Assembly: GCA_019449595.1 (NCBI GenBank)
Contig: JAGRPL010000001.1
Span: 1-64,000, forward strand
Source: Rhodoferax sp.
GTDB lineage: Bacteria; Pseudomonadota; Gammaproteobacteria; Burkholderiales; Burkholderiaceae_C
Direction: 5' to 3'
Length of the DNA: 64,000 nt
The notes under the pieces were generated by a model, which was not told where the DNA came from, searched no databases, and was given only the letters and a program-made list of their open reading frames with translations. A program made the position numbers and the translations under genes. This document shows, in pieces, positions 1 to 64,000 of this stretch; position 1 is the first letter of the stretch, and every line of letters begins with the position of its first letter.

Positions 1-556
1 CGAGCTGCTCGCCTACCCCGAGGCCTTTGAGAAGAGCTGGCTGCACACCGAGCTCAACAAGGACCGCAACTTCAAGAACTGGTTCAAGCACGGCCTGACG
101 GTGGGCACCCTGATGAACGGCCTGGAGCACTTCGTGCTGCGTGGGCACATCCCCTGGACGCTGCACCGCGACAAGGCTGACCACCAGTACCTGAAACCGG
201 CGGCCCAGTGCAAACCCATCGTCTACCCCAAGCCCGATGGCAAGCTGACCTTTGACCGCCTCTCCAGCGTGTTCATCAGCAACACCAACCACGAGGAGAA
301 CCAGCCGGCGCACCTGACGCTCAAGGACGCCAGCGTGCCGGTGAAGATCAACCTGGCCAAATTCGCCGGCCCCGAGGCGCGCTACTGCCCGGCCGGGGTG
401 TACGAGTTCGTAAAGAACGACGACAACACCGACCGCTTGCAGATCAACGCGCAGAACTGCGTGCACTGCAAGACGTGCGACATCAAGGACCCGACGCAGA
501 ACATCGTATGGGTCACGCCCGAGGGCGGCGGCGGGCCCAACTACGCGGGTATGTAA
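1..556 (+). CDS. Electron-transfer flavoprotein:ubiquinone oxidoreductase, C-terminal part
   Basis: The gene enters from the left edge (reading frame from base 2) and 184 codons remain. ETF-QO passes electrons from reduced electron-transfer flavoprotein, fed by acyl-CoA and amino-acid dehydrogenases, to ubiquinone at the inner membrane. The visible part holds the ferredoxin-like 4Fe-4S region: a cysteine in RYCPAGVYEF followed by CVHCKTCD, four cysteines in all, and the usual family ending after KDPTQNI with a glycine-rich tail. The FAD domain lies outside the window. A strong terminator follows directly, so it ends its transcription unit. Confidence 0.95.
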   Translation, partial: ELLAYPEAFEKSWLHTELNKDRNFKNWFKHGLTVGTLMNGLEHFVLRGHIPWTLHRDKADHQYLKPAAQCKPIVYPKPDGKLTFDRLSSVFISNTNHEENQPAHLTLKDASVPVKINLAKFAGPEARYCPAGVYEFVKNDDNTDRLQINAQNCVHCKTCDIKDPTQNIVWVTPEGGGGPNYAGM

Positions 557-574
557 ACGCCTGCAGCAGGCAAA

Positions 575-600
575 GAAAAAGGGCCGTGAGGCCCTTTTTT
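575..600 (+). terminator. Rho-independent terminator after the ETF-QO gene
   Basis: An A-rich run is followed by the stem GGGCC / GGCCC with a short loop and six T residues. It lies about 20 bases after the stop codon. The flanking A and T runs mean it may also work for the convergent pabB-pabC gene on the other strand. Confidence 0.85.
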
Positions 601-629
601 CATATGCCCGGACAACGCCCGCAACGGGG

Positions 630-2390
630 CTAGGCGCACTCCAGCGTGGCGTCCACCCAGCCACGCAGGCTGTTGATGAAGGCCACGGCACTCACCTTGG
701 GCAGGTCCTGCACACGCACCACGGCCTCGCGCACACGGCCTTCGCGCAGCGCCCGGGCCCGCCCGACGCCGGGCAACAGCCCGCAGTGCAGAGGCGGCGT
801 CACCCAGCGACCGTCCACCCGCAGCGCGATATTGCCCCGCGTGCACTCTGTGACCTCGCCTTGCGTGTTCCACAGCAGGGTGTCAAACACACCCGGCTGC
901 GTGGGGGCAAAGGCGTCGTAGTGCGCGCGATGCGTCGTTTTGAAACGCACGAACTCGCCGTGCGCCTCTTCCAGGGGACGCGGCGCCAGCTGCAGGCGCA
1001 CCGGTGCGGCGGACGCCGGCAGCACGTAGGCCGCTGCGCTCACCTGCCCTTGCGCGTCCAGTAGCAGACGCACCCGCCAGGCGCCCCGGGGGTGCGCCTG
1101 CGCCAGCTGCTGCAGCGCGCGCTCGGCCGTGCGCAAGTCCCAGGGGTAGGCAAATTGCCGGGCGGCCAGCGCCATGCGCGCGAGATGTGCATCGCGGTCG
1201 CGCCAGCGGCCGTCTTCCAGGCCCAGAGTTTCCAGAACCGAGAACGGCTCACTGGCACGCCGCACAAAAGCGGTCTTCAGCTGCCATTCATTCCACTCGT
1301 TCAGCGCAACCGACCCGGCGGTAATGCCGCTTCCAATGCCGCACCACGCCGTGGCGCCGCGCACGGTGACCGTGCGTATGGGTACATTGAATGTGGCCGT
1401 GCCACCGGGCTGAATCACCCCCAGTGCCCCGCAGTACACCCCACGCGGAGCCGACTCCAGCGCCCGGATCGCGCGCATGGCCTGTACCTTGGGCGCGCCG
1501 GTGACGGAGCCGCAGGGAAACAGGGCCGCAAAGACATCCGCCAGACGGCACCCGGGTCGGGTGCGGGCCGTCACGTCCGAGGTCATCTGCCATACCGATG
1601 GCAACGCCTCCGTATGGAACAGGCGCGGTACGCGCACGCTGAAGGGCTCGGCAATGCGCGACATGTCGTTGCGCAGCAGATCCACCACCATCACGTTCTC
1701 GGCCCGTTCCTTGGGCGAGGTACGCAGGCGCAGCGCCTGGGCGGCATCTTCCTGTGGGGTGGTACCCCGCGCCGCCGTGCCTTTCATGGGACGCGCCAGC
1801 AGATCGCCGGCGCGCCAGTCAAAGAACAGCTCGGGCGACACCGACAGGATCTGCTCGTCCCCGGTGTCCAGATAGGCCGCATACCCGCCGGGCTGGGCGC
1901 GCTGCAAGGCGGCAAACAGGGCCCGTGCCGCTGCGGGGCCGGCACCGGTCATCGCACCCACCATCTGGGCGGTGAAGTTGACCTGGTAGTAATCCCCGCG
2001 GGCAATGCCGCCCAACAGGCTGTCCAGTGCGGCGTCAAAGGCGGGGCGTTCCAGCGGGGCTTGCCATTGCACCCGTGCATCCATGCCGTCCTGCAGCGCA
2101 CTGGCCTCGGCGGGGGGCCAGGGCAAGGGCTGGTCGTACACGCTAAACCAGGCCAGCGGACCTTGCGCTGCGTGCACCGCCAGCGCGGGGTCGAATGCCG
2201 GTGCCGCCTCGTAGCGCAGGTAGCCCACGCACCAGGCACCCGCCTGCGCCGCCCGGTGGGCGGCGTCCAGCACCGGGCGTACCTGGGAGAAATCATGCGC
2301 CACCAGCCGCTCGCGCGGCGCGCCGAAGGCATGGCGCAGGCGCTCCCCCCCGGGGCCCTGCGGCTGGGTGAAATCGATCAGGGCAGACAC
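630..2390 (-). CDS. pabBC: Fused aminodeoxychorismate synthase component I / 4-amino-4-deoxychorismate lyase
   Basis: Bifunctional enzyme of folate synthesis, 586 residues, making p-aminobenzoate from chorismate. Residues about 1-375 are the chorismate-binding PabB part, with RPMKGTAARG near 200, the ERAENVMVVDLLRND block near 228-242 and FPCGSVTGAPK near 291-301. Residues about 382-586 match the class IV PLP aminotransferase fold of PabC, with FKTTHRAHYD and the EVTECTRGNI block. The start is taken as a GTG at 2390 because the protein-like sequence begins there (SALIDFTQ); an open frame continues upstream only by overlapping the neighbouring gene. The glutaminase partner PabA is not in the window. 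PabB-PabC fusions are known in several proteobacteria. Confidence 0.9.
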   Translation of the reverse strand: MSALIDFTQPQGPGGERLRHAFGAPRERLVAHDFSQVRPVLDAAHRAAQAGAWCVGYLRYEAAPAFDPALAVHAAQGPLAWFSVYDQPLPWPPAEASALQDGMDARVQWQAPLERPAFDAALDSLLGGIARGDYYQVNFTAQMVGAMTGAGPAAARALFAALQRAQPGGYAAYLDTGDEQILSVSPELFFDWRAGDLLARPMKGTAARGTTPQEDAAQALRLRTSPKERAENVMVVDLLRNDMSRIAEPFSVRVPRLFHTEALPSVWQMTSDVTARTRPGCRLADVFAALFPCGSVTGAPKVQAMRAIRALESAPRGVYCGALGVIQPGGTATFNVPIRTVTVRGATAWCGIGSGITAGSVALNEWNEWQLKTAFVRRASEPFSVLETLGLEDGRWRDRDAHLARMALAARQFAYPWDLRTAERALQQLAQAHPRGAWRVRLLLDAQGQVSAAAYVLPASAAPVRLQLAPRPLEEAHGEFVRFKTTHRAHYDAFAPTQPGVFDTLLWNTQGEVTECTRGNIALRVDGRWVTPPLHCGLLPGVGRARALREGRVREAVVRVQDLPKVSAVAFINSLRGWVDATLECA

Positions 2391-2505
2391 AGTGGGGCTA
2401 CGGGGGTTCAACGACAGTGCAGGCGGCAATTCCAAACCCGGCAGTGTACGTGGATGCCCGCAGGGCGGCTGGCCACCGTCGGCGCGTGCGCCCCGACTGC
2501 CGGTC

Positions 2506-3012
2506 TCAGGGGTTGCCGAGGTAGTCGCGCTTGCCGATCTCCACGCCGTTATGGCGCAGGATGGCATAGGCCGTGGCCACGTGAAAATAGAAATTGGGAA
2601 TGGCGTGCCCCAGCAGGAACTGCATGCCCTTGTAGTGGGTTTCCTTGTCGCCGCGGCGCACCACGATGTCCTTGTCCTGCGTGCCGTCAATCTGCGCCGG
2701 CGTCAGGGTCTGGAGATAGGCAATGGTTTTGGCAATGCGCGCCTTCAGTTCCGCCAGGGTTTGCTCGTTGTCCTCAAAGACCGGAATCTCCACCCCCGCC
2801 AGGCGTGCCGCCAGCCCCTTGGCGGTGTCGCAGGCAATCTGCACCTGCTTGACCATGGGCAGCATGTCGGGGTACAGCCGAAAGCTCGTCAGCACGGAGT
2901 CGTCCAGCTTTTTGGCATCCACATAGGCCTGCGCCTTGTCCAGAATGGCAGACAGGTTGCCAAGGGTGGCGATAAAACGCGGCACGCTGGCCTGGTACAT
3001 GGATAAGGTCAT
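2506..3012 (-). CDS. DUF1993 family protein
   Basis: 168-residue protein of the DUF1993 family (DinB-like helical bundle; function not established). The family-like opening MTLSMYQASVPRF and the C-terminal segment GHAIPNFYFHVATAYAILRHNG are clear. The start is fixed by a GGAG ribosome-binding site a few bases upstream; an open frame continues further 5' but carries no family sequence. The gene runs in the same direction as pabBC, with a 115-base gap between them. No signal peptide is seen, so it is probably cytoplasmic. Confidence 0.85.
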   Translation of the reverse strand: MTLSMYQASVPRFIATLGNLSAILDKAQAYVDAKKLDDSVLTSFRLYPDMLPMVKQVQIACDTAKGLAARLAGVEIPVFEDNEQTLAELKARIAKTIAYLQTLTPAQIDGTQDKDIVVRRGDKETHYKGMQFLLGHAIPNFYFHVATAYAILRHNGVEIGKRDYLGNP

Positions 3013-3142
3013 GGAAAACTCCGCAAAGGCACCCGTCAATAGCAACGGGTGCCCATGGTAGCGGCGGCGTGTTCCACCTGACCGGGCAGGGTCTTTGCGG
3101 GCCGTCCCCGCCGCACGGGCTGCGGCAAAGGACGGCAACAGG

Positions 3143-3712
3143 TCAGAACTTGTAACCAAGGCCGACCGCCAGGGCAGTGGTGCTCAGGCTGGTTCCATTC
3201 ACGTCGTTGTAGCGGTTGGAATTGATGTCGCCCTGGACGAAGAAGTTCTTGTCGAGCAAAAAGCGCACGCCCACTCCGTAGCCGACGCCGTTCAGGTTGG
3301 CGGTGGTTTCCGTGCCGGTGGCGTCCACGGCAGAACTCGTGCCCGTCAGTGCCGACAATTTTCCGTACACCAGGGTGGTGTCCGAAACGGCATACCCCGG
3401 CGTGAGGTCAAACGACGCTCGGTTCTTGGTGCTGTAACTGACGCCGTTGACGGCACCGGCGTTCAGGCTAGCCGGAGCCGCCGTGGCACCCACGCCCAGC
3501 GTGAATTGCGGGCTGAGCGCAAACGTGTATTGCGCCTGGGCGGCCAGGCTGCCCATGGTGTTGGAGTCCGAACCGGTGCCGGTCAGGGTGGTCTGCGAAT
3601 TGGTGCTCTCGGCGTTGGCTCCCAGGCTGAATCCTTCGAAATTCTTGGCCTGCGCAAATACCTGAGGGGCGGCAATCGCGATGGAGGCAGCAATGAGAAG
3701 AGTGCGTTTCAT
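3143..3712 (-). CDS. Outer-membrane beta-barrel protein
   Basis: 189-residue precursor. It opens with a signal peptide (MKRTLLIAASIAIAAPQVFAQA, cleavage expected after FAQA), followed by alternating hydrophobic and polar beta-strand segments and glycine/asparagine turns. The last residue is phenylalanine (LGYKF), the usual C-terminal signature recognised by the BAM machinery. Length and pattern fit a small eight-stranded barrel of the OmpW/Opa/OmpX type. Ligand and role cannot be read from the sequence. An AAGGAC ribosome-binding site supports the chosen start; earlier in-frame codons lack one. It is divergent from the glycine-cleavage operon. Confidence 0.8.
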   Translation of the reverse strand: MKRTLLIAASIAIAAPQVFAQAKNFEGFSLGANAESTNSQTTLTGTGSDSNTMGSLAAQAQYTFALSPQFTLGVGATAAPASLNAGAVNGVSYSTKNRASFDLTPGYAVSDTTLVYGKLSALTGTSSAVDATGTETTANLNGVGYGVGVRFLLDKNFFVQGDINSNRYNDVNGTSLSTTALAVGLGYKF

Positions 3713-3857
3713 GTCCAAGTCCTTTTGAAAAGTTGCAGATGAACTGTAAAAAACCGGTGTGAACCGCAGGCCTCTGGACTGTAAAGTGACCGTAAAGCAC
3801 GGTAACCACCCGTCGGCCACCACCGGCAGCGGCAGCGATGGACCGCTGGTTTAGAAT

Positions 3858-4098
3858 CCGTCCCAGTCAGGAGAGAGTTTTCGCCAGGAAAACCGCCGAA
3901 GGCGCAGGACCGCTGATTGCAGCGGTCTGAACGCTCAGGCAAAAGGACTGACCACCGTTGACGGCTCCGGCCGCCAGCGACTCCCCACTGGAGAGAGGCG
4001 GCACGCGATGCCGCCCACCGAAGGAGCAAACCGCAGTCTGCGCACGGCACCGTGTGGCAGGCCCGGCGAATCTCTCAGGTAAAGCGGACAGCGGGGGC
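3858..4098 (+). ncRNA. Tandem glycine riboswitch
   Basis: The leader of gcvT contains two consecutive glycine aptamers. Aptamer one (about 3860-3950) has the P1-side motif CAGGAGAGAG, then GCCGAAGGCGCA and CTCAGGCAAAAGGACTG. Aptamer two (about 3978-4098) repeats these as CTGGAGAGAGG, ACCGAAGGAGCAA and CTCTCAGGTAAAGCGGACAG. The order and spacing are the class hallmark. In this class glycine binding normally switches on expression of the cleavage system. It occupies most of the 449-base gap between the outer-membrane gene and gcvT. Confidence 0.96.
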
Positions 4099-4104
4099 AG
4101 CCTT

Positions 4105-4148
4105 GGGGCATGCTGAAAAGGCGTGCGCCAAGAATATTGCGTTGCCCC
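4105..4148 (+). promoter_or_regulatory. Possible expression platform of the glycine riboswitch
   Basis: Between the second aptamer and gcvT the segments GGGGCA (4105-4110) and TGCCCC (4143-4148) can pair. The right arm ends one base before the gcvT ribosome-binding site TGAGGAAA. A switch between this stem and the aptamer's closing helix could control ribosome access. No T-run follows, so translational control fits better than termination. The fold itself is inferred by eye. Confidence 0.4.
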
Positions 4149-4160
4149 TGAGGAAATCCC

Positions 4161-5321
4161 ATGTCCGCTCCCGACCAAACCCTGTTGCTCACCCCGCTGA
4201 ACGCCCTGCACCTCGAACTGGGCGCCCGCATGGTGCCGTTTGCCGGCTACTCCATGCCCGTGCAGTACCCCGCCGGCCTGATGGCCGAGCACCACCACAC
4301 GCGCAATGCCGCCGGCCTGTTCGACGTCTCGCACATGGGCCAGCTGCGCCTGGTCGGCCCCGACGCGGCAGCCGCCTTCGAAACCCTGATGCCGGTGGAC
4401 GTGATCGACCTGCCGGTGGGCAAGCAGCGCTACGGCCTGCTGCTGACCGACGAGGGCACCATCATCGACGACCTGATGTTCTTCAACAAAGGGAACAATG
4501 AGATCTTCGTCATCGTCAACGGCGCCTGCAAGGTGGGTGACATTGCCCACATCCAGGCCAAGATCGGTGCCCGCTGCCAGGTCATCCCCATGCCCGAGAT
4601 GGCACTCTTGGCCCTGCAAGGCCCGCAGGCCGTCACCGCCCTGTCGCGCCTGGCGCCGGGCGTGGAAAAACTGGTGTTCATGACCGGTGGCCATTTCACC
4701 GTGGATACCGGCACGCAGAAGATCGACGTCTTCCTGACCCGCAGCGGCTATACCGGTGAAGACGGTTTCGAGATTTCCGTGCACGAATCGCAGGCCGACG
4801 CCCTGGCCCGCGCCCTGCTGGCCCAGCCCGAGGTCAAGCCCATCGGCCTGGGCGCCCGCAATTCGCTGCGCCTGGAAGCCGGCCTGTGCCTGTATGGCAA
4901 CGACATCGACACCACCACCACCCCGGTGGAAGCCAACCTGCTGTGGGCCATGCAGAAGGTCCGCCGCGCCGGTGGCGCACGCGAAGGCGGCTTCCCAGGC
5001 GCTACAAAAATACTAGCTGCTCTCGCAGAATCCACGGGCTCTGCAGCTCCAAAAGGCAGCAGAAAACGCGTAGGTCTGGTGGCGCTGGAGCGCGTGCCCG
5101 TGCGCGAGCACACCGAGCTGCAGGATGGCCAGGGCAACAAGATCGGCGAAGTCACCAGCGGCCTGCTGGGCCCCACCATCGACAAGCCGGTGGCCATGGG
5201 CTATGTGGACGCGGCATTCAGCGCCCTGGGAGCCCAGGTGGTGGCGGTGGTGCGCGGCAAGCCGGTGCCCATGGTGGTGAGCGTCATGCCCTTTGTGCCC
5301 ACCCGCTACTACCGGGGTTGA
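4161..5321 (+). CDS. gcvT: Glycine cleavage system T protein (aminomethyltransferase)
   Basis: T-protein of glycine cleavage, 386 residues. It transfers the aminomethyl carbon from lipoylated GcvH to tetrahydrofolate, releasing ammonia. The N-terminal folate domain (about 10-265) shows LFDVSHMGQ, SGYTGEDGFEI and the RNSLRLEAGLCLYG block; the C-terminal domain (about 300-380) shows KRVGLVALERVPVRE. Residues 281-298, between the domains, are encoded by a short dispersed repeat and have no counterpart in the usual protein, so this copy is longer than normal there. The start has a GAGGAAA ribosome-binding site. First gene of gcvT-gcvH-gcvP-sdaA under the glycine riboswitch. Confidence 0.97.
   Translation: MSAPDQTLLLTPLNALHLELGARMVPFAGYSMPVQYPAGLMAEHHHTRNAAGLFDVSHMGQLRLVGPDAAAAFETLMPVDVIDLPVGKQRYGLLLTDEGTIIDDLMFFNKGNNEIFVIVNGACKVGDIAHIQAKIGARCQVIPMPEMALLALQGPQAVTALSRLAPGVEKLVFMTGGHFTVDTGTQKIDVFLTRSGYTGEDGFEISVHESQADALARALLAQPEVKPIGLGARNSLRLEAGLCLYGNDIDTTTTPVEANLLWAMQKVRRAGGAREGGFPGATKILAALAESTGSAAPKGSRKRVGLVALERVPVREHTELQDGQGNKIGEVTSGLLGPTIDKPVAMGYVDAAFSALGAQVVAVVRGKPVPMVVSVMPFVPTRYYRG
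5001..5054 (+). repeat. Dispersed 54-bp repeat inserted in frame in gcvT
   Basis: The copy opens with GCTACAAAAATACTAGC and continues through CTCGCAGAATCCACGGGC to CTCCAAAA. It lines up with the intergenic copies at 25456 and 12044 and with the coding copies at 7078 and 58677. Its length is a multiple of three and it is read as ATKILAALAESTGSAAPK. It sits in the linker between the two GcvT domains. The order of bases is the family pattern: ATAGC-like box, TCGCA box, ACGGGC box, CCAAAA end. Confidence 0.75.
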
Positions 5322-5415
5322 TCACCCCCAACCGGTTTTTTGACGCCCGGCGCGGCTACAGTTGCGCCTGGCAGGCAGTTCATCTTTTTTTCCCTATTTA
5401 TTTCAGGAGTTTTCC

Positions 5416-5787
5416 ATGACCATCAAGTACACCCCCGACCACGAATGGCTCCAGGTTGAAGGCGACAACGCCACCGTCGGCATTACCCACCACGCCCAGG
5501 ATGCGCTGGGCGACGTGGTGTTCGTGGACCTGCCCGAAGTGGGCGCCACCGTGGAAGCCAAGGCCGTTGCCGGCGTGGTGGAGTCGGTGAAGGCCGCGGC
5601 CGACGTGTACATGCCCGTCACCGGTGTCATCACCGAAGTGAACGAAGCCCTGCGCGCCGACCCGTCGCTCGCCAACAGCGACCCGCTGGGCGCTGGCTGG
5701 TTCTTCAAGGTCAAACTGTCCAACCCCAGCGAACTCGACGCGCTGATGGACGAAACCAGCTACACCGCCTTCTCCGCCAACGCCTAA
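5416..5787 (+). CDS. gcvH: Glycine cleavage system H protein
   Basis: 123-residue lipoyl carrier that shuttles the aminomethyl group between GcvP, GcvT and the dihydrolipoamide dehydrogenase. The lipoylated lysine lies in the standard ESVKAAADVYMPVTG motif (about residue 63), followed by SDPLGAGWFFKV. Length is typical of the family. The start has a CAGGAG ribosome-binding site seven bases upstream. The 94 bases separating it from gcvT contain no gene or clear terminator, so co-transcription is expected. Confidence 0.98.
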   Translation: MTIKYTPDHEWLQVEGDNATVGITHHAQDALGDVVFVDLPEVGATVEAKAVAGVVESVKAAADVYMPVTGVITEVNEALRADPSLANSDPLGAGWFFKVKLSNPSELDALMDETSYTAFSANA

Positions 5788-5853
5788 CGCCCCGGCCTCC
5801 TGGGCCGCGCCCTGAACCCGCGCGCGCCCGGCCCCACCCAAAGCCCGAACGCC

Positions 5854-8760
<2,907 letters not shown>

Positions 8761-8788
8761 CCCAGCGCCCACCCCACCAGGAGCCGCC

Positions 8789-10177
<1,389 letters not shown>

Positions 10178-10195
10178 AGGTTTTGGGTGCGCTGG

Positions 10196-10251
10196 TAAAA
10201 TAGGCCTCCAGCGCCCGCAAAACATGCGCAGATAGCTATTAAATCAATAGC
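10196..10251 (-). repeat. Dispersed repeat copy between sdaA and queE
   Basis: A full copy on the minus strand and the cleanest match to the family pattern: GCTATTGATTTAATAGC, then TCTGCGCA, GCGGGCGCTGGAGGCC and a T-rich end. It fills most of the gap between sdaA and queE. I see no ribosome-binding or terminator function for it. Confidence 0.8.
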
Positions 10252-10282
10252 ACGCGCGCCACCCCCACGCACCACACCGCCC

Positions 10283-10918
10283 ATGACCTACAGCGTCAAA
10301 GAGATTTTTTACACCCTGCAGGGTGAAGGCGCCAACGCCGGTAAGCCTGCGGTGTTCTGCCGTTTTGCCGGCTGCAATTTGTGGAGCGGGCGCGAGGAAG
10401 ACCGGGCCAGCGCGGTCTGCCGCTTTTGCGATACCGATTTCGTGGGCACCGACGGCACTGCCGGCGGCAAGTTCACCACCGCCGAGGCGCTGGTGAACGT
10501 GATTGAAGCCCACTGGCCCAGCACCGACCACGCGCACCGGTTCATCGTGGTCACCGGCGGCGAGCCGCTGCTGCAGCTTGACGCCGCACTGCTGGACGCC
10601 CTGCACACCCGCGGCTTTCGCGTGGCGGTGGAAACCAATGGCACCGTGGTTCCGCCCGCCGGCATCGACTGGCTGTGCGTAAGCCCCAAGCTGGGCTCTG
10701 AACTGGTGGTGCGGGCCGGGCAGGAGCTCAAGCTGGTGTACCCACAAGCCGGCGGCGACCCGGCCCTGTTTGCCGCGCTGGCGTTTGAAAACTTCTACCT
10801 GCAGCCCATGGACGGCCCCGACCAGGCGGCCAACACCCAGGCCGCCATTGCCTACTGCCAGCAGCACCCGCGCTGGAACCTGAGCGTGCAGACGCACAAG
10901 ATCATCGGTATCCGGTAA
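10283..10918 (+). CDS. queE: 7-carboxy-7-deazaguanine synthase
   Basis: 211-residue radical SAM enzyme of queuosine synthesis; it converts 6-carboxytetrahydropterin to 7-carboxy-7-deazaguanine. The cluster motif is C-x14-C-x2-C (cysteines in FAGCNLWSG and VCRFCDTDF), the variant I know from the structurally studied Burkholderia QueE, rather than the usual CX3CX2C. EIFYTLQGEGANAGKPAVF and VVTGGEPLLQ (substrate and SAM regions) are intact. It is followed after 11 bases by queD, the preceding pathway enzyme. queC is not in the window. Confidence 0.95.
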   Translation: MTYSVKEIFYTLQGEGANAGKPAVFCRFAGCNLWSGREEDRASAVCRFCDTDFVGTDGTAGGKFTTAEALVNVIEAHWPSTDHAHRFIVVTGGEPLLQLDAALLDALHTRGFRVAVETNGTVVPPAGIDWLCVSPKLGSELVVRAGQELKLVYPQAGGDPALFAALAFENFYLQPMDGPDQAANTQAAIAYCQQHPRWNLSVQTHKIIGIR

Positions 10919-10929
10919 CCCTCTCTGTT

Positions 10930-12015
10930 ATGCCTTCCTCTCCCCAGTACACCGTGTCCGCGTCCTTCGAGGCCGCCCGCCAGCTGGCCGCCCAGCCCGG
11001 CGGCCACGCCACACAGCGCCTGCACGGCCACAGCTTCCAGGCCACGCTGCGCTGCACGGTCGGCACCGGTCTGGCTGCGTTCCCCGGGGGTGAGGTGCAG
11101 GCCCTGCAGGCGCGCCTGCGCGCCGCCACCGACCAGCTGGATTACCAGCACCTGAACACCGTTCTGCCCAACCCCAGCGACACCGCGCTGGCCCAGTGGC
11201 TGCACGCCCAGTGTGCCGTGGACGGCCCGGCCGTGCTGGAGCTGCAAAGCACCCTGCAGCAGGGGGTGGAGTTGCACTACGCCAGCCGTGATGCTGCCCC
11301 CACCACCCGCGTCTGGCGGCGCTATGTGTTCCAGTCGGCCCACCGGCTGCCCCATGTGCCGGCCGGCCACAAGTGCGGCAACATGCACGGCCACGGCTTC
11401 GAAGCCATTCTGCACAGCACGCATGCCGGCGGTGACGTGGATGCGACCCGGGCCTACGCCGAACTGGACGCCTGCTGGGCGCCCATCCAGGCCCAACTCC
11501 ACCACGCCTGCCTGAACGAACTGCCCGGTCTGGAGAACCCCACCAGCGAGGTGCTCTCCAGCTGGATCTGGGCGCGCCTGAAACCCACGCTGGCCGCGCT
11601 GTGCCAGGTCACGGTGTTTGAGACCGCCAGCTGCGGCGCCGTGTTTGACGGCCACCAGTACCAGATCTGGAAAGACTTCACCCTGGACAGCGCGGTGCGG
11701 CTCAAGGCAGCGCCGGCCGGCGAACCCCGTGCCCGGCTGCACGGCCACACCTACACGTTGCGCCTGCACCTGCGTGCGCCGCTGGACCAGGTGATGGGCT
11801 GGACGGTGGATTTTGGCGACGTGAAGGAACTCTTCACCCCCATCTTCAAGACGCTGGACCACCAGCCGCTGTACCAGATTCCCGATCTGGCCGACTGCGA
11901 CACCGCCACGCTGGCCGCCTGGGTCCTGGACAAATCCCGCCGCGCCCTGCCCCAGGTCTGCCGGGTCGACCTGTTCGAAACCCGGGGCTGCGGTGCCAGC
12001 GTGAGCGCCGCCTGA
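10930..12015 (+). CDS. queD: 6-carboxytetrahydropterin synthase with three tandem PTPS-like domains
   Basis: QueD makes 6-carboxytetrahydropterin, the QueE substrate, from dihydroneopterin triphosphate. At 361 residues it is three times the usual 120. Three repeats are visible: 1 (about 5-118) with LHGHSF and LDYQHLN; 2 (125-240) with AHRL, HKCGNMHGHGF, LHHACLNELPGLENPTSE and a glutamate in VFETASCG; 3 (247-361) with LHGHTY, GWTVDFGDVKELF, LDHQPL and LFETRGCG. Only repeat 2 keeps the catalytic cysteine (C149) with the zinc histidines. Repeats 1 and 3 keep HGH but lack the cysteine. The PTPS fold normally forms rings from several subunits, so the triplication may build an asymmetric ring; that is inference. 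Confidence 0.9.
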   Translation: MPSSPQYTVSASFEAARQLAAQPGGHATQRLHGHSFQATLRCTVGTGLAAFPGGEVQALQARLRAATDQLDYQHLNTVLPNPSDTALAQWLHAQCAVDGPAVLELQSTLQQGVELHYASRDAAPTTRVWRRYVFQSAHRLPHVPAGHKCGNMHGHGFEAILHSTHAGGDVDATRAYAELDACWAPIQAQLHHACLNELPGLENPTSEVLSSWIWARLKPTLAALCQVTVFETASCGAVFDGHQYQIWKDFTLDSAVRLKAAPAGEPRARLHGHTYTLRLHLRAPLDQVMGWTVDFGDVKELFTPIFKTLDHQPLYQIPDLADCDTATLAAWVLDKSRRALPQVCRVDLFETRGCGASVSAA

Positions 12016-12043
12016 CGCCTTCGCCGGTTCCGGCAAAAAATTT

Positions 12044-12097
12044 GCTACTTATTTGATAGCTGTCTGCGCAGCAACTACGGGCGTATCAGTCCGTTTT
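12044..12097 (+). repeat. Dispersed repeat copy between queD and the DODA gene
   Basis: Starts GCTACTTATTTGATAGC, then TGTCTGCGCAG, ACGGGCG and a CCGTTTT end. It fills the gap between two convergent genes and stops four bases before the stop codon of the minus-strand gene. Confidence 0.75.
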
Positions 12098-12101
12098 GCA
12101 C

Positions 12102-12899
12102 TCAATTCAGCGCCATAGCATCCATGGCCAGCATGCCGTACATCACCTCGCGGCTGAGGTAGGTGGGCCGAGCAGCCTCCCCGGCGGCACCCAGCGCAAA
12201 GAACAGCGGCAGGAAGTGGTCCTCCGTGGGGTGCGCACGGTGCGCGTGCGGGGCCAGGCTGCGGTAGTCCAGCAGCGCCGGCGTGTCGCCTCGCTCCAGG
12301 GCGGCTTCCACCCAGCGGGCAAACTCGGTCACGTACGGCGCCACCTGCTGGTCGCCACCGAAGAATTCGCCCAGGTTGTGCGTGATGGACCCGGATCCCA
12401 TCACCAGCACGCCGCTGGCGCGCAGGCTCTGCAGGGCCGCACCCAGCGCGTACACCTGCCGCGGGCCCCAGGCCACCGGCAGGGCCACCTGCACCACGGG
12501 CACATCGGCCTGGGGAAACATGTGCATCAGCGGCACCCAGGTGCCGTGGTCCAGGGGGCGCTTGTCGTCGGCCTGGGCGGCAATGCCAGCCGCCTGCAGC
12601 AGGGCCAGCACCTCCTGCCCCAGCGCGGGGTTGCCCGGTGCCGGGTACTGCAGTTCGTACAGCGCGGCGGGGAAACCACCGAAATCGTGCCAGGTCTGCG
12701 GCTGCGCCGTGGTCATGACCGTGGGCGTGCGCGCCATCCAGTGCGGCGACAAAATCACCACGCCGCGCAGCGCGGGCACGTGCGGCAGGGTCTGCGCCCA
12801 GGCGTGCAGCGCGGGGCCGGTCTCGCCCGGCTCCAGGGCGAACAGGGGCGCACCGTGGGAAACAAACAGCGAAGGCAGCACAGCAGGGGTATGAGACAT
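12102..12899 (-). CDS. Extradiol ring-cleavage dioxygenase of the DODA/YgiD type
   Basis: 265-residue class III extradiol dioxygenase (LigB fold), related to 4,5-DOPA dioxygenase and E. coli YgiD. Expected metal ligands and catalytic histidines are seen in LFVSHGAPL, ILSPHWMART, LDHGTWVPLMHM and HPTEDHFLPLFFA. The physiological substrate of this family in bacteria is usually unknown. The start at 12899 is preferred because AAAGGA stands eight bases ahead; an ATG three codons upstream has no room for a ribosome-binding site. Convergent with queD. Confidence 0.9.
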   Translation of the reverse strand: MSHTPAVLPSLFVSHGAPLFALEPGETGPALHAWAQTLPHVPALRGVVILSPHWMARTPTVMTTAQPQTWHDFGGFPAALYELQYPAPGNPALGQEVLALLQAAGIAAQADDKRPLDHGTWVPLMHMFPQADVPVVQVALPVAWGPRQVYALGAALQSLRASGVLVMGSGSITHNLGEFFGGDQQVAPYVTEFARWVEAALERGDTPALLDYRSLAPHAHRAHPTEDHFLPLFFALGAAGEAARPTYLSREVMYGMLAMDAMALN

Positions 12900-13026
12900 G
12901 GTGGGCATCCTTTAACAAGCCAGGACCTCACTGTATCGGTCCAGTCTGCAGAGATAAATAACACCGCATTGAATTGAATATCTCTAAAATATTGACAATA
13001 ACCCCTTGGCTCTTTGGCTTGCGCCC

Positions 13027-14112
13027 ATGAAAACCCAAAAACCCCTTCCCCCGTGGTCTGCCGCCGCTCCCCTGGCCGGCTGGCTGCTGCTGGCGCTTAC
13101 CCAGCTCACCGGGCCCGCCCTGTGGCTGGTGGCGCTGCTGGTGGCGGCCCTGATTGGCAGCGTGCTGGCCGCGGTGCACCATGCCGAGGTCGTGGCGCAC
13201 CGGGTGGGCGAGCCCTACGGGACGCTGGTGCTGGCACTGGCCATCACCATCATCGAGGTGGCGCTGATCGTGTCGCTGATGCTCTCCGGTGGCCCCCAAA
13301 GCACCGCGCTGGCCCGCGACACGGTGTTTGCCGCCGTCATGCTCATCCTCAACGGCATTGTGGGTCTGTGCCTGCTGGTGGGCGCCAGCCGGTACCGGGA
13401 GCAGTCCTTTGGCCTGTACGGCGTGAGCGCCTCGCTGGCGACGCTGGCGGCCATTGCCGTGCTGACGCTGGTGCTGCCCAACTACACCACCAGCGTGGTC
13501 GGGCCGGTGTACAGCGCCAGCCAGCTGGGTTTTGTGGCTGTGGTGTCGCTGGTGCTGTACGGCACCTTTGTGCTGGTGCAAGCCGTGCGCCACCGCGACT
13601 ATTTCCTGCCGCCCGACGCCGACGTCAACGCCGAGGCACATGCCCAGCCCCCTAGCAACCGGCTGGTGGCAGCCAGTGGCGTGCTGCTGCTGATGAGCCT
13701 GGCCGCCGTGGTGCTGCTGGCCAAGGCACTGGCACCCGCCATCGAGACGGCCGTGGCGGGCCTGGGGGCGCCCAAGGCGGTGGTGGGCATCATCATTGCG
13801 GCGGTGGTGGTGCTGCCCGAAGGCATGGCGGCCGTGCGCGCCGCCCGCGCCAACCGCCTGCAGACCAGCCTGAACCTGGCGCTGGGCTCGGCCCTGGCCA
13901 GCATCGGCCTGACCATTCCGGCGGTGGCCATCGTCTCGCTGGCCACGGGCTGGACACTGACGCTGGGGCTGGACATCAAGTCCACCGTACTGCTGCTGCT
14001 CTCGCTGTTTGTCACCACGCTGTCGCTGGGCACCGGGCGCACCACGGTGCTGCAGGGCATCGTGCACCTGGTGCTGCTGGCGACCTACCTGTTCACCACC
14101 ATCGTGCCCTGA
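13027..14112 (+). CDS. CaCA-family calcium/proton antiporter, ChaA-like
   Basis: 361-residue polytopic inner-membrane protein with about ten to eleven hydrophobic segments. The two alpha-repeats of the CaCA superfamily are visible: VAHRVGEPYGTLVLALAITIIEV (about 60-82) and VVLPEGMAAVRAARAN followed by the ALGSALASIGLTIPAVAIV stretch. It is likely to exchange calcium (or sodium/potassium) for protons. The ATG at 13027 is chosen because it opens a short cytoplasmic tail; an upstream TTG adds only seven residues. The ribosome-binding site is weak. Confidence 0.88.
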   Translation: MKTQKPLPPWSAAAPLAGWLLLALTQLTGPALWLVALLVAALIGSVLAAVHHAEVVAHRVGEPYGTLVLALAITIIEVALIVSLMLSGGPQSTALARDTVFAAVMLILNGIVGLCLLVGASRYREQSFGLYGVSASLATLAAIAVLTLVLPNYTTSVVGPVYSASQLGFVAVVSLVLYGTFVLVQAVRHRDYFLPPDADVNAEAHAQPPSNRLVAASGVLLLMSLAAVVLLAKALAPAIETAVAGLGAPKAVVGIIIAAVVVLPEGMAAVRAARANRLQTSLNLALGSALASIGLTIPAVAIVSLATGWTLTLGLDIKSTVLLLLSLFVTTLSLGTGRTTVLQGIVHLVLLATYLFTTIVP

Positions 14113-14130
14113 CACGGCACGCCGACCGCC

Positions 14131-15030
14131 ATGGACCAATTTCGCCAGATGCAGGCCTTCACCGCGGTGGTGCAGGCCGGCAGCTTTGTCAAAGCCGCCC
14201 AGCGGCTGGACACCTCCAAAGCGGTGGTCTCGCGCCTGGTGCTGGAGCTCGAAGCCCTGCTGGGCACCCGGCTGCTCAACCGCACCACGCGGCGCCTGTC
14301 GCTGACCGATGCCGGTTCGGAGTACTTCGAGCGCAGCCGCCAGATCCTGGACGACCTGGCCGACGCCAACGCCGCCGCCAGCCAGGGGGCGCTGCACACC
14401 GCCGGACGGCTGAAGATCAACGCCCCGCTCACTTTCGGCAATCTGCACCTGGCGCCGCTGTGGGGCGAGTTCCTGAAGCTGCACCCACAGGTGGAGCTGG
14501 ACATCACCCTGACCGACCGCGTGGTGGACCTGGTGGAAGAAGGTTTCGACATGGCCGTGCGCATCACCCGGCAGGCCAGCTCCACCCTGGTCTCGCGCAC
14601 CCTGACCCACGACCGCATGGTGCTGTGCGCCTCACCCGGCTACCTGCGCACGGCTGCACCGATTACGCAGCTGGACGACATTGCGCAGCACAGCGTGATG
14701 GCCTACTCGTGGTGGTCCGGCGGCGACGTCTGGACCTTTGACGACCCGCAGGGCAAGCCCCAAAGCGTAGCCACGCACCCGCGCCTGCGCGCCAACAGCG
14801 GCGACACCTGCCGCGCCGCCGCGCTGGCCGACCAGGGTCTCATCTACCAGCCCGCCTTTCTGGTGGGCCAGGACCTGCGCAGCGGGCGGCTGGTGCAGGT
14901 CCTGCCGCAGTACCGCGGCCCCAGCATCGGCATCCACGCCGTCTACCCCAGCCGCCAGCACCTGCCGGGCAAGGTGCGCGCCATGGTGGATTTCCTGGCG
15001 GCCGCGTTCCAGACCCCGGCCTGGGGCTGA
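14131..15030 (+). CDS. LysR-family transcriptional regulator
   Basis: 299 residues. The N-terminal winged helix-turn-helix (about 5-60) contains FTAVVQAGSFVKAAQRLDTSKAVVSR and LGTRLLNRTTRRLSLTDAG, typical of the aromatic/quinone-responsive LysR branch. Residues 90-295 form the LysR substrate-binding domain. It begins 18 bases after the antiporter gene, in the same direction, so it may be co-transcribed with it. The target genes and inducer cannot be read from the sequence. Confidence 0.93.
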   Translation: MDQFRQMQAFTAVVQAGSFVKAAQRLDTSKAVVSRLVLELEALLGTRLLNRTTRRLSLTDAGSEYFERSRQILDDLADANAAASQGALHTAGRLKINAPLTFGNLHLAPLWGEFLKLHPQVELDITLTDRVVDLVEEGFDMAVRITRQASSTLVSRTLTHDRMVLCASPGYLRTAAPITQLDDIAQHSVMAYSWWSGGDVWTFDDPQGKPQSVATHPRLRANSGDTCRAAALADQGLIYQPAFLVGQDLRSGRLVQVLPQYRGPSIGIHAVYPSRQHLPGKVRAMVDFLAAAFQTPAWG

Positions 15031-15183
15031 TTCGGGCCGCAACGGGCTGGCAACGGCCCGCAAATTCCGAAAAATACCGATAAAGCGGTGAAAAATCACC
15101 CGTTTGGGGGATGGTCGCGCACCAATTTATGGCAGACACTTCGTTAACAAACGGTTACATATTGCTGCGCCCGCACATTTCGC

Positions 15184-15693
15184 ATGAAGTTTCGCCTGCC
15201 ATTCGCCCGGTATTTCAAGCATGCCCTGCACATCGGGCTGGAACCCGTTGCGGCCGATTCGCGCCTGTACCGCATCACGTTCCGCAACACCGGCTTGTTG
15301 CCCCTGGTAGACCTGCGTTTCCCTATCAGCACGGTGCTGGGCCCTGCCAGCTTTGGCCTCCAGGGCGACCGCATGCCGATTGACGTCTGGCCCATGCCCG
15401 CCATCCGGCTGTCCCGGCTGGAGCCCCAGCAAGAAGCCAGCGCCGTGGTGGAGGGCTATGGTCTGGCGGCCGATTTTGTCCGCAACCCCGAGCACCTCGT
15501 CGAAGTCTCCTACAGCCTGGAGGGCGATGCGTCCGGCATCCGGCACAACACGCTGGTCGGGCTGCCCTTCCGGCACCGGCCCGACCCCGGGCAGCACAAC
15601 GCCGACAACGCTGCGGCCTTCTATATCCGCAAGGCGTCACCGCAGGTTCTGTTGACCCTGTTTATCGGACTGGCAACCTGGATTGGTTTCTGA
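15184..15693 (+). CDS. Hypothetical protein with a C-terminal membrane anchor
   Basis: 169 residues, not recognised. It opens with the basic MKFRLPFARYFKHALHIGLE, continues with a soluble stretch rich in beta-type residues (DSRLYRITFRNTGLLPL, RLSRLEPQQEASAVVEGYG) and ends in one hydrophobic helix, VLLTLFIGLATWIGF, so it looks tail-anchored in the inner membrane with the bulk in the cytoplasm. Codon use matches the neighbours, which supports a real gene. It converges on aroQ. The 153 bases upstream hold no gene but leave room for a promoter. Confidence 0.6.
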   Translation: MKFRLPFARYFKHALHIGLEPVAADSRLYRITFRNTGLLPLVDLRFPISTVLGPASFGLQGDRMPIDVWPMPAIRLSRLEPQQEASAVVEGYGLAADFVRNPEHLVEVSYSLEGDASGIRHNTLVGLPFRHRPDPGQHNADNAAAFYIRKASPQVLLTLFIGLATWIGF

Positions 15694-15725
15694 GCGGCGC
15701 GTGACCCGCGCCGTGCGCGCCGGCC

Positions 15726-16181
15726 TCAGGCGCCTTGCTGCATGCCGGCCAGCCCGGCAATCGCCAGCGCATAGCCATTGACGCCCCACCCTGCCATCAC
15801 GGCCTTGGCTGCCGGCGAGATATAGGAGTGGTGGCGAAACGCCTCGCGCGCGTGCACGTTGCTGATGTGCAGCTCAACCAGGGTGATGCCCGTGCCCTTG
15901 ATGGCATCAAACAGCGCCACGCTGGTGTGGGTGTAGGCCCCGGCGTTGAGGATGACGCCCGCCAGTGTGCCGGCCGCCTGCAACCGCCCGGCCTCGTGCA
16001 GCCAGTCCACCAGTTCGCCTTCGTGGTTGGTCTGGCGGAAATCCAGCGCAAAACCGTTGGCGGCGCAGGCACGCTCGCACAGGGCCTGCACATCGGCCAG
16101 CGTTTGCGAGCCGTACACCTGGGGTTCGCGCGTGCCCAGCAGATTGAGGTTGGGACCGTTGAGGACGAGGGCAGTTTTCAT
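15726..16181 (-). CDS. aroQ: 3-dehydroquinate dehydratase, type II
   Basis: 151-residue type II dehydroquinase of the shikimate pathway, converting 3-dehydroquinate to 3-dehydroshikimate. NGPNLNLLGTREPQVYG (with the catalytic tyrosine near 23 and the mobile-loop arginine), FRQTNHEGELVDWLH, LNAGAYTHTSVAL and ELHISNVHAREAFRHHS (catalytic histidine) are intact. It lies 30 bases downstream of aroC in the same direction, so two shikimate-pathway steps appear to be co-transcribed. Confidence 0.97.
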   Translation of the reverse strand: MKTALVLNGPNLNLLGTREPQVYGSQTLADVQALCERACAANGFALDFRQTNHEGELVDWLHEAGRLQAAGTLAGVILNAGAYTHTSVALFDAIKGTGITLVELHISNVHAREAFRHHSYISPAAKAVMAGWGVNGYALAIAGLAGMQQGA

Positions 16182-16211
16182 GGCAATTCCTGGAAGGGAG
16201 CGAACCGGGGG

Positions 16212-17306
16212 TCAGGCCTGCGCGGCAATGGGCGCCAACGCCGTGTGCACATCGGCGCACTGGGCGCGCTGGCGCAGGGCATGCTCCATCACCACCAGGG
16301 CCAGCATGGCTTCGGCAATGGGCGTGGCGCGTATGCCCACGCAGGGGTCGTGGCGGCCCTTGGTCACCACCTGCGTGGGGTTGCCGGCCATGTCGATGGA
16401 GTCGCGCGGCGTGAGGATGGAGCTGGTCGGTTTGATGGCAATGCTCACCTCCAGGTCCTGCCCGGTGGTGATGCCGCCCAGCACGCCACCGGCATTGTTG
16501 CTGGCAAAACCGGCCGGCGTGAGGCTGTCGCCATGCTTGCTGCCGCGCTGGGCCACGCTGGCAAACCCGGCGCCAATTTCCACGCCCTTGACGGCGTTGA
16601 TGCCCATCATGGCGTAGGCAATGTCCGCGTCCATCTTGTCGAACAGCGGTTCACCCAGGCCTACGGGAACCTGGGTGGCACAGACGCGGATGCGCGCGCC
16701 GCAGGAGTCGTGCGCCTTGCGCAGGGCTTCCATGTACTCTTCGAGTTTGGAGACATCGGCCACGGGTGCAAAGAAGGGGTTGGCGGGCACATGCTCCCAG
16801 CCCTCGAAGGCAATGGGCAGCTCGCCGATCTGCGTCATGCAGCCGCGGAATTCGGTGCCGTACTGCTCCTTGAGCCACTTCTTGGCCACCGCACCCGCCG
16901 CCACCATGGGCGCGGTCAGGCGGGCACTGGAGCGGCCACCGCCACGCGGATCGCGGATGCCGTACTTCTGGTAGTAGGCGTAGTCGGCGTGGCCGGGCCG
17001 GAAGGATTCGAGGATGTTGCCGTAGTCCTTGCTGCGCTGGTCGGTGTTTTCGATCAGCAGCGCAATGGGCGTGCCCGTGGTCTTGCCCTGGTACACGCCG
17101 CTCAGGATCTTTACCGCATCGGGTTCGTTGCGCTGGGTGACGAATTTGGAGGTGCCGGGGCGGCGCCGGTCCAGGTCGCCCTGGATGTCGGCCTCGCTGA
17201 GTTCCATGCCCGGGGGGCAGCCGTCGATCACGCAGCCGATGGCCGGGCCGTGGGATTCACCAAAGTTGGTGACTGCGAAAAGATTTCCGAAAGTGTTGCC
17301 GCTCAT
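16212..17306 (-). CDS. aroC: Chorismate synthase
   Basis: 364 residues. The FMN-dependent enzyme turns 5-enolpyruvylshikimate-3-phosphate into chorismate. The signatures [75 protein letters not shown] and the C-terminal [17 protein letters not shown] are all present. Length is typical. The gene follows the CBS-domain gene after 32 bases and precedes aroQ. Confidence 0.98.
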
Positions 17307-17338
17307 GGGTGGGGATTATCCCAGAGCACAACGCCGGT

Positions 17339-17806
17339 TTACGCCGCCGGCGCTGCCGAAGCGGCTTTGTCGCCTTCGGGCCAGTCGCGGATGTAGGCCT
17401 TGAGCATCTTGTTCTCGAAATTCTGGCTGTCCACCACGGTCTTGGCCACGTCGTAGAAACTGATCACACCCATGAGCATGCCCTTGTCCATCACCGGCAT
17501 GTAGCGGGCGTGGCGGTCCAGCATCATGCGGCGCACTTCGTCCATCTCGGTCTCCATGGTGCAGATCAGCGGACCGGGGTCCATGGCGCGGTACACCGTC
17601 GTGGCACCGAAAGTGCCGCCATTCTTCACCACCGCCTGGATCACTTCCCGGAACGTCAGCATGCCCACCACCAGCCCGTGGGAAATCACGACCAGCGAAC
17701 CGATGTCGCGCTCGGCCATCAACTGAGCCGCGTCGGCCAGCGTGTCTTCCGGCGTGATGGTGAATAGCGTGCCGCCCTTGACGCGCAGGATGTCGCTGAC
17801 TTTCAT
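17339..17806 (-). CDS. CBS-domain pair protein
   Basis: 155-residue protein made of two CBS motifs (about 8-65 and 75-130), a Bateman module that usually binds adenosyl nucleotides. Visible blocks are TITPEDTLADAAQLMAERDIGSLVV and RHARYMPVMDKGMLMGVISFYDVAKTVVD. There is no attached catalytic domain, so it is a stand-alone sensor or regulator of unknown partner. A GAGGAAG site precedes the chosen ATG; sequence further upstream in the frame is not protein-like. Confidence 0.9.
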   Translation of the reverse strand: MKVSDILRVKGGTLFTITPEDTLADAAQLMAERDIGSLVVISHGLVVGMLTFREVIQAVVKNGGTFGATTVYRAMDPGPLICTMETEMDEVRRMMLDRHARYMPVMDKGMLMGVISFYDVAKTVVDSQNFENKMLKAYIRDWPEGDKAASAAPAA

Positions 17807-17896
17807 GGTGCTTCCTCGTGAGGCTGAAATGGAGTTCGTGACTGAAATATAGCCCACAATTACCGTATTTCCCACACCTTGCCCCCGGAGAGACTT

Positions 17897-19207
17897 ATGC
17901 CCGGTTATGCCGACCCCGGATTCGACACCCTGGCCCTGCACGCAGGCGCCACACCCGACGCTACGGGCGCACGGGCCGTTCCCATCCACCTCACCACCTC
18001 CTTCGTTTTCGAGTCCAGCGAGCATGCGCAGTCGCTGTTCAACCTGGAACGTGCGGGACACGTCTACAGCCGCATCAGCAACCCCACCAACGCGGTGCTG
18101 GAGCAGCGCGTGGCCGCGCTGGAAGGCGGCATTGGCGCCATCACGGTGGCCAGCGGGCAGGCCGCCCTGCACCTGAGCGTGGCCACGCTGATGGGCGCCG
18201 GCTCGCACATCGTGGCCAGCACGGCACTGTATGGCGGCTCGCAGAACCTGCTGCACTACACCCTACGCCGCTTCGGCATCGAGACCACGTTTGTGAAGCC
18301 CGGCGACATCGACGGCTGGAGGGCCGCCATCCGCCCCAACACCCGCCTGCTCTTCGGCGAAACCGTGGGCAACCCCGGGCTGGACGTGCTGGACATTCCC
18401 ACCATCAGCTCCATCGCCCACGAGGCCGGGGTGCCCCTGCTGGTGGACTCCACCCTGACCTCCCCCTGGCTGATGCAACCACTGTCCCTGGGGGCCGACC
18501 TGGTCTACCACTCGGCCACCAAGTTCCTAAGCGGCCACGGCACGGTGGTGGGCGGCATCGTCGTCGATGGCGGCAGCTTCGACTGGGCGGCGGCCCATGC
18601 GCAAAGCGGCAAGTTCGAGGAACTGGCCGCGCCCTACGACGGCTTTCACAACATGAACTTCAGCGAGGAAAGCACCGTGGGCGCCTTCCTGCTGCGCGCG
18701 CGGCGCGAAGGCTTGCGCGACTTCGGCGCCTGCATGAGCCCGCACACCGCCTGGCTGATCCTGCAGGGCGTGGAGACCCTGGGCCTGCGCATGGAACGCC
18801 ACATGCGCAACACCGAAAAGGTGGTGCAGTTCCTGAGTAGCCAGCCCTTTGTCGGCCGCGTCGGCCACCCGCTGCTGGAGAGTCACCCCAGCCATGCGCT
18901 GGCGCAAAAGCTGCTGCCCAAGGGCGCTGGCTCGGTGTTCAGCTTCGACCTCAAGGGCAACCGCGAGCAGGGCAAGAAATTCATCGAGACGCTCAAGGTA
19001 TTCAGCCACCTGGCCAACGTGGGCGACTGCCGCAGCCTGGTCATCCACCCGGCCAGCACCACCCACTTCCGCATGAGCGACGAGGCCCTGGCTGCGGGCG
19101 GTATCACGCAGGGCACCATCCGCCTGTCCATCGGGCTGGAAGACGCCGACGACCTGATCGACGACCTCAAGCGCGCCCTGAAGGCCGCAGAAAAGGCGGG
19201 AGCCTGA
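17897..19207 (+). CDS. metY: O-acetylhomoserine aminocarboxypropyltransferase (MetY-type sulfhydrylase)
   Basis: 436-residue cystathionine-gamma-synthase-family PLP enzyme. It probably makes homocysteine from O-acetyl- or O-succinylhomoserine and sulfide. The PLP lysine is in HSATKFLSGHGTVVGG; SRISNPTNAVLEQRVAALEGG, ASTALYGGSQNLL and the GGIVVDGGSFDW loop favour the MetY subgroup over MetZ or MetB, but acceptor preference is inferred. The ATG at 17897 has a GGAGAG site; an upstream TTG is less likely. Followed two bases later by a hydrolase gene. Confidence 0.88.
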   Translation: MPGYADPGFDTLALHAGATPDATGARAVPIHLTTSFVFESSEHAQSLFNLERAGHVYSRISNPTNAVLEQRVAALEGGIGAITVASGQAALHLSVATLMGAGSHIVASTALYGGSQNLLHYTLRRFGIETTFVKPGDIDGWRAAIRPNTRLLFGETVGNPGLDVLDIPTISSIAHEAGVPLLVDSTLTSPWLMQPLSLGADLVYHSATKFLSGHGTVVGGIVVDGGSFDWAAAHAQSGKFEELAAPYDGFHNMNFSEESTVGAFLLRARREGLRDFGACMSPHTAWLILQGVETLGLRMERHMRNTEKVVQFLSSQPFVGRVGHPLLESHPSHALAQKLLPKGAGSVFSFDLKGNREQGKKFIETLKVFSHLANVGDCRSLVIHPASTTHFRMSDEALAAGGITQGTIRLSIGLEDADDLIDDLKRALKAAEKAGA

Positions 19208-19209
19208 GC

Positions 19210-20034
19210 ATGGAACTGCAAGTCAACAACGCAAAAACCTACTGCTACACCGGCGGCAAGCCGTTCGATGCCGCCAAGCCCACCGTGGTCTTCATCCACG
19301 GCGTGCTCAACGACCACAGCGTCTGGATCCTACAAAGCCGCTACCTGGCCAACCACGGCTACAACGTGCTGGCCGTGGACCTGCCGAGCCACTGCCGCAG
19401 CGCGGGCGAGGCGCCCTCCAGCGTCGAGGAAGCGGCCGGCTTCATCGCCGCCCTGCTCGACGCCGCCGGCGTGCAGCAGGCGGCGCTGGTGGGCCACAGT
19501 TGGGGCTCGCTGATTGCACTGGAGGCCGCATCGCGCCTGAAGGAGCGTGTGACGCACCTGGTGCTGGTGGGCACGGCGTTTCCCATGAAGGTGTCACCCA
19601 TGCTGATCGAGGCGTCACTGAACGAACCCGAGAAAGCCCTCACCATGGTCAACGTGTTTTCGCGCAGCACGCTGGCGGCGCCCCCGTCGGTGCTGGGGCC
19701 GGGCACCTGGGTGTTTGGCGCCAGCATGGCGCTGGGCCGCCGCGTGCTGGCCAGCAACCCAAAAGTCAATGTGTTCCACCGTGGCTTTGTGGCCTGCGAC
19801 CGCTATGCCAACGGCGAAGCGGCCATGGCCGCCGTCACCTGCCCGGTGCTGTTCGTGCTGGGCGCGCAGGACCAGATGACGCAGCCCCGCGCAGCCCAGA
19901 GCCTGGTGGCCGCCGCGCAGACCCGCGGCAAGACGGTGCAGATCGTCAGCCTGCCCGTGGGCCACCACCAGATGACCGAGACGCCCGACGCCACGCTGTT
20001 CGCCATCCGCGACTTCCTGGCCACGCAGCCATAG
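19210..20034 (+). CDS. Alpha/beta-hydrolase
   Basis: 274 residues with the alpha/beta-hydrolase fold. The nucleophile serine is in ALVGHSWGSLIAL, the oxyanion-hole region in VVFIHGVLNDHSVW, the acid in FVLGAQDQMT and the histidine in LPVGHHQMTETP. No signal peptide, so probably cytoplasmic. It starts two bases after the sulfhydrylase stop, implying tight coupling, but the family does not reveal a substrate. An inverted repeat (CCTGCC / GGCAGG, about 20041-20064) just after the stop may end the transcript. Confidence 0.88.
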   Translation: MELQVNNAKTYCYTGGKPFDAAKPTVVFIHGVLNDHSVWILQSRYLANHGYNVLAVDLPSHCRSAGEAPSSVEEAAGFIAALLDAAGVQQAALVGHSWGSLIALEAASRLKERVTHLVLVGTAFPMKVSPMLIEASLNEPEKALTMVNVFSRSTLAAPPSVLGPGTWVFGASMALGRRVLASNPKVNVFHRGFVACDRYANGEAAMAAVTCPVLFVLGAQDQMTQPRAAQSLVAAAQTRGKTVQIVSLPVGHHQMTETPDATLFAIRDFLATQP

Positions 20035-20188
20035 GCGGTGCCTGCCGGGCACCGGCCGGGCAGGCGCCGCAATACTGGTGAAACCCCCTAGGCGCGGCGC
20101 CCGTGGCGGGCAGGCAGTTCGGCTACAGTGGGTTTCTCTGCCAAGGCCCCGGCTGCGGACTGCTTTACCTTCAACGGGTTCAACCAGA

Positions 20189-21781
20189 TTGCGCCTCCCC
20201 GCTCCTGCCATTCGGATTTACTGCATCGGCCTGATGGTCATCGCCATTCCTGTCGCGGCAGCCTTTTATCTGGCAGATTTCCACAGCCTGCGCGCGCAGG
20301 AAGAGCACGCCGCCCAGCTGGCCGCCGAGGTGCTGCGGCGGGCGCACCGCGTGAGCGGCCAAATCGACAGCGCCGTCAAGACCCTCACCGCGGCCGGCAG
20401 CGCAGAACCCTGCTCCCACGCCAACCTGCACCTCATGTCCCGCACGTCGGCCGAGAACCCCTACCTCGTGGCCATCGGCTATGTACGCAATGACCGGTTG
20501 ATGTGCTCGGCCTTCGGCACGCACGGCGCCGGCATCGCGCTGGGGCCACCCACCTTGCGCAGCAAGCTGGGCAACCCCGTCTGGAACGCGGTCAGCCTGC
20601 CGGGCATTTCCGAGAACAAGTTCATGGTGGCCGTGGATGGGGTGTCCGGCTATGCGGCCATCCTGGCCCAGGATGGACCGATCGCCGTCGAATCCGCTGA
20701 GCCCGATGCCAACCACGGCCTGTACAACCTGCGCACACGGCGCGTCTTGGCTGCCCGTGGAAATTTTCACCCCGACTGGGCCCAGCACCTGGGTGAGCGA
20801 AGTGATGTGCAGTTCTTTGACGGCGCCTTTGTCGTCGCACTGAAGCGCTCGGACCATTACGACTACGCCGCCTTTGCCGCCATACCGGCCGACCGCCTGC
20901 ACGAGGGCTGGATCAGCCTCATCTTCGTGCTGGTCCCGCTGGGCATTGGGGCGGGCATCCTGCTGGCGCTATTGATGCTGCGCTACTCCAAATACCAGAG
21001 CTCCCTGCCCGCGCAGCTGCGTCAGGGCCTCAAGAACAACGAACTCTATCTGGTCTACCAGCCCATTGTGGAACTGGCCAGCGGGCGCTGGGTGGGGGCC
21101 GAGGCCCTGCTGCGCTGGCGCCGGCCGAATGGCGAAATGGTGCCGCCCGACATCTTCATCCCCATTGCCGAAAACAACAGCCTGATGGACAAGGTTACCG
21201 CCCGGGTCATTGCGCTGTTCGCCAAGGACGCCGCGCACCTGCTACACGCCCATCCGGGCTTTTACATTGGCCTGAACCTGTCCGCCCGGGACTTTGAAAC
21301 GCCGCACGCCACCGAGCACCTGCGCCAGGCCCTGGCCCAGTGGTCCATCGGGCCGGCGAGTGTGCATGTGGAGGTGACCGAACGCCTGCTGGTCAACAAC
21401 GCGGCCAGCCAGCACAGCATGCAGACGCTGCGCGACATGGGCATCCCCATCGCGCTGGACGATTTCGGCACCGGCTACTCCAGCCTGTCGTACCTGACGA
21501 CGCTGCCGCTGGACTACATCAAGATCGACAAGTCCTTTGTGGAAACCATCGGCACCGGAGCGGTGACCAGCGAGGTCATCGCCCACATCATCGAAATCGG
21601 CAAGTCGCTGAAACTGGGCATGATTGCCGAGGGCGTGGAGACCACCGCGCAGGCCGATTACCTGCGCACCCACGGCGTGCAGTTCGCGCAGGGCTGGCTG
21701 TTCTCCCGGCCCATGGACATCGCCCAGCTGCACGACGGCATCGACCACCCGCACGCTCCGCCCCCTGCCACCCCCGGCTGA
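20189..21781 (+). CDS. CSS-motif EAL-domain cyclic-di-GMP phosphodiesterase
   Basis: Membrane phosphodiesterase. The N-terminus has one transmembrane helix (IYCIGLMVIAIPVAAAFYLA), a periplasmic CSS-type sensory domain (EPCSHANLHLM, RLMCSAFGTHG), and a second helix (LIFVLVPLGIGAGILLALLM). The EAL domain carries VGAEALLRWR, GLNLSARDF, ALDDFGTGYSSL and YIKIDKSFVETIG, so it should be catalytically active. CSS domains respond to periplasmic redox or disulfide state in the E. coli relatives. Start is uncertain: a TTG at 20189 gives a short cytoplasmic tail, while a GTG at 20078 would add 37 basic residues; neither has a good ribosome-binding site. Confidence 0.88.
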   Translation: MRLPAPAIRIYCIGLMVIAIPVAAAFYLADFHSLRAQEEHAAQLAAEVLRRAHRVSGQIDSAVKTLTAAGSAEPCSHANLHLMSRTSAENPYLVAIGYVRNDRLMCSAFGTHGAGIALGPPTLRSKLGNPVWNAVSLPGISENKFMVAVDGVSGYAAILAQDGPIAVESAEPDANHGLYNLRTRRVLAARGNFHPDWAQHLGERSDVQFFDGAFVVALKRSDHYDYAAFAAIPADRLHEGWISLIFVLVPLGIGAGILLALLMLRYSKYQSSLPAQLRQGLKNNELYLVYQPIVELASGRWVGAEALLRWRRPNGEMVPPDIFIPIAENNSLMDKVTARVIALFAKDAAHLLHAHPGFYIGLNLSARDFETPHATEHLRQALAQWSIGPASVHVEVTERLLVNNAASQHSMQTLRDMGIPIALDDFGTGYSSLSYLTTLPLDYIKIDKSFVETIGTGAVTSEVIAHIIEIGKSLKLGMIAEGVETTAQADYLRTHGVQFAQGWLFSRPMDIAQLHDGIDHPHAPPPATPG

Positions 21782-21794
21782 GGCCGCGCCGGAC

Positions 21795-22388
21795 TCACGG
21801 CGGGGCTGCGGCGGCCAGGATGGCGGCCACCCGCTGCCGCAGCACGGGCAGCAGCTCCGCCTCAAACCACGGGTTGTGGCGCAGCCAGCCGTTGTTGCGC
21901 GGACTGGGATGCGGCAGCGGCACCACGGCGGGCCACTGGGTGCGCCAGGCCTGCACCGCCTGCGTCACCGACACCGCCGGACCGGGCCAGTGGTAGGCCA
22001 GCGCGTACTGGCCGATGGCCAGGGTGAGCTCCAGCCGCGGCAGCCCCTGCAGCACCCGGGCGCGCCACGTCCGCGCGCATTCCGGGCGCGGTGGCAGGTC
22101 GCCCGACGCCCCCGTTCCCGGGTAACAAAAACCCATGGGCACGATGGCCACCCGCGCCGGGTCGTAAAACACCTCGGGGGGCATGCCCAGCCAGTCGCGC
22201 AGGCGGTCGCCGCTGGCATCGCTGAACGGAACGCCGCTGGCATGCACCTTGCGCCCCGGCGCCTGCCCCGCAATCAGGATGCGCGCACTGGAACACGCCT
22301 GCAGCACCGGGCGCGGGCCCAGCGGCAGGTGGGGCGCGCACAGCGTGCACTGGCGCACCTCGGCCAGCAGGGCGGTCAGCCCTGCCAC
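21795..22388 (-). CDS. Uracil-DNA glycosylase family protein
   Basis: 197 residues of the UDG superfamily. Motif A is LIAGQAPGRKVHASGVPFSDASG and motif B is VPLPHPSPRNNGWLRHNPWF. A CTLC pair near the N-terminus resembles the first half of the iron-sulfur site of family 4 enzymes, but the later cysteines are not in the usual arrangement, so cluster binding is uncertain. It presumably removes uracil or related lesions from DNA; catalytic activity is inferred. Start is taken as GTG at 22388. Tail-to-tail with the EAL gene, 13 bases apart. Confidence 0.82.
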   Translation of the reverse strand: MAGLTALLAEVRQCTLCAPHLPLGPRPVLQACSSARILIAGQAPGRKVHASGVPFSDASGDRLRDWLGMPPEVFYDPARVAIVPMGFCYPGTGASGDLPPRPECARTWRARVLQGLPRLELTLAIGQYALAYHWPGPAVSVTQAVQAWRTQWPAVVPLPHPSPRNNGWLRHNPWFEAELLPVLRQRVAAILAAAAPP

Positions 22389-22399
22389 GCACCACCCGT

Positions 22400-22428
22400 G
22401 CTACTGTTTTTATAGCGCATCACGCAAT
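22400..22428 (+). repeat. Partial dispersed repeat at the 3' end of yihY
   Basis: GCTACTGTTTTTATAGC followed by CATCACGCAAT matches the first half of the family in length and box order. Read on the minus strand it supplies the last codons of yihY (about LRDAL) and its TAA stop. Confidence 0.55.
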
Positions 22429-23627
22429 GAAGTCGCCGGCCAGTTGCCGGTTTTCCAGAATTTTTCGGTCACCGCATTGCGCGCCAGCAGCAGGGTCTGC
22501 ACCAGCGGCTCCAGCGGTGTGCGCTGCGGGTCGATCAACAGCACGAAGCGGGCTTCCGGACCGGGTTCGGTGGCCGTGCTGAGCTGGCCCATCCAGTCCA
22601 GGGCCATCAGCGCCTCCAGCACCGGTTCCAGCCGCAGTGCATCCACCTGCAATGCCGCGCACAGCTGCCCCAGCGTCAGCCCTTTCTCGCCGCGCTGGCG
22701 CCCGCCGTCGAGCGCGCGCAGGACCTCCAGCGCCAGCTGGAATGGGCCGCCCTGCGTCAGGCGGCGCCGCAGGCCGCCGTCGATCAGGCTCGGCAGATAG
22801 GCCGTCAGCGCCGCGCCCAGCAGCACAATGACCCAGGCCACGTAGATCCAGACCAGCAGGATCGGCACCGTGGCAAACGCCCCGTACACCACCGAGTAGG
22901 TTGGCACCGAGCTGAGGTAGACGGCCAGCGCCTTCTTGGCCAGCTCCATGCCGGTGGACACGAAAAAGCCGCCCATCCAGGCGTGGCCCCAGCGCACAGT
23001 GGTATTGGGTACATAGCGGAACATGGCCGCCATGCCCGCAGCCACCAGCACGTACTGCAGCACGTTGAGCACCAGCGCCACGCCCCCGGGCAAGGCCCCT
23101 ACCAGACCTTTGGAAGCCGACAGCGCGTACGACGTCATGCTCAGGCTCACCCCCAGCAGCAGAGGCCCCAGTGTGAGGGCCGCCCAGTAGATCAGCACGC
23201 GCTGGGCAAACGGGCGCGGCTTGCGCACGCGCCAGATGCTGTTGAGCGTGCGGTCAATGGTGAAGATCAGCGCCAGCGCCGTGCCCAACAGGGCCCCCAG
23301 GCCCACCGCGCCCAGCCGGCTGGCCTGGCCTGCAAACTGGTTGAGGTAGCCCAGCACCTGGCGCGCAATGTTGTCGGGCACCAGGCTCTGGATCAGCCAC
23401 TTCTGCAGCACGTCCTGGAACTTGGCGAACATGGGAAAGGCCGTGAACACCGCCAGCGCCAGCGTGATGAAGGGCACCAGGGCAATGGTGGTGGTGAAGG
23501 TCAGGCTGCTGGCGGTCAGGCCCAGCCGGTCTTCGCGGAAGCGCTCGCGCAGGGTCTGCAGCGCGTGAAACCATGGCACATGGACGACATCCTGCAGCCA
23601 GCCCTGTAAACGTTGTAGGAATTGCAT
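22410..23627 (-). CDS. yihY: YihY/BrkB-family inner-membrane protein
   Basis: 405-residue membrane protein of the YihY family (formerly annotated ribonuclease BN). Family blocks are RFREDRLGLTASSLTFTTTIALVP, FTIDRTLNSIWRVRKPR and WMGGFFVSTGMELAKKALAVYL, spread over about six transmembrane helices. The last 100 residues form a soluble cytoplasmic winged-helix-like tail. The function is not established. The final residues and stop lie in a repeat fragment. Divergent from the DUF2069 gene, starts 21 bases apart. Confidence 0.92.
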   Translation of the reverse strand: MQFLQRLQGWLQDVVHVPWFHALQTLRERFREDRLGLTASSLTFTTTIALVPFITLALAVFTAFPMFAKFQDVLQKWLIQSLVPDNIARQVLGYLNQFAGQASRLGAVGLGALLGTALALIFTIDRTLNSIWRVRKPRPFAQRVLIYWAALTLGPLLLGVSLSMTSYALSASKGLVGALPGGVALVLNVLQYVLVAAGMAAMFRYVPNTTVRWGHAWMGGFFVSTGMELAKKALAVYLSSVPTYSVVYGAFATVPILLVWIYVAWVIVLLGAALTAYLPSLIDGGLRRRLTQGGPFQLALEVLRALDGGRQRGEKGLTLGQLCAALQVDALRLEPVLEALMALDWMGQLSTATEPGPEARFVLLIDPQRTPLEPLVQTLLLARNAVTEKFWKTGNWPATSLRDAL

Positions 23628-23648
23628 GGCCGCTATGATGCCACCGAC

Positions 23649-24047
23649 ATGAACACACCGATCCACACCGTCCAACGCTCCCGCTGGCTCGCCGTCGCCA
23701 GCCTTCTGGGCCTGATTCTGCTGGCCCTGGGCTGGGAGCTGTACTGGGCGCCACTGCGCCCGGGCGGCTCGTGGCTGGCGCTCAAGGCGCTGCCACTGTG
23801 CGTGCCGCTGGCCGGCCTGCTGAAGAACCGCCTCTACACCTACCGCTGGGTCAGCCTGCTGGTGTGGCTGTATTTCATCGAGGGCGTGGTGCGCGCCTGG
23901 AGCGACAAGGCGCCGGGCAACGCCCTGGCGCTGCTCGAAATCGCGCTGTGCCTGCTGCTGTTCACGGCTTGCGTCTGGCACGTGCGCACCCGCCTGGGGA
24001 GCCGCAAGCACCCCCGTTCCCCAGAGACCCCGCTTCCCGCACCATGA
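23649..24047 (+). CDS. DUF2069 membrane protein
   Basis: 132-residue membrane protein of the DUF2069 family with about four hydrophobic helices (SLLGLILLALGWELYWAP, LPLCVPLAGLLKNRLYTYRW, LALLEIALCLLLFTACVW). The YTYRWVSLLVWLYFIEGVVRA stretch is the conserved core. No function is known. Its stop overlaps the next start as ATGA, so translation of the FAD enzyme is probably coupled to it. Confidence 0.85.
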   Translation: MNTPIHTVQRSRWLAVASLLGLILLALGWELYWAPLRPGGSWLALKALPLCVPLAGLLKNRLYTYRWVSLLVWLYFIEGVVRAWSDKAPGNALALLEIALCLLLFTACVWHVRTRLGSRKHPRSPETPLPAP

Positions 24048-25471
24048 CCACACCCCACCCCGTCCTTGAAGCGCTGCGCCAGATCGTGGGCGCGGCCAAC
24101 GTGTTGACCGAGGGCGACCTCAGCGCCTGGGAGCTGGACTGGCGCAAGCGCGTGCACGGGCGCGCACTGGCCGTGGTGCGCCCGGCCTCCACGGCGGAAG
24201 TGGCCGCCGTGGTGAAAGCCTGCGCGCAGGCTGGCGTGAGCATGGTGCCCCAGGGCGGCAACACCGGCATGGTGGTGGGCTCCACCCCCGACACCAGCGG
24301 CACCCAGGTGGTGCTGAGCCTGCAGCGCATGAACCAGGTGCGCGTACTCGACGGCGCCAACCTCACCGTCACCGTGGATGCCGGCTGCGTGCTGCAAAGC
24401 CTGCAGGAAGCCTGCGAGCGGGCCGGCTTTCTGTTCCCCCTGAGCCTGGCCTCCGAAGGCAGCTGCACCATTGGCGGCAACCTGGGGACGAACGCGGGCG
24501 GCACGCAGGTGGTGCGCTACGGCAACACGCGCGAGCTGTGCCTGGGCCTAGAGGTGGTCACGCCCCAGGGCGACATCTGGGACGGCCTGACCGGCCTGCG
24601 CAAGGACAACACCGGCTACGACCTGCGCCACCTGATGATCGGCTCCGAGGGCACGCTGGGCGTCATCACCGCCGCCACCATGAAGCTCTACCCGCTGCCC
24701 GTCTCGCAGCTCACCGCGTTTGCCGCCGTACCTTCGCTGGAAGCGGCGGTGGAGTTGCTGGGCCTGGCGCACCGGCACCTGAGCGCCGGCCTGACCGGCT
24801 TCGAGGTGATGGGCCGGTTCGCCCTGAGCCTGGTGACCCGGCACTTCCCGCAAATCAAGGTGCCGTTCCAGGACAGGGACTGCCCCTACTGCGTGGTGCT
24901 GGAAAACTCCGACCAGGAGTCCGAAACCCATGCCCGCGAGCGCTTCGAGCGCCTGCTGGAAGCCGCCCTGGAGCAGGGCTGCGTGCTGGATGCCGTGGTG
25001 GCCGAGAGCATCACCCAGGCGCGCCAGCTCTGGCACATCCGCGAGAGCATTCCGCTGGCGCAGGCGCAAGAGGGGCTCAACATCAAGCACGACATCTCGA
25101 TTGCCGTCTCGCGCATCCCCGAATTCGTGCGCAGCACCGATGCCCTGCTGGCGCAGCAGTTCCCCGGCGCGCGCCTGGTCAACTACGGCCACTTGGGCGA
25201 CGGCAACCTGCACTACAACGTGCAGGCCCCCGAAGGCAGCGACGCCGAAGCCTTCCTGAAAAACCAGGAGGGCGCCGTCAATGCCCTGGTGTACGAACGG
25301 GTGGACCAGTTCCGCGGCTCGATCTCGGCCGAACACGGCATTGGCAGCCTCAAGCGCGGCGAGCTGCAGCACCACAAGTCACCCGTGGCGCTGTGCATGA
25401 TGCGCGCCATCAAGCAGGCGCTGGACCCGCACAACCGCATGAATCCGAACCGGGTGCTATCAATTGAATAG
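24044..25471 (+). CDS. FAD-linked oxidase of the D-lactate / D-2-hydroxyglutarate dehydrogenase type
   Basis: 475 residues. The N-terminal PCMH FAD-binding domain (about 40-220) shows MVPQGGNTGMVVGSTP, GCTIGGNLGTNAGG with the flanking SEGS, and IGSEGTLGVIT. The C-terminal FAD-oxidase domain contains NYGHLGDGNLHYNVQ (metal-site histidines) and SISAEHGIGSLKRGEL. It most likely oxidises a D-2-hydroxyacid and passes electrons to a flavoprotein or quinone, possibly to the ETF/ETF-QO system; the exact substrate is not readable. The last codons and stop (LSIE-TAG) fall inside a dispersed repeat copy. Confidence 0.92.
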   Translation: MTTPHPVLEALRQIVGAANVLTEGDLSAWELDWRKRVHGRALAVVRPASTAEVAAVVKACAQAGVSMVPQGGNTGMVVGSTPDTSGTQVVLSLQRMNQVRVLDGANLTVTVDAGCVLQSLQEACERAGFLFPLSLASEGSCTIGGNLGTNAGGTQVVRYGNTRELCLGLEVVTPQGDIWDGLTGLRKDNTGYDLRHLMIGSEGTLGVITAATMKLYPLPVSQLTAFAAVPSLEAAVELLGLAHRHLSAGLTGFEVMGRFALSLVTRHFPQIKVPFQDRDCPYCVVLENSDQESETHARERFERLLEAALEQGCVLDAVVAESITQARQLWHIRESIPLAQAQEGLNIKHDISIAVSRIPEFVRSTDALLAQQFPGARLVNYGHLGDGNLHYNVQAPEGSDAEAFLKNQEGAVNALVYERVDQFRGSISAEHGIGSLKRGELQHHKSPVALCMMRAIKQALDPHNRMNPNRVLSIE

Positions 25472-25509
25472 CTGTCTGCGCAGTATCTGCGGCGTCCGGC
25501 AACCAAAAA
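25456..25509 (+). repeat. Dispersed repeat copy supplying the stop codon of the FAD oxidase gene
   Basis: Full 54-bp copy: GCTATCAATTGAATAGC palindrome, TGTCTGCGCAG box, GCGGCG and an AACCAAAAA end. The gene's final codons CTA-TCA-ATT-GAA-TAG are bases 2-16 of the element. The following small gene starts ten bases after it. Confidence 0.8.
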
Positions 25510-25518
25510 GGCACTGAA

Positions 25519-25932
25519 ATGACCCTGCTTCGCCTACTCTGTTGTGTGGCCCTCGCACTACTGGCCGGCGGCGCCGCCGCGCAGCAACAGCCGTGGTCCT
25601 TCGTGCAGGCGGCGGGCGGCCTGCGGCTGGGCAAACCGGTGCCCCGACCCACCGGCTGGGTACTTCCCGTGGACGCCGATGTCAGTGGCCTGAGCACCAT
25701 CACGGCACGCCCCACCGCCGTGAACCCGGCTCTGGTGTGCAGCGAAACGCGGGCGGCGCTGGAGGGGCAGGCGATCTACCTCACCCTCATCACCCGCAGT
25801 CCGGGCTCGGGCGGCGCATCCCGCTGCCCCCCCGTATTCATCGCCAACACGCTGGCCGGCCGGTACACCGTCTTCTACCGATTTGCCGGCGAGGCGCCTG
25901 TGCGGCTGGGCGAGGTGACGCTGTCGAAGTGA
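25519..25932 (+). CDS. Small secreted protein of unknown function
   Basis: 137 residues, not recognised. A signal peptide is clear (LLRLLCCVALALLAGGAAAQ), so the mature protein of about 115 residues should be periplasmic. It has two cysteines (VCSETR and SRCPPVF) that could form a disulfide and a repeating beta-type pattern ending GRYTVFYRFAGEAPVRLGEVTLSK, suggesting a small beta-sandwich. It sits just after the repeat element and converges on the malic enzyme gene. Confidence 0.65.
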   Translation: MTLLRLLCCVALALLAGGAAAQQQPWSFVQAAGGLRLGKPVPRPTGWVLPVDADVSGLSTITARPTAVNPALVCSETRAALEGQAIYLTLITRSPGSGGASRCPPVFIANTLAGRYTVFYRFAGEAPVRLGEVTLSK

Positions 25933-25962
25933 CCCGCCCCGCCTCCAGCGGCCGGCGCCGGA

Positions 25963-27309
25963 TCAGCCGTGTGCCAGCTTGCGCGCCAGGCGCTCCAGAC
26001 GCAGGCGGTAGGCCGCTGCGTCGTAGTGGTGGTTGCGCGCGTTGTCGCTGTCCACGGCCGCCTGGGCCACGCGGGACGCCACCGCCTGCAGCAGGCGCGG
26101 GTCCAGCAGCGTAGGCAGCAGCTTGTTGACGCCAAAGGCGCTGTCTTCACGGGCCAGGTCGGCCAGGGCGCGCACGGCGGCGGCCTTCATGGCCTCGTTG
26201 ATCTGCGGAGCGCCCACGTCCAGCGCGGCGCGGAACAGGTAGGGAAAGCACAGCGCGTTGTTGACCTGGTTGGGGTAGTCGGAACGGCCCGTGGCCACAA
26301 TGGCGTCGGCCGCCGCGGCATAGACCCGCTCGGGACGGATCTCCGGCTCGGGGTTGGACAGGCCAAACACCACCGGCTTGGCCGCCATGCTGCGCACCAT
26401 GTCTTCGCTGACCACACCGGGGCCCGAGAGCCCCAGGAACACGTCGGCCCCCATCAGGGCGTCGGCCAGGGTGCGCGCGGCGGTGTCGCGCGCCCAGGCA
26501 GCCTTCTCGCCGTCGTCACCCGGTGCGCCGCGGCCCTTGTAGATGACGCCCTTGGAGTCGCACACCAGCACATGGGCCGGGTTCAGGCCCAGGCTCAGCA
26601 ACTGCTCCAGGCAGGCATTGGCGGCGGCGCCAGCGCCGCTGCACACCAGGCGTACGTTTTCCAGCGCCTTGCCCTGCAGGTGCAGCGCGTTGAGCATGCC
26701 AGCGGCCACCACGATGGCCGTGCCATGCTGGTCGTCGTGGAACACGGGAATGGGCAGGCGCGCGCGCAGCGTGCGCTCAATCTCGAAACACTCAGGGGCC
26801 TTGATGTCTTCCAGGTTGATGCCGCCGAAAGTGGGGTGCAGGCTGGCGATGATGGCGATCAGCTTGGCCGGGTCGGTCTCGTCGATCTCGATGTCAAAGG
26901 CGTCGATGCCGGCAAAGCGCTTGAACAGCACCGCCTTGCCCTCCATGACGGGCTTGCCCGCCAGGGCGCCGATGTTGCCCAGGCCCAGCACGGCCGTGCC
27001 GTTGGTGATGACGGCCACCAGGTTGCCCTTGGCGGTGTATTCGTAGGCCAGCGTGGGGTCGCGCTCGATCTCCAGACAGGGCACGGCCACACCGGGGGAG
27101 TAGGCCAGGGACAGGTCGTCCATGCTGGCCACCGGCTTGGTCACGCTGATCTGGATCTTGCCGCCGATGTCGTCGTCGTTGCGGGGGCGGTGGTAGGCCA
27201 GCGCGGCCTCGGACAAGCGGTTTTCAGCCTCGGTAAGGGGCGACTGCTTCTTCTGCTGGTGTGTGCTGGCCGACGGACCGGCGTCCTTCTGGGGCGCATG
27301 TGGGAACAT
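25963..27309 (-). CDS. Malic enzyme, short form
   Basis: 448 residues; oxidatively decarboxylates malate to pyruvate, probably with NADP. The N-terminal domain shows SLAYSPGVAVPCLEI and VAVITNGTAVLGLGNIGAL, followed by FDIEIDETDP, INLEDIKAPECFEIE, the metal-binding PVFHDDQHGTAIVV and the nucleotide-binding CSGAGAAANACLE. Unlike MaeB of E. coli there is no C-terminal phosphotransacetylase domain; the protein ends after the NAD-binding domain. An AGGAAG site supports the ATG at 27309. Which cofactor it uses is inferred from the family, not visible. Confidence 0.92.
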   Translation of the reverse strand: MFPHAPQKDAGPSASTHQQKKQSPLTEAENRLSEAALAYHRPRNDDDIGGKIQISVTKPVASMDDLSLAYSPGVAVPCLEIERDPTLAYEYTAKGNLVAVITNGTAVLGLGNIGALAGKPVMEGKAVLFKRFAGIDAFDIEIDETDPAKLIAIIASLHPTFGGINLEDIKAPECFEIERTLRARLPIPVFHDDQHGTAIVVAAGMLNALHLQGKALENVRLVCSGAGAAANACLEQLLSLGLNPAHVLVCDSKGVIYKGRGAPGDDGEKAAWARDTAARTLADALMGADVFLGLSGPGVVSEDMVRSMAAKPVVFGLSNPEPEIRPERVYAAAADAIVATGRSDYPNQVNNALCFPYLFRAALDVGAPQINEAMKAAAVRALADLAREDSAFGVNKLLPTLLDPRLLQAVASRVAQAAVDSDNARNHHYDAAAYRLRLERLARKLAHG

Positions 27310-27443
27310 AGAGACGGACTTCCTGCTGCTTCTTGAATAAAATTTTCTTGTGTTCTCGCCCCGGACCTGCGTCCAGCGCAACCCGCCATTTTCTCGCAAA
27401 AACGGCTGCCCCTACAATTTGTGTAACCCAGGCGTCAATTGAC

Positions 27444-28280
27444 ATGACCACACCCCACCCCATCCGCTCCCAGTACGAAGACTTCATGCGCCACGTGTAC
27501 ACCACCGGCGTCACCAAGATGGACCGCACCGGCACCGGCACGCGCAGCGTGTTTGGTTACCAGATGCGCTTCGACCTGAATGAAGGCTTTCCGCTGGTGA
27601 CCACCAAGAAGGTGCACCTGCGCTCCATCATCCAGGAGCTGCTGTGGTTCCTGACGGGCTCCTCCAGCAACAACTGGCTCAAGGAGCGCGGCGTGACCAT
27701 CTGGGACGAATGGGCGCGCCCCGACGGCGACCTGGGCCCGGTCTACGGCGTGCAGTGGCGCAGCTGGCCCACGCCCGACGGCGGCCACATCGACCAGATT
27801 GCCGAGGTCGTCAAGACGCTCAGAAGCAACCCTGATTCGCGCCGCATCATCGTCAGCGCCTGGAACGTGGCTGACCTGGACAAGATGGCCCTCATGCCCT
27901 GCCATGCCTTCTTCCAGTTCTACGTGGCGCCCGCCACCGAGCCCGGCGGCAAGGGCAAACTGAGCTGCCAGCTGTACCAGCGCAGTGCCGACATCTTCCT
28001 GGGCGTGCCGTTCAACATCGCCAGCTATGCGCTGCTGACCCACATGGTGGCGCAGCAGTGCGACCTGGACGTGGGCGACTTCATCTGGACCGGCGGCGAC
28101 TGCCACATCTACAGCAACCACCACGAACAGGTGGAACTGCAGCTGAGCCGCGCACCCCTGGCCTACCCCACACTGCACATCAAGCGCAAGCCCGACTCCC
28201 TCTTCGACTACCAGTACGAAGATTTCGAGGTGCTGGGCTACGAAAGCCACCCCGCCATCAAGGCCCCGGTGGCGGTGTAG
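27444..28280 (+). CDS. thyA: Thymidylate synthase
   Basis: 278-residue folate-dependent enzyme methylating dUMP to dTMP. Family signatures are intact: [19 protein letters not shown], the [17 protein letters not shown] folate region, catalytic cysteine in [32 protein letters not shown] and [14 protein letters not shown] moderate-length insertion ([11 protein letters not shown]) precedes CQLYQRS. No clear ribosome-binding site precedes the ATG. folA follows after four bases, the usual coupling with the enzyme that regenerates its cofactor. Confidence 0.98.
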
Positions 28281-28284
28281 GCCC

Positions 28285-28785
28285 ATGCAGCTCCACCTCA
28301 TCTTCGCCAAGGCCCGCAACGGCGTCATCGGCAAGGACAACGCCCTGCCCTGGCATTTGCCCGAGGACCTGGCGCACTTCAAGCGCGTGACCATGGGCTG
28401 CCCGGTCATCATGGGCCGCAAGACCTGGGACTCGCTGCCGCCGAAATTCCGCCCCCTGCCGGGGCGCGCCAACATCGTGGTCACCCGCCAGGAAAACTGG
28501 CATGAAAACGGCGCACAGTCGGCACGCAGCATGCGTGAGGCGCTACAACTATGTGAGCAGCACGACAACGCCTGGGTGATTGGCGGCGCGCAGCTCTATG
28601 CGCTGGCGCTGCCCCTGGCCGACACCGCCGTGGTGACCGAGATCGACGCCGATTTTGACGGCGACGCCCATGCCCCCGCTTTCGGGCCTGGCTGGACCGA
28701 GGTGGCACGCGAGCCCCACGTCACCGCCAGCGGCCTTGCCTTCAGCTTTGTTACCTACCAGCATTTGAAACCCCAAGGAAATTGA
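28285..28785 (+). CDS. folA: Dihydrofolate reductase
   Basis: 166 residues; reduces dihydrofolate produced by ThyA back to tetrahydrofolate with NADPH. LIFAKARNGVIGKDNALPWHLPEDLAHFK, MGRKTWDSLPPKFRPLPGR and WVIGGAQLYALAL are the family hallmarks, with the catalytic acidic residue in the LPEDL segment. Length is normal. It lies between thyA (4-base gap) and the DUF4337 gene (1-base gap), so these three genes are probably one operon. Confidence 0.98.
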   Translation: MQLHLIFAKARNGVIGKDNALPWHLPEDLAHFKRVTMGCPVIMGRKTWDSLPPKFRPLPGRANIVVTRQENWHENGAQSARSMREALQLCEQHDNAWVIGGAQLYALALPLADTAVVTEIDADFDGDAHAPAFGPGWTEVAREPHVTASGLAFSFVTYQHLKPQGN

Positions 28786-28786
28786 C

Positions 28787-29392
28787 ATGTCAGGACACGG
28801 ATTCCACGTACACGGCCCCCACGACCACGCGCTGGAGCACGCGGCCCAGGGCGGCGGCGACCATGGACACGGACACGGCGAAGACGCCAAGATGACCAAC
28901 CAGATCGCGCTGTTCACCGCCATCATCGCCACGGTGGGCGCCCTTTTCGGCTACATGGGCGGCGCCACGCAGGCCAACGCCGGGCTGTACAAGAACAACG
29001 CGGCCATCAAGAAAACCGAAGCCTCCAACCAGTGGAACTACTTCCAGTCCAAGAGCACCAAGCAGTCGCTGGCCGAAATGAGCCGCGACCTCGCCCCCAA
29101 GGAAGACGACAAGGCCAAGTACCAGGCCAAGGTGGACCGCTACGAGAAGGAAAAGAACGAGATCAAGGCCGTGGCCGACAAGCTCGAAGCCGAGGCCACC
29201 GAATGGGACCACCAGAGTGACGCGCAGATGCACCAGCACCACCGCTGGGCGCAGTCCACCACCGTGCTGCAGGTCGCCATTGCACTGGCGGCCATCGCCC
29301 TGCTGACCAAGAAGAAATGGCTGGAGTACGCCATGTTCGGCGCTGGCGGCATTGGCGTGGCCGTGGGCGCGCTGGCTCTGCTCCACATTTGA
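28787..29392 (+). CDS. DUF4337 family membrane protein with a histidine-rich N-terminus
   Basis: 201 residues. The first 34 residues hold about ten histidines (GHGFHVHGPHDHALEHAA, GDHGHGHG), which could bind metal. Next come a hydrophobic segment (IALFTAIIATVGALFGYMGG), a charged coiled-coil region of about 90 residues (DDKAKYQAKVDRYEKEKNEI) and two C-terminal helices. The core fits the DUF4337 family, which has no known function. It begins one base after folA. Its TGA stop lies in a fragment of the dispersed repeat, immediately followed by a TAG. Confidence 0.82.
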   Translation: MSGHGFHVHGPHDHALEHAAQGGGDHGHGHGEDAKMTNQIALFTAIIATVGALFGYMGGATQANAGLYKNNAAIKKTEASNQWNYFQSKSTKQSLAEMSRDLAPKEDDKAKYQAKVDRYEKEKNEIKAVADKLEAEATEWDHQSDAQMHQHHRWAQSTTVLQVAIALAAIALLTKKKWLEYAMFGAGGIGVAVGALALLHI

Positions 29393-29415
29393 TAGCAATC
29401 TGCGCAGATTCCACA
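29388..29415 (+). repeat. Partial dispersed repeat at the end of the DUF4337 gene
   Basis: TTTGATAGCAATCTGCGCAG matches the middle of the family and contains the 14-bp palindrome AATCTGCGCAGATT. It provides the TGA stop of the upstream gene, with an adjoining TAG. The 5' and 3' ends of the element are missing. Confidence 0.55.
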
Positions 29416-29447
29416 CCCTTCCAAACCCGACACATCTGAGAAAACCC

Positions 29448-30242
29448 ATGCAGCTCGCCACCTGGAACGTCAACTCCCTCAGCGTACGCCTGCCCCAGGT
29501 GCTGGACTGGCTGGCCGCCAACCCGGTGGACGTGCTGGCCCTGCAGGAGCTGAAGATGACGGACGACAAGTTTCCGGCGGCGGCGATTGCGGCGGCGGGT
29601 TACTCTGCGCAGTGGTTCGGCCAGAAGACCTACAACGGCGTGGCCCTGCTCTCGCGCACGCCGGCCAGCGACGTGGTAAAGAACATTCCGGGGTTTGCCG
29701 ACGACATGTCCCGCGTCATTGCCGCCACCTACGCCCTGCCGGCGGCACCCGGTGGTGCGGCGCAAAGCATCCGGGTCATTGGTGCCTACTTTCCCAACGG
29801 CCAGGAACCCGGCAGCGACAAGTTCGAGTACAAGATGGAGTGGCTCAAGGGCCTGCGCCAGTGGGTGCAGGCTGAGCTGGCGGCACACCCCAACCTGGTG
29901 CTGATGGGCGACTACAACATCACCTTCGACGACCTGGATGTGTGGGACCCGGTGGGCCTGAAGGACACCATCCACTGCACGGAAGAAGAGCGCTACCACC
30001 TGCGCGCGCTTATCGCGCTGGGCCTGCACGACAGCCTGCGCCTGTTTGCGCAGCCCGAGAAAAGCTACTCGTGGTGGGACTACCGCGACTTTGCCTTCCG
30101 GCGCAACCGCGGCATGCGCATTGACCACATTCTGGTCAGCGATGCGCTCAAGGCCCGCGCCACGGCCTGCACCATCGACAAGACGCCGCGCAAGAACGAA
30201 CGCCCCAGCGACCATGCCCCGGTGGTCGTGACCCTCAGCTAA
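29448..30242 (+). CDS. xthA: Exodeoxyribonuclease III (AP endonuclease)
   Basis: 264 residues of the Xth/APE exonuclease-endonuclease-phosphatase family, cutting DNA at abasic sites and removing 3' blocks. Catalytic motifs: ATWNVNSL (Asn), LQELKM (Glu), GAYFPNGQ, GDYNIT (Asp/Asn), WWDYRDFAFRRNRGMRIDHIL and SDHAPVVV (Asp-His). Length is typical. It is the last gene of the thyA-folA-DUF4337-xthA run and converges on the alanine dehydrogenase gene. Confidence 0.97.
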   Translation: MQLATWNVNSLSVRLPQVLDWLAANPVDVLALQELKMTDDKFPAAAIAAAGYSAQWFGQKTYNGVALLSRTPASDVVKNIPGFADDMSRVIAATYALPAAPGGAAQSIRVIGAYFPNGQEPGSDKFEYKMEWLKGLRQWVQAELAAHPNLVLMGDYNITFDDLDVWDPVGLKDTIHCTEEERYHLRALIALGLHDSLRLFAQPEKSYSWWDYRDFAFRRNRGMRIDHILVSDALKARATACTIDKTPRKNERPSDHAPVVVTLS

Positions 30243-30299
30243 GCTATTAATTCAATAGCAGCGTACGCACCGTCCACGGTGCGTACCCGGTCATTTGCC
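30243..30299 (+). repeat. Dispersed repeat copy with a 10-bp perfect hairpin between xthA and ald
   Basis: Starts GCTATTAATTCAATAGC. Bases 30263-30286 then form a perfect stem, GTACGCACCG pairing with CGGTGCGTAC around TCCA, and the element ends with a CATTTG stretch. It begins directly after the xthA stop and ends at the ald stop, so it may act as a bidirectional transcript end, although no T-run follows. Confidence 0.7.
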
Positions 30300-30301
30300 A
30301 C

Positions 30302-31417
30302 TTATTCCAGCAGGCTGTCGGCGCTGACGTAGGCCAGACCCAGGTCGTGCGCCACGGCGGCGTAGGTGACGTGGCCTTCGCACACGTTCAGGCCATGGCG
30401 CAGGTGCACATCCTCGCGCAGCGCCGCCTTCCAGCCCCGGTTGGCCAGCGCGACGGCGTGGGCTATGGTGGCGTTGTTCAGCGCAAAGGTCGACGTACGG
30501 GCCACGCCGCCGGGCATGTTGGCCACGCAGTAGTGCACCACGCCGTCGACCACAAACGTGGGGGCGGTGTGGGTGGTGGCGTGCGAGGTCTCGAAACAGC
30601 CGCCCTGGTCGATGGCCACATCCACCACCACGGCGCCCTTTTTCATGCGGCTGATCATGGCGCGGGTGACCAGCTTGGGCGCCGCTGCGCCGGGCACCAG
30701 CACCCCGCCGATGACCAGGTCGGCGTCGAGCACGGCGTCCTCGATGCTGGCGGCGGTGGAATACAGGGTGCTGATGCGGTTGCCAAACACCAGGTCGAGC
30801 TGGCGCAGGCGGTCCACGTTTTTGTCCAGCACCGTCACCCGCGCGCCCAGCCCCACGGCCATCTGCAGCGCGTTGGAGCCAACCACGCCGGCCCCGATGA
30901 TGGCCACGTGCGCCGGAGCCACGCCCGGCACGCCACCGAGCAGCACGCCGCGCCCCCCGTGGGCAATTTCCAGGTGCGTGGCGCCGGCCTGGATGGCCAT
31001 GCGCCCCGCCACCTCGCTCATGGGAGCCAGCAGCGGCAGACCGCCGCCGGGGCCGGTGATGGTCTCGTAGGCGATGCACACCGCCCCGGACGCGATCAGC
31101 GCCCGGGTCTGCGCGGGGTCGGGGGCCAGGTGCAGGTAGGTGTAGAGGATCTGGCCGGGACGCAGCAAGGCGCACTCCACCGGCTGCGGCTCCTTGACCT
31201 TGACGATCATCTCTGCCCGCTCGAACACCGAAGCGGCCGTGTCCGTCACCACGGCACCGGCGGCCAGGTACTGCCCGTCGTCCAGGCCGATGGCGGCGCC
31301 CGCATCCCGCTGCACCAGCACCTGGTGGCCGTGGGCCACCAGTTCGCGGACGCTGGCCGGTGTCAGGCCGACGCGGTATTCATGGTCCTTGATTTCTTTC
31401 GGAACGCCGATGCGCAT
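30302..31417 (-). CDS. ald: Alanine dehydrogenase
   Basis: 371 residues; interconverts L-alanine and pyruvate plus ammonia with NAD. Signatures: [30 protein letters not shown] (substrate lysine), [10 protein letters not shown] (catalytic histidine), [20 protein letters not shown] (NAD site) and [16 protein letters not shown]. Length matches the family. A GGAGG site precedes the ATG. Together with sdaA and malic enzyme it is one of several pyruvate-forming enzymes in this window. Confidence 0.97.
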
Positions 31418-31529
31418 GGGTGACCTCCGGCAAGGGTTTAGCAGGAAGCCCCATTGTGCGCAATTGCCGCCCGCCACGCCACGGATTTAAGCTCGCCGTG
31501 CCCCATGGGCAGGTGCGGCGGGCGTTTTT

Positions 31530-33044
<1,515 letters not shown>

Positions 33045-33071
33045 GTTTTATCAGTCCCCTGGTTCTGGCAA

Positions 33072-34130
33072 TTACGGAAGCGGAATCAATATCTTGAAAT
33101 CCGTATGGCCCGGCACGCTGTCGACCTCGATCAACCCATGGTGCTGCTGGACAAAGGTTTGCGCCAATGTCAGCCCCAGGCCCGAACCGCCCTCCCGGCC
33201 CGACACCAGCGGGTAGAAAATGCGGTCCTTGATCGAATCCGGCACGCCGGGTCCATTGTCAATCACATGCAATTCCAGTGCCAACCGGTAGCGTTGCTTG
33301 CCAAAAGTGACCTGCCGCGTCACGCGGGTGCGAAAAGTCAGCATCGCGTCGCCTGCGGCCATGCGCTCGGCCAGCGCCTGGCAGGCGTTGTGGGCGATGT
33401 TGAGCACGGTCTGGATGAGTTGCTCGCGGTCACCACGGAACTCGGGGATGGAGATGTCGTAGTCGCGCACCACGCGCAGGCCCTTGGGGAACTCGGCCAG
33501 GATGAGCGAGCGCACCCGCTCGCACACCTCGTGGATGTTGACGTCTCCCACTAGGTGCGGTCGTCGGTGGGGCGCCAGCAGGCGGTCCACCAGGCTTTGC
33601 AGGCGGTCCGCCTCGTGGATGATGACCTGGGTGTATTCGGTCAGCTCCGGCGACTCCATCTCCATTTCCAGCAGCTGGGCCGCGCCACGGATGCCGCCCA
33701 GCGGATTCTTGATCTCGTGGGCCAGGTTGCGGATGAGCTCCTTGTTGGTCTGGGCCTGCTCCGCCAGCCGTTCTTCCCGGTCCTGGCGGGTCTGCTGCTC
33801 CAGCGGCACCATTTCCACAATGATTTCGTCCAGTGACTCGGTGCGGGTGACGATGACGTGCACCGGCATGGCCTCCTGCCCTGCCCGCTTGAGCCAGGCG
33901 TCGTAGCGCAGGGCGGCAAAGGCGTTGTCGCGCGCGCCTTCGAGCGCGTTCTGCAACTGCAACCGTTCGGTAAACATGTCGGAAAAGCACGAGCCGACAA
34001 TCGTGCGCCGGGAGGTGCCCAGCGCGTCTTCCAGCGCGGCGTTGGAGAACAGCACCAGCGCATGGGCGTCCACCACAGCCACCAGAGTGGCCAGCAGGTC
34101 AAACGACTGGAAGCGGGTGGAAGCGTCCAA
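33072..34130 (-). CDS. ntrB: Nitrogen regulation sensor kinase NtrB
   Basis: 352 residues. An N-terminal PAS domain (about 10-110) is followed by the dimerisation/phosphoacceptor helix with the H-box ELIRNLAHEIKNPLGGIRGAAQ and then the ATPase domain with N-box VLNIAHNACQAL, G1 VIDNGPGVPD and G2 GREGGSGLGLTLAQ. No transmembrane segment, so cytoplasmic, as expected for a partner of PII and NtrC. The start is a TTG at 34130; no ATG or GTG stands near the beginning of the PAS domain, and the upstream gene stops six bases earlier. Confidence 0.96.
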   Translation of the reverse strand: MDASTRFQSFDLLATLVAVVDAHALVLFSNAALEDALGTSRRTIVGSCFSDMFTERLQLQNALEGARDNAFAALRYDAWLKRAGQEAMPVHVIVTRTESLDEIIVEMVPLEQQTRQDREERLAEQAQTNKELIRNLAHEIKNPLGGIRGAAQLLEMEMESPELTEYTQVIIHEADRLQSLVDRLLAPHRRPHLVGDVNIHEVCERVRSLILAEFPKGLRVVRDYDISIPEFRGDREQLIQTVLNIAHNACQALAERMAAGDAMLTFRTRVTRQVTFGKQRYRLALELHVIDNGPGVPDSIKDRIFYPLVSGREGGSGLGLTLAQTFVQQHHGLIEVDSVPGHTDFKILIPLP

Positions 34131-34135
34131 GCCGT

Positions 34136-34621
34136 CTATTTCGCGGTCGAACCCGGTACGCGGCCCAACTCGCGGCGGATGCCGGCAATGTCACTCTCAT
34201 TGCGGCTGATGGCGGCCTTGAGTTCAGCGATGCGCTCCAGGTATTTCTGGTTGTTGCGGTGCTCCGGGCCCAGCTTCTCCGGCTCGCCGTTGTTGTATTC
34301 CTTGAGCAGGTCGGCCTGGCGGGCCTCGGCCTTCTTCAGCTCGGACTCCAGAATCAGGCGGGCATCCGAGTCCTTGGCACGCTGGTCACCCGCATCGACG
34401 CGTTGCCCCGGTTGCCCCGGCTGGCTGGATGCGGCCGCGCGCGCGGGGCGCTGGCCTTGCACCACGGTGACGTTGCCACCGGACACCAGCTTGCAGTTCT
34501 TGGCCTGGGCCTCCGAAACGGTGTTGGTGTACTCGTTGCCGCAGCGGTAGATGCGGTTCTGGGCCCAACTGCCCGTCGCCAGCAACAGGGTTGCCAAGGG
34601 AATCAAATAAATGGTTTTCAT
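34136..34621 (-). CDS. DUF4124-type periplasmic protein with C-terminal coiled coil
   Basis: 161-residue precursor. Signal peptide IYLIPLATLLLATGSWAQ, then a short domain with two cysteines (YRCGNEY, AKNCKL) typical of DUF4124, a low-complexity linker and a charged helical tail (ESELKKAEARQADLLKEY, RNNQKYLERIAELKAAISRN) likely to be a coiled coil. The function is unknown. It is placed between glnA and ntrB, six bases from ntrB, so it would be co-transcribed with ntrBC. Confidence 0.8.
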   Translation of the reverse strand: MKTIYLIPLATLLLATGSWAQNRIYRCGNEYTNTVSEAQAKNCKLVSGGNVTVVQGQRPARAAASSQPGQPGQRVDAGDQRAKDSDARLILESELKKAEARQADLLKEYNNGEPEKLGPEHRNNQKYLERIAELKAAISRNESDIAGIRRELGRVPGSTAK

Positions 34622-34739
34622 GCTGTGTCCATGCCCTCCAGTGCCGGGCCGATTGTCCAGTATGCGTCAAAAAAGTCCCAAAAAACCCGGAACACCACGC
34701 GCCCCACCGCATTGGACGGGAATTGCAACATTAGGTTGC

Positions 34740-34768
34740 AAAAAAAAGGACGGCCTGCGCCGTCCTTT
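34740..34768 (-). terminator. Rho-independent terminator after glnA
   Basis: On the minus strand the stem AAGGACGGC / GCCGTCCTT is followed by a run of T. It lies about 40 bases after the glnA stop and separates glnA from the DUF4124-ntrB-ntrC unit. A second short hairpin (GCTGCCGT / ACGGCAGC) stands between the stop and this terminator. Confidence 0.88.
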
Positions 34769-34805
34769 CTTGCTCCTGTCGGGCTGCCGTAAACGGCAGC
34801 GCACA

Positions 34806-36221
34806 TTACAGGGAGAAGTACATGTCGTATTCGGCCGGGTGCACCGACATGCGCATGCGGGTCACTTCGGACATCTTCAGCTCGATGTAGGCATCGAGCA
34901 TGCTGTCGGTGAACACGCCACCCTTGGTCAGGAACGCGCGGTCCTTGTCCAGGTGCTCCAGCGCCTGGTCCAGGCTGTGGCACACGGTCGGCACCAATGC
35001 ATCTTCCTCGGGGGGCAGATGGTACAGGTCCTTGGTGGCGGCTTCGCCCGGATGGATCTTGTTTTCCACGCCGTCCAGACCGGCCATCAGCAAGGCGGCA
35101 AAGCCCAGGTAGGGGTTCATCAGGGGATCGGGGAAGCGGGCTTCCACGCGACGGCCCTTGGGGTTGGCCACAAACGGAATGCGGATCGAAGCGGAACGGT
35201 TCTTGGCCGAGTAAGCCAGCTTCACAGGCGCTTCGAAGTGGGGAACCAGGCGCTTGTAGCTGTTGGTACCGGGGTTGGTGATGGCATTCAGGGCACGGGC
35301 GTGCTTGATGATGCCGCCAATGTAGTACAGGGCGAAGTCGGACAGACCGGCATAGCCGTCACCGGCGAACAGGTTCTTGCCGTCTTTCCACACGGACTGG
35401 TGCACGTGCATGCCGGAACCGTTGTCACCGTGGTAGGGCTTGGGCATGAAGGTGGCGGTCTTGCCGTAGGCGTTGGCCACGTTGTGGATCACGTACTTCT
35501 GCAGCATGGTCCAGTCAGCGCGCTCCACCAGGGTGCTGAAGCGGGTGCCGATTTCGTTTTGGCCGGCGCCAGCCACTTCGTGGTGGAACACTTCGACCGG
35601 GATGCCCAGGGATTCGAGGATCAGGGACATCTCGGCGCGCATGTCTTGCGTGCTGTCGACCGGGGGCACGGGGAAGTAGCCGCCCTTGACGGTGGGACGG
35701 TGGCCGCGGTTGCCGCCTTCGAGCTTGGCGCCGGTGTTCCAGGGCGCTTCGTACTCTTCGATTTCGTAGAAAGTGTTGTTGGGGTCGGTGCTCCAGCGCA
35801 CGCCGTCAAAAATGAAGAACTCGGGTTCGGGACCGAAGAAGGCAGTGTCACCGATGCCGGAGGCCTTCAGGTAGGCTTCAGCGCGCTTGGCGATGGAGCG
35901 GGGATCGCGGTCGTAGGCCTTGCCGTCGGCAGGTTCCACCACGTCACAGGTCAGGATGATGGTGGTTTCTTCGAAGAAGGGGTCGATGTTGGCGGAGTTC
36001 GGATCGGGCATCAGCAACATGTCGGATGCTTCGATACCCTTCCAGCCGGCGATCGAAGAACCGTCAAACGCGTGGCCGGAAGTGAACTTGTCTTCGTCAA
36101 AATGCGAAACAGGCACGGTGGTGTGCTGCTGCTTGCCGCGGGTATCGGTGAAGCGGAAGTCAACAAACTTGACTTCGTTCTCTTTCACCATTTTCATCAC
36201 GTCTGCGACGGTCTTGCCCAT
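34806..36221 (-). CDS. glnA: Glutamine synthetase, type I
   Basis: 471 residues; ATP-dependent synthesis of glutamine from glutamate and ammonia. [17 protein letters not shown], the PEPEFFIFD metal-ligand block, [29 protein letters not shown] and NRSASIRIP are present. The adenylylation tyrosine is in DLYHLPPEE, so GlnE control is expected. The ATG at 36221 has an AGGAG site. Upstream lie a sigma-54 promoter and NtrC boxes, placing it under NtrBC control. Confidence 0.99.
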
Positions 36222-36267
36222 CAAATACTCCTGTTGCACGGTTGTTAAAAATGTTGCCCGGTCCACA

Positions 36268-36285
36268 ATGCAGCTTTTGTGCCAA
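36268..36285 (-). promoter_or_regulatory. Sigma-54 promoter of glnA
   Basis: Minus-strand sequence TTGGCACAAAAGCTGCAT fits the -24/-12 consensus TGGCAC-N5-TTGCA, with one mismatch in the -12 box (C for the first T). It lies about 50 bases upstream of the glnA start codon. Confidence 0.75.
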
Positions 36286-36386
36286 CGGTCACCCCGCGGA
36301 CAATTCGGGCAAAGCGCCCTATTTTGCCTTGAGATTGGTGGTTTTCCCGCCGCCGGGCATCAAAGATCCATCCCGGCGCCCCGGTA

Positions 36387-36403
36387 TGCACCAAAAATGC
36401 GCA
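36387..36403. promoter_or_regulatory. NtrC-binding box 1
   Basis: TGCACCAAAAATGCGCA matches the NtrC palindrome TGCACC-N5-GGTGCA with two changes in the second half. It is about 105 bases upstream of the sigma-54 promoter, in enhancer position. Confidence 0.7.
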
Positions 36404-36412
36404 TTCGCATAT

Positions 36413-36429
36413 TGCACCAAATAGGTGCA
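36413..36429. promoter_or_regulatory. NtrC-binding box 2
   Basis: TGCACCAAATAGGTGCA is a perfect palindromic NtrC site. It starts 26 bases from the start of box 1 and ends three bases before the stop codon of the convergent-side gene's 3' end (36433). Two such sites allow NtrC oligomerisation. Confidence 0.88.
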
Positions 36430-36432
36430 ATA

Positions 36433-37311
36433 CTAATTACGCACCAATTCAGGGCCTAGCCGGGCCTGCAACGCCTGCAAACCGGTCCGCAAGGCCGCGT
36501 AGGCGTCCGCCACGGCGGCCGGGGCGCCTTTGACACCCAGTTCTATATGCCGCCCGTATTCGGGATGGTCGACACTGGGCAGGCTGAACACCTTCACCGG
36601 GTGCTGCTGCTCGATCGCTTCCATCAATGGCGTCAACGCGGCCTCCATGGCGCCGAACACAATCACCGATTGCTCGCGCCAGGCACCCCGAGCGAACAGG
36701 TGGGCGTAGTGGGTGTCCAGCACCCACTCCACCATGGGCCAGGCCATGACCGGAAAGCCGGGCACGAAGTAAACGCCCCCACGCTCCCCCTCTGCGTGGG
36801 GGTCGCTGCCCTCCGAGGAGGCCTTCGCACCTTGGGGCGATCCGGCGGCGCGCAAGCCACTCTCGCAGTAAAACCCCGGAATCTTGTTGAAGGGGTTGGG
36901 AATGATCCGCGCGCCCACCGGAAACATGCCCATGTTGAGGCGGTGGCGGTTGTCGTCGCGGTCGGGCTCGTAGGGCACGCCCTGCTCCCGGGCCACGTCC
37001 TGCATGCGTTCGCGGATCAGCGCTTCGGCCTGCGGGTTCAGGGCCAGTTCACGCCCCAGCGCCCGGGCCGCACACTGGCGGGTATGGTCATCGGGCGTGG
37101 CGCCAATGCCGCCAAAGGAAAACACGGCGTCGCCGGACGCAAACGCCCGCTTCAGGGTGGCCGTGATGCGCTCCGGGGCATCGCCCACGTAGTCGGCATA
37201 GCCCAACTGCAGTCCGCGTGAGGACAGCAGCTCGATGGCCTTGGCCAGGTGCTTGTCGGCCCGTTTGCCGGACAGGATTTCGTCGCCAATGATGATGAGT
37301 CCAAAGTTCAT
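36433..37311 (-). CDS. CinA/MoaB-like molybdopterin-binding domain protein with an inserted repeat
   Basis: 292 residues of the stand-alone competence/damage-inducible CinA N-domain family. IIIGDEILSGKRADKHLAKAIE and FSFGGIGATPDDHTRQ are the MoCF-type motifs. Some relatives hydrolyse ADP-ribose or FAD; the role here is unknown. Residues about 149-179 (starting CESGLRAAGSPQG) interrupt the conserved stretch between NKIPGFY and VYFVPGFPVMAWPM and are encoded by a GC-rich repeat, making the protein about 30 residues longer than expected. It starts three bases after the EI24 gene stop. Confidence 0.88.
   Translation of the reverse strand: MNFGLIIIGDEILSGKRADKHLAKAIELLSSRGLQLGYADYVGDAPERITATLKRAFASGDAVFSFGGIGATPDDHTRQCAARALGRELALNPQAEALIRERMQDVAREQGVPYEPDRDDNRHRLNMGMFPVGARIIPNPFNKIPGFYCESGLRAAGSPQGAKASSEGSDPHAEGERGGVYFVPGFPVMAWPMVEWVLDTHYAHLFARGAWREQSVIVFGAMEAALTPLMEAIEQQHPVKVFSLPSVDHPEYGRHIELGVKGAPAAVADAYAALRTGLQALQARLGPELVRN
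36779..36856 (-). repeat. GC-rich repeat inserted in frame in the CinA-like gene
   Basis: On the minus strand it runs from TTGCGCGCCGCCGGATCGCC through a CCTCCTCGGAGG palindrome to the pair CCCCCACGC / GCGTGGGGG. The composition and box order match a GC-rich dispersed sequence I associate with intergenic regions of Comamonadaceae; only one copy is seen in this window. It keeps the reading frame and has no stop codon in that frame. Confidence 0.6.
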
Positions 37312-37314
37312 GGT

Positions 37315-38166
37315 CTAGTCGGCCAGCACGGCCTCAGCTACAGGGGGGATGGTTGTCTTCTCGGCCAGCGCGCGCTCGCGACGCAGGTCCTGCAGCGCGG
37401 CCAGGCAGTAGTGCGCGAACCACAGCGAAGAGAAGGCAAATACCAGGGTGTAAATCCAGATGGCCAGGGGCACCAGGATAACGAACGCAGCCGCAAAGAG
37501 TGCACCGGAGGCCCAGACCAGGCTGGGCGCGGCTCCCAGGTAGCCGGTGAGCACGCCCATGCCCAGCAGCGGGAGGCGGTGGCGGCGAAAGAGGGTGTGG
37601 CGCTCTTCCTGGGTGGCGTGTTCGGCCAGCGCGTCAAAGGCCATGACCCGGTACGCCAGCCACCCCCAGATCAGCGGCGGCAACACCAGCATCAACGGCG
37701 GCACAAACCACAGGGGAATGGACACCACCGTGGCCAGCAGGGCCAGCGCCGTCGACCCCAGCGACCACCCCAGGCTGCGCCAGAACGAGGCGCCGTTGCG
37801 TTTCTCCAGGTCGGCAAAACGCCGGCGCGCCACCAGTTGCACCACGAACGGAGTCATCAGCAGGGCCACCACCAGCAGGGACACCACGACGATCAGCGGG
37901 GTCACGCCGAAGATGACGATGAGCGGCACCAGCACGGTCTTGAAGCGCCCCAGCCCCATGCTGTCGAGCCAGGCCCATACATTGTTGAAGAAGGGAGACG
38001 ACTCCAGCAGCTGCCGCACGCCGTCCATGGCTGCTTCCCAGTAGAAGTAACCCAGGCCGACGGTCAGTCCGGTAATCAGGAACAGCGGGAGCAGCGACAG
38101 GAACATCAGGCGCGGGCGCAGACAGTAGGCCACCGCACGCCAGAACGAATCAAATAGCAGGTTCAT
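37315..38166 (-). CDS. EI24-domain (CysZ-like) inner-membrane protein
   Basis: 283 residues with about six hydrophobic segments (RLMFLSLLPLFLITGLTVGL, LIVVVSLLVVALLMTPFVV, LIWGWLAYRVMAFDAL and others). The pattern fits the EI24 domain family, which includes the sulfate permease CysZ, though specific transport is not shown. The ATG at 38166 is chosen because it begins the family-like MNLLFDSFWRAVAYCL. It is coupled to the CinA-like gene by a 3-base gap. Confidence 0.85.
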   Translation of the reverse strand: MNLLFDSFWRAVAYCLRPRLMFLSLLPLFLITGLTVGLGYFYWEAAMDGVRQLLESSPFFNNVWAWLDSMGLGRFKTVLVPLIVIFGVTPLIVVVSLLVVALLMTPFVVQLVARRRFADLEKRNGASFWRSLGWSLGSTALALLATVVSIPLWFVPPLMLVLPPLIWGWLAYRVMAFDALAEHATQEERHTLFRRHRLPLLGMGVLTGYLGAAPSLVWASGALFAAAFVILVPLAIWIYTLVFAFSSLWFAHYCLAALQDLRRERALAEKTTIPPVAEAVLAD

Positions 38167-38202
38167 GGCGCAAGCATAGCGCGGCGCCACCCGCACGCCC
38201 TC

Positions 38203-38952
38203 TCAGGCCCCGTGCTGGATGCTCTCGAGGTCCGCCGGGCTGAGCCAGCGCCATTGCCCGGGTGCCAGATCGTCGGGCAGACGCAACCCGCCAATTTGCG
38301 AGCGGTGCAAGGCCTCCACCCGGTTGCCGACCGCGGCCAGCATGCGCTTGACCTGGTGGTACTTGCCTTCGGTCAGCGTCAGGCGCAGGTGGTGGGTGTC
38401 CACAGCCTCGCAGGCGGCGGCGCGCACGGGCTTGGGGTCGTCATCCAACACCACGCCCTCCAGCAGCCGCTGCACCTGGCGCTCGTCCAGCGCGTGCTTG
38501 GTCGTGACCTCGTACACCTTGGGAACATGGTGGCGTGGCGAACTCATGCGGTGGATGAACTTGCCGTCGTCGGTCAGCAGCAGCAGCCCGGTGGTGTCCT
38601 GGTCGAGCCGGCCCACCGCCTGCACGCCCTGCACCGCCGCCTTCTGCGGGCGCAGCCGCAAGGGCGACGGCAGCAAGGTGTAGATACTGGGATAGGTCGA
38701 CGGCTTTTGCGAGCACTCGGTGGCCGTGGGCTTGTTCAGCATCACGTAGGCCTTCTCGTGGTACGGCCAGTCCACGCCCTGGACCCGGAAACGCAAGCCA
38801 TCCGCTACAAATTCCATAGCTGCCTGCGCAATGGTTTCGGGCGCTTCCGCGTTATTTTCCGTATAAACCTGCACCAGACCCTGCTGGATCAGGCCGGCAC
38901 ACACGCGCCGCGTGCCAAAGCCCTGCGAATAAAGAATGTCCTGTAACTGCAT
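38203..38952 (-). CDS. RsuA/RluB-type pseudouridine synthase carrying a repeat-derived segment
   Basis: 249 residues. An N-terminal S4-like RNA-binding segment (1-45) is followed by the synthase domain with the catalytic aspartate in AVGRLDQDTTGLLLLT and the downstream LTEGKYHQVKRMLAAVGNRV. It probably modifies 16S rRNA (RsuA branch). Residues about 32-50 (ENNAEAPETIAQAAMEFVA), linking the S4 part to the synthase domain, are encoded by a reverse-oriented copy of the dispersed repeat and look unlike the family. Confidence 0.92.
   Translation of the reverse strand: MQLQDILYSQGFGTRRVCAGLIQQGLVQVYTENNAEAPETIAQAAMEFVADGLRFRVQGVDWPYHEKAYVMLNKPTATECSQKPSTYPSIYTLLPSPLRLRPQKAAVQGVQAVGRLDQDTTGLLLLTDDGKFIHRMSSPRHHVPKVYEVTTKHALDERQVQRLLEGVVLDDDPKPVRAAACEAVDTHHLRLTLTEGKYHQVKRMLAAVGNRVEALHRSQIGGLRLPDDLAPGQWRWLSPADLESIQHGA
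38804..38859 (+). repeat. Dispersed repeat copy inside the rsuA homologue
   Basis: Plus-strand order GCTACAAATTCCATAGC, TGCCTGCGCAAT, TCGGGCGCTTCC and ATTTTC follows the family pattern. Its start is nearly identical to the gcvP copy. The host gene reads through it on the opposite strand, without a stop codon. Confidence 0.72.
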
Positions 38953-39013
38953 GGTGCTATTGTCGCCGCTGTGGCGTGGGTGCCGCCAAGCCGGTCGCTT
39001 GACGGCCCCCCGT

Positions 39014-42000
39014 TCAGCCCATGGTCATCAGGCTGGCGTTGCCACCGGCCGCTGCCGTGTTGACACTGACCGCACGCTCCAGCAGCAACCGCTCCAGCGG
39101 CACCGCGGTTTCGCCCGAAGCCAGGCCGTGGACGCTGACGATGGCGCCCGGGCGCTGCGCGAGGTGGGTGCACAGCGCCGTCAGCTGGCGGGGGTTGCCG
39201 TGGTGCAGCACGGCATCGAAGGCAACCGTCGGAGCGTACCAGTCCTTGGCCAGCACGATGGCGGCCTGGACGGCCTCGGGCAGGCGGTCGCGCAGGTCGG
39301 CCGCCTCGACCGGCCAGACAGCGCGGCTGCCCACCGCCAGCACGGCGGCCAGTTGGACCAGGCGGTCCGGCTCGCTGTAGGCCAGGCACAGCACGGCCTC
39401 GCGCGGCAGCAGGCTGTAGGTGTTGGACTCCCCGGTCGGGCCGCGCAGGGTGCAGATGGCACCGGCACAGGCCTGCTCGGCGTAGCGCTGGCACAGCGCG
39501 GCCAAATCCTTGCGGGCCACGTCGAGCGCCCATTGCTGCAAAGCCTTGAGCGCGCCCTGCGGTTCGCGCTGGCCACGGATGGCCTCGGCCGCCACGGCGT
39601 CGGACAGGGCCACGGCGCGGCGCATCGCGTCATCGGGGCGGCGCGAGAGCAGGCGGTAGAGGTAGAGCGGGCCGCCCGCCTTGGGGCCGGTGCCGGACAG
39701 GCCTTCGCCGCCGAAAGGCTGCACGCCCACCACGGCGCCCACCATGTTGCGGTTGACGTACAGGTTGCCGGCATGGCCGCTGGAGATGACCTGCGCAATG
39801 GTTTCGTCGATGCGGGTGTGCACGCCCATGGTCAGGCCGTAGCCGGTGGCGTTGATCTGCTCGACCATGGCGCCCAGATCGCGGCGCTTGAAGCGCACCA
39901 CGTGCAGCACGGGGCCGAAGATCTCGCGCTCGAGTTCCTGGATGCTTTCCAGCTCGATCAGGGTCGGCAGCACAAAGCTGCCCTGGCGGGTGGCGTTGTC
40001 CTGGTCGCGTGCAATCTGGTGCACCGGGCGGCCCTTGGCCCGCATTGCCTCGATGTGGGCGTTGATGCCGTCACGGGCGCGGGTGTCGATCACCGGGCCG
40101 ACATCCACCGCCAGCTGGTCCGGCTGGCCGATGCGCAGTTCGCCCATCGCACCCTTGATCATGGTGAGCATGCGCTCGGCAATGTCTTCCTGCACACACA
40201 GCACGCGCAGCGCGGAGCAGCGCTGGCCGGCGCTGTCGAAGGCGGAGCCCAGCACGTCGAGCACGACCTGCTCGACCAGCGCCGAGGAGTCCACCACCAT
40301 GCAGTTCTGGCCACCGGTTTCGGCAATCACCGGGATCGGGTGGCCTTCGGCATCCAGGCGGCCCGCCACATTGCCCTGCAGGACGCGCGCCACTTCCGTG
40401 GAGCCGGTGAACATCACGCCCTGGGTGCGCTCGTCCTTGACCAGACGTGCGCCAATCACCGAACCGCGGCCGGGAACCAGCTGCACCACGTCACGCGGCA
40501 CACCGGCCTGCCACAGAATGCGCACGGCCTGGGCGGCGATCAGGCTGGTCTGCTCGGCCGGCTTGGCCAGCACAGGATTGCCAGCGGCCAGCGCGGCAGC
40601 GACCTGGCCGGTGAAAATGGCCAGCGGAAAATTCCAGGGGCTGATGCAGACAACCGGACCCAGCGGGCGGTGGGTGTCGGGTGCGAAATCGGCGCGGACC
40701 AGGGCGGCGTAATAGCGCAGGAAATCGATCGCCTCGCGCACTTCCGAAATGGCGTTGCTGGCCGTCTTGCCGGCCTCGCGCACCAGCAGGCCCATCAGCG
40801 GCTGCATCTCGGCCTGCATCTGGTCGGCGGCACGCTCCAGCAAGGCGGCGCGCTCAGCCGGCGCCACTGCGGCCCAGCCCGGCGCGGCAGCAACGGCGCG
40901 GGCCAGTGCCACGTCGACATCGGATTCGTCGGCATGCACCACCTCGCCCACCACATCGGCGTGGTTGGCCGGGTTGCGGACGGTGCTGGCCGTCGCGCCG
41001 GCAGAGGCTTGACGGTCCACACCCAGCATCGGGCCGGCCGTAAGCGGCTGGGCAGCACCTGCCCGCATGGTCTGGCCCAGGCTGTCCAGCGTCATTTCGT
41101 TGGACAGGTCCAGACCCATGGAGTTGGCACGCTGCTCGCCGTAGAGCCCGGCCGGCACGGCGATCGCGGCGTGCGGCAGACCGATGCGCCCTTCCTGGGC
41201 GCCCATGCGGTCCACGGTGGCGACCGGGTCCTCAATCAGTTCCTCGATCGAGATCGAGGCATCGGCAATGCGGTTGACGAACGAGGTGTTGGCGCCGTTC
41301 TCCAGCAGGCGGCGCACCAGGTAGGCCAGCAGCGTCTCGTGCGTGCCCACCGGGGCGTAGATGCGGCAGGGACGGCCCAGCTTGCTGGCCCCCACCACCT
41401 GCTCGTACAGCGGCTCACCCATGCCGTGCAGGCACTGAAACTCGTACTGAGTCGGGGTGTAGCGCTCAGGGTCGGCGATCTGGTAGATCGCCGCCAGACT
41501 GTGCGCGTTGTGCGTGGCGAACTGCGGGTAGACCGCGTCCGGTGCCGCCAGCAGCTTGCGAGCACAGGCCAGGTACGACAGGTCGGTGTAGGACTTGCGG
41601 GTGTAGACGGGATAACCGTCCTGTCCGTCGAGCTGGGCGCGCTTGATCTCGCTGTCCCAGTAAGCGCCCTTGACCAGGCGGATCATCAGGCGGTGGCCGC
41701 TGCGCCGGGCCAGGTCGACGACGTAGTCGATGACAAATGGGCAGCGCTTCTGGTAAGCCTGGATCACAAAGCCAATGCCGTTGAAACCCTTGAGTTCAGG
41801 CGCGAAGCACAGCTTCTCGAGCAGATCCAGCGACAGCTCCAGGCGGTCGGTCTCTTCCGCGTCCACGTTCAGGCCGATGTCGTACTGCCGGGCCAGCAGC
41901 GTCAGCTTGAGCAGCACGGGATACAGCTCGTCCATGACGCGCGTGTACTGGGCGCGGCTGTAACGCGGATGCAAGGCCGACAGCTTGATGGAAATGCCGG

Positions 42001-42751
42001 CGCCCTCGTAGATTCCCTTGCCGGCTGCGGCCTTGCCAATGGCGTGGATGGCGGCCTCGTAGGAGGCCAGGTAACGCTCAGCGTCCTCGCTGGTCAGCGC
42101 AGCTTCGCCCAGCATGTCGTAGGAATAGCGGAAGCCCTGGGCCTCCAGGTTCTTGGCGTGCTTGAGCGCTTCACCGATGGTCTCGCCGGTGACGAACTGC
42201 TCACCCATCATGCGCATGGCCATGTCCACGCCCTTGCGGATCAAGGGCTCGCCGCCCTTGCGGATCAAGCCGCCCAGGGTGGCGCCTAGCCCGCGTTCGC
42301 TGTGGGTGGCGACCAGTTTGCCGGTCAGCAGCAGACCCCAGGATGCGGCGTTGACGAACACCGAGGGGCTGTTGCCCAGATGCGGAGACCAGTCGCCGTT
42401 GCTGATCTTGTCGCGGATCAGTGCGTCCCGCGTGGCGCTGTCAGGAATGCGCAAAAGCGCCTCGGCCAGGCACATCAGTGCCACCCCTTCCTGCGAAGAC
42501 AGCGCGTACTCCTGCAACAGGCCTTGCACGATGCCGGCGCGGCCGCTGTCGCTCTTGCGCCCCCGCAGTTGTGTGGCAATGCGGTGGGCCAGCCCCTGCG
42601 CAGCCTGAGCCTGCGCTGCGGGCAGGCGGGCCTGCTCCAGCAGGGTGGCAACGGCCTCGGTCTCGGGCAAACGGTAGGCGGCGGTGATCGCGGCACGCAG
42701 CGGCTCGCGCTGCACAGGGCCATCGACAAACGGGACAAAAACGTTGCTCAT
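39014..42751 (-). CDS. putA: Bifunctional proline dehydrogenase / L-glutamate gamma-semialdehyde dehydrogenase
   Basis: 1245 residues; oxidises proline to glutamate at the membrane with FAD and NAD. The proline dehydrogenase barrel (about 180-480) has GAGISIKLSALHPRYSRAQ, MIRLVKGAYWDSEIKRAQ and YAPVGTHETLLAYLVRRLLEN. The aldehyde dehydrogenase domain (about 580-1040) has the catalytic cysteine in FDSAGQRCSALRVL and EIFGPVLHVVRFK. A further C-terminal domain follows. The N-terminal ribbon-helix-helix repressor domain of E. coli PutA is absent, consistent with control by the divergent Lrp-family gene. Confidence 0.98.
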   Translation of the reverse strand: MSNVFVPFVDGPVQREPLRAAITAAYRLPETEAVATLLEQARLPAAQAQAAQGLAHRIATQLRGRKSDSGRAGIVQGLLQEYALSSQEGVALMCLAEALLRIPDSATRDALIRDKISNGDWSPHLGNSPSVFVNAASWGLLLTGKLVATHSERGLGATLGGLIRKGGEPLIRKGVDMAMRMMGEQFVTGETIGEALKHAKNLEAQGFRYSYDMLGEAALTSEDAERYLASYEAAIHAIGKAAAGKGIYEGAGISIKLSALHPRYSRAQYTRVMDELYPVLLKLTLLARQYDIGLNVDAEETDRLELSLDLLEKLCFAPELKGFNGIGFVIQAYQKRCPFVIDYVVDLARRSGHRLMIRLVKGAYWDSEIKRAQLDGQDGYPVYTRKSYTDLSYLACARKLLAAPDAVYPQFATHNAHSLAAIYQIADPERYTPTQYEFQCLHGMGEPLYEQVVGASKLGRPCRIYAPVGTHETLLAYLVRRLLENGANTSFVNRIADASISIEELIEDPVATVDRMGAQEGRIGLPHAAIAVPAGLYGEQRANSMGLDLSNEMTLDSLGQTMRAGAAQPLTAGPMLGVDRQASAGATASTVRNPANHADVVGEVVHADESDVDVALARAVAAAPGWAAVAPAERAALLERAADQMQAEMQPLMGLLVREAGKTASNAISEVREAIDFLRYYAALVRADFAPDTHRPLGPVVCISPWNFPLAIFTGQVAAALAAGNPVLAKPAEQTSLIAAQAVRILWQAGVPRDVVQLVPGRGSVIGARLVKDERTQGVMFTGSTEVARVLQGNVAGRLDAEGHPIPVIAETGGQNCMVVDSSALVEQVVLDVLGSAFDSAGQRCSALRVLCVQEDIAERMLTMIKGAMGELRIGQPDQLAVDVGPVIDTRARDGINAHIEAMRAKGRPVHQIARDQDNATRQGSFVLPTLIELESIQELEREIFGPVLHVVRFKRRDLGAMVEQINATGYGLTMGVHTRIDETIAQVISSGHAGNLYVNRNMVGAVVGVQPFGGEGLSGTGPKAGGPLYLYRLLSRRPDDAMRRAVALSDAVAAEAIRGQREPQGALKALQQWALDVARKDLAALCQRYAEQACAGAICTLRGPTGESNTYSLLPREAVLCLAYSEPDRLVQLAAVLAVGSRAVWPVEAADLRDRLPEAVQAAIVLAKDWYAPTVAFDAVLHHGNPRQLTALCTHLAQRPGAIVSVHGLASGETAVPLERLLLERAVSVNTAAAGGNASLMTMG

Positions 42752-42799
42752 GGTGTGTTCCGAAATAAGAAATGAATGGCGAAATAATGCCGGTATCCG

Positions 42800-42827
42800 C
42801 GCAAAATTAAATGTCTATTTATTTGCG
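42800..42827. promoter_or_regulatory. Imperfect palindrome in the putA-putR intergenic region
   Basis: The arms CGCAAA and TTTGCG enclose an A/T-rich centre over 28 bases, midway between the two divergent starts. Position and composition suit an operator for an Lrp-type octameric regulator. Binding is inferred. Confidence 0.45.
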
Positions 42828-42850
42828 TGTTACAGAATAAAATTCGGTCT

Positions 42851-43327
42851 ATGAGCACAACCATGGACCAACTCGACCGCATCGACCTGCGCATACTGGA
42901 TGTTTTGCAGCAAGACGGGCGCACCAGCAACCTCAAGCTGGCCGAAACCGTGGCGCTGTCCCCCACCGCCGTATTGGCACGGGTGCAGCGCCTCACGCGC
43001 GAGGGCTTCATCCTGGGCTACGAGGCGCGGCTCAATCCGCTCAAACTCGGTGCCGGCATGATGGTGTTTGTGGAAGTCCTGCTGGACCGCACCACGCCCA
43101 ATGTGTTCGAGCAGTTCAAGGCGGCCGTGCAGGTGCGCCCCGAGATCATGGAATGCCACATGGTGGCGGGTGGCTTTGACTACCTGCTCAAGACCCGTGC
43201 CGCCGACATGGACGCCTACCGCACCTTTGCCGGGTCGGTTCTGTGGCAACTGCCCGGCGTGCGTGAAACACGCACCTACGCCGTCATGGAAGAAGTCAAG
43301 AACTCGACCCGCCTGATGCTGCGCTGA
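42851..43327 (+). CDS. putR: Lrp/AsnC-family regulator, probable proline-responsive activator of putA
   Basis: 158 residues. The N-terminal helix-turn-helix (about 5-60) shows LDRIDLRILDVLQQDGRTSNLKLAETVALSPTAVLARVQRL and the C-terminal RAM ligand domain shows MECHMVAGGFDYLLKTRAADM and LPGVRETRTYAVMEEVK. It is transcribed divergently from putA with 99 bases between the starts, the arrangement of PutR/BkdR-type regulators. The inference of proline as effector rests on this context. Confidence 0.9.
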   Translation: MSTTMDQLDRIDLRILDVLQQDGRTSNLKLAETVALSPTAVLARVQRLTREGFILGYEARLNPLKLGAGMMVFVEVLLDRTTPNVFEQFKAAVQVRPEIMECHMVAGGFDYLLKTRAADMDAYRTFAGSVLWQLPGVRETRTYAVMEEVKNSTRLMLR

Positions 43328-43340
43328 AACGCACAGGCGT

Positions 43341-44057
43341 TCAGTGCCCGCCCTCCAGATAGGCTGCGCGCACTTCGGGGCTGGCCAGCAACTCGGCACC
43401 CGTGCCCGCCAGCACCACCTCGCCGTGCTGCAACACATAGCCCCGATGGGCCACGCGCAGGGCGTGGTGGGCATTCTGCTCGACCAGCAGGATGGTCATG
43501 CCATGATCACGGTTGAGCTCGCGAATGATCTCGAACACACGCCGGATATAAATCGGCGCCAGCCCCAGCGAGGGTTCATCGAGCATCAGCAGCTTGGGTC
43601 GCCCCATCAGCGCCCGCGCAATGGCCAGCATCTGCTGCTCGCCACCCGAGAGCGTTCCGGCCCGCTGTTGCAGGCGTTTTTCCAGGATGGGAAACATGGC
43701 GAACATGCGCTGGATGTCGGCATCGAAGTTCACGGGGTCGGCAAACGTTGCGCCGATCTGGATGTTTTCCAGCACGGTCATGCGCGGGAAGATCCGTCGC
43801 CCTTCCGGCACGAGTGCAATGCCGCGCCGGGCGACTTCGTGCGGACTCAGTTTCGTGATGTCCTCGCCCTCGAAGACGATGCGGCCGGCACTGGCGCGCG
43901 GCGCACCGAAGAGCGTCATCATCAGGGTCGATTTCCCGGCACCGTTGGCGCCAATCAGCGTAACCACCTCCCCCGTCCCGACTTCCACGTCCAGCCCCTT
44001 GAGGGCATGGATGTGGCCGTAGTGGGTATGCACCCCTTTTAGTTGCAGCATGCTCAT
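43341..44057 (-). CDS. livF: Branched-chain-type ABC transporter ATPase LivF
   Basis: 238 residues. Walker A LIGANGAGKSTLMM, signature TLSGGEQQMLAIARALM, Walker B LLMLDEPSLGLAPI and the switch histidine in LLVEQNAHHAL. Its ATG overlaps the livG stop by four bases. It is the last gene of the liv operon and faces putR, 13 bases apart. Ligand class follows that of the operon. Confidence 0.95.
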   Translation of the reverse strand: MSMLQLKGVHTHYGHIHALKGLDVEVGTGEVVTLIGANGAGKSTLMMTLFGAPRASAGRIVFEGEDITKLSPHEVARRGIALVPEGRRIFPRMTVLENIQIGATFADPVNFDADIQRMFAMFPILEKRLQQRAGTLSGGEQQMLAIARALMGRPKLLMLDEPSLGLAPIYIRRVFEIIRELNRDHGMTILLVEQNAHHALRVAHRGYVLQHGEVVLAGTGAELLASPEVRAAYLEGGH

Positions 44058-44866
44058 GCGGCCACCTCTTCTGAATCGTCTTCGCCCAAATAGGCCTTGA
44101 TCACATGCGGGTCGTTTTGGACCTGCACGGGCGTACCCTCGGCAATCTTGCTTCCATGGTTGAGCACGACGATGTGGTCCGACACCTTCATCACGACGCT
44201 CATGTCGTGTTCGATCAGCAGCACGGCAATGTTCTCGTCGCGCGACAGGTTCAGGAGCAATTGGTTGAGTTCCGCCGACTCGCGGGGGTTCAGGCCCGCG
44301 GCCGGCTCATCCAGGCACAGCAACACGGGGTTGACGCACAGGGCCCGCGCGATTTCGATGCGGCGCTGGGTACCGTAGGGCAAACCGGCAGCCGGGGTAT
44401 CGGCCAGGTCCAGCAGGCCCAGCCGCTCCAGCCAGTTCATTGCGCGCTCCATCGCCGCGGTCTCGGCGCGCCGATAGGACGGCAGGCCGAACAGGCCGGC
44501 GATCGAGAACACCGACGCACCCTGCAGGGTGTTGTGCTGCGCCACGATCAGGTTCTCCAGGACGGTCATCTTGGGGAACAGGCGAATGTTCTGGAAGGTG
44601 CGAACGACCTGGGCATCACTGGCCACCTTGTGGCTGGCCAGCGCCTCCAGACGCATCTCGCCGTTGACAGGGTGCTGCAGGCGCACGCTGCCCACGGTCG
44701 GCTTGTAGAAACCGGTGATGCAGTTGAACAGCGTGGTCTTGCCGGCACCGTTGGGGCCGATGATCGACGTGATCTGCTTGCCCGGGGCATAGAAAGACAG
44801 GTCGTCAATGGCGGTCAGCCCACCAAAACGCATGGTGAGGTTTTCGACATGAAGGATGTTGTTCAT
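44054..44866 (-). CDS. livG: Branched-chain-type ABC transporter ATPase LivG
   Basis: 270 residues. Walker A IIGPNGAGKTTLFNCITG, signature region LPYGTQRRIEIARALC, Walker B LLCLDEPAAGLNP and switch histidine in VLLIEHDMSVV. The C-terminal extension GTPVQVQNDPHVIKAYLGE is typical of LivG. The ATG at 44866 overlaps the livM stop as ATGA, so an open frame upstream is not used. Confidence 0.95.
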   Translation of the reverse strand: MNNILHVENLTMRFGGLTAIDDLSFYAPGKQITSIIGPNGAGKTTLFNCITGFYKPTVGSVRLQHPVNGEMRLEALASHKVASDAQVVRTFQNIRLFPKMTVLENLIVAQHNTLQGASVFSIAGLFGLPSYRRAETAAMERAMNWLERLGLLDLADTPAAGLPYGTQRRIEIARALCVNPVLLCLDEPAAGLNPRESAELNQLLLNLSRDENIAVLLIEHDMSVVMKVSDHIVVLNHGSKIAEGTPVQVQNDPHVIKAYLGEDDSEEVAA

Positions 44867-46179
44867 GCGGACTCCTGGCTGGAACGGCGGGTAAAGGTGG
44901 CGGGGGCCTTCAACGTAGGCTCCCGATGGGACAGGAGGCCACCCGGCTTCCACACCATGATCAGGATCATGGCCGCGCCGAAAATCAGCATGCGGTACTC
45001 CGCAAAGTCACGACCGATTTCGGGGATCAGGACCAGCACCAGTGCGGCCAGCACCACGCCCAGCTGGCTGCCCATGCCACCCAGCACCACGATGGCCAGA
45101 ATGATGGCGGACTCGGAGAAGACGAACGATTCCGGCGAGATGAAACCCTGGCGCGCTGCGAAGAAGACCCCTGCAAAGCCACCCAGCATCGCGCCCAGCG
45201 CAAAGGCAGACAGCTTGATATTCGTTACGTTCATGCCCATCGCCTTGCAGGCAATCTCGTCCTCGCGCATGGCCTCCCAGGCCCGCCCGATCGGCAGCTT
45301 GCGCAAGCGGCGCACCAGCAGGTTGGTCAGCAGCGCAAGTGCCAGAATGAGATAGTAGAGGAACATGACCCGGTGCTCGGGAACATATTCGAGCCCGAAG
45401 AAACTGGCGAACGTGGCCGGCCCGTCATCCATCGGCGCCTTGAAGGGCAGACCGAAGAAGGTGGGACGCGGAATGGACGAAATGCCATTGGGGCCACCGG
45501 AAAAGTCCGTCCAGTTCACCAGGATGACCCGGATGATCTCGCCAAAACCCAGTGTCACGATGGCGAGGTAGTCGCCCCGCAAACGCAATGTCGGCCAACC
45601 CAGCACGATGCCGAAGGTCGCGGCGGCAGCGCCGGCCACGGGCAGTGCCTCCCAGAAGCCCCAGCCGTACTGGGTGGAGAGCAGTGCATACGAGTACGCA
45701 CCGACGGCGTAGAAAGCCACATAACCCAAATCCAGCAGGCCAGCGAGTCCGACCACGACGTTGAGACCCCAGCCCAGCATGACGTAGATCAGCACCGTGG
45801 TGGCGGTGTCGACCACATACCGGTTTGTGGACCAAAAAATAGGCAGCGCGAGCGCCAGGCCCAGCAGTGTCCAGCCCAGTGCCTTCAAGGCCACCGGCGA
45901 GGCCGTCTTGGCGGGTTCAGCCGCACGAACGCGGGTCTTCTGCTTCGCGCGAAGCCGGTCGCCCATCACCGCAAACAGCAGGCGTCCGACAAAGACCAGC
46001 GCAATGCACAAGGCCAGAGCGCCCCAACGGGTCTGGACCTGCAGCGCACCGCCGCTGTCGACGGTCGTCAGCCCGATCATGGGAATGCCCAGCACGAGGG
46101 CGACGCACGCAACGCCCCCGGCGTCCTTCAGGCGCTCAGGCAGCGTGGGCGTATGGGATGTCTGGATTACGGCGCTCAT
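44863..46179 (-). CDS. livM: Branched-chain-type ABC transporter permease LivM
   Basis: 438-residue permease with about ten membrane helices. The permease core is visible in GLNVVVGLAGLLDLGYVAFYAVGAY, FGEIIRVILVNWTDFSGGPNGIS and the EAA-like loop AWEAMREDEIACKAMGMNVTNIKL. The first 120 residues carry additional helices and a basic loop (RLRAKQKTRVRAAEPAK), as in the longer LivM subgroup. The stop of livH overlaps its start as TAATG. Confidence 0.95.
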   Translation of the reverse strand: MSAVIQTSHTPTLPERLKDAGGVACVALVLGIPMIGLTTVDSGGALQVQTRWGALALCIALVFVGRLLFAVMGDRLRAKQKTRVRAAEPAKTASPVALKALGWTLLGLALALPIFWSTNRYVVDTATTVLIYVMLGWGLNVVVGLAGLLDLGYVAFYAVGAYSYALLSTQYGWGFWEALPVAGAAAATFGIVLGWPTLRLRGDYLAIVTLGFGEIIRVILVNWTDFSGGPNGISSIPRPTFFGLPFKAPMDDGPATFASFFGLEYVPEHRVMFLYYLILALALLTNLLVRRLRKLPIGRAWEAMREDEIACKAMGMNVTNIKLSAFALGAMLGGFAGVFFAARQGFISPESFVFSESAIILAIVVLGGMGSQLGVVLAALVLVLIPEIGRDFAEYRMLIFGAAMILIMVWKPGGLLSHREPTLKAPATFTRRSSQESA

Positions 46180-47096
46180 TAGACTTTCTCCACTTCAGGC
46201 CGTCCGAGCAGGCCGCTGGGACGGAACATCAGAACCAGGATAAGAAGCGCGAAAGTGGCTACATCCTTGTATTCGGGCGACAGGTAGGCGGCCCAGAAAG
46301 CTTCCAGCAGGCCGATCAGCAGGCCGCCCAGCATGGCGCCCGGCAAGGACCCCACGCCCCCGAGCACCGCCGCGGTGAAGGCCTTGATGCCGGCCACGAA
46401 TCCGATATAGAAATCGACCACGCCGTAGTAGACCGTCACGAGCACCCCCGCAACGGCAGCCAGCGCTGCGCCAATCATGAACGTCATCGAGATCGTCCGG
46501 TCGACGTTGATACCCAGCAAACCGGTCATCGTGCGGTCCTGCTCGCAGGCCCGCTGCTGGCGACCAAACGACGTCCGGGTGATCAGGTACGTGAAGGCCA
46601 GCATTAGCACGACCGTTACGGCGATGATCAGGATCTGGCTGTACGCCAGCGAGACGGTGACACCGTCCAACGTGAACAAATCGATGCCACCGGTCAGCAT
46701 GGGCGGAATGGGCTTGACCCGCGCGCCCTGGGTGACCTGCACCATGTTTTGCAGGAAGATGGACATGCCGATGGCCGAAATCAGGGGAGCCAGGCGGGGA
46801 GCGCCGCGCAACGGCCTGTAGGCAATGCGTTCGACACTCCAGCCATAGGCCGAGGTCAGAACGATGGCCACGACCAGCACAAGCAGTATGGCCAGCGGGA
46901 TCGAAGTCACGCCGAACGACGCCAGCAGCGTAAAACTGGTAACGGCGATGAAGGCCGACACCATATAGATGTCGCCGTGCGCAAAGTTGATCATGCCGAT
47001 GATGCCGTACACCATCGTGTAACCGATGGCAATGAGGCCATAGACGGAGCCAAGGGCCAGTCCGTTGATGAGTTGCTGGAAGGCAAAGGCAAGCAT
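46179..47096 (-). CDS. livH: Branched-chain-type ABC transporter permease LivH
   Basis: 305-residue permease with about eight helices. LINGLALGSVYGLIAIGYTMVYGIIGMINFAHGD is the N-terminal family block; FGRQQRACEQDRTMTGLLGINVDR is the ATPase-contact loop. An AAGGAA site precedes the ATG. It is separated from livK by 135 bases that carry a hairpin and no gene. Confidence 0.95.
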   Translation of the reverse strand: MLAFAFQQLINGLALGSVYGLIAIGYTMVYGIIGMINFAHGDIYMVSAFIAVTSFTLLASFGVTSIPLAILLVLVVAIVLTSAYGWSVERIAYRPLRGAPRLAPLISAIGMSIFLQNMVQVTQGARVKPIPPMLTGGIDLFTLDGVTVSLAYSQILIIAVTVVLMLAFTYLITRTSFGRQQRACEQDRTMTGLLGINVDRTISMTFMIGAALAAVAGVLVTVYYGVVDFYIGFVAGIKAFTAAVLGGVGSLPGAMLGGLLIGLLEAFWAAYLSPEYKDVATFALLILVLMFRPSGLLGRPEVEKV

Positions 47097-47206
47097 GTTC
47101 CGATTCCTTAAAAGGAGCGAAGTACCCTGAGTCAGGGCCTTTTTCGCCCGGCGTTCCTCGCCAGCGGATCGACGCGGCGGGGAACGTTCACTGAAGCGTG
47201 AGCAAG

Positions 47207-47225
47207 GCGGCGTTCAGCACGCCGC
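47207..47225 (-). promoter_or_regulatory. Intercistronic hairpin after livK
   Basis: A 7-bp perfect stem, GCGGCGT pairing with ACGCCGC around a 5-base loop, stands six bases after the livK stop. No T-run follows. Such stems usually protect the message of the abundant binding protein from 3' decay or cause partial termination before the permease genes. Confidence 0.45.
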
Positions 47226-47231
47226 ACCCGA

Positions 47232-48320
47232 TCACTTGACGTAGTCGTACTTGCCGTCTTTCCACTGGTACACCACAAAGGCCGGCGCCTTGCTCAGGCC
47301 TTTGGCGTCAAACGAAACCTTGCCGATCACGGTGTCAAAGTTGCCGCCGCGCATGGCCTTTTCCAGGTCATTGAACTTGATGCTGTTTGCGTTCTTGGCT
47401 GCCTGCTCGAACAACTGGAAGGCCGCGTAGGCGTACATCACGTAGCCTTCGGGTTCGATCTTGGCATCACGGAACTTCTTGACCACCGAAGCGGCTGCGG
47501 GGTTCTTGCGCGCATCCGGACCGAAGGTGAACATCACGTTGTTGGATGCCTTGCCGGCAGCCGTCACCAGTTCGGTATTGGACATGGTGTCGCCGCCGAA
47601 CACGGTCAGCTTGAGTTTGGCCTGTTCCGCCTGGCGCAGGATCAGTGCAACCTCGGTGTGGTAACCACCATAGGCCATGACTTCGACACCGGCTTGCTTG
47701 AGCTTGGCGATCACGCCGGAGTAGTCTTTCTCGCCCGCGGTGATGGACTCGCGCAGCACGGGCTTGGCGCCCTTGCTTTCCATGGCCTTGGCGATCTCGT
47801 CGGCCAGGCCCTTGCCGTAGGCGCTCTTGTCGTCAAGCACGGCAATCTTCTTGCCCTTGAAGTGCTCGGCCAGATAGGTGCCGGCAACCAAACCCTGCTG
47901 GTCATCGCGACCGGCGATCGCAAACACGTTCTTGAGGCCACGGTCCGTCACCTTGGGGTTGGTGGACACGGTTGCCATCAGGATGTTGGATTCGAGATAG
48001 ACCTCGGATGCGGGAATCGTGGACGACGAGCACCAGTGGCCGTGCATGAAGGCGATCTTCTTGTTAACCATCTGGTTGGCCACGGCAACGGCCTGCTTGG
48101 GGTCGCAGGCGTCATCGCCCACTTCCAGCACCAGCTTCTGGCCAAGGACGCCGCCACGGGCGTTGATGTCGGCAATCGCCATCTCGGCGCCCTTCTTGAT
48201 CTGGTCGCCGGCGGACGCGTACTGGCCCGACATGGGGCCGGCAATGGCCACAACCGTATCGGCAAAGGCCGTGCCGGACAGGGCGACAAAAGCCGCGGCT
48301 GCAATCAATGTTTTCTTCAT
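47232..48320 (-). CDS. livK: Branched-chain-type ABC transporter periplasmic binding protein
   Basis: 362-residue precursor with signal peptide KKTLIAAAAFVALSGTAFAD and the type I periplasmic-binding fold of Leu/Ile/Val proteins: AGPMSGQYASAGDQIKKGAEMA, ARGGVLGQKLVLEVGDDACDP, HWCSSSTIPASEVY and FGGDTMSNTEL. It has an AGGAGAT site. Ligands of this family range from branched-chain amino acids to urea, amides and aromatic acids, and the sequence alone does not settle which. The upstream GntR gene is a clue to regulated uptake. Confidence 0.93.
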   Translation of the reverse strand: MKKTLIAAAAFVALSGTAFADTVVAIAGPMSGQYASAGDQIKKGAEMAIADINARGGVLGQKLVLEVGDDACDPKQAVAVANQMVNKKIAFMHGHWCSSSTIPASEVYLESNILMATVSTNPKVTDRGLKNVFAIAGRDDQQGLVAGTYLAEHFKGKKIAVLDDKSAYGKGLADEIAKAMESKGAKPVLRESITAGEKDYSGVIAKLKQAGVEVMAYGGYHTEVALILRQAEQAKLKLTVFGGDTMSNTELVTAAGKASNNVMFTFGPDARKNPAAASVVKKFRDAKIEPEGYVMYAYAAFQLFEQAAKNANSIKFNDLEKAMRGGNFDTVIGKVSFDAKGLSKAPAFVVYQWKDGKYDYVK

Positions 48321-48365
48321 TTCGATCTCCTAGGGTGAGGAACTTCAGGCTGGGTGGATGCGCGT

Positions 48366-49082
48366 TTAGGCGCGGTGTTCGGAGAGGTACTTCACCAGGG
48401 AGGCTCCACCGTCGAGCACATGGGCCCGCGTCAGAGTTGCCGCCCTCTCCGCATCCCGGGCGGCAAACGCGTCGATGATCGCGTGGTGCTCGCCCTGGGT
48501 TTTCGGCAATTCGGATGTCACGGCAAGCAGCGCCCGTACATAGCGCTCGACCTTGTCGTACAGGGATCGGATCTCGGCCAGCAAAACCGGCCGTCTGGCA
48601 TCGGCGTACAGAGCCGAGTGCAGTTGCCAATTGATTTGCGCCCAGTTTGCCGGGTTGCGTTCGACGCCAAAGGCCTCCAGCGCCAGACGCGCCTGCTGCA
48701 GGCTGTCGTCACTGATCAGCGGGGCGGACAGCTCGGCGGCACGGGCCTCCAGCATCGCCCGGATCTCGACATACTCCCGGATTTCATGGGTGGACAGCGA
48801 GGCCACCACCGCCCCTTTGTTGCGGATGAAGCTGACCAGACCCTCTGCCTCCAGGCGCTTGAGCGCCTCGCGCAGCGGAATCTTGCTGACATGGAACTGC
48901 TCGGCCAGCGCGTCCTGCCGCAACAGCGTTCCGGACTCGAGTTGACCCGAAACGATGGCATTGCGCAGCGTTTCGGCCACGAAATCGGAAGTGGATCGCC
49001 GGACCTCTGCGGGCAGCGACAGAGACAGTACGCCGAGACCCTGCAAGGAATTTGACTCGACGAGTGTGCTGGAAAGATTCAC
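48366..49082 (-). CDS. GntR-family (FCD-domain) transcriptional regulator
   Basis: 238 residues from a GTG start. The winged helix-turn-helix (about 25-90) has FVAETLRNAIVSGQLESGTLL, EQFHVSKIPLREALKRLEAEGLV; the C-terminal all-helical FCD domain includes IREYVEIRAMLEARAAEL and HHAIIDAFAARDAERA with likely metal-ligand histidines. An open frame continues upstream to 49169, but a palindromic operator and AT-rich promoter-like sequence lie in that stretch, so the downstream GTG is favoured; no strong ribosome-binding site is visible. It precedes livK by 45 bases and probably controls the liv genes and itself. Confidence 0.85.
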   Translation of the reverse strand: MNLSSTLVESNSLQGLGVLSLSLPAEVRRSTSDFVAETLRNAIVSGQLESGTLLRQDALAEQFHVSKIPLREALKRLEAEGLVSFIRNKGAVVASLSTHEIREYVEIRAMLEARAAELSAPLISDDSLQQARLALEAFGVERNPANWAQINWQLHSALYADARRPVLLAEIRSLYDKVERYVRALLAVTSELPKTQGEHHAIIDAFAARDAERAATLTRAHVLDGGASLVKYLSEHRA

Positions 49083-49137
49083 CGGACTGGCCTGCCTGTG
49101 GTTGAAATGGATAGCTTGCAAACGTTTGTTGTGCGTA

Positions 49138-49166
49138 TATTGTATTTTCGTATACGGTATACCAAT
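49138..49166. promoter_or_regulatory. Probable GntR operator and promoter region
   Basis: The segment contains two tandem GTATAC palindromes separated by one base, framed by ATTG on one side and CAAT on the other. On the minus strand a TACAAT -10-like box (49139-49144) follows. FCD-type GntR proteins often bind TTGTATAC-like palindromes. It lies about 55-85 bases before the GTG start, fitting autoregulation. Confidence 0.5.
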
Positions 49167-49310
49167 CAAGGGTTTACCCTGAATGCATCACTTTATGACG
49201 AAATAATGACGTTGGTTCAAGAAAATTCCACAATATAAAAATTGGGGCGCGAAATCACGGCCCCCCAAACATCCAAGCTGCGCAACGCCGCGAAACACGC
49301 CGGTACAGAC

Positions 49311-49341
49311 AAAAAAAAACCAACCGGAGATCCGGTTGGTT
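49311..49341 (-). terminator. Rho-independent terminator of tmRNA
   Basis: On the minus strand the stem AACCAACCGGA / TCCGGTTGGTT is followed by a run of nine or more T. It begins about ten bases after the CCA end of the tmRNA. The remaining bases up to the GntR region (49170-49310) hold no gene that I can recognise. Confidence 0.92.
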
Positions 49342-49350
49342 TTTCCTATT

Positions 49351-49727
49351 TGGTGGAGCTGGGGGGATTTGAACCCCCGTCCGCAAGCCTTCTTCGAACA
49401 GTTCTACATGTGTAGCCGTCTGATTTGAGTCTCGCCTTTTACATCGCGCAGTGGCACGCTATGCAAAACGCCAGCAACCTATTTTCTCGATCTGCCCTAA
49501 GTTACCCAAGGCAAACCCAGCCGAATGAAGTTACCCCACAGCCTGGACAGCTTGCGCCACCCTTGCCCAGCCTATCGGCTTGCTGTTGTGAGGCTCACGC
49601 GCAATTAAGCGGCGAGTGCGAAACGTTCGTCGTTTGCAGTTAGTTTTTTTCTGCGGTTTTACGAGGTGACAGAACCTCGACATGCCCTGCTGCGCGTCCG
49701 AACCCACGTCGAAACCAGTGCAGCCCC
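49351..49727 (-). ncRNA. ssrA: Transfer-messenger RNA
   Basis: 377-nt single-chain tmRNA. The tRNA-like 3' end carries GGGGGTTCAAATCCCCCC (T-arm) and encoded CCA; the 5' end GGGGCTG pairs with CAGCTCC to form the acceptor stem, and the D-arm region GGTTTCGACGTGGG is standard. The resume codon GCA and tag frame at 49605-49637 encode A-NDERFALAA followed by TAA, a proteolysis tag that matches betaproteobacteria of this family. With SmpB it rescues stalled ribosomes. Confidence 0.98.
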
Positions 49728-49736
49728 AAGGCTCCT

Positions 49737-49763
49737 ATTTTAGGCGCTTGCCAGCAATTGCAA
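49737..49763 (-). promoter_or_regulatory. Probable tmRNA promoter overlapping the gph stop codon
   Basis: On the minus strand TTGCAA (49758-49763) and TAAAAT (49737-49742) are spaced by 15 bases, with the tmRNA 5' end ten bases after the -10 box. The TAA of the -10 hexamer is also the gph stop codon. The spacing is shorter than ideal, so the -35 assignment is tentative. Confidence 0.5.
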
Positions 49764-50411
49764 GAGCCCCAAGGGAGAATTTATCTCCGCATGTGCACCC
49801 CAGGCCCGGATATCGGCCTTGTCGCCCAGGTAGCCATAGGTCGCCGCGACGGTTTGCATGCCCGCAGCCAGGCCGGCCACCACGTCGCGTTCGTCGTCGC
49901 CCACGTACAGGCAGCGCGCCGGCGCCACCCCCAAGCGGCGGGCCGCCTCCAGCAGCGGCTCGGGATGGGGCTTGGCGTGGGGTGTGGTGTCGCCACTCAC
50001 CACGGCCTTAGCGGTGGCAAAGAGGGGCATGGCCTGTGTCAGCGGATCCGTAAAACGGGCCGATTTGTTGGTCACCACGCCCCACAGCATCTGTCGCCGG
50101 TCGATTTGGGCTATCAGCTGCGGCACCCCCTCGAATGCCACCGTGCGCTGGGTCATGCAACGCTGGTAATTGGCGAAAAACTCTTCCCGCATGGCCTCAA
50201 AGGCCGGGTCGTCCACACTCATGCCAAACGCCACGTCCAGCATCCCGCGGGCGCCTGCACCCGCCATGGGCCGGTACGCCTCCAGGGGCAGCGAGGGCAG
50301 CCCCCGCGCCACACGCATCTGGTCGGCCGCCGCCCCCAGGTCGGGGGCACTGTCGATCAGCGTGCCATCCAGATCAAAAAGGACCGCGGCTATTCCCTGA
50401 AATACGGTCAT
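49740..50411 (-). CDS. gph: Phosphoglycolate phosphatase
   Basis: 223-residue HAD-superfamily phosphatase. Motif I is AVLFDLDGTLIDSAPDL (nucleophile and acid aspartates), motif II VVTNKS, motif III lysine in TPHAKPHPEPLLEAA and motif IV YVGDDERDVVAGLAAGM. It removes 2-phosphoglycolate formed during repair of oxidised DNA ends. The ATG overlaps the ubiG stop as TGATG, so the two are translationally coupled. Confidence 0.95.
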   Translation of the reverse strand: MTVFQGIAAVLFDLDGTLIDSAPDLGAAADQMRVARGLPSLPLEAYRPMAGAGARGMLDVAFGMSVDDPAFEAMREEFFANYQRCMTQRTVAFEGVPQLIAQIDRRQMLWGVVTNKSARFTDPLTQAMPLFATAKAVVSGDTTPHAKPHPEPLLEAARRLGVAPARCLYVGDDERDVVAGLAAGMQTVAATYGYLGDKADIRAWGAHAEINSPLGLLQLLASA

Positions 50412-51130
50412 CAGGCCACCTGGCCGGGTTTTTGGACGGCAACCATGTAATTGACCGAGGTATTGGCGCTCAGGGCATAGCGCTGGGTCAGAGGGTTGTA
50501 TTCCAGTCCGCTGGTATGGCGCACATCCAGATCCGCGTGGCGGCAATAAGCGGCCAGTTCGCTGGGGCGAATCAGCTTGGCGTATTCATGTGTGCCACGG
50601 GGCACCAGATTGAGCAGGTATTCCGCCCCCAGGATGGCATACAGGAACGATTTGGTGTTGCGACTCAGAGTGGAAAAAAACACCCAGCCGCCCGGTTTGA
50701 CGAGGTCCGCGCACGCCTGCACCACCGAAGCGGGGTTGGGCACATGCTCCAGCATTTCCATGCAGGTCACGGTATCAAATTGCCCGGGAACTTCGGCCGC
50801 CAGGCCCTCGGCGCTGATTTCGCGGTACGCCACACGCGGCGTCTGGGCCTCCAGTGCGTGCAACTGGGCCACTTTGAGTGCCTTGCCAGACAGGTCAATG
50901 CCGAGCACATCCGCCCCCCTGCGCGCCATGGAGTCCGCCAGAATGCCGCCGCCACACCCTACGTCCAGCACGCGCTGGCCTTGCAGCGGACTGATGGCGT
51001 TGATCCAGTCCAGCCGCAAAGGGTTGATCTGGTGCAGGGGGCGAAACTCGCTGTCGAGGTCCCACCAGCGGTGGGCCAAATCGGAGAATTTGGCCAATTC
51101 GGCCGGATCGGCATTCAGGGTTGTGTTCAT
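50411..51130 (-). CDS. ubiG: Ubiquinone biosynthesis O-methyltransferase
   Basis: 239 residues; performs both O-methylations of ubiquinone synthesis using SAM. The SAM site is [27 protein letters not shown], with [33 protein letters not shown] and the [11 protein letters not shown] block. The [15 protein letters not shown] start at 51130 matches the family; the open frame continues upstream through a terminator, so it is not used. No clear ribosome-binding site is seen. Confidence 0.97.
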
Positions 51131-51174
51131 GTTGCAATTATGGCCAAACGGCAAACACCGTTTGCGAGGGGCAA

Positions 51175-51203
51175 CAAAAAACCCGCCGAAGCGGGTTTCT
51201 TGG
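51175..51203 (-). terminator. Rho-independent terminator after ompA
   Basis: On the minus strand AAACCCGC pairs with GCGGGTTT around TTCG (the arms extend by a few bases) and a T-run follows. It lies about 20 bases after the ompA stop and separates ompA from ubiG-gph. Confidence 0.9.
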
Positions 51204-51224
51204 GATGGGCTTGCGCCTGTCGAA

Positions 51225-51845
51225 TTACTTGGAAGAGCGGGTACCCACCACTTCGATTTCAACGCGACGGTTCTTGGCGCGGCCTTCTTTGGTCTTGTTG
51301 TCAGCAACGGGTTGCTTTTCGCCCTTGCCTTCGGTGTACACGCGGTTCTTTTCAATGCCCTTGGACACCAAGTAAGCCTTGACCGCCTCAGAGCGGCGAA
51401 TCGACAGCTTCTGGTTGTAGGTATCAGCGCCCACGGAGTCGGTGTGGCCGACAGCAATGATCACTTCCAGGTTGATGCCCTTGACCTTGCTCACCAGGTC
51501 ATCCAGCTTGGCTTTGCCTTCGGGCTTGAGAACCGACTTGTCGAAATCAAAGAATGCGTCAGCAGCGTAGGTCACCTTGCTGGCAGCCGCAACGGGAGCA
51601 GCAGCAGCGGCGGCGGGAGCAGCAGCGCCGGAAGCAGCAGCAGCGGCGGGAGCAGCGGTCAGCGCGCCATCGCAGCCAGCAGCTGCGGTTGCGGGAGTCC
51701 AGCTGGCATCACGCCAGCATTCGCCGGAAGCGTTCTTCCAGACGTCGCCAGCAGCGCTCTTCCAGTTGTGGATTTCCTGTGCGCCAGCAACAGTAGCGAA
51801 AGCAGCGGCAGCGATGACGATTGCTACTCGATTCAGTTGTTTCAT
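51225..51845 (-). CDS. ompA: OmpA-family outer-membrane/peptidoglycan-binding protein
   Basis: 206-residue precursor. Signal peptide [22 protein letters not shown], a short domain with two cysteines ([18 protein letters not shown]), an alanine-rich linker, and a C-terminal OmpA peptidoglycan-binding domain (about 95-200) with [43 protein letters not shown] and [12 protein letters not shown]. There is no eight-stranded barrel, so it is the short betaproteobacterial form. AAAGGGAAAATC precedes the ATG. Divergent from gyrA with 232 bases between, in which I see no further gene. Confidence 0.93.
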
Positions 51846-52077
51846 GATTTTCCCTTTGCGTAACAAACAGCAGCAACGCTGCGAATAATCGGACGACGCC
51901 CACCATGGCTACCATTTTGAGCGCTTGGCCTATTGTGCCATAGCTAATCTCAATTTATGAATACCCACAATGGCCAGCCCAGCCCCTGGGGACGTATATC
52001 AGGCTGAATGTTGCCCGCAAGCCACATCTCGTGGGCCGTAGAATCACGGGTTGTCCCAGACCCAGGCGCATCCATCC

Positions 52078-54717
52078 ATGACCCAGTTCGCAAAAGAAAC
52101 CCTGCCCATCAGTCTCGAAGAGGAAATGCGGCGCAGCTACCTTGATTACGCCATGAGCGTGATCGTGGGCCGTGCCCTGCCCGATGCGCGCGACGGCATG
52201 AAACCGGTACACCGGCGCGTGCTGTTTGCCATGCACGAGTTGAACAACGACTGGAACCGGGCCTACAAGAAGTCCGCCCGTATCGTGGGTGACGTCATTG
52301 GTAAATACCACCCGCACGGCGACAGCGCGGTGTATGAAACCATCGTGCGCATGGCCCAGGATTTTTCCCTGCGCCACATGCTGGTGGATGGCCAGGGCAA
52401 CTTCGGTTCGGTCGACGGAGACAACGCGGCAGCCATGCGTTACACCGAAATCCGCATGTCCAAGATCGCCCACGAACTGCTGGCCGACCTGGACAAGGAA
52501 ACGGTGGATTTCGGCCCCAATTACGACGGCAGCGAGCAGGAGCCGCTGGTCATGCCGGCCCGGTTTCCCAATTTGCTGGTCAACGGGTCTTCGGGCATCG
52601 CGGTGGGCATGGCCACCAACATCCCCCCCCACAACCTGAACGAGGTGGTCGATGGCTGCCTGCACTTGCTGCGCAACCCGCAAGCCAGTGTGGACGAGCT
52701 GATGGAAATCATTCCGGCGCCGGACTTCCCCACCGCCGGCATCATTTATGGCATCAGTGGCGTCAAGGATGGCTACCGCACCGGTCGTGGTCGCGTTGTC
52801 ATGCGTGCCAAGTGCCATTTTGAAGACATCGACAAGGGCCAGCGCCAGTCCATCATCGTTGACGAGCTGCCCTACCAGGTCAACAAGAAGACGCTGCAGG
52901 AGCGCATGGCCGAACTGGTGCACGAGAAGAAACTCGAAGGCATCAGCCACATCCAGGACGAGTCCGACAAGTCCGGCATGCGCCTGGTGATCGAACTCAA
53001 GCGCGGCGAAGTGCCCGAGGTGGTACTCAACAACCTGTACAAGCAGACCCAGCTGCAGGACACCTTCGGCATGAACATGGTGGCCCTGGTCAACGGCCAG
53101 CCCAAGTTGTGCAACCTCAAGGACCTGCTCGAAGTCTTCCTGGAGCACCGGCGCGAAGTGGTCACCCGGCGCACCATCTTCAACCTGCGCAAGGCCCGCG
53201 AACGCGGCCACGTGCTCGAAGGCTTGGCAGTTGCCCTGGCCAACATTGACGATTTCATCCGCATCATCCGGGAATCGCCCACCCCGCCGGTGGCCAAGGT
53301 GGAACTGATGAACCGCCCCTGGGACAGCAAGCTGGTGCGCGAAATGCTCACCCGCACGCGCACCGACGGCGGCGTGGTGAATGCCGACGATTACCGCCCT
53401 GACGGGCTGGAGAAGGAATTCGGCATGGGCGCAGACGGCCTGTACCGCCTGTCCGAGACCCAGGCCCAGGAAATCCTGCAGATGCGCCTGCAGCGCCTGA
53501 CCGGGCTGGAGCAAGACAAGATCGTCGCCGAATACAAAGAGGTGATGGCCGAGATCGAGGACCTGCTGGACATTCTGGCCAAGCCCGCACGCGTGTCGAC
53601 CATCATCAGCGAAGAGCTCACCGCCATCAAGACCGAGTTCGGTCAGAGCAAGCTGGGTGCACGCCGCAGCCTGGTTGAGCACTCCTCGCACGACCTGAGC
53701 ACCGAAGACCTGATCACGCCCACCGACATGGTGGTGACCCTCAGCCACAGCGGCTACATCAAGAGCCAGCCGCTGAGCGAGTACCGTGCCCAGAAACGCG
53801 GCGGACGCGGCAAGCAGGCCACCGCCACCAAGGAAGACGACTGGGTGGACCAGCTCTTCATTGCCAATACGCACGACTACATCCTGTGCTTCTCCAACCG
53901 GGGCCGCCTGTACTGGCTCAAGGTCTGGGAAGTGCCGCAGGGTTCGCGCGGTTCGCGCGGGCGCCCCATCGTGAACATGTTCCCGCTGCAGGAAGGCGAG
54001 AAGATCACCGTGGTGCTGCCGCTCACCGGCGAGAAACGCAGTTTTCCCGCCGACCAGTACGTGTTCATGGCCACCAGCATGGGCACCGTCAAGAAGACGG
54101 CGCTGGACGAGTTCAACAACCCGCGCAAGGGCGGCATCATTGCCGTCAACCTGGATGACGGCGACTACCTCATCGGCGCTGCCCTCACGGACGGCCAGCA
54201 CGACGTGATGCTGTTCAGCGACGGCGGCAAGGCCGTGCGCTTTGACGAGAACGACGTGCGCCCCCTGGGCCGCAACGCACGCGGCGTGCGCGGCATGATG
54301 CTGGAAGACGGCCAGGGCGTGATCGCCATGCTGGTTGCCGAAGACGAGCAGCAAAGCGTGCTGACCGCCACCGAAAACGGCTACGGCAAGCGCACCAGCA
54401 TCACCGAATACACCCGCCACGGCCGCGGCACCAAGGGCATGATCGCCATCCAGCAGTCCGAGCGCAACGGCAAGGTGGTTGCTGCCACGCTGGTGCATGC
54501 AGACGACGAAATCATGCTGATCACCGACAAGGGCGTGCTGGTGCGCACCCGCGTCGCCGAGATCCGCGAGCTCGGCCGTGCGACCCAAGGTGTCACCTTG
54601 ATCGGTCTGGACGAGGGCTCCAAGCTCAGCGGCCTGCAGCGCATCGTGGAAAACGATGCCAATGCAGCCGGGGACGAGGCTTCCGGCGAGGACGACGGCG
54701 AGGCCAGCGCCACCTGA
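52078..54717 (+). CDS. gyrA: DNA gyrase subunit A
   Basis: 879 residues, type II topoisomerase subunit. Active-site tyrosine Y122 in [11 protein letters not shown]; the quinolone-resistance region reads [15 protein letters not shown], so S83 is standard and position 87 (E. coli numbering, which coincides here) is Glu rather than Asp. The C-terminal DNA-wrapping domain keeps the GyrA box in [10 protein letters not shown], and the six-bladed repeats follow; an acidic tail (EDDGEAS) ends the protein. The ATG at 52078 matches the family start [17 protein letters not shown]; a TTG nine codons upstream is possible. First gene before the serC supraoperon. Confidence 0.98.
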
Positions 54718-54732
54718 TTGCTCTCTTTTTCA

Positions 54733-54765
54733 TAGCTACCCGCGCACAATGTGCGCGGGCCATCC
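54733..54765 (+). repeat. Partial dispersed repeat with a 9-bp perfect hairpin between gyrA and serC
   Basis: TTTCATAGCTACC matches the family. Arms CCCGCGCAC and GTGCGCGGG around AAT form a perfect stem at 54739-54759. It begins about 15 bases after the gyrA stop. The stem has no T-run, so it is not a classical terminator. Confidence 0.6.
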
Positions 54766-54789
54766 ACGTATTTGACTCAGAAAATCCTG

Positions 54790-55917
54790 ATGCAGCGTCC
54801 TTTCAATTTCTCCGCAGGCCCCGCCACCATTGCCCCGGAAGTGCTGGCGCAAGCCGCGGCCGAAATGCTGGACTGGCCGGATGCCAGCGGTCAGCGTTGT
54901 GGCATGGGCGTGATGGAGATGAGCCACCGCGGCAAGGAATTCCAGTCCATCTACACGCAGGCCGAAGCCGACTTGCGGGAGTTGCTGGCCGTTCCGGCGC
55001 ACTTCAAGATCCTGTTCATGCAGGGTGGCGGGCTGGCGGAAAACGCCATTGTTCCGCTCAACCTGGGCGGCATGCGGGCCACACCGGGGTTTCAGGGCAC
55101 GGCCGACTTTGTCGTCACCGGTAGCTGGAGCGACAAGTCGCAAAAAGAAGCCCGCAAGTACTGCCAGGTCAACATTGCTGCCACTAACCAGGCCGACGGT
55201 CACACCCGCATTCCCGACCCTGCCACCTGGAAGCTGAGCGACCACGCCAGCTATGTCCACCTGTGCACCAACGAAACCATCAACGGTCTGGAGTACCACA
55301 CCCTGCCCGACCTGAAGGCGCTGGGCTCCAGCGCCGAGCTGGTGATCGATTTTTCCTCCCATGTAGCCTCCCGGCCCGTGGACTGGAGCCGCGTCGGCCT
55401 GGCCTTCGGCGGCGCCCAGAAGAACCTGGGACCGGCGGGCCTGACCCTGGTGGTGGTGCGCGAAGACTTGCTGGGCCACGCCCTCCCCATCTGCCCCAGC
55501 GCCTTCAACTACAAGACGGTGGCGGACAACCAGTCCATGTACAACACGCCGCCCACCTATTCCATCTACATTGCCGGCCTGATTTTCCAGTGGCTCAAAC
55601 GCCAGGGAGGGGTAGCGGCCATGGAAGCACGCAACGTGGCCAAGGCCCGGTTGCTGTACGAAGCCATCGACACCTCCAGCTTCTACGTCAACAAGGTTCA
55701 TCCCGACTGCCGCTCGCGCATGAACGTGCCCTTCTTTTTGCGCGACGAGTCGCGCAACGACGCTTTCCTGGCCGGCGCCAAGGCGGCCGGCCTGCTGCAA
55801 CTCAAGGGCCACAAATCGGTCGGTGGCATGCGCGCGAGCATTTACAACGCCATGCCCCTGGAGGGCGTGCAGGCCCTGGTGGGCTACATGCGCGAATTCG
55901 AGCGCACCAGCGCCTAA
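54790..55917 (+). CDS. serC: Phosphoserine aminotransferase
   Basis: 375 residues; PLP enzyme of serine and pyridoxal phosphate synthesis. [50 protein letters not shown] and the PLP lysine in [14 protein letters not shown] are family hallmarks, and the C-terminal [18 protein letters not shown] is intact. A slightly long segment ([15 protein letters not shown]) lies before the central region but fits the family. It starts the serC-pheA-tyrA-aroA/cmk run, an order known from many proteobacteria. Confidence 0.98.
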
Positions 55918-55953
55918 GCCCAACCCATCGCCCCACGCAGCGCTCTACCCGCC

Positions 55954-57036
55954 ATGGCCAAGACACTCCCCGAACTCCGCGTCCTGATCGATGCCGTCGA
56001 TCTGGAACTGCTCACCCTGCTCAACCGGCGGGCCGCGCTGGCCCATGAAGTGGGCGAAATCAAACGCGTCGAAGGCTCACCCGTGTTCCGCCCGGAGCGC
56101 GAAGCCCAGGTCATCCAGACCCTGCAGCAGGGCAACGCGGGCCCGCTCAAGGACAGCAGCGTAGCCCTGATCTGGCGTGAAATCATGTCGGCCTGCCGCG
56201 CGCTGGAGGCCCCCCAACGGGTGGCCTACCTGGGCCCGTCCGGCACGTTCAGCGAAGATGCCGCCCTGCGGTTCTTTGGCTCCAGCATTCAGCATGTGCC
56301 CTGCGACAACTTCGACGAGGTTTTCCACGCAGCCACCTCCGGCGCTGCCGAGTTTGGCGTCGTGCCCGTGGAGAACAGCACCGAAGGCGTCGTCACCCGT
56401 TCGCTGGACCTGCTGCTGCAGTCGCCCCTGCACATCGTGGGAGAAATCAGCCTGCTGGTACGCCACAACCTGCTGCGCACCACACCCGAACTGCCTGGCA
56501 TCGAAGTGGTTCTGGCCCACCCCCAGGCGCTGGCCCAATGCCAGCAATGGCTCAACACCCACCTGCCCCACGCCGAGCGGCGCGCCGTGTCCAGCAACGC
56601 CGAGGGTGCCCGCCTGGCTGCCGGCAATCCGGCCTGGGCCGCCATTGCCAGCGAGCGTGCCGGCTCCAGCTTCGGCCTGCATGTGGCGGCCCACGCCATC
56701 CAGGACGATGCCTACAACCGCACCCGTTTTGTCGTGGTGAGCCTGCCCAGCACCATGCCCGCACCGGAAGCCACCGGAAAAGACTGCGTGAGCCTGGTGG
56801 TGTCGGTGCCCAACCGTCCGGGCGCCGTCCACGACATGCTGGTGCCCCTCAAGCAACATGGCGTGTCGATGTCACGCTTTGAATCGCGTCCGGCCCGTTC
56901 CGGACAATGGGAATACTATTTCTACATTGATCTGCAGGGCCACCCCTCGCAGCCCCACGTCGCGGCAGCGCTCAAGGACCTGCAGGGTCTGTGCGCTTTT
57001 TACAAAGTGCTGGGCACTTACCCGCTGGCCGATTGA
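55954..57036 (+). CDS. pheA: Bifunctional chorismate mutase / prephenate dehydratase (P-protein)
   Basis: 360 residues. An AroQ-type chorismate mutase helix bundle (1-85: LRVLIDAVDLELLTLLNRRAALA, VFRPEREAQVIQ) is followed by prephenate dehydratase (about 90-270: YLGPSGTFSEDAALRFFG, VVPVENSTEGVV, DDAYNRTRFVVV) and an ACT domain with the phenylalanine-binding ESRPARSGQWEYYFYID (ESRP motif). It makes phenylpyruvate and is expected to be inhibited by phenylalanine. It sits 36 bases after serC. Confidence 0.98.
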   Translation: MAKTLPELRVLIDAVDLELLTLLNRRAALAHEVGEIKRVEGSPVFRPEREAQVIQTLQQGNAGPLKDSSVALIWREIMSACRALEAPQRVAYLGPSGTFSEDAALRFFGSSIQHVPCDNFDEVFHAATSGAAEFGVVPVENSTEGVVTRSLDLLLQSPLHIVGEISLLVRHNLLRTTPELPGIEVVLAHPQALAQCQQWLNTHLPHAERRAVSSNAEGARLAAGNPAWAAIASERAGSSFGLHVAAHAIQDDAYNRTRFVVVSLPSTMPAPEATGKDCVSLVVSVPNRPGAVHDMLVPLKQHGVSMSRFESRPARSGQWEYYFYIDLQGHPSQPHVAAALKDLQGLCAFYKVLGTYPLAD

Positions 57037-57057
57037 TACGGCCCCTCAGGAAACCCT

Positions 57058-57933
57058 ATGTTTGAACAGCTTGGTTTGATTGGATGCGGTTTGATGGGGG
57101 GCTCGTTTGCCCTGGCCCTCAAACGCGCAGGTCTGGTCAAACGCGTCGTGGGCTACAGCAAGTCGCCCAGCACCACGGAACGCGCCCGCGCCATGGGAGT
57201 CATCGATGTGGAGGCCCCCTCGGCCCTGTTGGCCGTCTCCGGCGCCGACATCGTGCTCATTGCCGTCCCTGTGGCGGCAACCGAAGCCACCTTCAAGGCC
57301 ATCAAGCACCTGGTGACCCCTAGCATGCTGGTGATGGACGTGGGCTCCACCAAACGCGACGTGATCGATGCCGGCCGGCGCGCCCTGCGCGAACAGATCG
57401 GCTCATTTGTTCCGGCCCACCCCATTGCCGGCAAGGAAGTGTCCGGCGTCGAGCACGCCGACGCCGACTTATACCGGGGCCGTCAGGTCATCATCACGCC
57501 CATCGAGCGCACCCTTACCGCGCAGCTGCAAAAGGCCGTGGACCTGTGGACCGCGCTGGGGTGCCGGGTGCTGAAAATGTCTCCCGAGCAGCACGATGCC
57601 GCCTTTGCCGCCGTCAGCCACCTGCCCCACCTGATCGCTTTTGCGCTGATGAACGCCATCTCGGGCCAGCCACAGGGCAAGGACTACCTCTCGCTGGCAG
57701 GCCCGGGGTTTCGGGACTTCACCCGCATTGCCGCCAGTGACCCCAAGGTGTGGCGCGACATTCTGGCCTCCAACCGGGAAGAGCTGCTGGCGCAGTCCCA
57801 GATCTTCCAGCGCAACCTCCACGCCCTGGAACTGATGATTGCCAGTGGCAACGCCGATGCCCTCGAAGGCCTGCTGGAGCAGGCCAGCAACACCCGCGCC
57901 CACTGGAGCATGACCTCCAAGCACAACGCCTAA
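57058..57933 (+). CDS. tyrA: Prephenate dehydrogenase
   Basis: 291 residues; oxidatively decarboxylates prephenate to 4-hydroxyphenylpyruvate for tyrosine. The nucleotide site is [46 protein letters not shown] and [13 protein letters not shown] are characteristic. There is no chorismate mutase or ACT domain, so it is the simple form. Its TAA stop overlaps the aroA/cmk ATG as TAATG. Confidence 0.97.
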
Positions 57934-59939
57934 TGTTTTCTACCGCATTCCTGGATCTGCCACCGCTGCGCCACGCCAGCGGAACCGTCACCCTCCCCGG
58001 CTCCAAAAGCATTTCCAACCGGGTGCTGCTGCTCTCGGCCCTGTGCGACGGCACCACCACGGTCCACGACCTGCTCGACTCCGACGACACCCGCGTCATG
58101 CTGGACGCCCTGCGCGTGCTGGGCTGCGGCATTCGCCAGGACGGCTCCACGGTGCACATCGACGGCCTGGGCGGCCGGCTCAGCACCCAGCAGGCCAAGC
58201 TCTTCCTGGGCAATGCCGGCACCGCCATGCGCCCGCTGACCGCCGCACTGGCCGTGCTGGGCGGCAACTTTGAGATGGGCGGCGTGCCGCGCATGCATGA
58301 GCGCCCCATTGGCGACCTGGTGGACGCCTTGCGCCAGCTCGGCTGCCAGATTGACTACCTCGGCAACGACAGCTACCCGCCGCTGCACATTGGCCGCCCC
58401 CAACTCCAGCTCGACGCACCGATTCTGGTACGCGGTGACGTGTCAAGCCAGTTCCTGACGGCCCTGCTGATGGCCCTGCCACTGGTAGCGCAGCAGGACA
58501 TCGTGATCGACGTGGTGGGCGAGCTGATTTCACGCCCCTACATCGAAATCACGCTGAACCTGCTGGCACGCTTTGGCGTCCAGGTCCGGCGCGATGGCTG
58601 GCAACGTTTCACCATTCCCGCCGGCTGCCGCCTGCGCTCGCCAGGCGCCATCCATGTGGAAGCCGACGCCTCCTCTGCTAGCTATTTCATAGCGCTTGGC
58701 GCAATTGTCACGGGCGCTGGAAGCCAAAATAGCATCAAGATTCTGGGTGTGGGTGCAGACTCCATCCAGGGCGACATCCGCTTCATGGACGCCGCCCAAC
58801 AGATGGGCGCGCACATCACCAGCGGCCCCAACTGGCTGGAGATCCGGCGCGGAAGCTGGCCGCTCAAGGCCATTGACCTGGATTGCAACCACATTCCCGA
58901 TGCGGCCATGACCCTGGCCGTCATGGCGCTGTTCGCCGACGGCACCACCACGCTGCGCAACATTGCCAGCTGGCGTGTCAAGGAAACCGACCGCATTGCC
59001 GCCATGACCGCGGAGCTGCGCAAGCTGGGCGCCCGGGTCGTGGAGGGTGCCGATTTCATCCAGGTCACGCCCCCGGCCACGACCGACGACTGGCGCGCTG
59101 CCAGCATCCACACATACGACGACCACCGCATCGCCATGTGCTTCTCGCTGGCGGCCTTCAATCCGGCCGCGCTGCCGGTGCGCATTGAAGACCCGAAGTG
59201 CGTGGCCAAGACCTTCCCGGACTACTTCGAGGCCCTGTTTTCCGTCGCCCACACCCCGCAGGCCGACATTCCCGTGCTCTGCGTGGACGGCCCCACGGCC
59301 TCCGGCAAGGGCACGCTGGCGGTGGTGCTGGCGCAAAAGCTGGGTTACCACTTCCTGGATTCCGGCTCCCTGTACCGCATCACGGCGCTGGCGGCCCTGC
59401 GCGCCGGACTGGGGCTCGATGGCGGCAGTGAAGCCGCCATTGCCAGCCTGGTCCCACGTCTGCAGATCCGTTTTACCGGGGGGCGGGTGCTGCTGGACGG
59501 GGATGACGTCAGCGACGCCATCCGCACCGAGGAAGCCGGCATGAACGCCTCCAAGGTATCGGCCCTGCCCCAGGTCCGCGCGGCATTGGTCGACCTGCAG
59601 CACAGCTTTCGCCAGTTACCGGGTCTGGTAGCCGACGGGCGCGACATGGGCACCGTGATCTTCCCGCAGGCGCCACTGAAGGTGTTTCTGACGGCCAGCG
59701 CCGAGCGGCGGGCCGAGCGGCGCTATAAGCAGTTGATTTCTAAGGGAATTTCCGCTACACTCCCATCTCTTCGCGCGGACTTGGAAGCACGTGACGCCAG
59801 GGATTCCTCCCGGGCCGTAGCGCCACTCAAACCCGCAGAAGACGCCCGGTTGCTGGACAACTCGGATTTGACGGTTGAAAAATCGGTCGATCTGGTGTTG
59901 GACTGGTGGCAGAGCAAACAGCCTTTCAAAACCGTTTGA
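57933..59939 (+). CDS. aroA-cmk: Fused 3-phosphoshikimate 1-carboxyvinyltransferase / cytidylate kinase
   Basis: 668 residues. EPSP synthase (1 to about 437): [53 protein letters not shown] and [14 protein letters not shown], then an [15 protein letters not shown] linker. Cytidylate kinase (about 446-668): P-loop [38 protein letters not shown] and [16 protein letters not shown]. It joins the shikimate step after AroK with CMP phosphorylation; no stop or ribosome-binding site lies between. Residues 249-266 are encoded by a copy of the dispersed repeat overlapping DASSASYF. Translation is coupled to tyrA. Confidence 0.97.
58677..58731 (+). repeat. Dispersed repeat-like segment inside aroA
   Basis: GCTAGCTATTTCATAGC is followed by GGCGCAATTGTCACGGGCGC and GGAAGCCAAAAT, the family's complete box order over 54 bp without gaps. 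The reading frame relative to the element is the same as in gcvT and gcvP. Because ASYF is conserved in AroA generally, the first 12 bases may be ancestral and the match there coincidental. Confidence 0.6.
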
Positions 59940-60005
59940 ACGGCTGGTCGGCCCACACCGCCCCTCTCGCGCAGCAGCGCACTGGTGGTGTGGTTCAACA
60001 ACTAA

Positions 60006-60050
60006 CCCGCGGCTCAACCCGCGAATTAACCTGCGGTTCGCGCCGCATCA
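60006..60050 (+). promoter_or_regulatory. Structured rpsA leader without a Shine-Dalgarno sequence
   Basis: Two small hairpins (CGCGG / CCGCG and TGCGG / CCGCA) precede the ATG, and no GGAG-like site is seen in the last 20 bases. In E. coli the rpsA leader also consists of hairpins without a good Shine-Dalgarno and is autoregulated by S1. Similar control here is inference. Confidence 0.45.
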
Positions 60051-60054
60051 CAAA

Positions 60055-61737
60055 ATGTCAGAATCTTTCGCAGCCCTATTCGAAGAGTCGCAAAAACGCT
60101 CGGAAACCCGCATCGGTGAAGTCGTCACCGCTGAAGTCGTTCGCATCGAACACAGCTTCGTGGTCGTCAATGCCGGCCTCAAGTCCGAAGCCTACGTGCC
60201 AATCTCCGAATTCAAGAACGACAAGGGCGAACTCGAAGTCCAGGTCGGTGAATTCGTTTCCGTCGCCATCGTGGCCATGGAAAACGGCTACGGCGACACC
60301 ATCGTCAGCCGCGACACCGCCAAACGCCTGGCTTCCTGGATGTCCCTGGAGAAATCCCTGGAATCCGGCGAATTCGTCACCGGCACCACTTCCGGCAAAG
60401 TCAAGGGCGGCCTGACCGTTCTGGTCAACGGCATCCGCGCATTCCTGCCCGGCTCCCTCGTCGACACACGTCCCACCAAGGACCTGTCTCCGTACGAGAA
60501 CAAGACCATGGAATTCAAGGTCATCAAGCTCGACCGCAAGCGCAACAACGTGGTGCTGAGCCGCCGCGCCGTGGTGGAAGCCTCCATGGGCGAAGAGCGC
60601 GCCAAGCTGATGCAGACCCTCAAGGAAGGTTCTGTGGTCCAAGGCGTGGTCAAGAACATCACCGAATACGGTGCGTTCGTGGACCTGGGTGGTATCGACG
60701 GCCTGCTGCACATCACCGACATGGCATGGCGCCGTGTCCGTCACCCCTCCGAAGTGGTGACCGCTGGCCAGGAAATCACCGCCAAGATCCTGAAGTTCGA
60801 CACCGAGAAGAACCGCGTGTCCCTGGGTCTGAAGCAGATGGGCGACGATCCCTGGATGGGCGTCAACCGCCGTTACCCCCAAGGTACCCGCATGTTCGGC
60901 AAGATCACCAACATCGCCGACTACGGCGCGTTTGTGGAACTCGAACCCGGCATCGAAGGTCTGGTGCACGTGTCCGAAATGGACTGGACCAACAAGAACG
61001 TTGCTCCTTCGAAGATCGTTGCCCTGGGTGACGAAGTCGAAGTCATGGTCCTGGAAATCGACGAAGACAAGCGTCGCATCTCCCTGGGCATGAAGCAGTG
61101 CAAGGCCAACCCCTGGCAAGAGTTCGCGCAGAACACCAAGCGCGGCGACCGCGTCAAGGGCCCGATCAAGTCCATCACCGACTTCGGCGTGTTCGTCGGT
61201 CTGGCTGCTGGCATCGACGGCCTGGTACACCTGTCCGACCTGTCCTGGAACGAAACCGGCGAAGCCGCCGTGCGCGAGTTCAAGAAGGGCCAGGAAGTCG
61301 AAGCCATCGTGCTGGCCGTGGACGTGGACCGCGAGCGCATCTCCCTGGGCATCAAGCAGCTGGATTCCGACCCGTTCACCACCTTCGTGTCGATCAACGA
61401 CAAGGGCCAGGTTGTGACCGGCAAGGTCAAGACTGTGGACGCCAAGGGCGCTGAAATCGACCTGGGCGACGACATCATCGGCTACCTGCGCGCTTCCGAA
61501 ATCTCCCGCGACCGCGTGGAAGATGCCCGCAACGTGCTCAAGGAAGGCGACGAAGTCACCGCCGTGGTCGTGAACGTGGATCGCAAGACCCGCAACATCC
61601 AGTTGTCCATCAAGGCCAAGGATGCTGCCGACCAGTCCGAAGCCATGGCCAACCTGAGCCAGCAGTCCGCCCGTGAAAACGCCGGCACCACCAGCCTGGG
61701 CGCATTGCTGCGCGCCAAGCTGGACAACAACAACTAA
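60055..61737 (+). CDS. rpsA: 30S ribosomal protein S1
   Basis: 560 residues with six S1 RNA-binding domains; repeats 3-6 are easily seen as [65 protein letters not shown] and the divergent [19 protein letters not shown]. The first two domains bind the ribosome and the others mRNA. Length matches E. coli S1 (557). Codon use here is strikingly biased, as expected for a highly expressed gene. It starts 115 bases after aroA/cmk, the ancient cmk-rpsA order. Confidence 0.99.
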
Positions 61738-61757
61738 GCCTTGCTGTTGAACTGAAC

Positions 61758-61796
61758 AAACGACCGGCTGCCTGTGTGCTCCGGTCGTTTTTTCAT
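61758..61796 (+). terminator. Rho-independent terminator after rpsA
   Basis: AACGACCGG pairs with CCGGTCGTT around a 14-base loop and six T follow. It stands about 20 bases after the rpsA stop and just before ihfB, so some termination is expected between them. Confidence 0.85.
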
Positions 61797-61814
61797 TAAA
61801 GAAGATACTTTTTC

Positions 61815-62126
61815 ATGACACGCTCCGACCTTGTTGAAGAACTCGCCAACCGGTTTGGCCAGCTCACGCATCGCGACGCCGAATTCGCCGTCAAGGCGAT
61901 TCTGGACGCCATGAACGATGCCCTCGTGGCTGGGCACCGCATCGAGATCCGCGGCTTCGGCAGCTTCTCCATCAACCGCCGGCCCCCGCGCATGGGCCGC
62001 AACCCGCGCAGCGGCGAAAGCGTGGCCATCCCGGAAAAGCGCGTCCCCCATTTCAAACCTGGCAAAGCCCTGCGTGAAGCGGTGGACCAGCGCACGGCCG
62101 AACTCGAAGCCAAGCCCCAGGCCTGA
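61815..62126 (+). CDS. ihfB: Integration host factor subunit beta
   Basis: 103 residues; DNA-bending protein, partner of Ihf[28 protein letters not shown] and the DNA-binding arm [24 protein letters not shown] (containing the proline that intercalates into DNA) are diagnostic of the beta subunit. Slightly longer C-terminus than in E. coli. The rpsA-ihfB order is conserved in many proteobacteria. Confidence 0.97.
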
Positions 62127-62164
62127 ACGGCAACGGTAGAATCACCTCGACACCGGGGAGATCA

Positions 62165-62464
62165 ATGAAACAACTTGCATGGTTCTTTAAGTGGATACTT
62201 AAAGCAGCCATTTTTTTTACTCTTTTCGCCTTCGCGCTGAACAACCAGCACGACGTGACCGTGCACTTCTTCTTCGGCCAGCAATGGACGGCCCCGCTGG
62301 TTCTCGTGGTTCTGATTGCCTTCGCCATCGGACTCGTCATCGGTGTGCTGGGCATGGTGCCGCGCTGGTGGAAGCACCGCCGCGACGCAACGCGCGCGCG
62401 CCAGGTTGCCGCAGTGCCCGTCGAAGCCGAAAAACCACCTGCCCCGCCGCCCTATGGAATTTGA
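62165..62464 (+). CDS. lapA: LapA-family inner-membrane protein (DUF1049)
   Basis: 99 residues with two hydrophobic helices (WILKAAIFFTLFAFALNNQ and LVLVVLIAFAIGLVIGVLGMV), then a basic cytoplasmic tail. The NNQHDVTVHFFFGQQW segment between the helices is the family core. LapA works with LapB in control of lipopolysaccharide synthesis (LpxC turnover) in E. coli. It overlaps lapB by 11 bases. Confidence 0.93.
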   Translation: MKQLAWFFKWILKAAIFFTLFAFALNNQHDVTVHFFFGQQWTAPLVLVVLIAFAIGLVIGVLGMVPRWWKHRRDATRARQVAAVPVEAEKPPAPPPYGI

Positions 62465-63611
62465 TCTGAGCTGGATACTGCTGGGGCTGTCCCTTGCCTT
62501 TGCGTTGGGCTGGATGGCCTCCCGGTTCGATGTGCGCCAGTTGCGCATGGAAAACCGCCAGGCCCCCAAAGCCTATTTCAAGGGCCTGAATTTCCTGCTC
62601 AACGAGCAGCAGGACCAGGCCATCGATGCGTTCATCGAGGCCGTCCAGAACGATCCGGACACCTCCGAGCTGCATTTCGCATTGGGCAACCTGTTTCGCC
62701 GCCGCGGTGAATACGAGCGCGCCGTGCGGGTCCATCAGCACCTGCTCTCGCGGGGAGACCTGAGCGAAGACGACCGCCACCGAGCCCAGCACGCGCTGGC
62801 GCTGGACTACCTGAAGGCCGGCCTGCTGGACCGCGCAGAAGAAGCCCTGATCAAGTTGGAGGGCACGCGCTTTGAAGCCCAGGCCCGACTGGCGCTGCTG
62901 GCCAACTACGAACGCTCGCGCGACTGGGAGCACGCAGCGCAGGTGGCCCAGAAGCTGCAGACGTCCGGCCAGGGCAGCTTTACCGGGCGCCTATCCCACT
63001 ACCTGTGCGAGCAGGCCGCAGCCTGCGTGGCAGCCCACGACATCCCGCAGGCCCAGGCGCATCTGCTCCAGGCCGTGCAGATTGCCCCTGAGGCGCCCCG
63101 CCCGCGCATGGACCTGGCGCAGATCCAGAGCACGCTGGGCCAGCCCGCCCTGGCCTGCGACACGCTGGCCGATGCCATGGTCGCCGCACCCACCGCCATG
63201 GGCTTGATTGCAGCACCGCTGGCCCAGTACGCCATCGCCGCCCACCAGGGCCTGCGCACACTGGAACAATTCAAGGCCGCCTATGCCCAGGCCCCGTCGC
63301 TGGACGTGCTCGACGCCATCGTGACACTGGAAGCCGCCAGCGGCGCGCCCAGCGCCAGTGCCCGCGAGTGGTATGCGCGCCACCTGGAGCAAGAGCCTTC
63401 GCTGGTGGCAGCCGCCAAATGGATTGCCGGCGAGAAGCTTGAACACGAGCAGTTTCACCCCCAGGTGCAGCGGGCACTGGACCACGCCGTCAAACCCCTG
63501 ACCCGCTACCGCTGCGCGGCCTGCGGCTTTGAAGCCAAGCTGCACTTCTGGCAATGCCCGGGCTGTCAGGCCTGGGACAGCTACCCGGCGCGGCGCGTAG
63601 AAGAGTTATGA
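62454..63611 (+). CDS. lapB: LapB (YciM) lipopolysaccharide assembly protein
   Basis: 385 residues. One N-terminal transmembrane helix (WILLGLSLAFALGWMASRF), about nine tetratricopeptide-type repeats from residue 40 (KAYFKGLNFLLNEQQDQAI, ELHFALGNLFRRRGEYERA) and a C-terminal rubredoxin-like zinc knuckle, RCAACGFEAKLHFWQCPGCQ. In E. coli it directs LpxC to the FtsH protease. The length is typical. Its TGA stop overlaps the next start as ATGA. Confidence 0.95.
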   Translation: MEFDLSWILLGLSLAFALGWMASRFDVRQLRMENRQAPKAYFKGLNFLLNEQQDQAIDAFIEAVQNDPDTSELHFALGNLFRRRGEYERAVRVHQHLLSRGDLSEDDRHRAQHALALDYLKAGLLDRAEEALIKLEGTRFEAQARLALLANYERSRDWEHAAQVAQKLQTSGQGSFTGRLSHYLCEQAAACVAAHDIPQAQAHLLQAVQIAPEAPRPRMDLAQIQSTLGQPALACDTLADAMVAAPTAMGLIAAPLAQYAIAAHQGLRTLEQFKAAYAQAPSLDVLDAIVTLEAASGAPSASAREWYARHLEQEPSLVAAAKWIAGEKLEHEQFHPQVQRALDHAVKPLTRYRCAACGFEAKLHFWQCPGCQAWDSYPARRVEEL

Positions 63612-64000
63612 CCCCACACGTCAATTCCATGAAAATATCCCGAGAACAAATGGCGGCCGCGCGCGTGCTGGTCGTCGGCGACGTCATGCTGGACCGCTAC
63701 TGGTACGGTGCGGTGGACCGCATCTCCCCCGAGGCCCCCGTGCCCGTGGTGCGCATCACGCGCGAGGAGGAACGCAACGGTGGCGCCGCCAACGTGGCCT
63801 ACAACGTGGTGACCCTGGGCGCCCAAGCCTCCCTGCTGACCGTAGTGGGCGACGACGAAGCCAGCCACAAGCTCGAAGCCCTGGTTGCCAACACCGGCAT
63901 CCAGACCCATTTCGGGCGCGATGCCGACCTCAAGACCACCGTCAAGCTGCGCGTCATCGGGCGCCAGCAGCAGCTGCTGCGGCTCGACTTTGAAAACACG
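63608..64000 (+). CDS. hldE1: D-glycero-beta-D-manno-heptose-7-phosphate kinase, N-terminal part
   Basis: The first 131 codons of a PfkB-family sugar kinase of ADP-heptose synthesis for the lipopolysaccharide inner core (rfaE1/hldA type); the gene continues past the right edge. VLVVGDVMLDRYWYGAVDRISPEAPVPVV and GGAANVAYNVVTLGAQASLL are the family hallmarks. It follows lapB with an ATGA overlap, consistent with shared control of lipopolysaccharide genes. An in-frame ATG seven codons later is an alternative start. Whether a fused nucleotidyltransferase domain follows cannot be seen. Confidence 0.93.
   Translation, partial: MTPHVNSMKISREQMAAARVLVVGDVMLDRYWYGAVDRISPEAPVPVVRITREEERNGGAANVAYNVVTLGAQASLLTVVGDDEASHKLEALVANTGIQTHFGRDADLKTTVKLRVIGRQQQLLRLDFENT

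What the first reader, a model, noticed from the sequence alone, without database searches (positions are those of the whole stretch)
5001..58731. A roughly 54-bp two-stem repeat occurs about eleven times, in and between genes
Copies at 5001, 7078, 10196 (minus), 12044, 22400, 25456, 29388, 30243, 38804, 54733 and 58677 share the order GCTAT-N-ATAGC palindrome, TGCGCA box, CGGGCGC box, AGGCC-AAAA end. I recall similar mosaic repeats from other Comamonadaceae genomes, but I know of no function for them. Copies span 53 kb of core genome at about one per 5 kb, and no transposase is visible, so spread must depend on outside factors or recombination.
Basis: partly seen in the sequence, partly recalled or inferred. 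Interest (0 to 1): 0.72.

Follow-up and report, generated by a model that had tools for sequence, protein, structure and literature searches.

The report
Scattered 67-base DNA signal, not transposon
Hundreds of copies of a 67-base DNA signal are scattered through Rhodoferax-type bacteria and their relatives; the evidence points to sites that formed in place by mutation and are kept by selection, as DNA-uptake signals are in other bacteria, rather than copies of a jumping element.

Summary
The repeat is real: all 11 copies are there, 9 of them highly significant. The own genome has at least 150 copies and 66 exact-core matches against 0 in a reversed-pattern control. In 397 genomes of the GTDB-type family, 114 hold it, in 45 of 126 genera, with up to 298 copies, very patchily.

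It does not behave like a mobile repeat. Within-genome copies are at most 78% alike. Between two close genomes, followed copies show no gap over 2 bases. In gcvP, lpxB, aroA and fabD it lies on native protein sequence with 0 to 6 extra residues, not the roughly 20 an insertion would add. Intergenic cores show 0 changes in 289 sites. The loop is A/T-only without base-pair covariation, and species differ in consensus.

Best reading: a double-stranded DNA recognition site that evolves in place, most likely an uptake-signal analogue (about 0.4); the receptor is unproven. A nucleoid-protein site is the main rival; REP/RAYT, BRE, RPE and terminator readings fit worse. Fragments of the motif were printed in 2017 with no function (PMC5217627, section 13 read).

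The parts
5001..5065 (+). motif copy inside gcvT (ORF 4161-5321 +), weak
   Evidence: E 0.0048 in window; orthologous copy in G007 gcvT; similar, decayed sequence in G256
7078..7141 (+). motif copy inside gcvP (ORF 5854-8760 +), on native protein sequence
   Evidence: E 7e-8; protein length through the site unchanged in 34 of 43 named records, within 2 residues in the rest
10194..10251 (-). motif copy between a serine dehydratase gene (ends 10177) and a gene with a sub-threshold radical-SAM match (starts 10283)
   Evidence: E 2.4e-16; gene, Pfam
12041..12114 (+). motif copy between the convergent 3' ends of a PTPS-family gene (ends 12015) and a LigB-type gene (12102-12899 -)
   Evidence: E 3.4e-16
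22398..22470 (+). motif copy at the 3' end of the minus-strand gene 22410-23666
   Evidence: E 9e-9
25454..25522 (+). motif copy overlapping the stop codon of ORF 24044-25471 +
   Evidence: E 2e-13
29379..29415 (+). motif copy, weak, overlapping the stop codon of the DUF4337 gene (28787-29392 +)
   Evidence: E 0.0097 for 29386-29415; orthologous copy in G007
30243..30310 (+). motif copy immediately after the stop codon of an exonuclease/endonuclease/phosphatase-family gene (ends 30242), convergent with 30302-31417 -
   Evidence: E 3.7e-7
38803..38868 (+). motif copy antisense inside a pseudouridine synthase gene (38203-38952 -)
   Evidence: E 8.6e-15; orthologous copy in G007; the PDB alignments shown do not reach this part
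54718..54786 (+). motif copy starting at the base after the stop codon of ORF 52078-54717 + (recalled as gyrA) and running into the 5' part of ORF 54772-55917 + (recalled as serC)
   Evidence: E 2.9e-7; orthologous copy in G007
58675..58746 (+). motif copy inside the fused aroA-cmk ORF (57933-59939 +), on the native DASSASYF motif
   Evidence: E 8e-12; PDB alignment; orthologous copy in G007

Best explanation
The repeat is a dispersed double-stranded DNA recognition site of about 67 bp: GCTAY-NN-WWT-YN-RTAGC-TG-NNN-GCGCA, then a second half near ACGGG(C/G)G-CT...GGCC, then two A/T-rich tracts about 10 bp apart.

Shown here (about 0.85): copies are not recent transposition products. In conserved genes they formed mainly by substitutions in existing sequence, with small indels in some. 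The core of intergenic copies is under constraint. Related species differ in consensus ('dialects'), and the motif has decayed in at least one lineage.

Inferred (about 0.4): the site works like the uptake sequences of Neisseriaceae and Pasteurellaceae. A surface DNA receptor, perhaps a type IV minor pilin, prefers fragments that carry it. Recombination of such fragments then keeps and spreads motif-matching alleles in place, which would give core-genome enrichment, preference for permissive intergenic sites and coding frames, dialects, and loss in lineages that lose the preference. The receptor and uptake itself were not shown.
For: Native site: gcvP in 43 of 80 named loci keeps exactly the window's length through the site in 34, and within 2 residues in the other 9; gaps to two PDB chains are 1 residue. 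lpxB has no gap. aroA has the native DASSASYF plus 5 residues, fabD plus 6, a TrmH-type methylase 4 either way.

Codon evidence: most motif-bearing gcvP orthologues use ATA-GCT where others use ATC/ATT/CTG and the like, although ATA is 246 of 5285 Ile codons in G007.

Constraint: 0 of 289 core sites changed in 18 intergenic copies between G007 and G476. Halving for ascertainment, P is 6e-6 against the intergenic mean of 8.4% and 0.001 against the copies' own flanks at 4.8%.

No recent copying: maximum within-genome identity 0.77-0.78.

Static: 48 of 53 and 52 of 54 copies followed between G007 and G476 have no gap over 2 bases; 46 of 51 and 46 of 54 mapped hits are hits in both; 6 of 6 window copies with both flanks matched have the copy in G007.

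Recognition-like profile: loop positions 12-14 at least 97% A/T; A/T-rich tracts at 56-58 and 66-68; dialect differences at 24-26 and 33-47; no loop covariation.

Frames: 9 of 10 same-strand and 11 of 11 antisense copies in one phase.

Distribution: midpoints of 27 of 53 copies in gaps making up 12% of bases; 2 of 107 copies in unaligned DNA, about 9.3 expected.

Receptor candidate: PF16732 (ComP_DUS) in 59 of 60 genomes, 0 of 14 controls; best score higher in motif-rich genomes, Mann-Whitney P 0.005.
Against: Density is about 1 per 8 kb in G007, far below the roughly 1 per kb of known uptake sequences (recalled). At 67 bp it is longer than any known one (recalled).

PF16732 hits occur in 29 of 30 motif-poor genomes too, and include PilE-like pilins ending LCWP; the single hits of motif-rich G388 and G333 are of that weaker class. 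Genomes are not phylogenetically independent.

ComEC is in 59 of 60 genomes, rich or poor, so it does not explain the patchiness. No transformation data exist here.

Length changes exist: 5-6 residues in aroA and fabD, and a fabH-fabD gap about 43 bp longer with a partial copy (103 against 61 bp in G256).

Constraint is confined to the core: over positions 5-62 the intergenic copies diverge as much as their flanks (4.9% against 4.8%), and CDS copies show only weak core constraint (3-6% against 6.4%).

Copies are slightly but measurably more alike than column-shuffled sets (mean best match 0.69-0.70 against 0.67, sd 0.004).
Confidence: 0.42

Rival explanations
1. A chromosome-organising or nucleoid protein binds the sites (in the way of MatP, SlmA or a condensin loader), with no role in uptake.
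For: Double-stranded, partly palindromic site with an A/T-only loop and A/T-rich tracts; core constraint; even spread of strict copies over G007, counts per tenth of the chromosome 9,8,3,8,7,5,3,5,7,10; fewer copies than expected in unaligned DNA; patchy distribution.
Against: No obvious enrichment or exclusion at dnaA (G007 0.65 Mb) or opposite it; no strand order along G000 (66 of 138 against 68.8 expected), and in G007 40 of 65 strict copies oppose the fork, P 0.08; hundreds of 67-bp sites kept even in conserved enzymes is unusual for such proteins (recalled).
Confidence: 0.27
2. A REP-like repeat once mobilised by a RAYT (Y1_Tnp) protein, now old and domesticated.
For: One Y1_Tnp gene in the own genome. 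PF01797 is commoner in genomes with at least 10 copies (66 of 72) than in the rest (231 of 325), Fisher P 1.4e-4 without phylogenetic correction. About half of G007 copies have G instead of A at position 17, giving GTAGC in most of them, like the GTAG tag of REPs (title of PMC3733652; passages only seen). Short tandem gaps are often filled by one copy. Slight excess similarity among copies.
Against: Rich genomes without a PF01797 match exist: G185 (152 copies), G388 (104), G293 (44), and three with 12-18. No strong copy flanks the RAYT gene in G000; the nearest of the 150 hits lie about 5 and 15 kb away. No near-identical copies, no insertion or excision among copies followed. Coding copies show no insertion of unit length.
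Confidence: 0.15
3. A transcription terminator or mRNA 3'-end element.
For: In the window, 7 of 7 intergenic copies lie within about 30 bp of a stop codon. Divergent gaps hold 4 of 27 gap copies, 8.3 expected, P 0.05. Some single copies fold well, z -5.8 for L013.
Against: Copies occur in both orientations to genes, and 23 of 53 lie inside CDS, 13 of them antisense. Of ten single copies folded, five have z above -1.5. RNAalifold finds only the invariant 4-bp first stem and no covariation; the loop does not covary. Covariation in the second half was not tested.
Confidence: 0.1
4. A Rickettsia-type palindromic element that inserts in frame and lengthens proteins.
For: Several copies lie in frame in conserved genes.
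Against: Proteins are not lengthened by about 20 residues at any of 5 informative sites; differences are 0 to 6.
Confidence: 0.04

Closest known systems
DNA uptake sequences (DUS, Neisseriaceae) and uptake signal sequences (USS, Pasteurellaceae)
   Same: Hundreds of dispersed copies, intergenic preference with many coding copies, restricted coding frames, core plus A/T-rich tracts, dialects between relatives, decay in a lineage, origin by substitution and not insertion (test modelled on PMC1626085, section 7 read).
   Different: Much longer (about 67 bp against 9-12 bp cores), several times sparser, no proven competence or receptor, not reported for this family in the searches made.
Spaced motif pairs of PMC5217627 (section 13 read, other passages seen): ATAGCT(N)22CAAAAG in Polaromonas naphthalenivorans (125 copies, 101 intergenic, 18 in genes); GCTTAT(N)5AAGCG in Acidovorax ebreus; most motif pairs of all genomes in Rhodoferax ferrireducens
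   Same: Same core ATAGCT, similar copy number and placement, same host family; in Polaromonas locus L202 the second half of two copies ends about 22 bases after ATAGCT.
   Different: Reported only as unexplained statistical pairs; no family-wide survey, origin test or function in the section read. The exact published pairs gave 0 (Polaromonas pattern) and 2 unrelated matches (Acidovorax pattern) in my loci, so identity is inferred.
BRE, Bordetella/Betaproteobacteria repeat (PMC3110155, section 14 read)
   Same: Dispersed, in and between genes, also counted in Rhodoferax, Polaromonas, Acidovorax, Delftia.
   Different: 75-91 bp, 69% GC, tandem arrays at some loci; here about 67 bp, 47-57% GC in the nine strong window copies, single copies.
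REP / RAYT systems
   Same: Palindromic, high copy, GTAG-like tetranucleotide in part of the copies.
   Different: No RAYT flank in the own genome, no subfamilies of near-identical copies, coding sites not inserted.

Membership tests
DNA uptake sequence (DUS/USS) | Strong over-representation of one motif | tested here: met
   66 against 0; at least 150 model hits; 53 against 0 in 400 kb
DNA uptake sequence (DUS/USS) | Arises by substitution in existing sequence, not insertion | tested here: met
   5 informative coding sites, 0-6 residues of length change; 3 further proteins submitted were uninformative at the site; one intergenic gap about 43 bp longer with a copy
DNA uptake sequence (DUS/USS) | Dialects that shift genome-wide between related species | tested here: met
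   NNN before GCGCA is most often TCT in G000, CTY in G034; positions 33-47 differ between G000 and G007; three species only
DNA uptake sequence (DUS/USS) | Enriched in core against accessory DNA | tested here: inconclusive
   2 of 53 (4.6 expected) and 0 of 54 (4.7 expected) in unaligned DNA, P 0.15 and 0.007; unaligned stretches include the ends of the region compared
DNA uptake sequence (DUS/USS) | Density near 1 per kb | tested here: not met
   53 per 400 kb; the yardstick is recalled
DNA uptake sequence (DUS/USS) | Cognate minor-pilin receptor (ComP) | tested here: inconclusive
   PF16732 in 59 of 60 genomes; at least 60 bits in 27 of 30 rich and 19 of 30 poor genomes, Fisher P 0.03, relatedness not corrected
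DNA uptake sequence (DUS/USS) | Preferential uptake of motif-bearing DNA | not testable with these tools
   needs a transformation or uptake assay
REP/RAYT | Copies flank a RAYT gene | tested here: not met
   own RAYT at C13:86939; nearest of the 150 listed motif hits 72102 and 92472; other genomes' RAYT flanks not examined
REP/RAYT | RAYT present wherever the repeat is abundant | tested here: not met
   66 of 72 rich genomes have PF01797; 6 have no match at E 0.001
REP/RAYT or MITE | Near-identical copies or empty sites in close relatives | tested here: not met
   maximum within-genome identity 0.78 in the 43-46 copies compared per genome; no gap over 2 bases among copies followed
BRE | 75-91 bp, about 69% GC, often tandem | tested here: not met
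   about 67 bp, 47-57% GC for the nine strong window copies, single copies
Rickettsia palindromic element | In-frame insertion lengthening the protein | tested here: not met
Rfam RNA family | Match to a curated family at its gathering score | tested here: not met
   window matches only tmRNA and glycine riboswitch

The most novel reading that the evidence does not exclude
This is the first DNA-uptake signal of the Comamonadaceae and related Burkholderiales: a 67-bp bipartite site with helically spaced A/T tracts, in dozens of genera with dialects, written base by base even into conserved enzymes, marking self DNA for natural transformation in a group where no such signal is known to me.
Probability: 0.36. 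Interest if true: 0.86.

Novelty: new variant of a known kind. Interest (0 to 1): 0.68.

Why it matters
If the motif is an uptake signal, gene exchange in a large group of freshwater and soil bacteria is channelled by self-recognition, and the patchy dialects become a record of who could exchange DNA with whom. If it is instead a chromosome-binding site, it is a long, in-place-evolving site of an unknown protein. Either way, what looks like a repeat family arose at the five coding sites tested without unit-length insertion, so copies of such 'repeats' should not be counted as transposons unseen.

Tried and rejected
In-frame insertion (RPE-like): my first idea from copies in gcvT, gcvP, aroA; rejected.

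Hairpin/RNA element: RNAalifold gave only the invariant first stem, covariation 0; single-strand folds mixed; no loop covariation. Second-half dyads visible in Polaromonas were not tested for covariation. A planned pair count failed on a length error and was not repeated.

RAYT as the driver; association found, but not required (see rivals).

Replication polarity (KOPS/Chi-like): a run of minus copies in G007 195-358 kb of the stretch suggested it; not borne out in G000; in G007 40 of 65 strict copies oppose the fork, P 0.08.

ComEC presence: 59 of 60, uninformative.

Element-free outgroup G256: has decayed copies, so equal gap lengths there do not discriminate. Of 7 gene pairs compared, gaps were 178/153, 67/87, 496/480, 60/59, 103/61, 75/81 against G256 and one distant pair in G028.

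Phage carriage: 24 IMG/VR stretches hold the strict pattern; not pursued.

Literature: exact motif strings gave 0 papers; Comamonadaceae with DNA uptake sequence gave 0; some searches gave the papers cited and others seen as listings only. The library lacks most subscription journals.

In one search my ORF picker took a wrong reading frame for 2 of 20 pilin loci (G018, G332); those rows were not used. In one search I aligned 43 of the 80 loci.


Full report
WHAT IS THERE. All 11 reported copies are in the window. A sequence-only covariance model (R1) built from 28 copies finds nine at E <= 3.7e-7 and two weakly (5001, 29379) with filters off. Both weak ones have an orthologous copy in genome G007. 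In the own genome the strict core GCTAYNNNNTNNATAGCTGNNNGCGCA matches 66 times against 0 for the reversed pattern. R1 gives 150 hits, all E <= 2.8e-6, where 150 is the number of first-look candidates scored out of 1522, so the count is a floor. In 400 kb of G007 there are 53 copies at E < 0.01 (about 1 per 8 kb) against 0 in the reversed sequence.

WHO HAS IT. The strict core occurs in 18 of 37 same-genus genomes (own included) and 0 of 24 genomes of other families of the order. A looser core occurs in 114 of 397 genomes of the GTDB-type family, 45 of 126 genera, with up to 298 copies in one genome and none in others of the same genus; reversed controls gave 0 to 4. The genus is Rhodoferax in the GTDB sense: a contig of the same-genus genome G472 is the same sequence as a contig titled Rhodoferax (31 of 31 test pieces identical). 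In IMG/VR 24 stretches hold the strict core.

ANATOMY. From 46 copies of the own genome and 34 of G007, information runs from model position 2 to 70 and drops to near background outside. The first half is T-GCTAY-NN-WWT-YN-RTAGC-TG-NNN-GCGCA. The second half is near YACGGG in both species, but in G007 positions 40-47 read GGGCGCTA at 56-97% per position (42-45 at 91-97%), while the own genome is loose there. Two A/T-rich tracts follow, at 56-58 (83-100% A/T) and 66-68 (71-98%). Loop positions 12-14 are 97-100% A/T. Among 131 strict copies of two species, loop positions 8 and 9 of the 27-mer are A or T in 129 and 130, and no loop pair exceeds the Watson-Crick expectation significantly; tenth-position T and the core were fixed by the pattern. 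The NNN before GCGCA is most often TCT in the own genome and CTT/CTC in G034. This looks like a protein-read double-stranded site with species dialects, not a folded RNA. RNAalifold found only the invariant 4-bp stem.

NOT A MOBILE REPEAT. (1) Copies within a genome are no closer than 0.77-0.78 identity; mean best match 0.69-0.70 against 0.67 (sd 0.004) for column-shuffled sets, a small but real excess. (2) G007 and G476 (91% identical around gcvP; 6-8% diverged over syntenic 400-kb stretches): 48 of 53 and 52 of 54 copies could be followed inside one alignment, none with a gap over 2 bases. Of mapped hits, 46 of 51 and 46 of 54 are hits in both genomes; the 5 and 8 that are not have bits between 14.6 and 24.5. 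(3) At about 80% identity, the six window copies with both flanks matched all have the copy in G007. The other five lacked a matching flank.

MADE IN PLACE. In gcvP the copy sits on protein sequence whose length through the site is the same in 34 of 43 named records, down to Burkholderia and Pseudomonas, and within 2 residues in the other 9 (43 of the 80 loci fetched were aligned), with gaps of one residue to two PDB chains. Most species that carry the motif spell it with GCT-ACN-AAN-TCN-ATA-GCT-GCN-CGC-GCA or close; those without it encode similar residues with other codons. ATA is 246 of 5285 Ile codons in G007. In lpxB (antisense copy) there is no gap. In aroA the first half is the native DASSASYF and the second half adds 5 residues. 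fabD adds 6; a TrmH-type methylase differs by 4 either way. polA, dnaX and the pseudouridine synthase were submitted too, but the alignments shown do not inform on the copy. The same gap test was used to show that Haemophilus USS are not insertions (PMC1626085, section 7 read). Against a pure substitution story: the 5-6 residue additions, and a fabH-fabD gap about 43 bp longer in G007, with a partial copy, than in G256 (103 against 61 bp). In G256, nominally without the motif, decayed copies are visible at orthologous sites.

UNDER CONSTRAINT. In 18 intergenic copies scoring at least 20 bits the core GCTAY/ATAGCTG/GCGCA has 0 changes in 289 aligned sites between G007 and G476. Halving the expectation for ascertainment in G007 leaves about 12 expected from the intergenic mean of 8.4% (P 6e-6), or about 7 from these copies' own flanks, which diverge only 4.8% (P 0.001). 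The constraint is confined to the core: positions 5-62 as a whole diverge 4.9%. In 20 CDS copies the core is less protected (3-6% against 6.4%).

PLACEMENT. In G007, 30 of 53 copies are not contained in a called gene, and midpoints of 27 of 53 lie in gaps that make up 12% of bases. Divergent gaps hold 4 of 27, 8.3 expected (P 0.05). Coding copies keep one phase: 9 of 10 same-strand, 11 of 11 antisense among those wholly inside a gene. Two of 107 copies lie in DNA that does not align between G007 and G476, about 9.3 expected (region ends included). Strand is random along the own genome, and the spread of 65 strict copies over G007 is even. Gene calls are from a simple ORF scorer of mine.

MECHANISM. 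These features together are those of DUS/USS: in-place origin, dialects (PMC3630211, passages read), frame limits, intergenic preference, A/T tracts. Hence the uptake reading at about 0.4. The pilin family of the Neisseria DUS receptor, PF16732, is found in 59 of 60 genomes tested and 0 of 14 controls. Best scores are higher in 30 motif-rich than 30 motif-poor genomes (P 0.005; at least 60 bits in 27 against 19, P 0.03). But relatedness was not corrected, a few 'poor' genomes hold up to 18 copies and five were judged by the strict pattern only, the family also catches PilE-like pilins, and two rich genomes show only that class. ComEC is in 59 of 60. A nucleoid protein explains much of the same evidence and is kept at 0.27.

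RAYT. PF01797 is in 297 of 397 genomes, in 66 of 72 with at least 10 copies and 231 of 325 others (P 1.4e-4, uncorrected). This is real evidence for the rival. But 6 rich genomes have no match, no listed copy flanks the own RAYT, and in-place origin in conserved genes is hard to square with insertion.

PRIOR PRINT. PMC5217627 (section 13 read) lists ATAGCT(N)22CAAAAG in P. naphthalenivorans (125 copies) and GCTTAT(N)5AAGCG in A. ebreus as unexplained pairs, and passages give R. ferrireducens the most pairs of any genome. I infer that the Polaromonas pair belongs to this family from two copies in L202. BRE (PMC3110155, section 14 read) differs in GC and tandem habit. Searches for a function in print found none.

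Noticed in passing
window 3858-4101 +: Two glycine riboswitch aptamers in tandem just upstream of gcvT (Rfam RF00504).
   Followed up: no
window 49351-49727 -: tmRNA gene (Rfam RF00023).
   Followed up: no
L031 1456-2172 +: Single RAYT-like Y1_Tnp gene of the own genome; a lone TTGCTATCAATTTTGAT sequence follows it, resembling half a first palindrome.
   Followed up: partly
G007:C1 about 1895000-2059000: In this part of the G007 stretch, 20 of 21 copies are on the minus strand, although strand is random along G000.
   Followed up: partly
L118 (G007) 581-632, fabH-fabD gap: A partial copy lacking its first arm begins at the fabH stop codon; the gap is about 43 bp longer than in G256.
   Followed up: partly
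L202 (Polaromonas) about positions 7100-7700, minus strand: Copies share the first half but have a different second half, a dyad of the form GCCC...GGGC, a possible genus dialect.
   Followed up: no
L294-L313: PF16732 (ComP_DUS) hits fall into two classes, PilE-like ending LCWP (about 50 bits) and ComP-like ending in CW after a C-G-D/N-F type motif (mostly 60 bits and more).
   Followed up: partly
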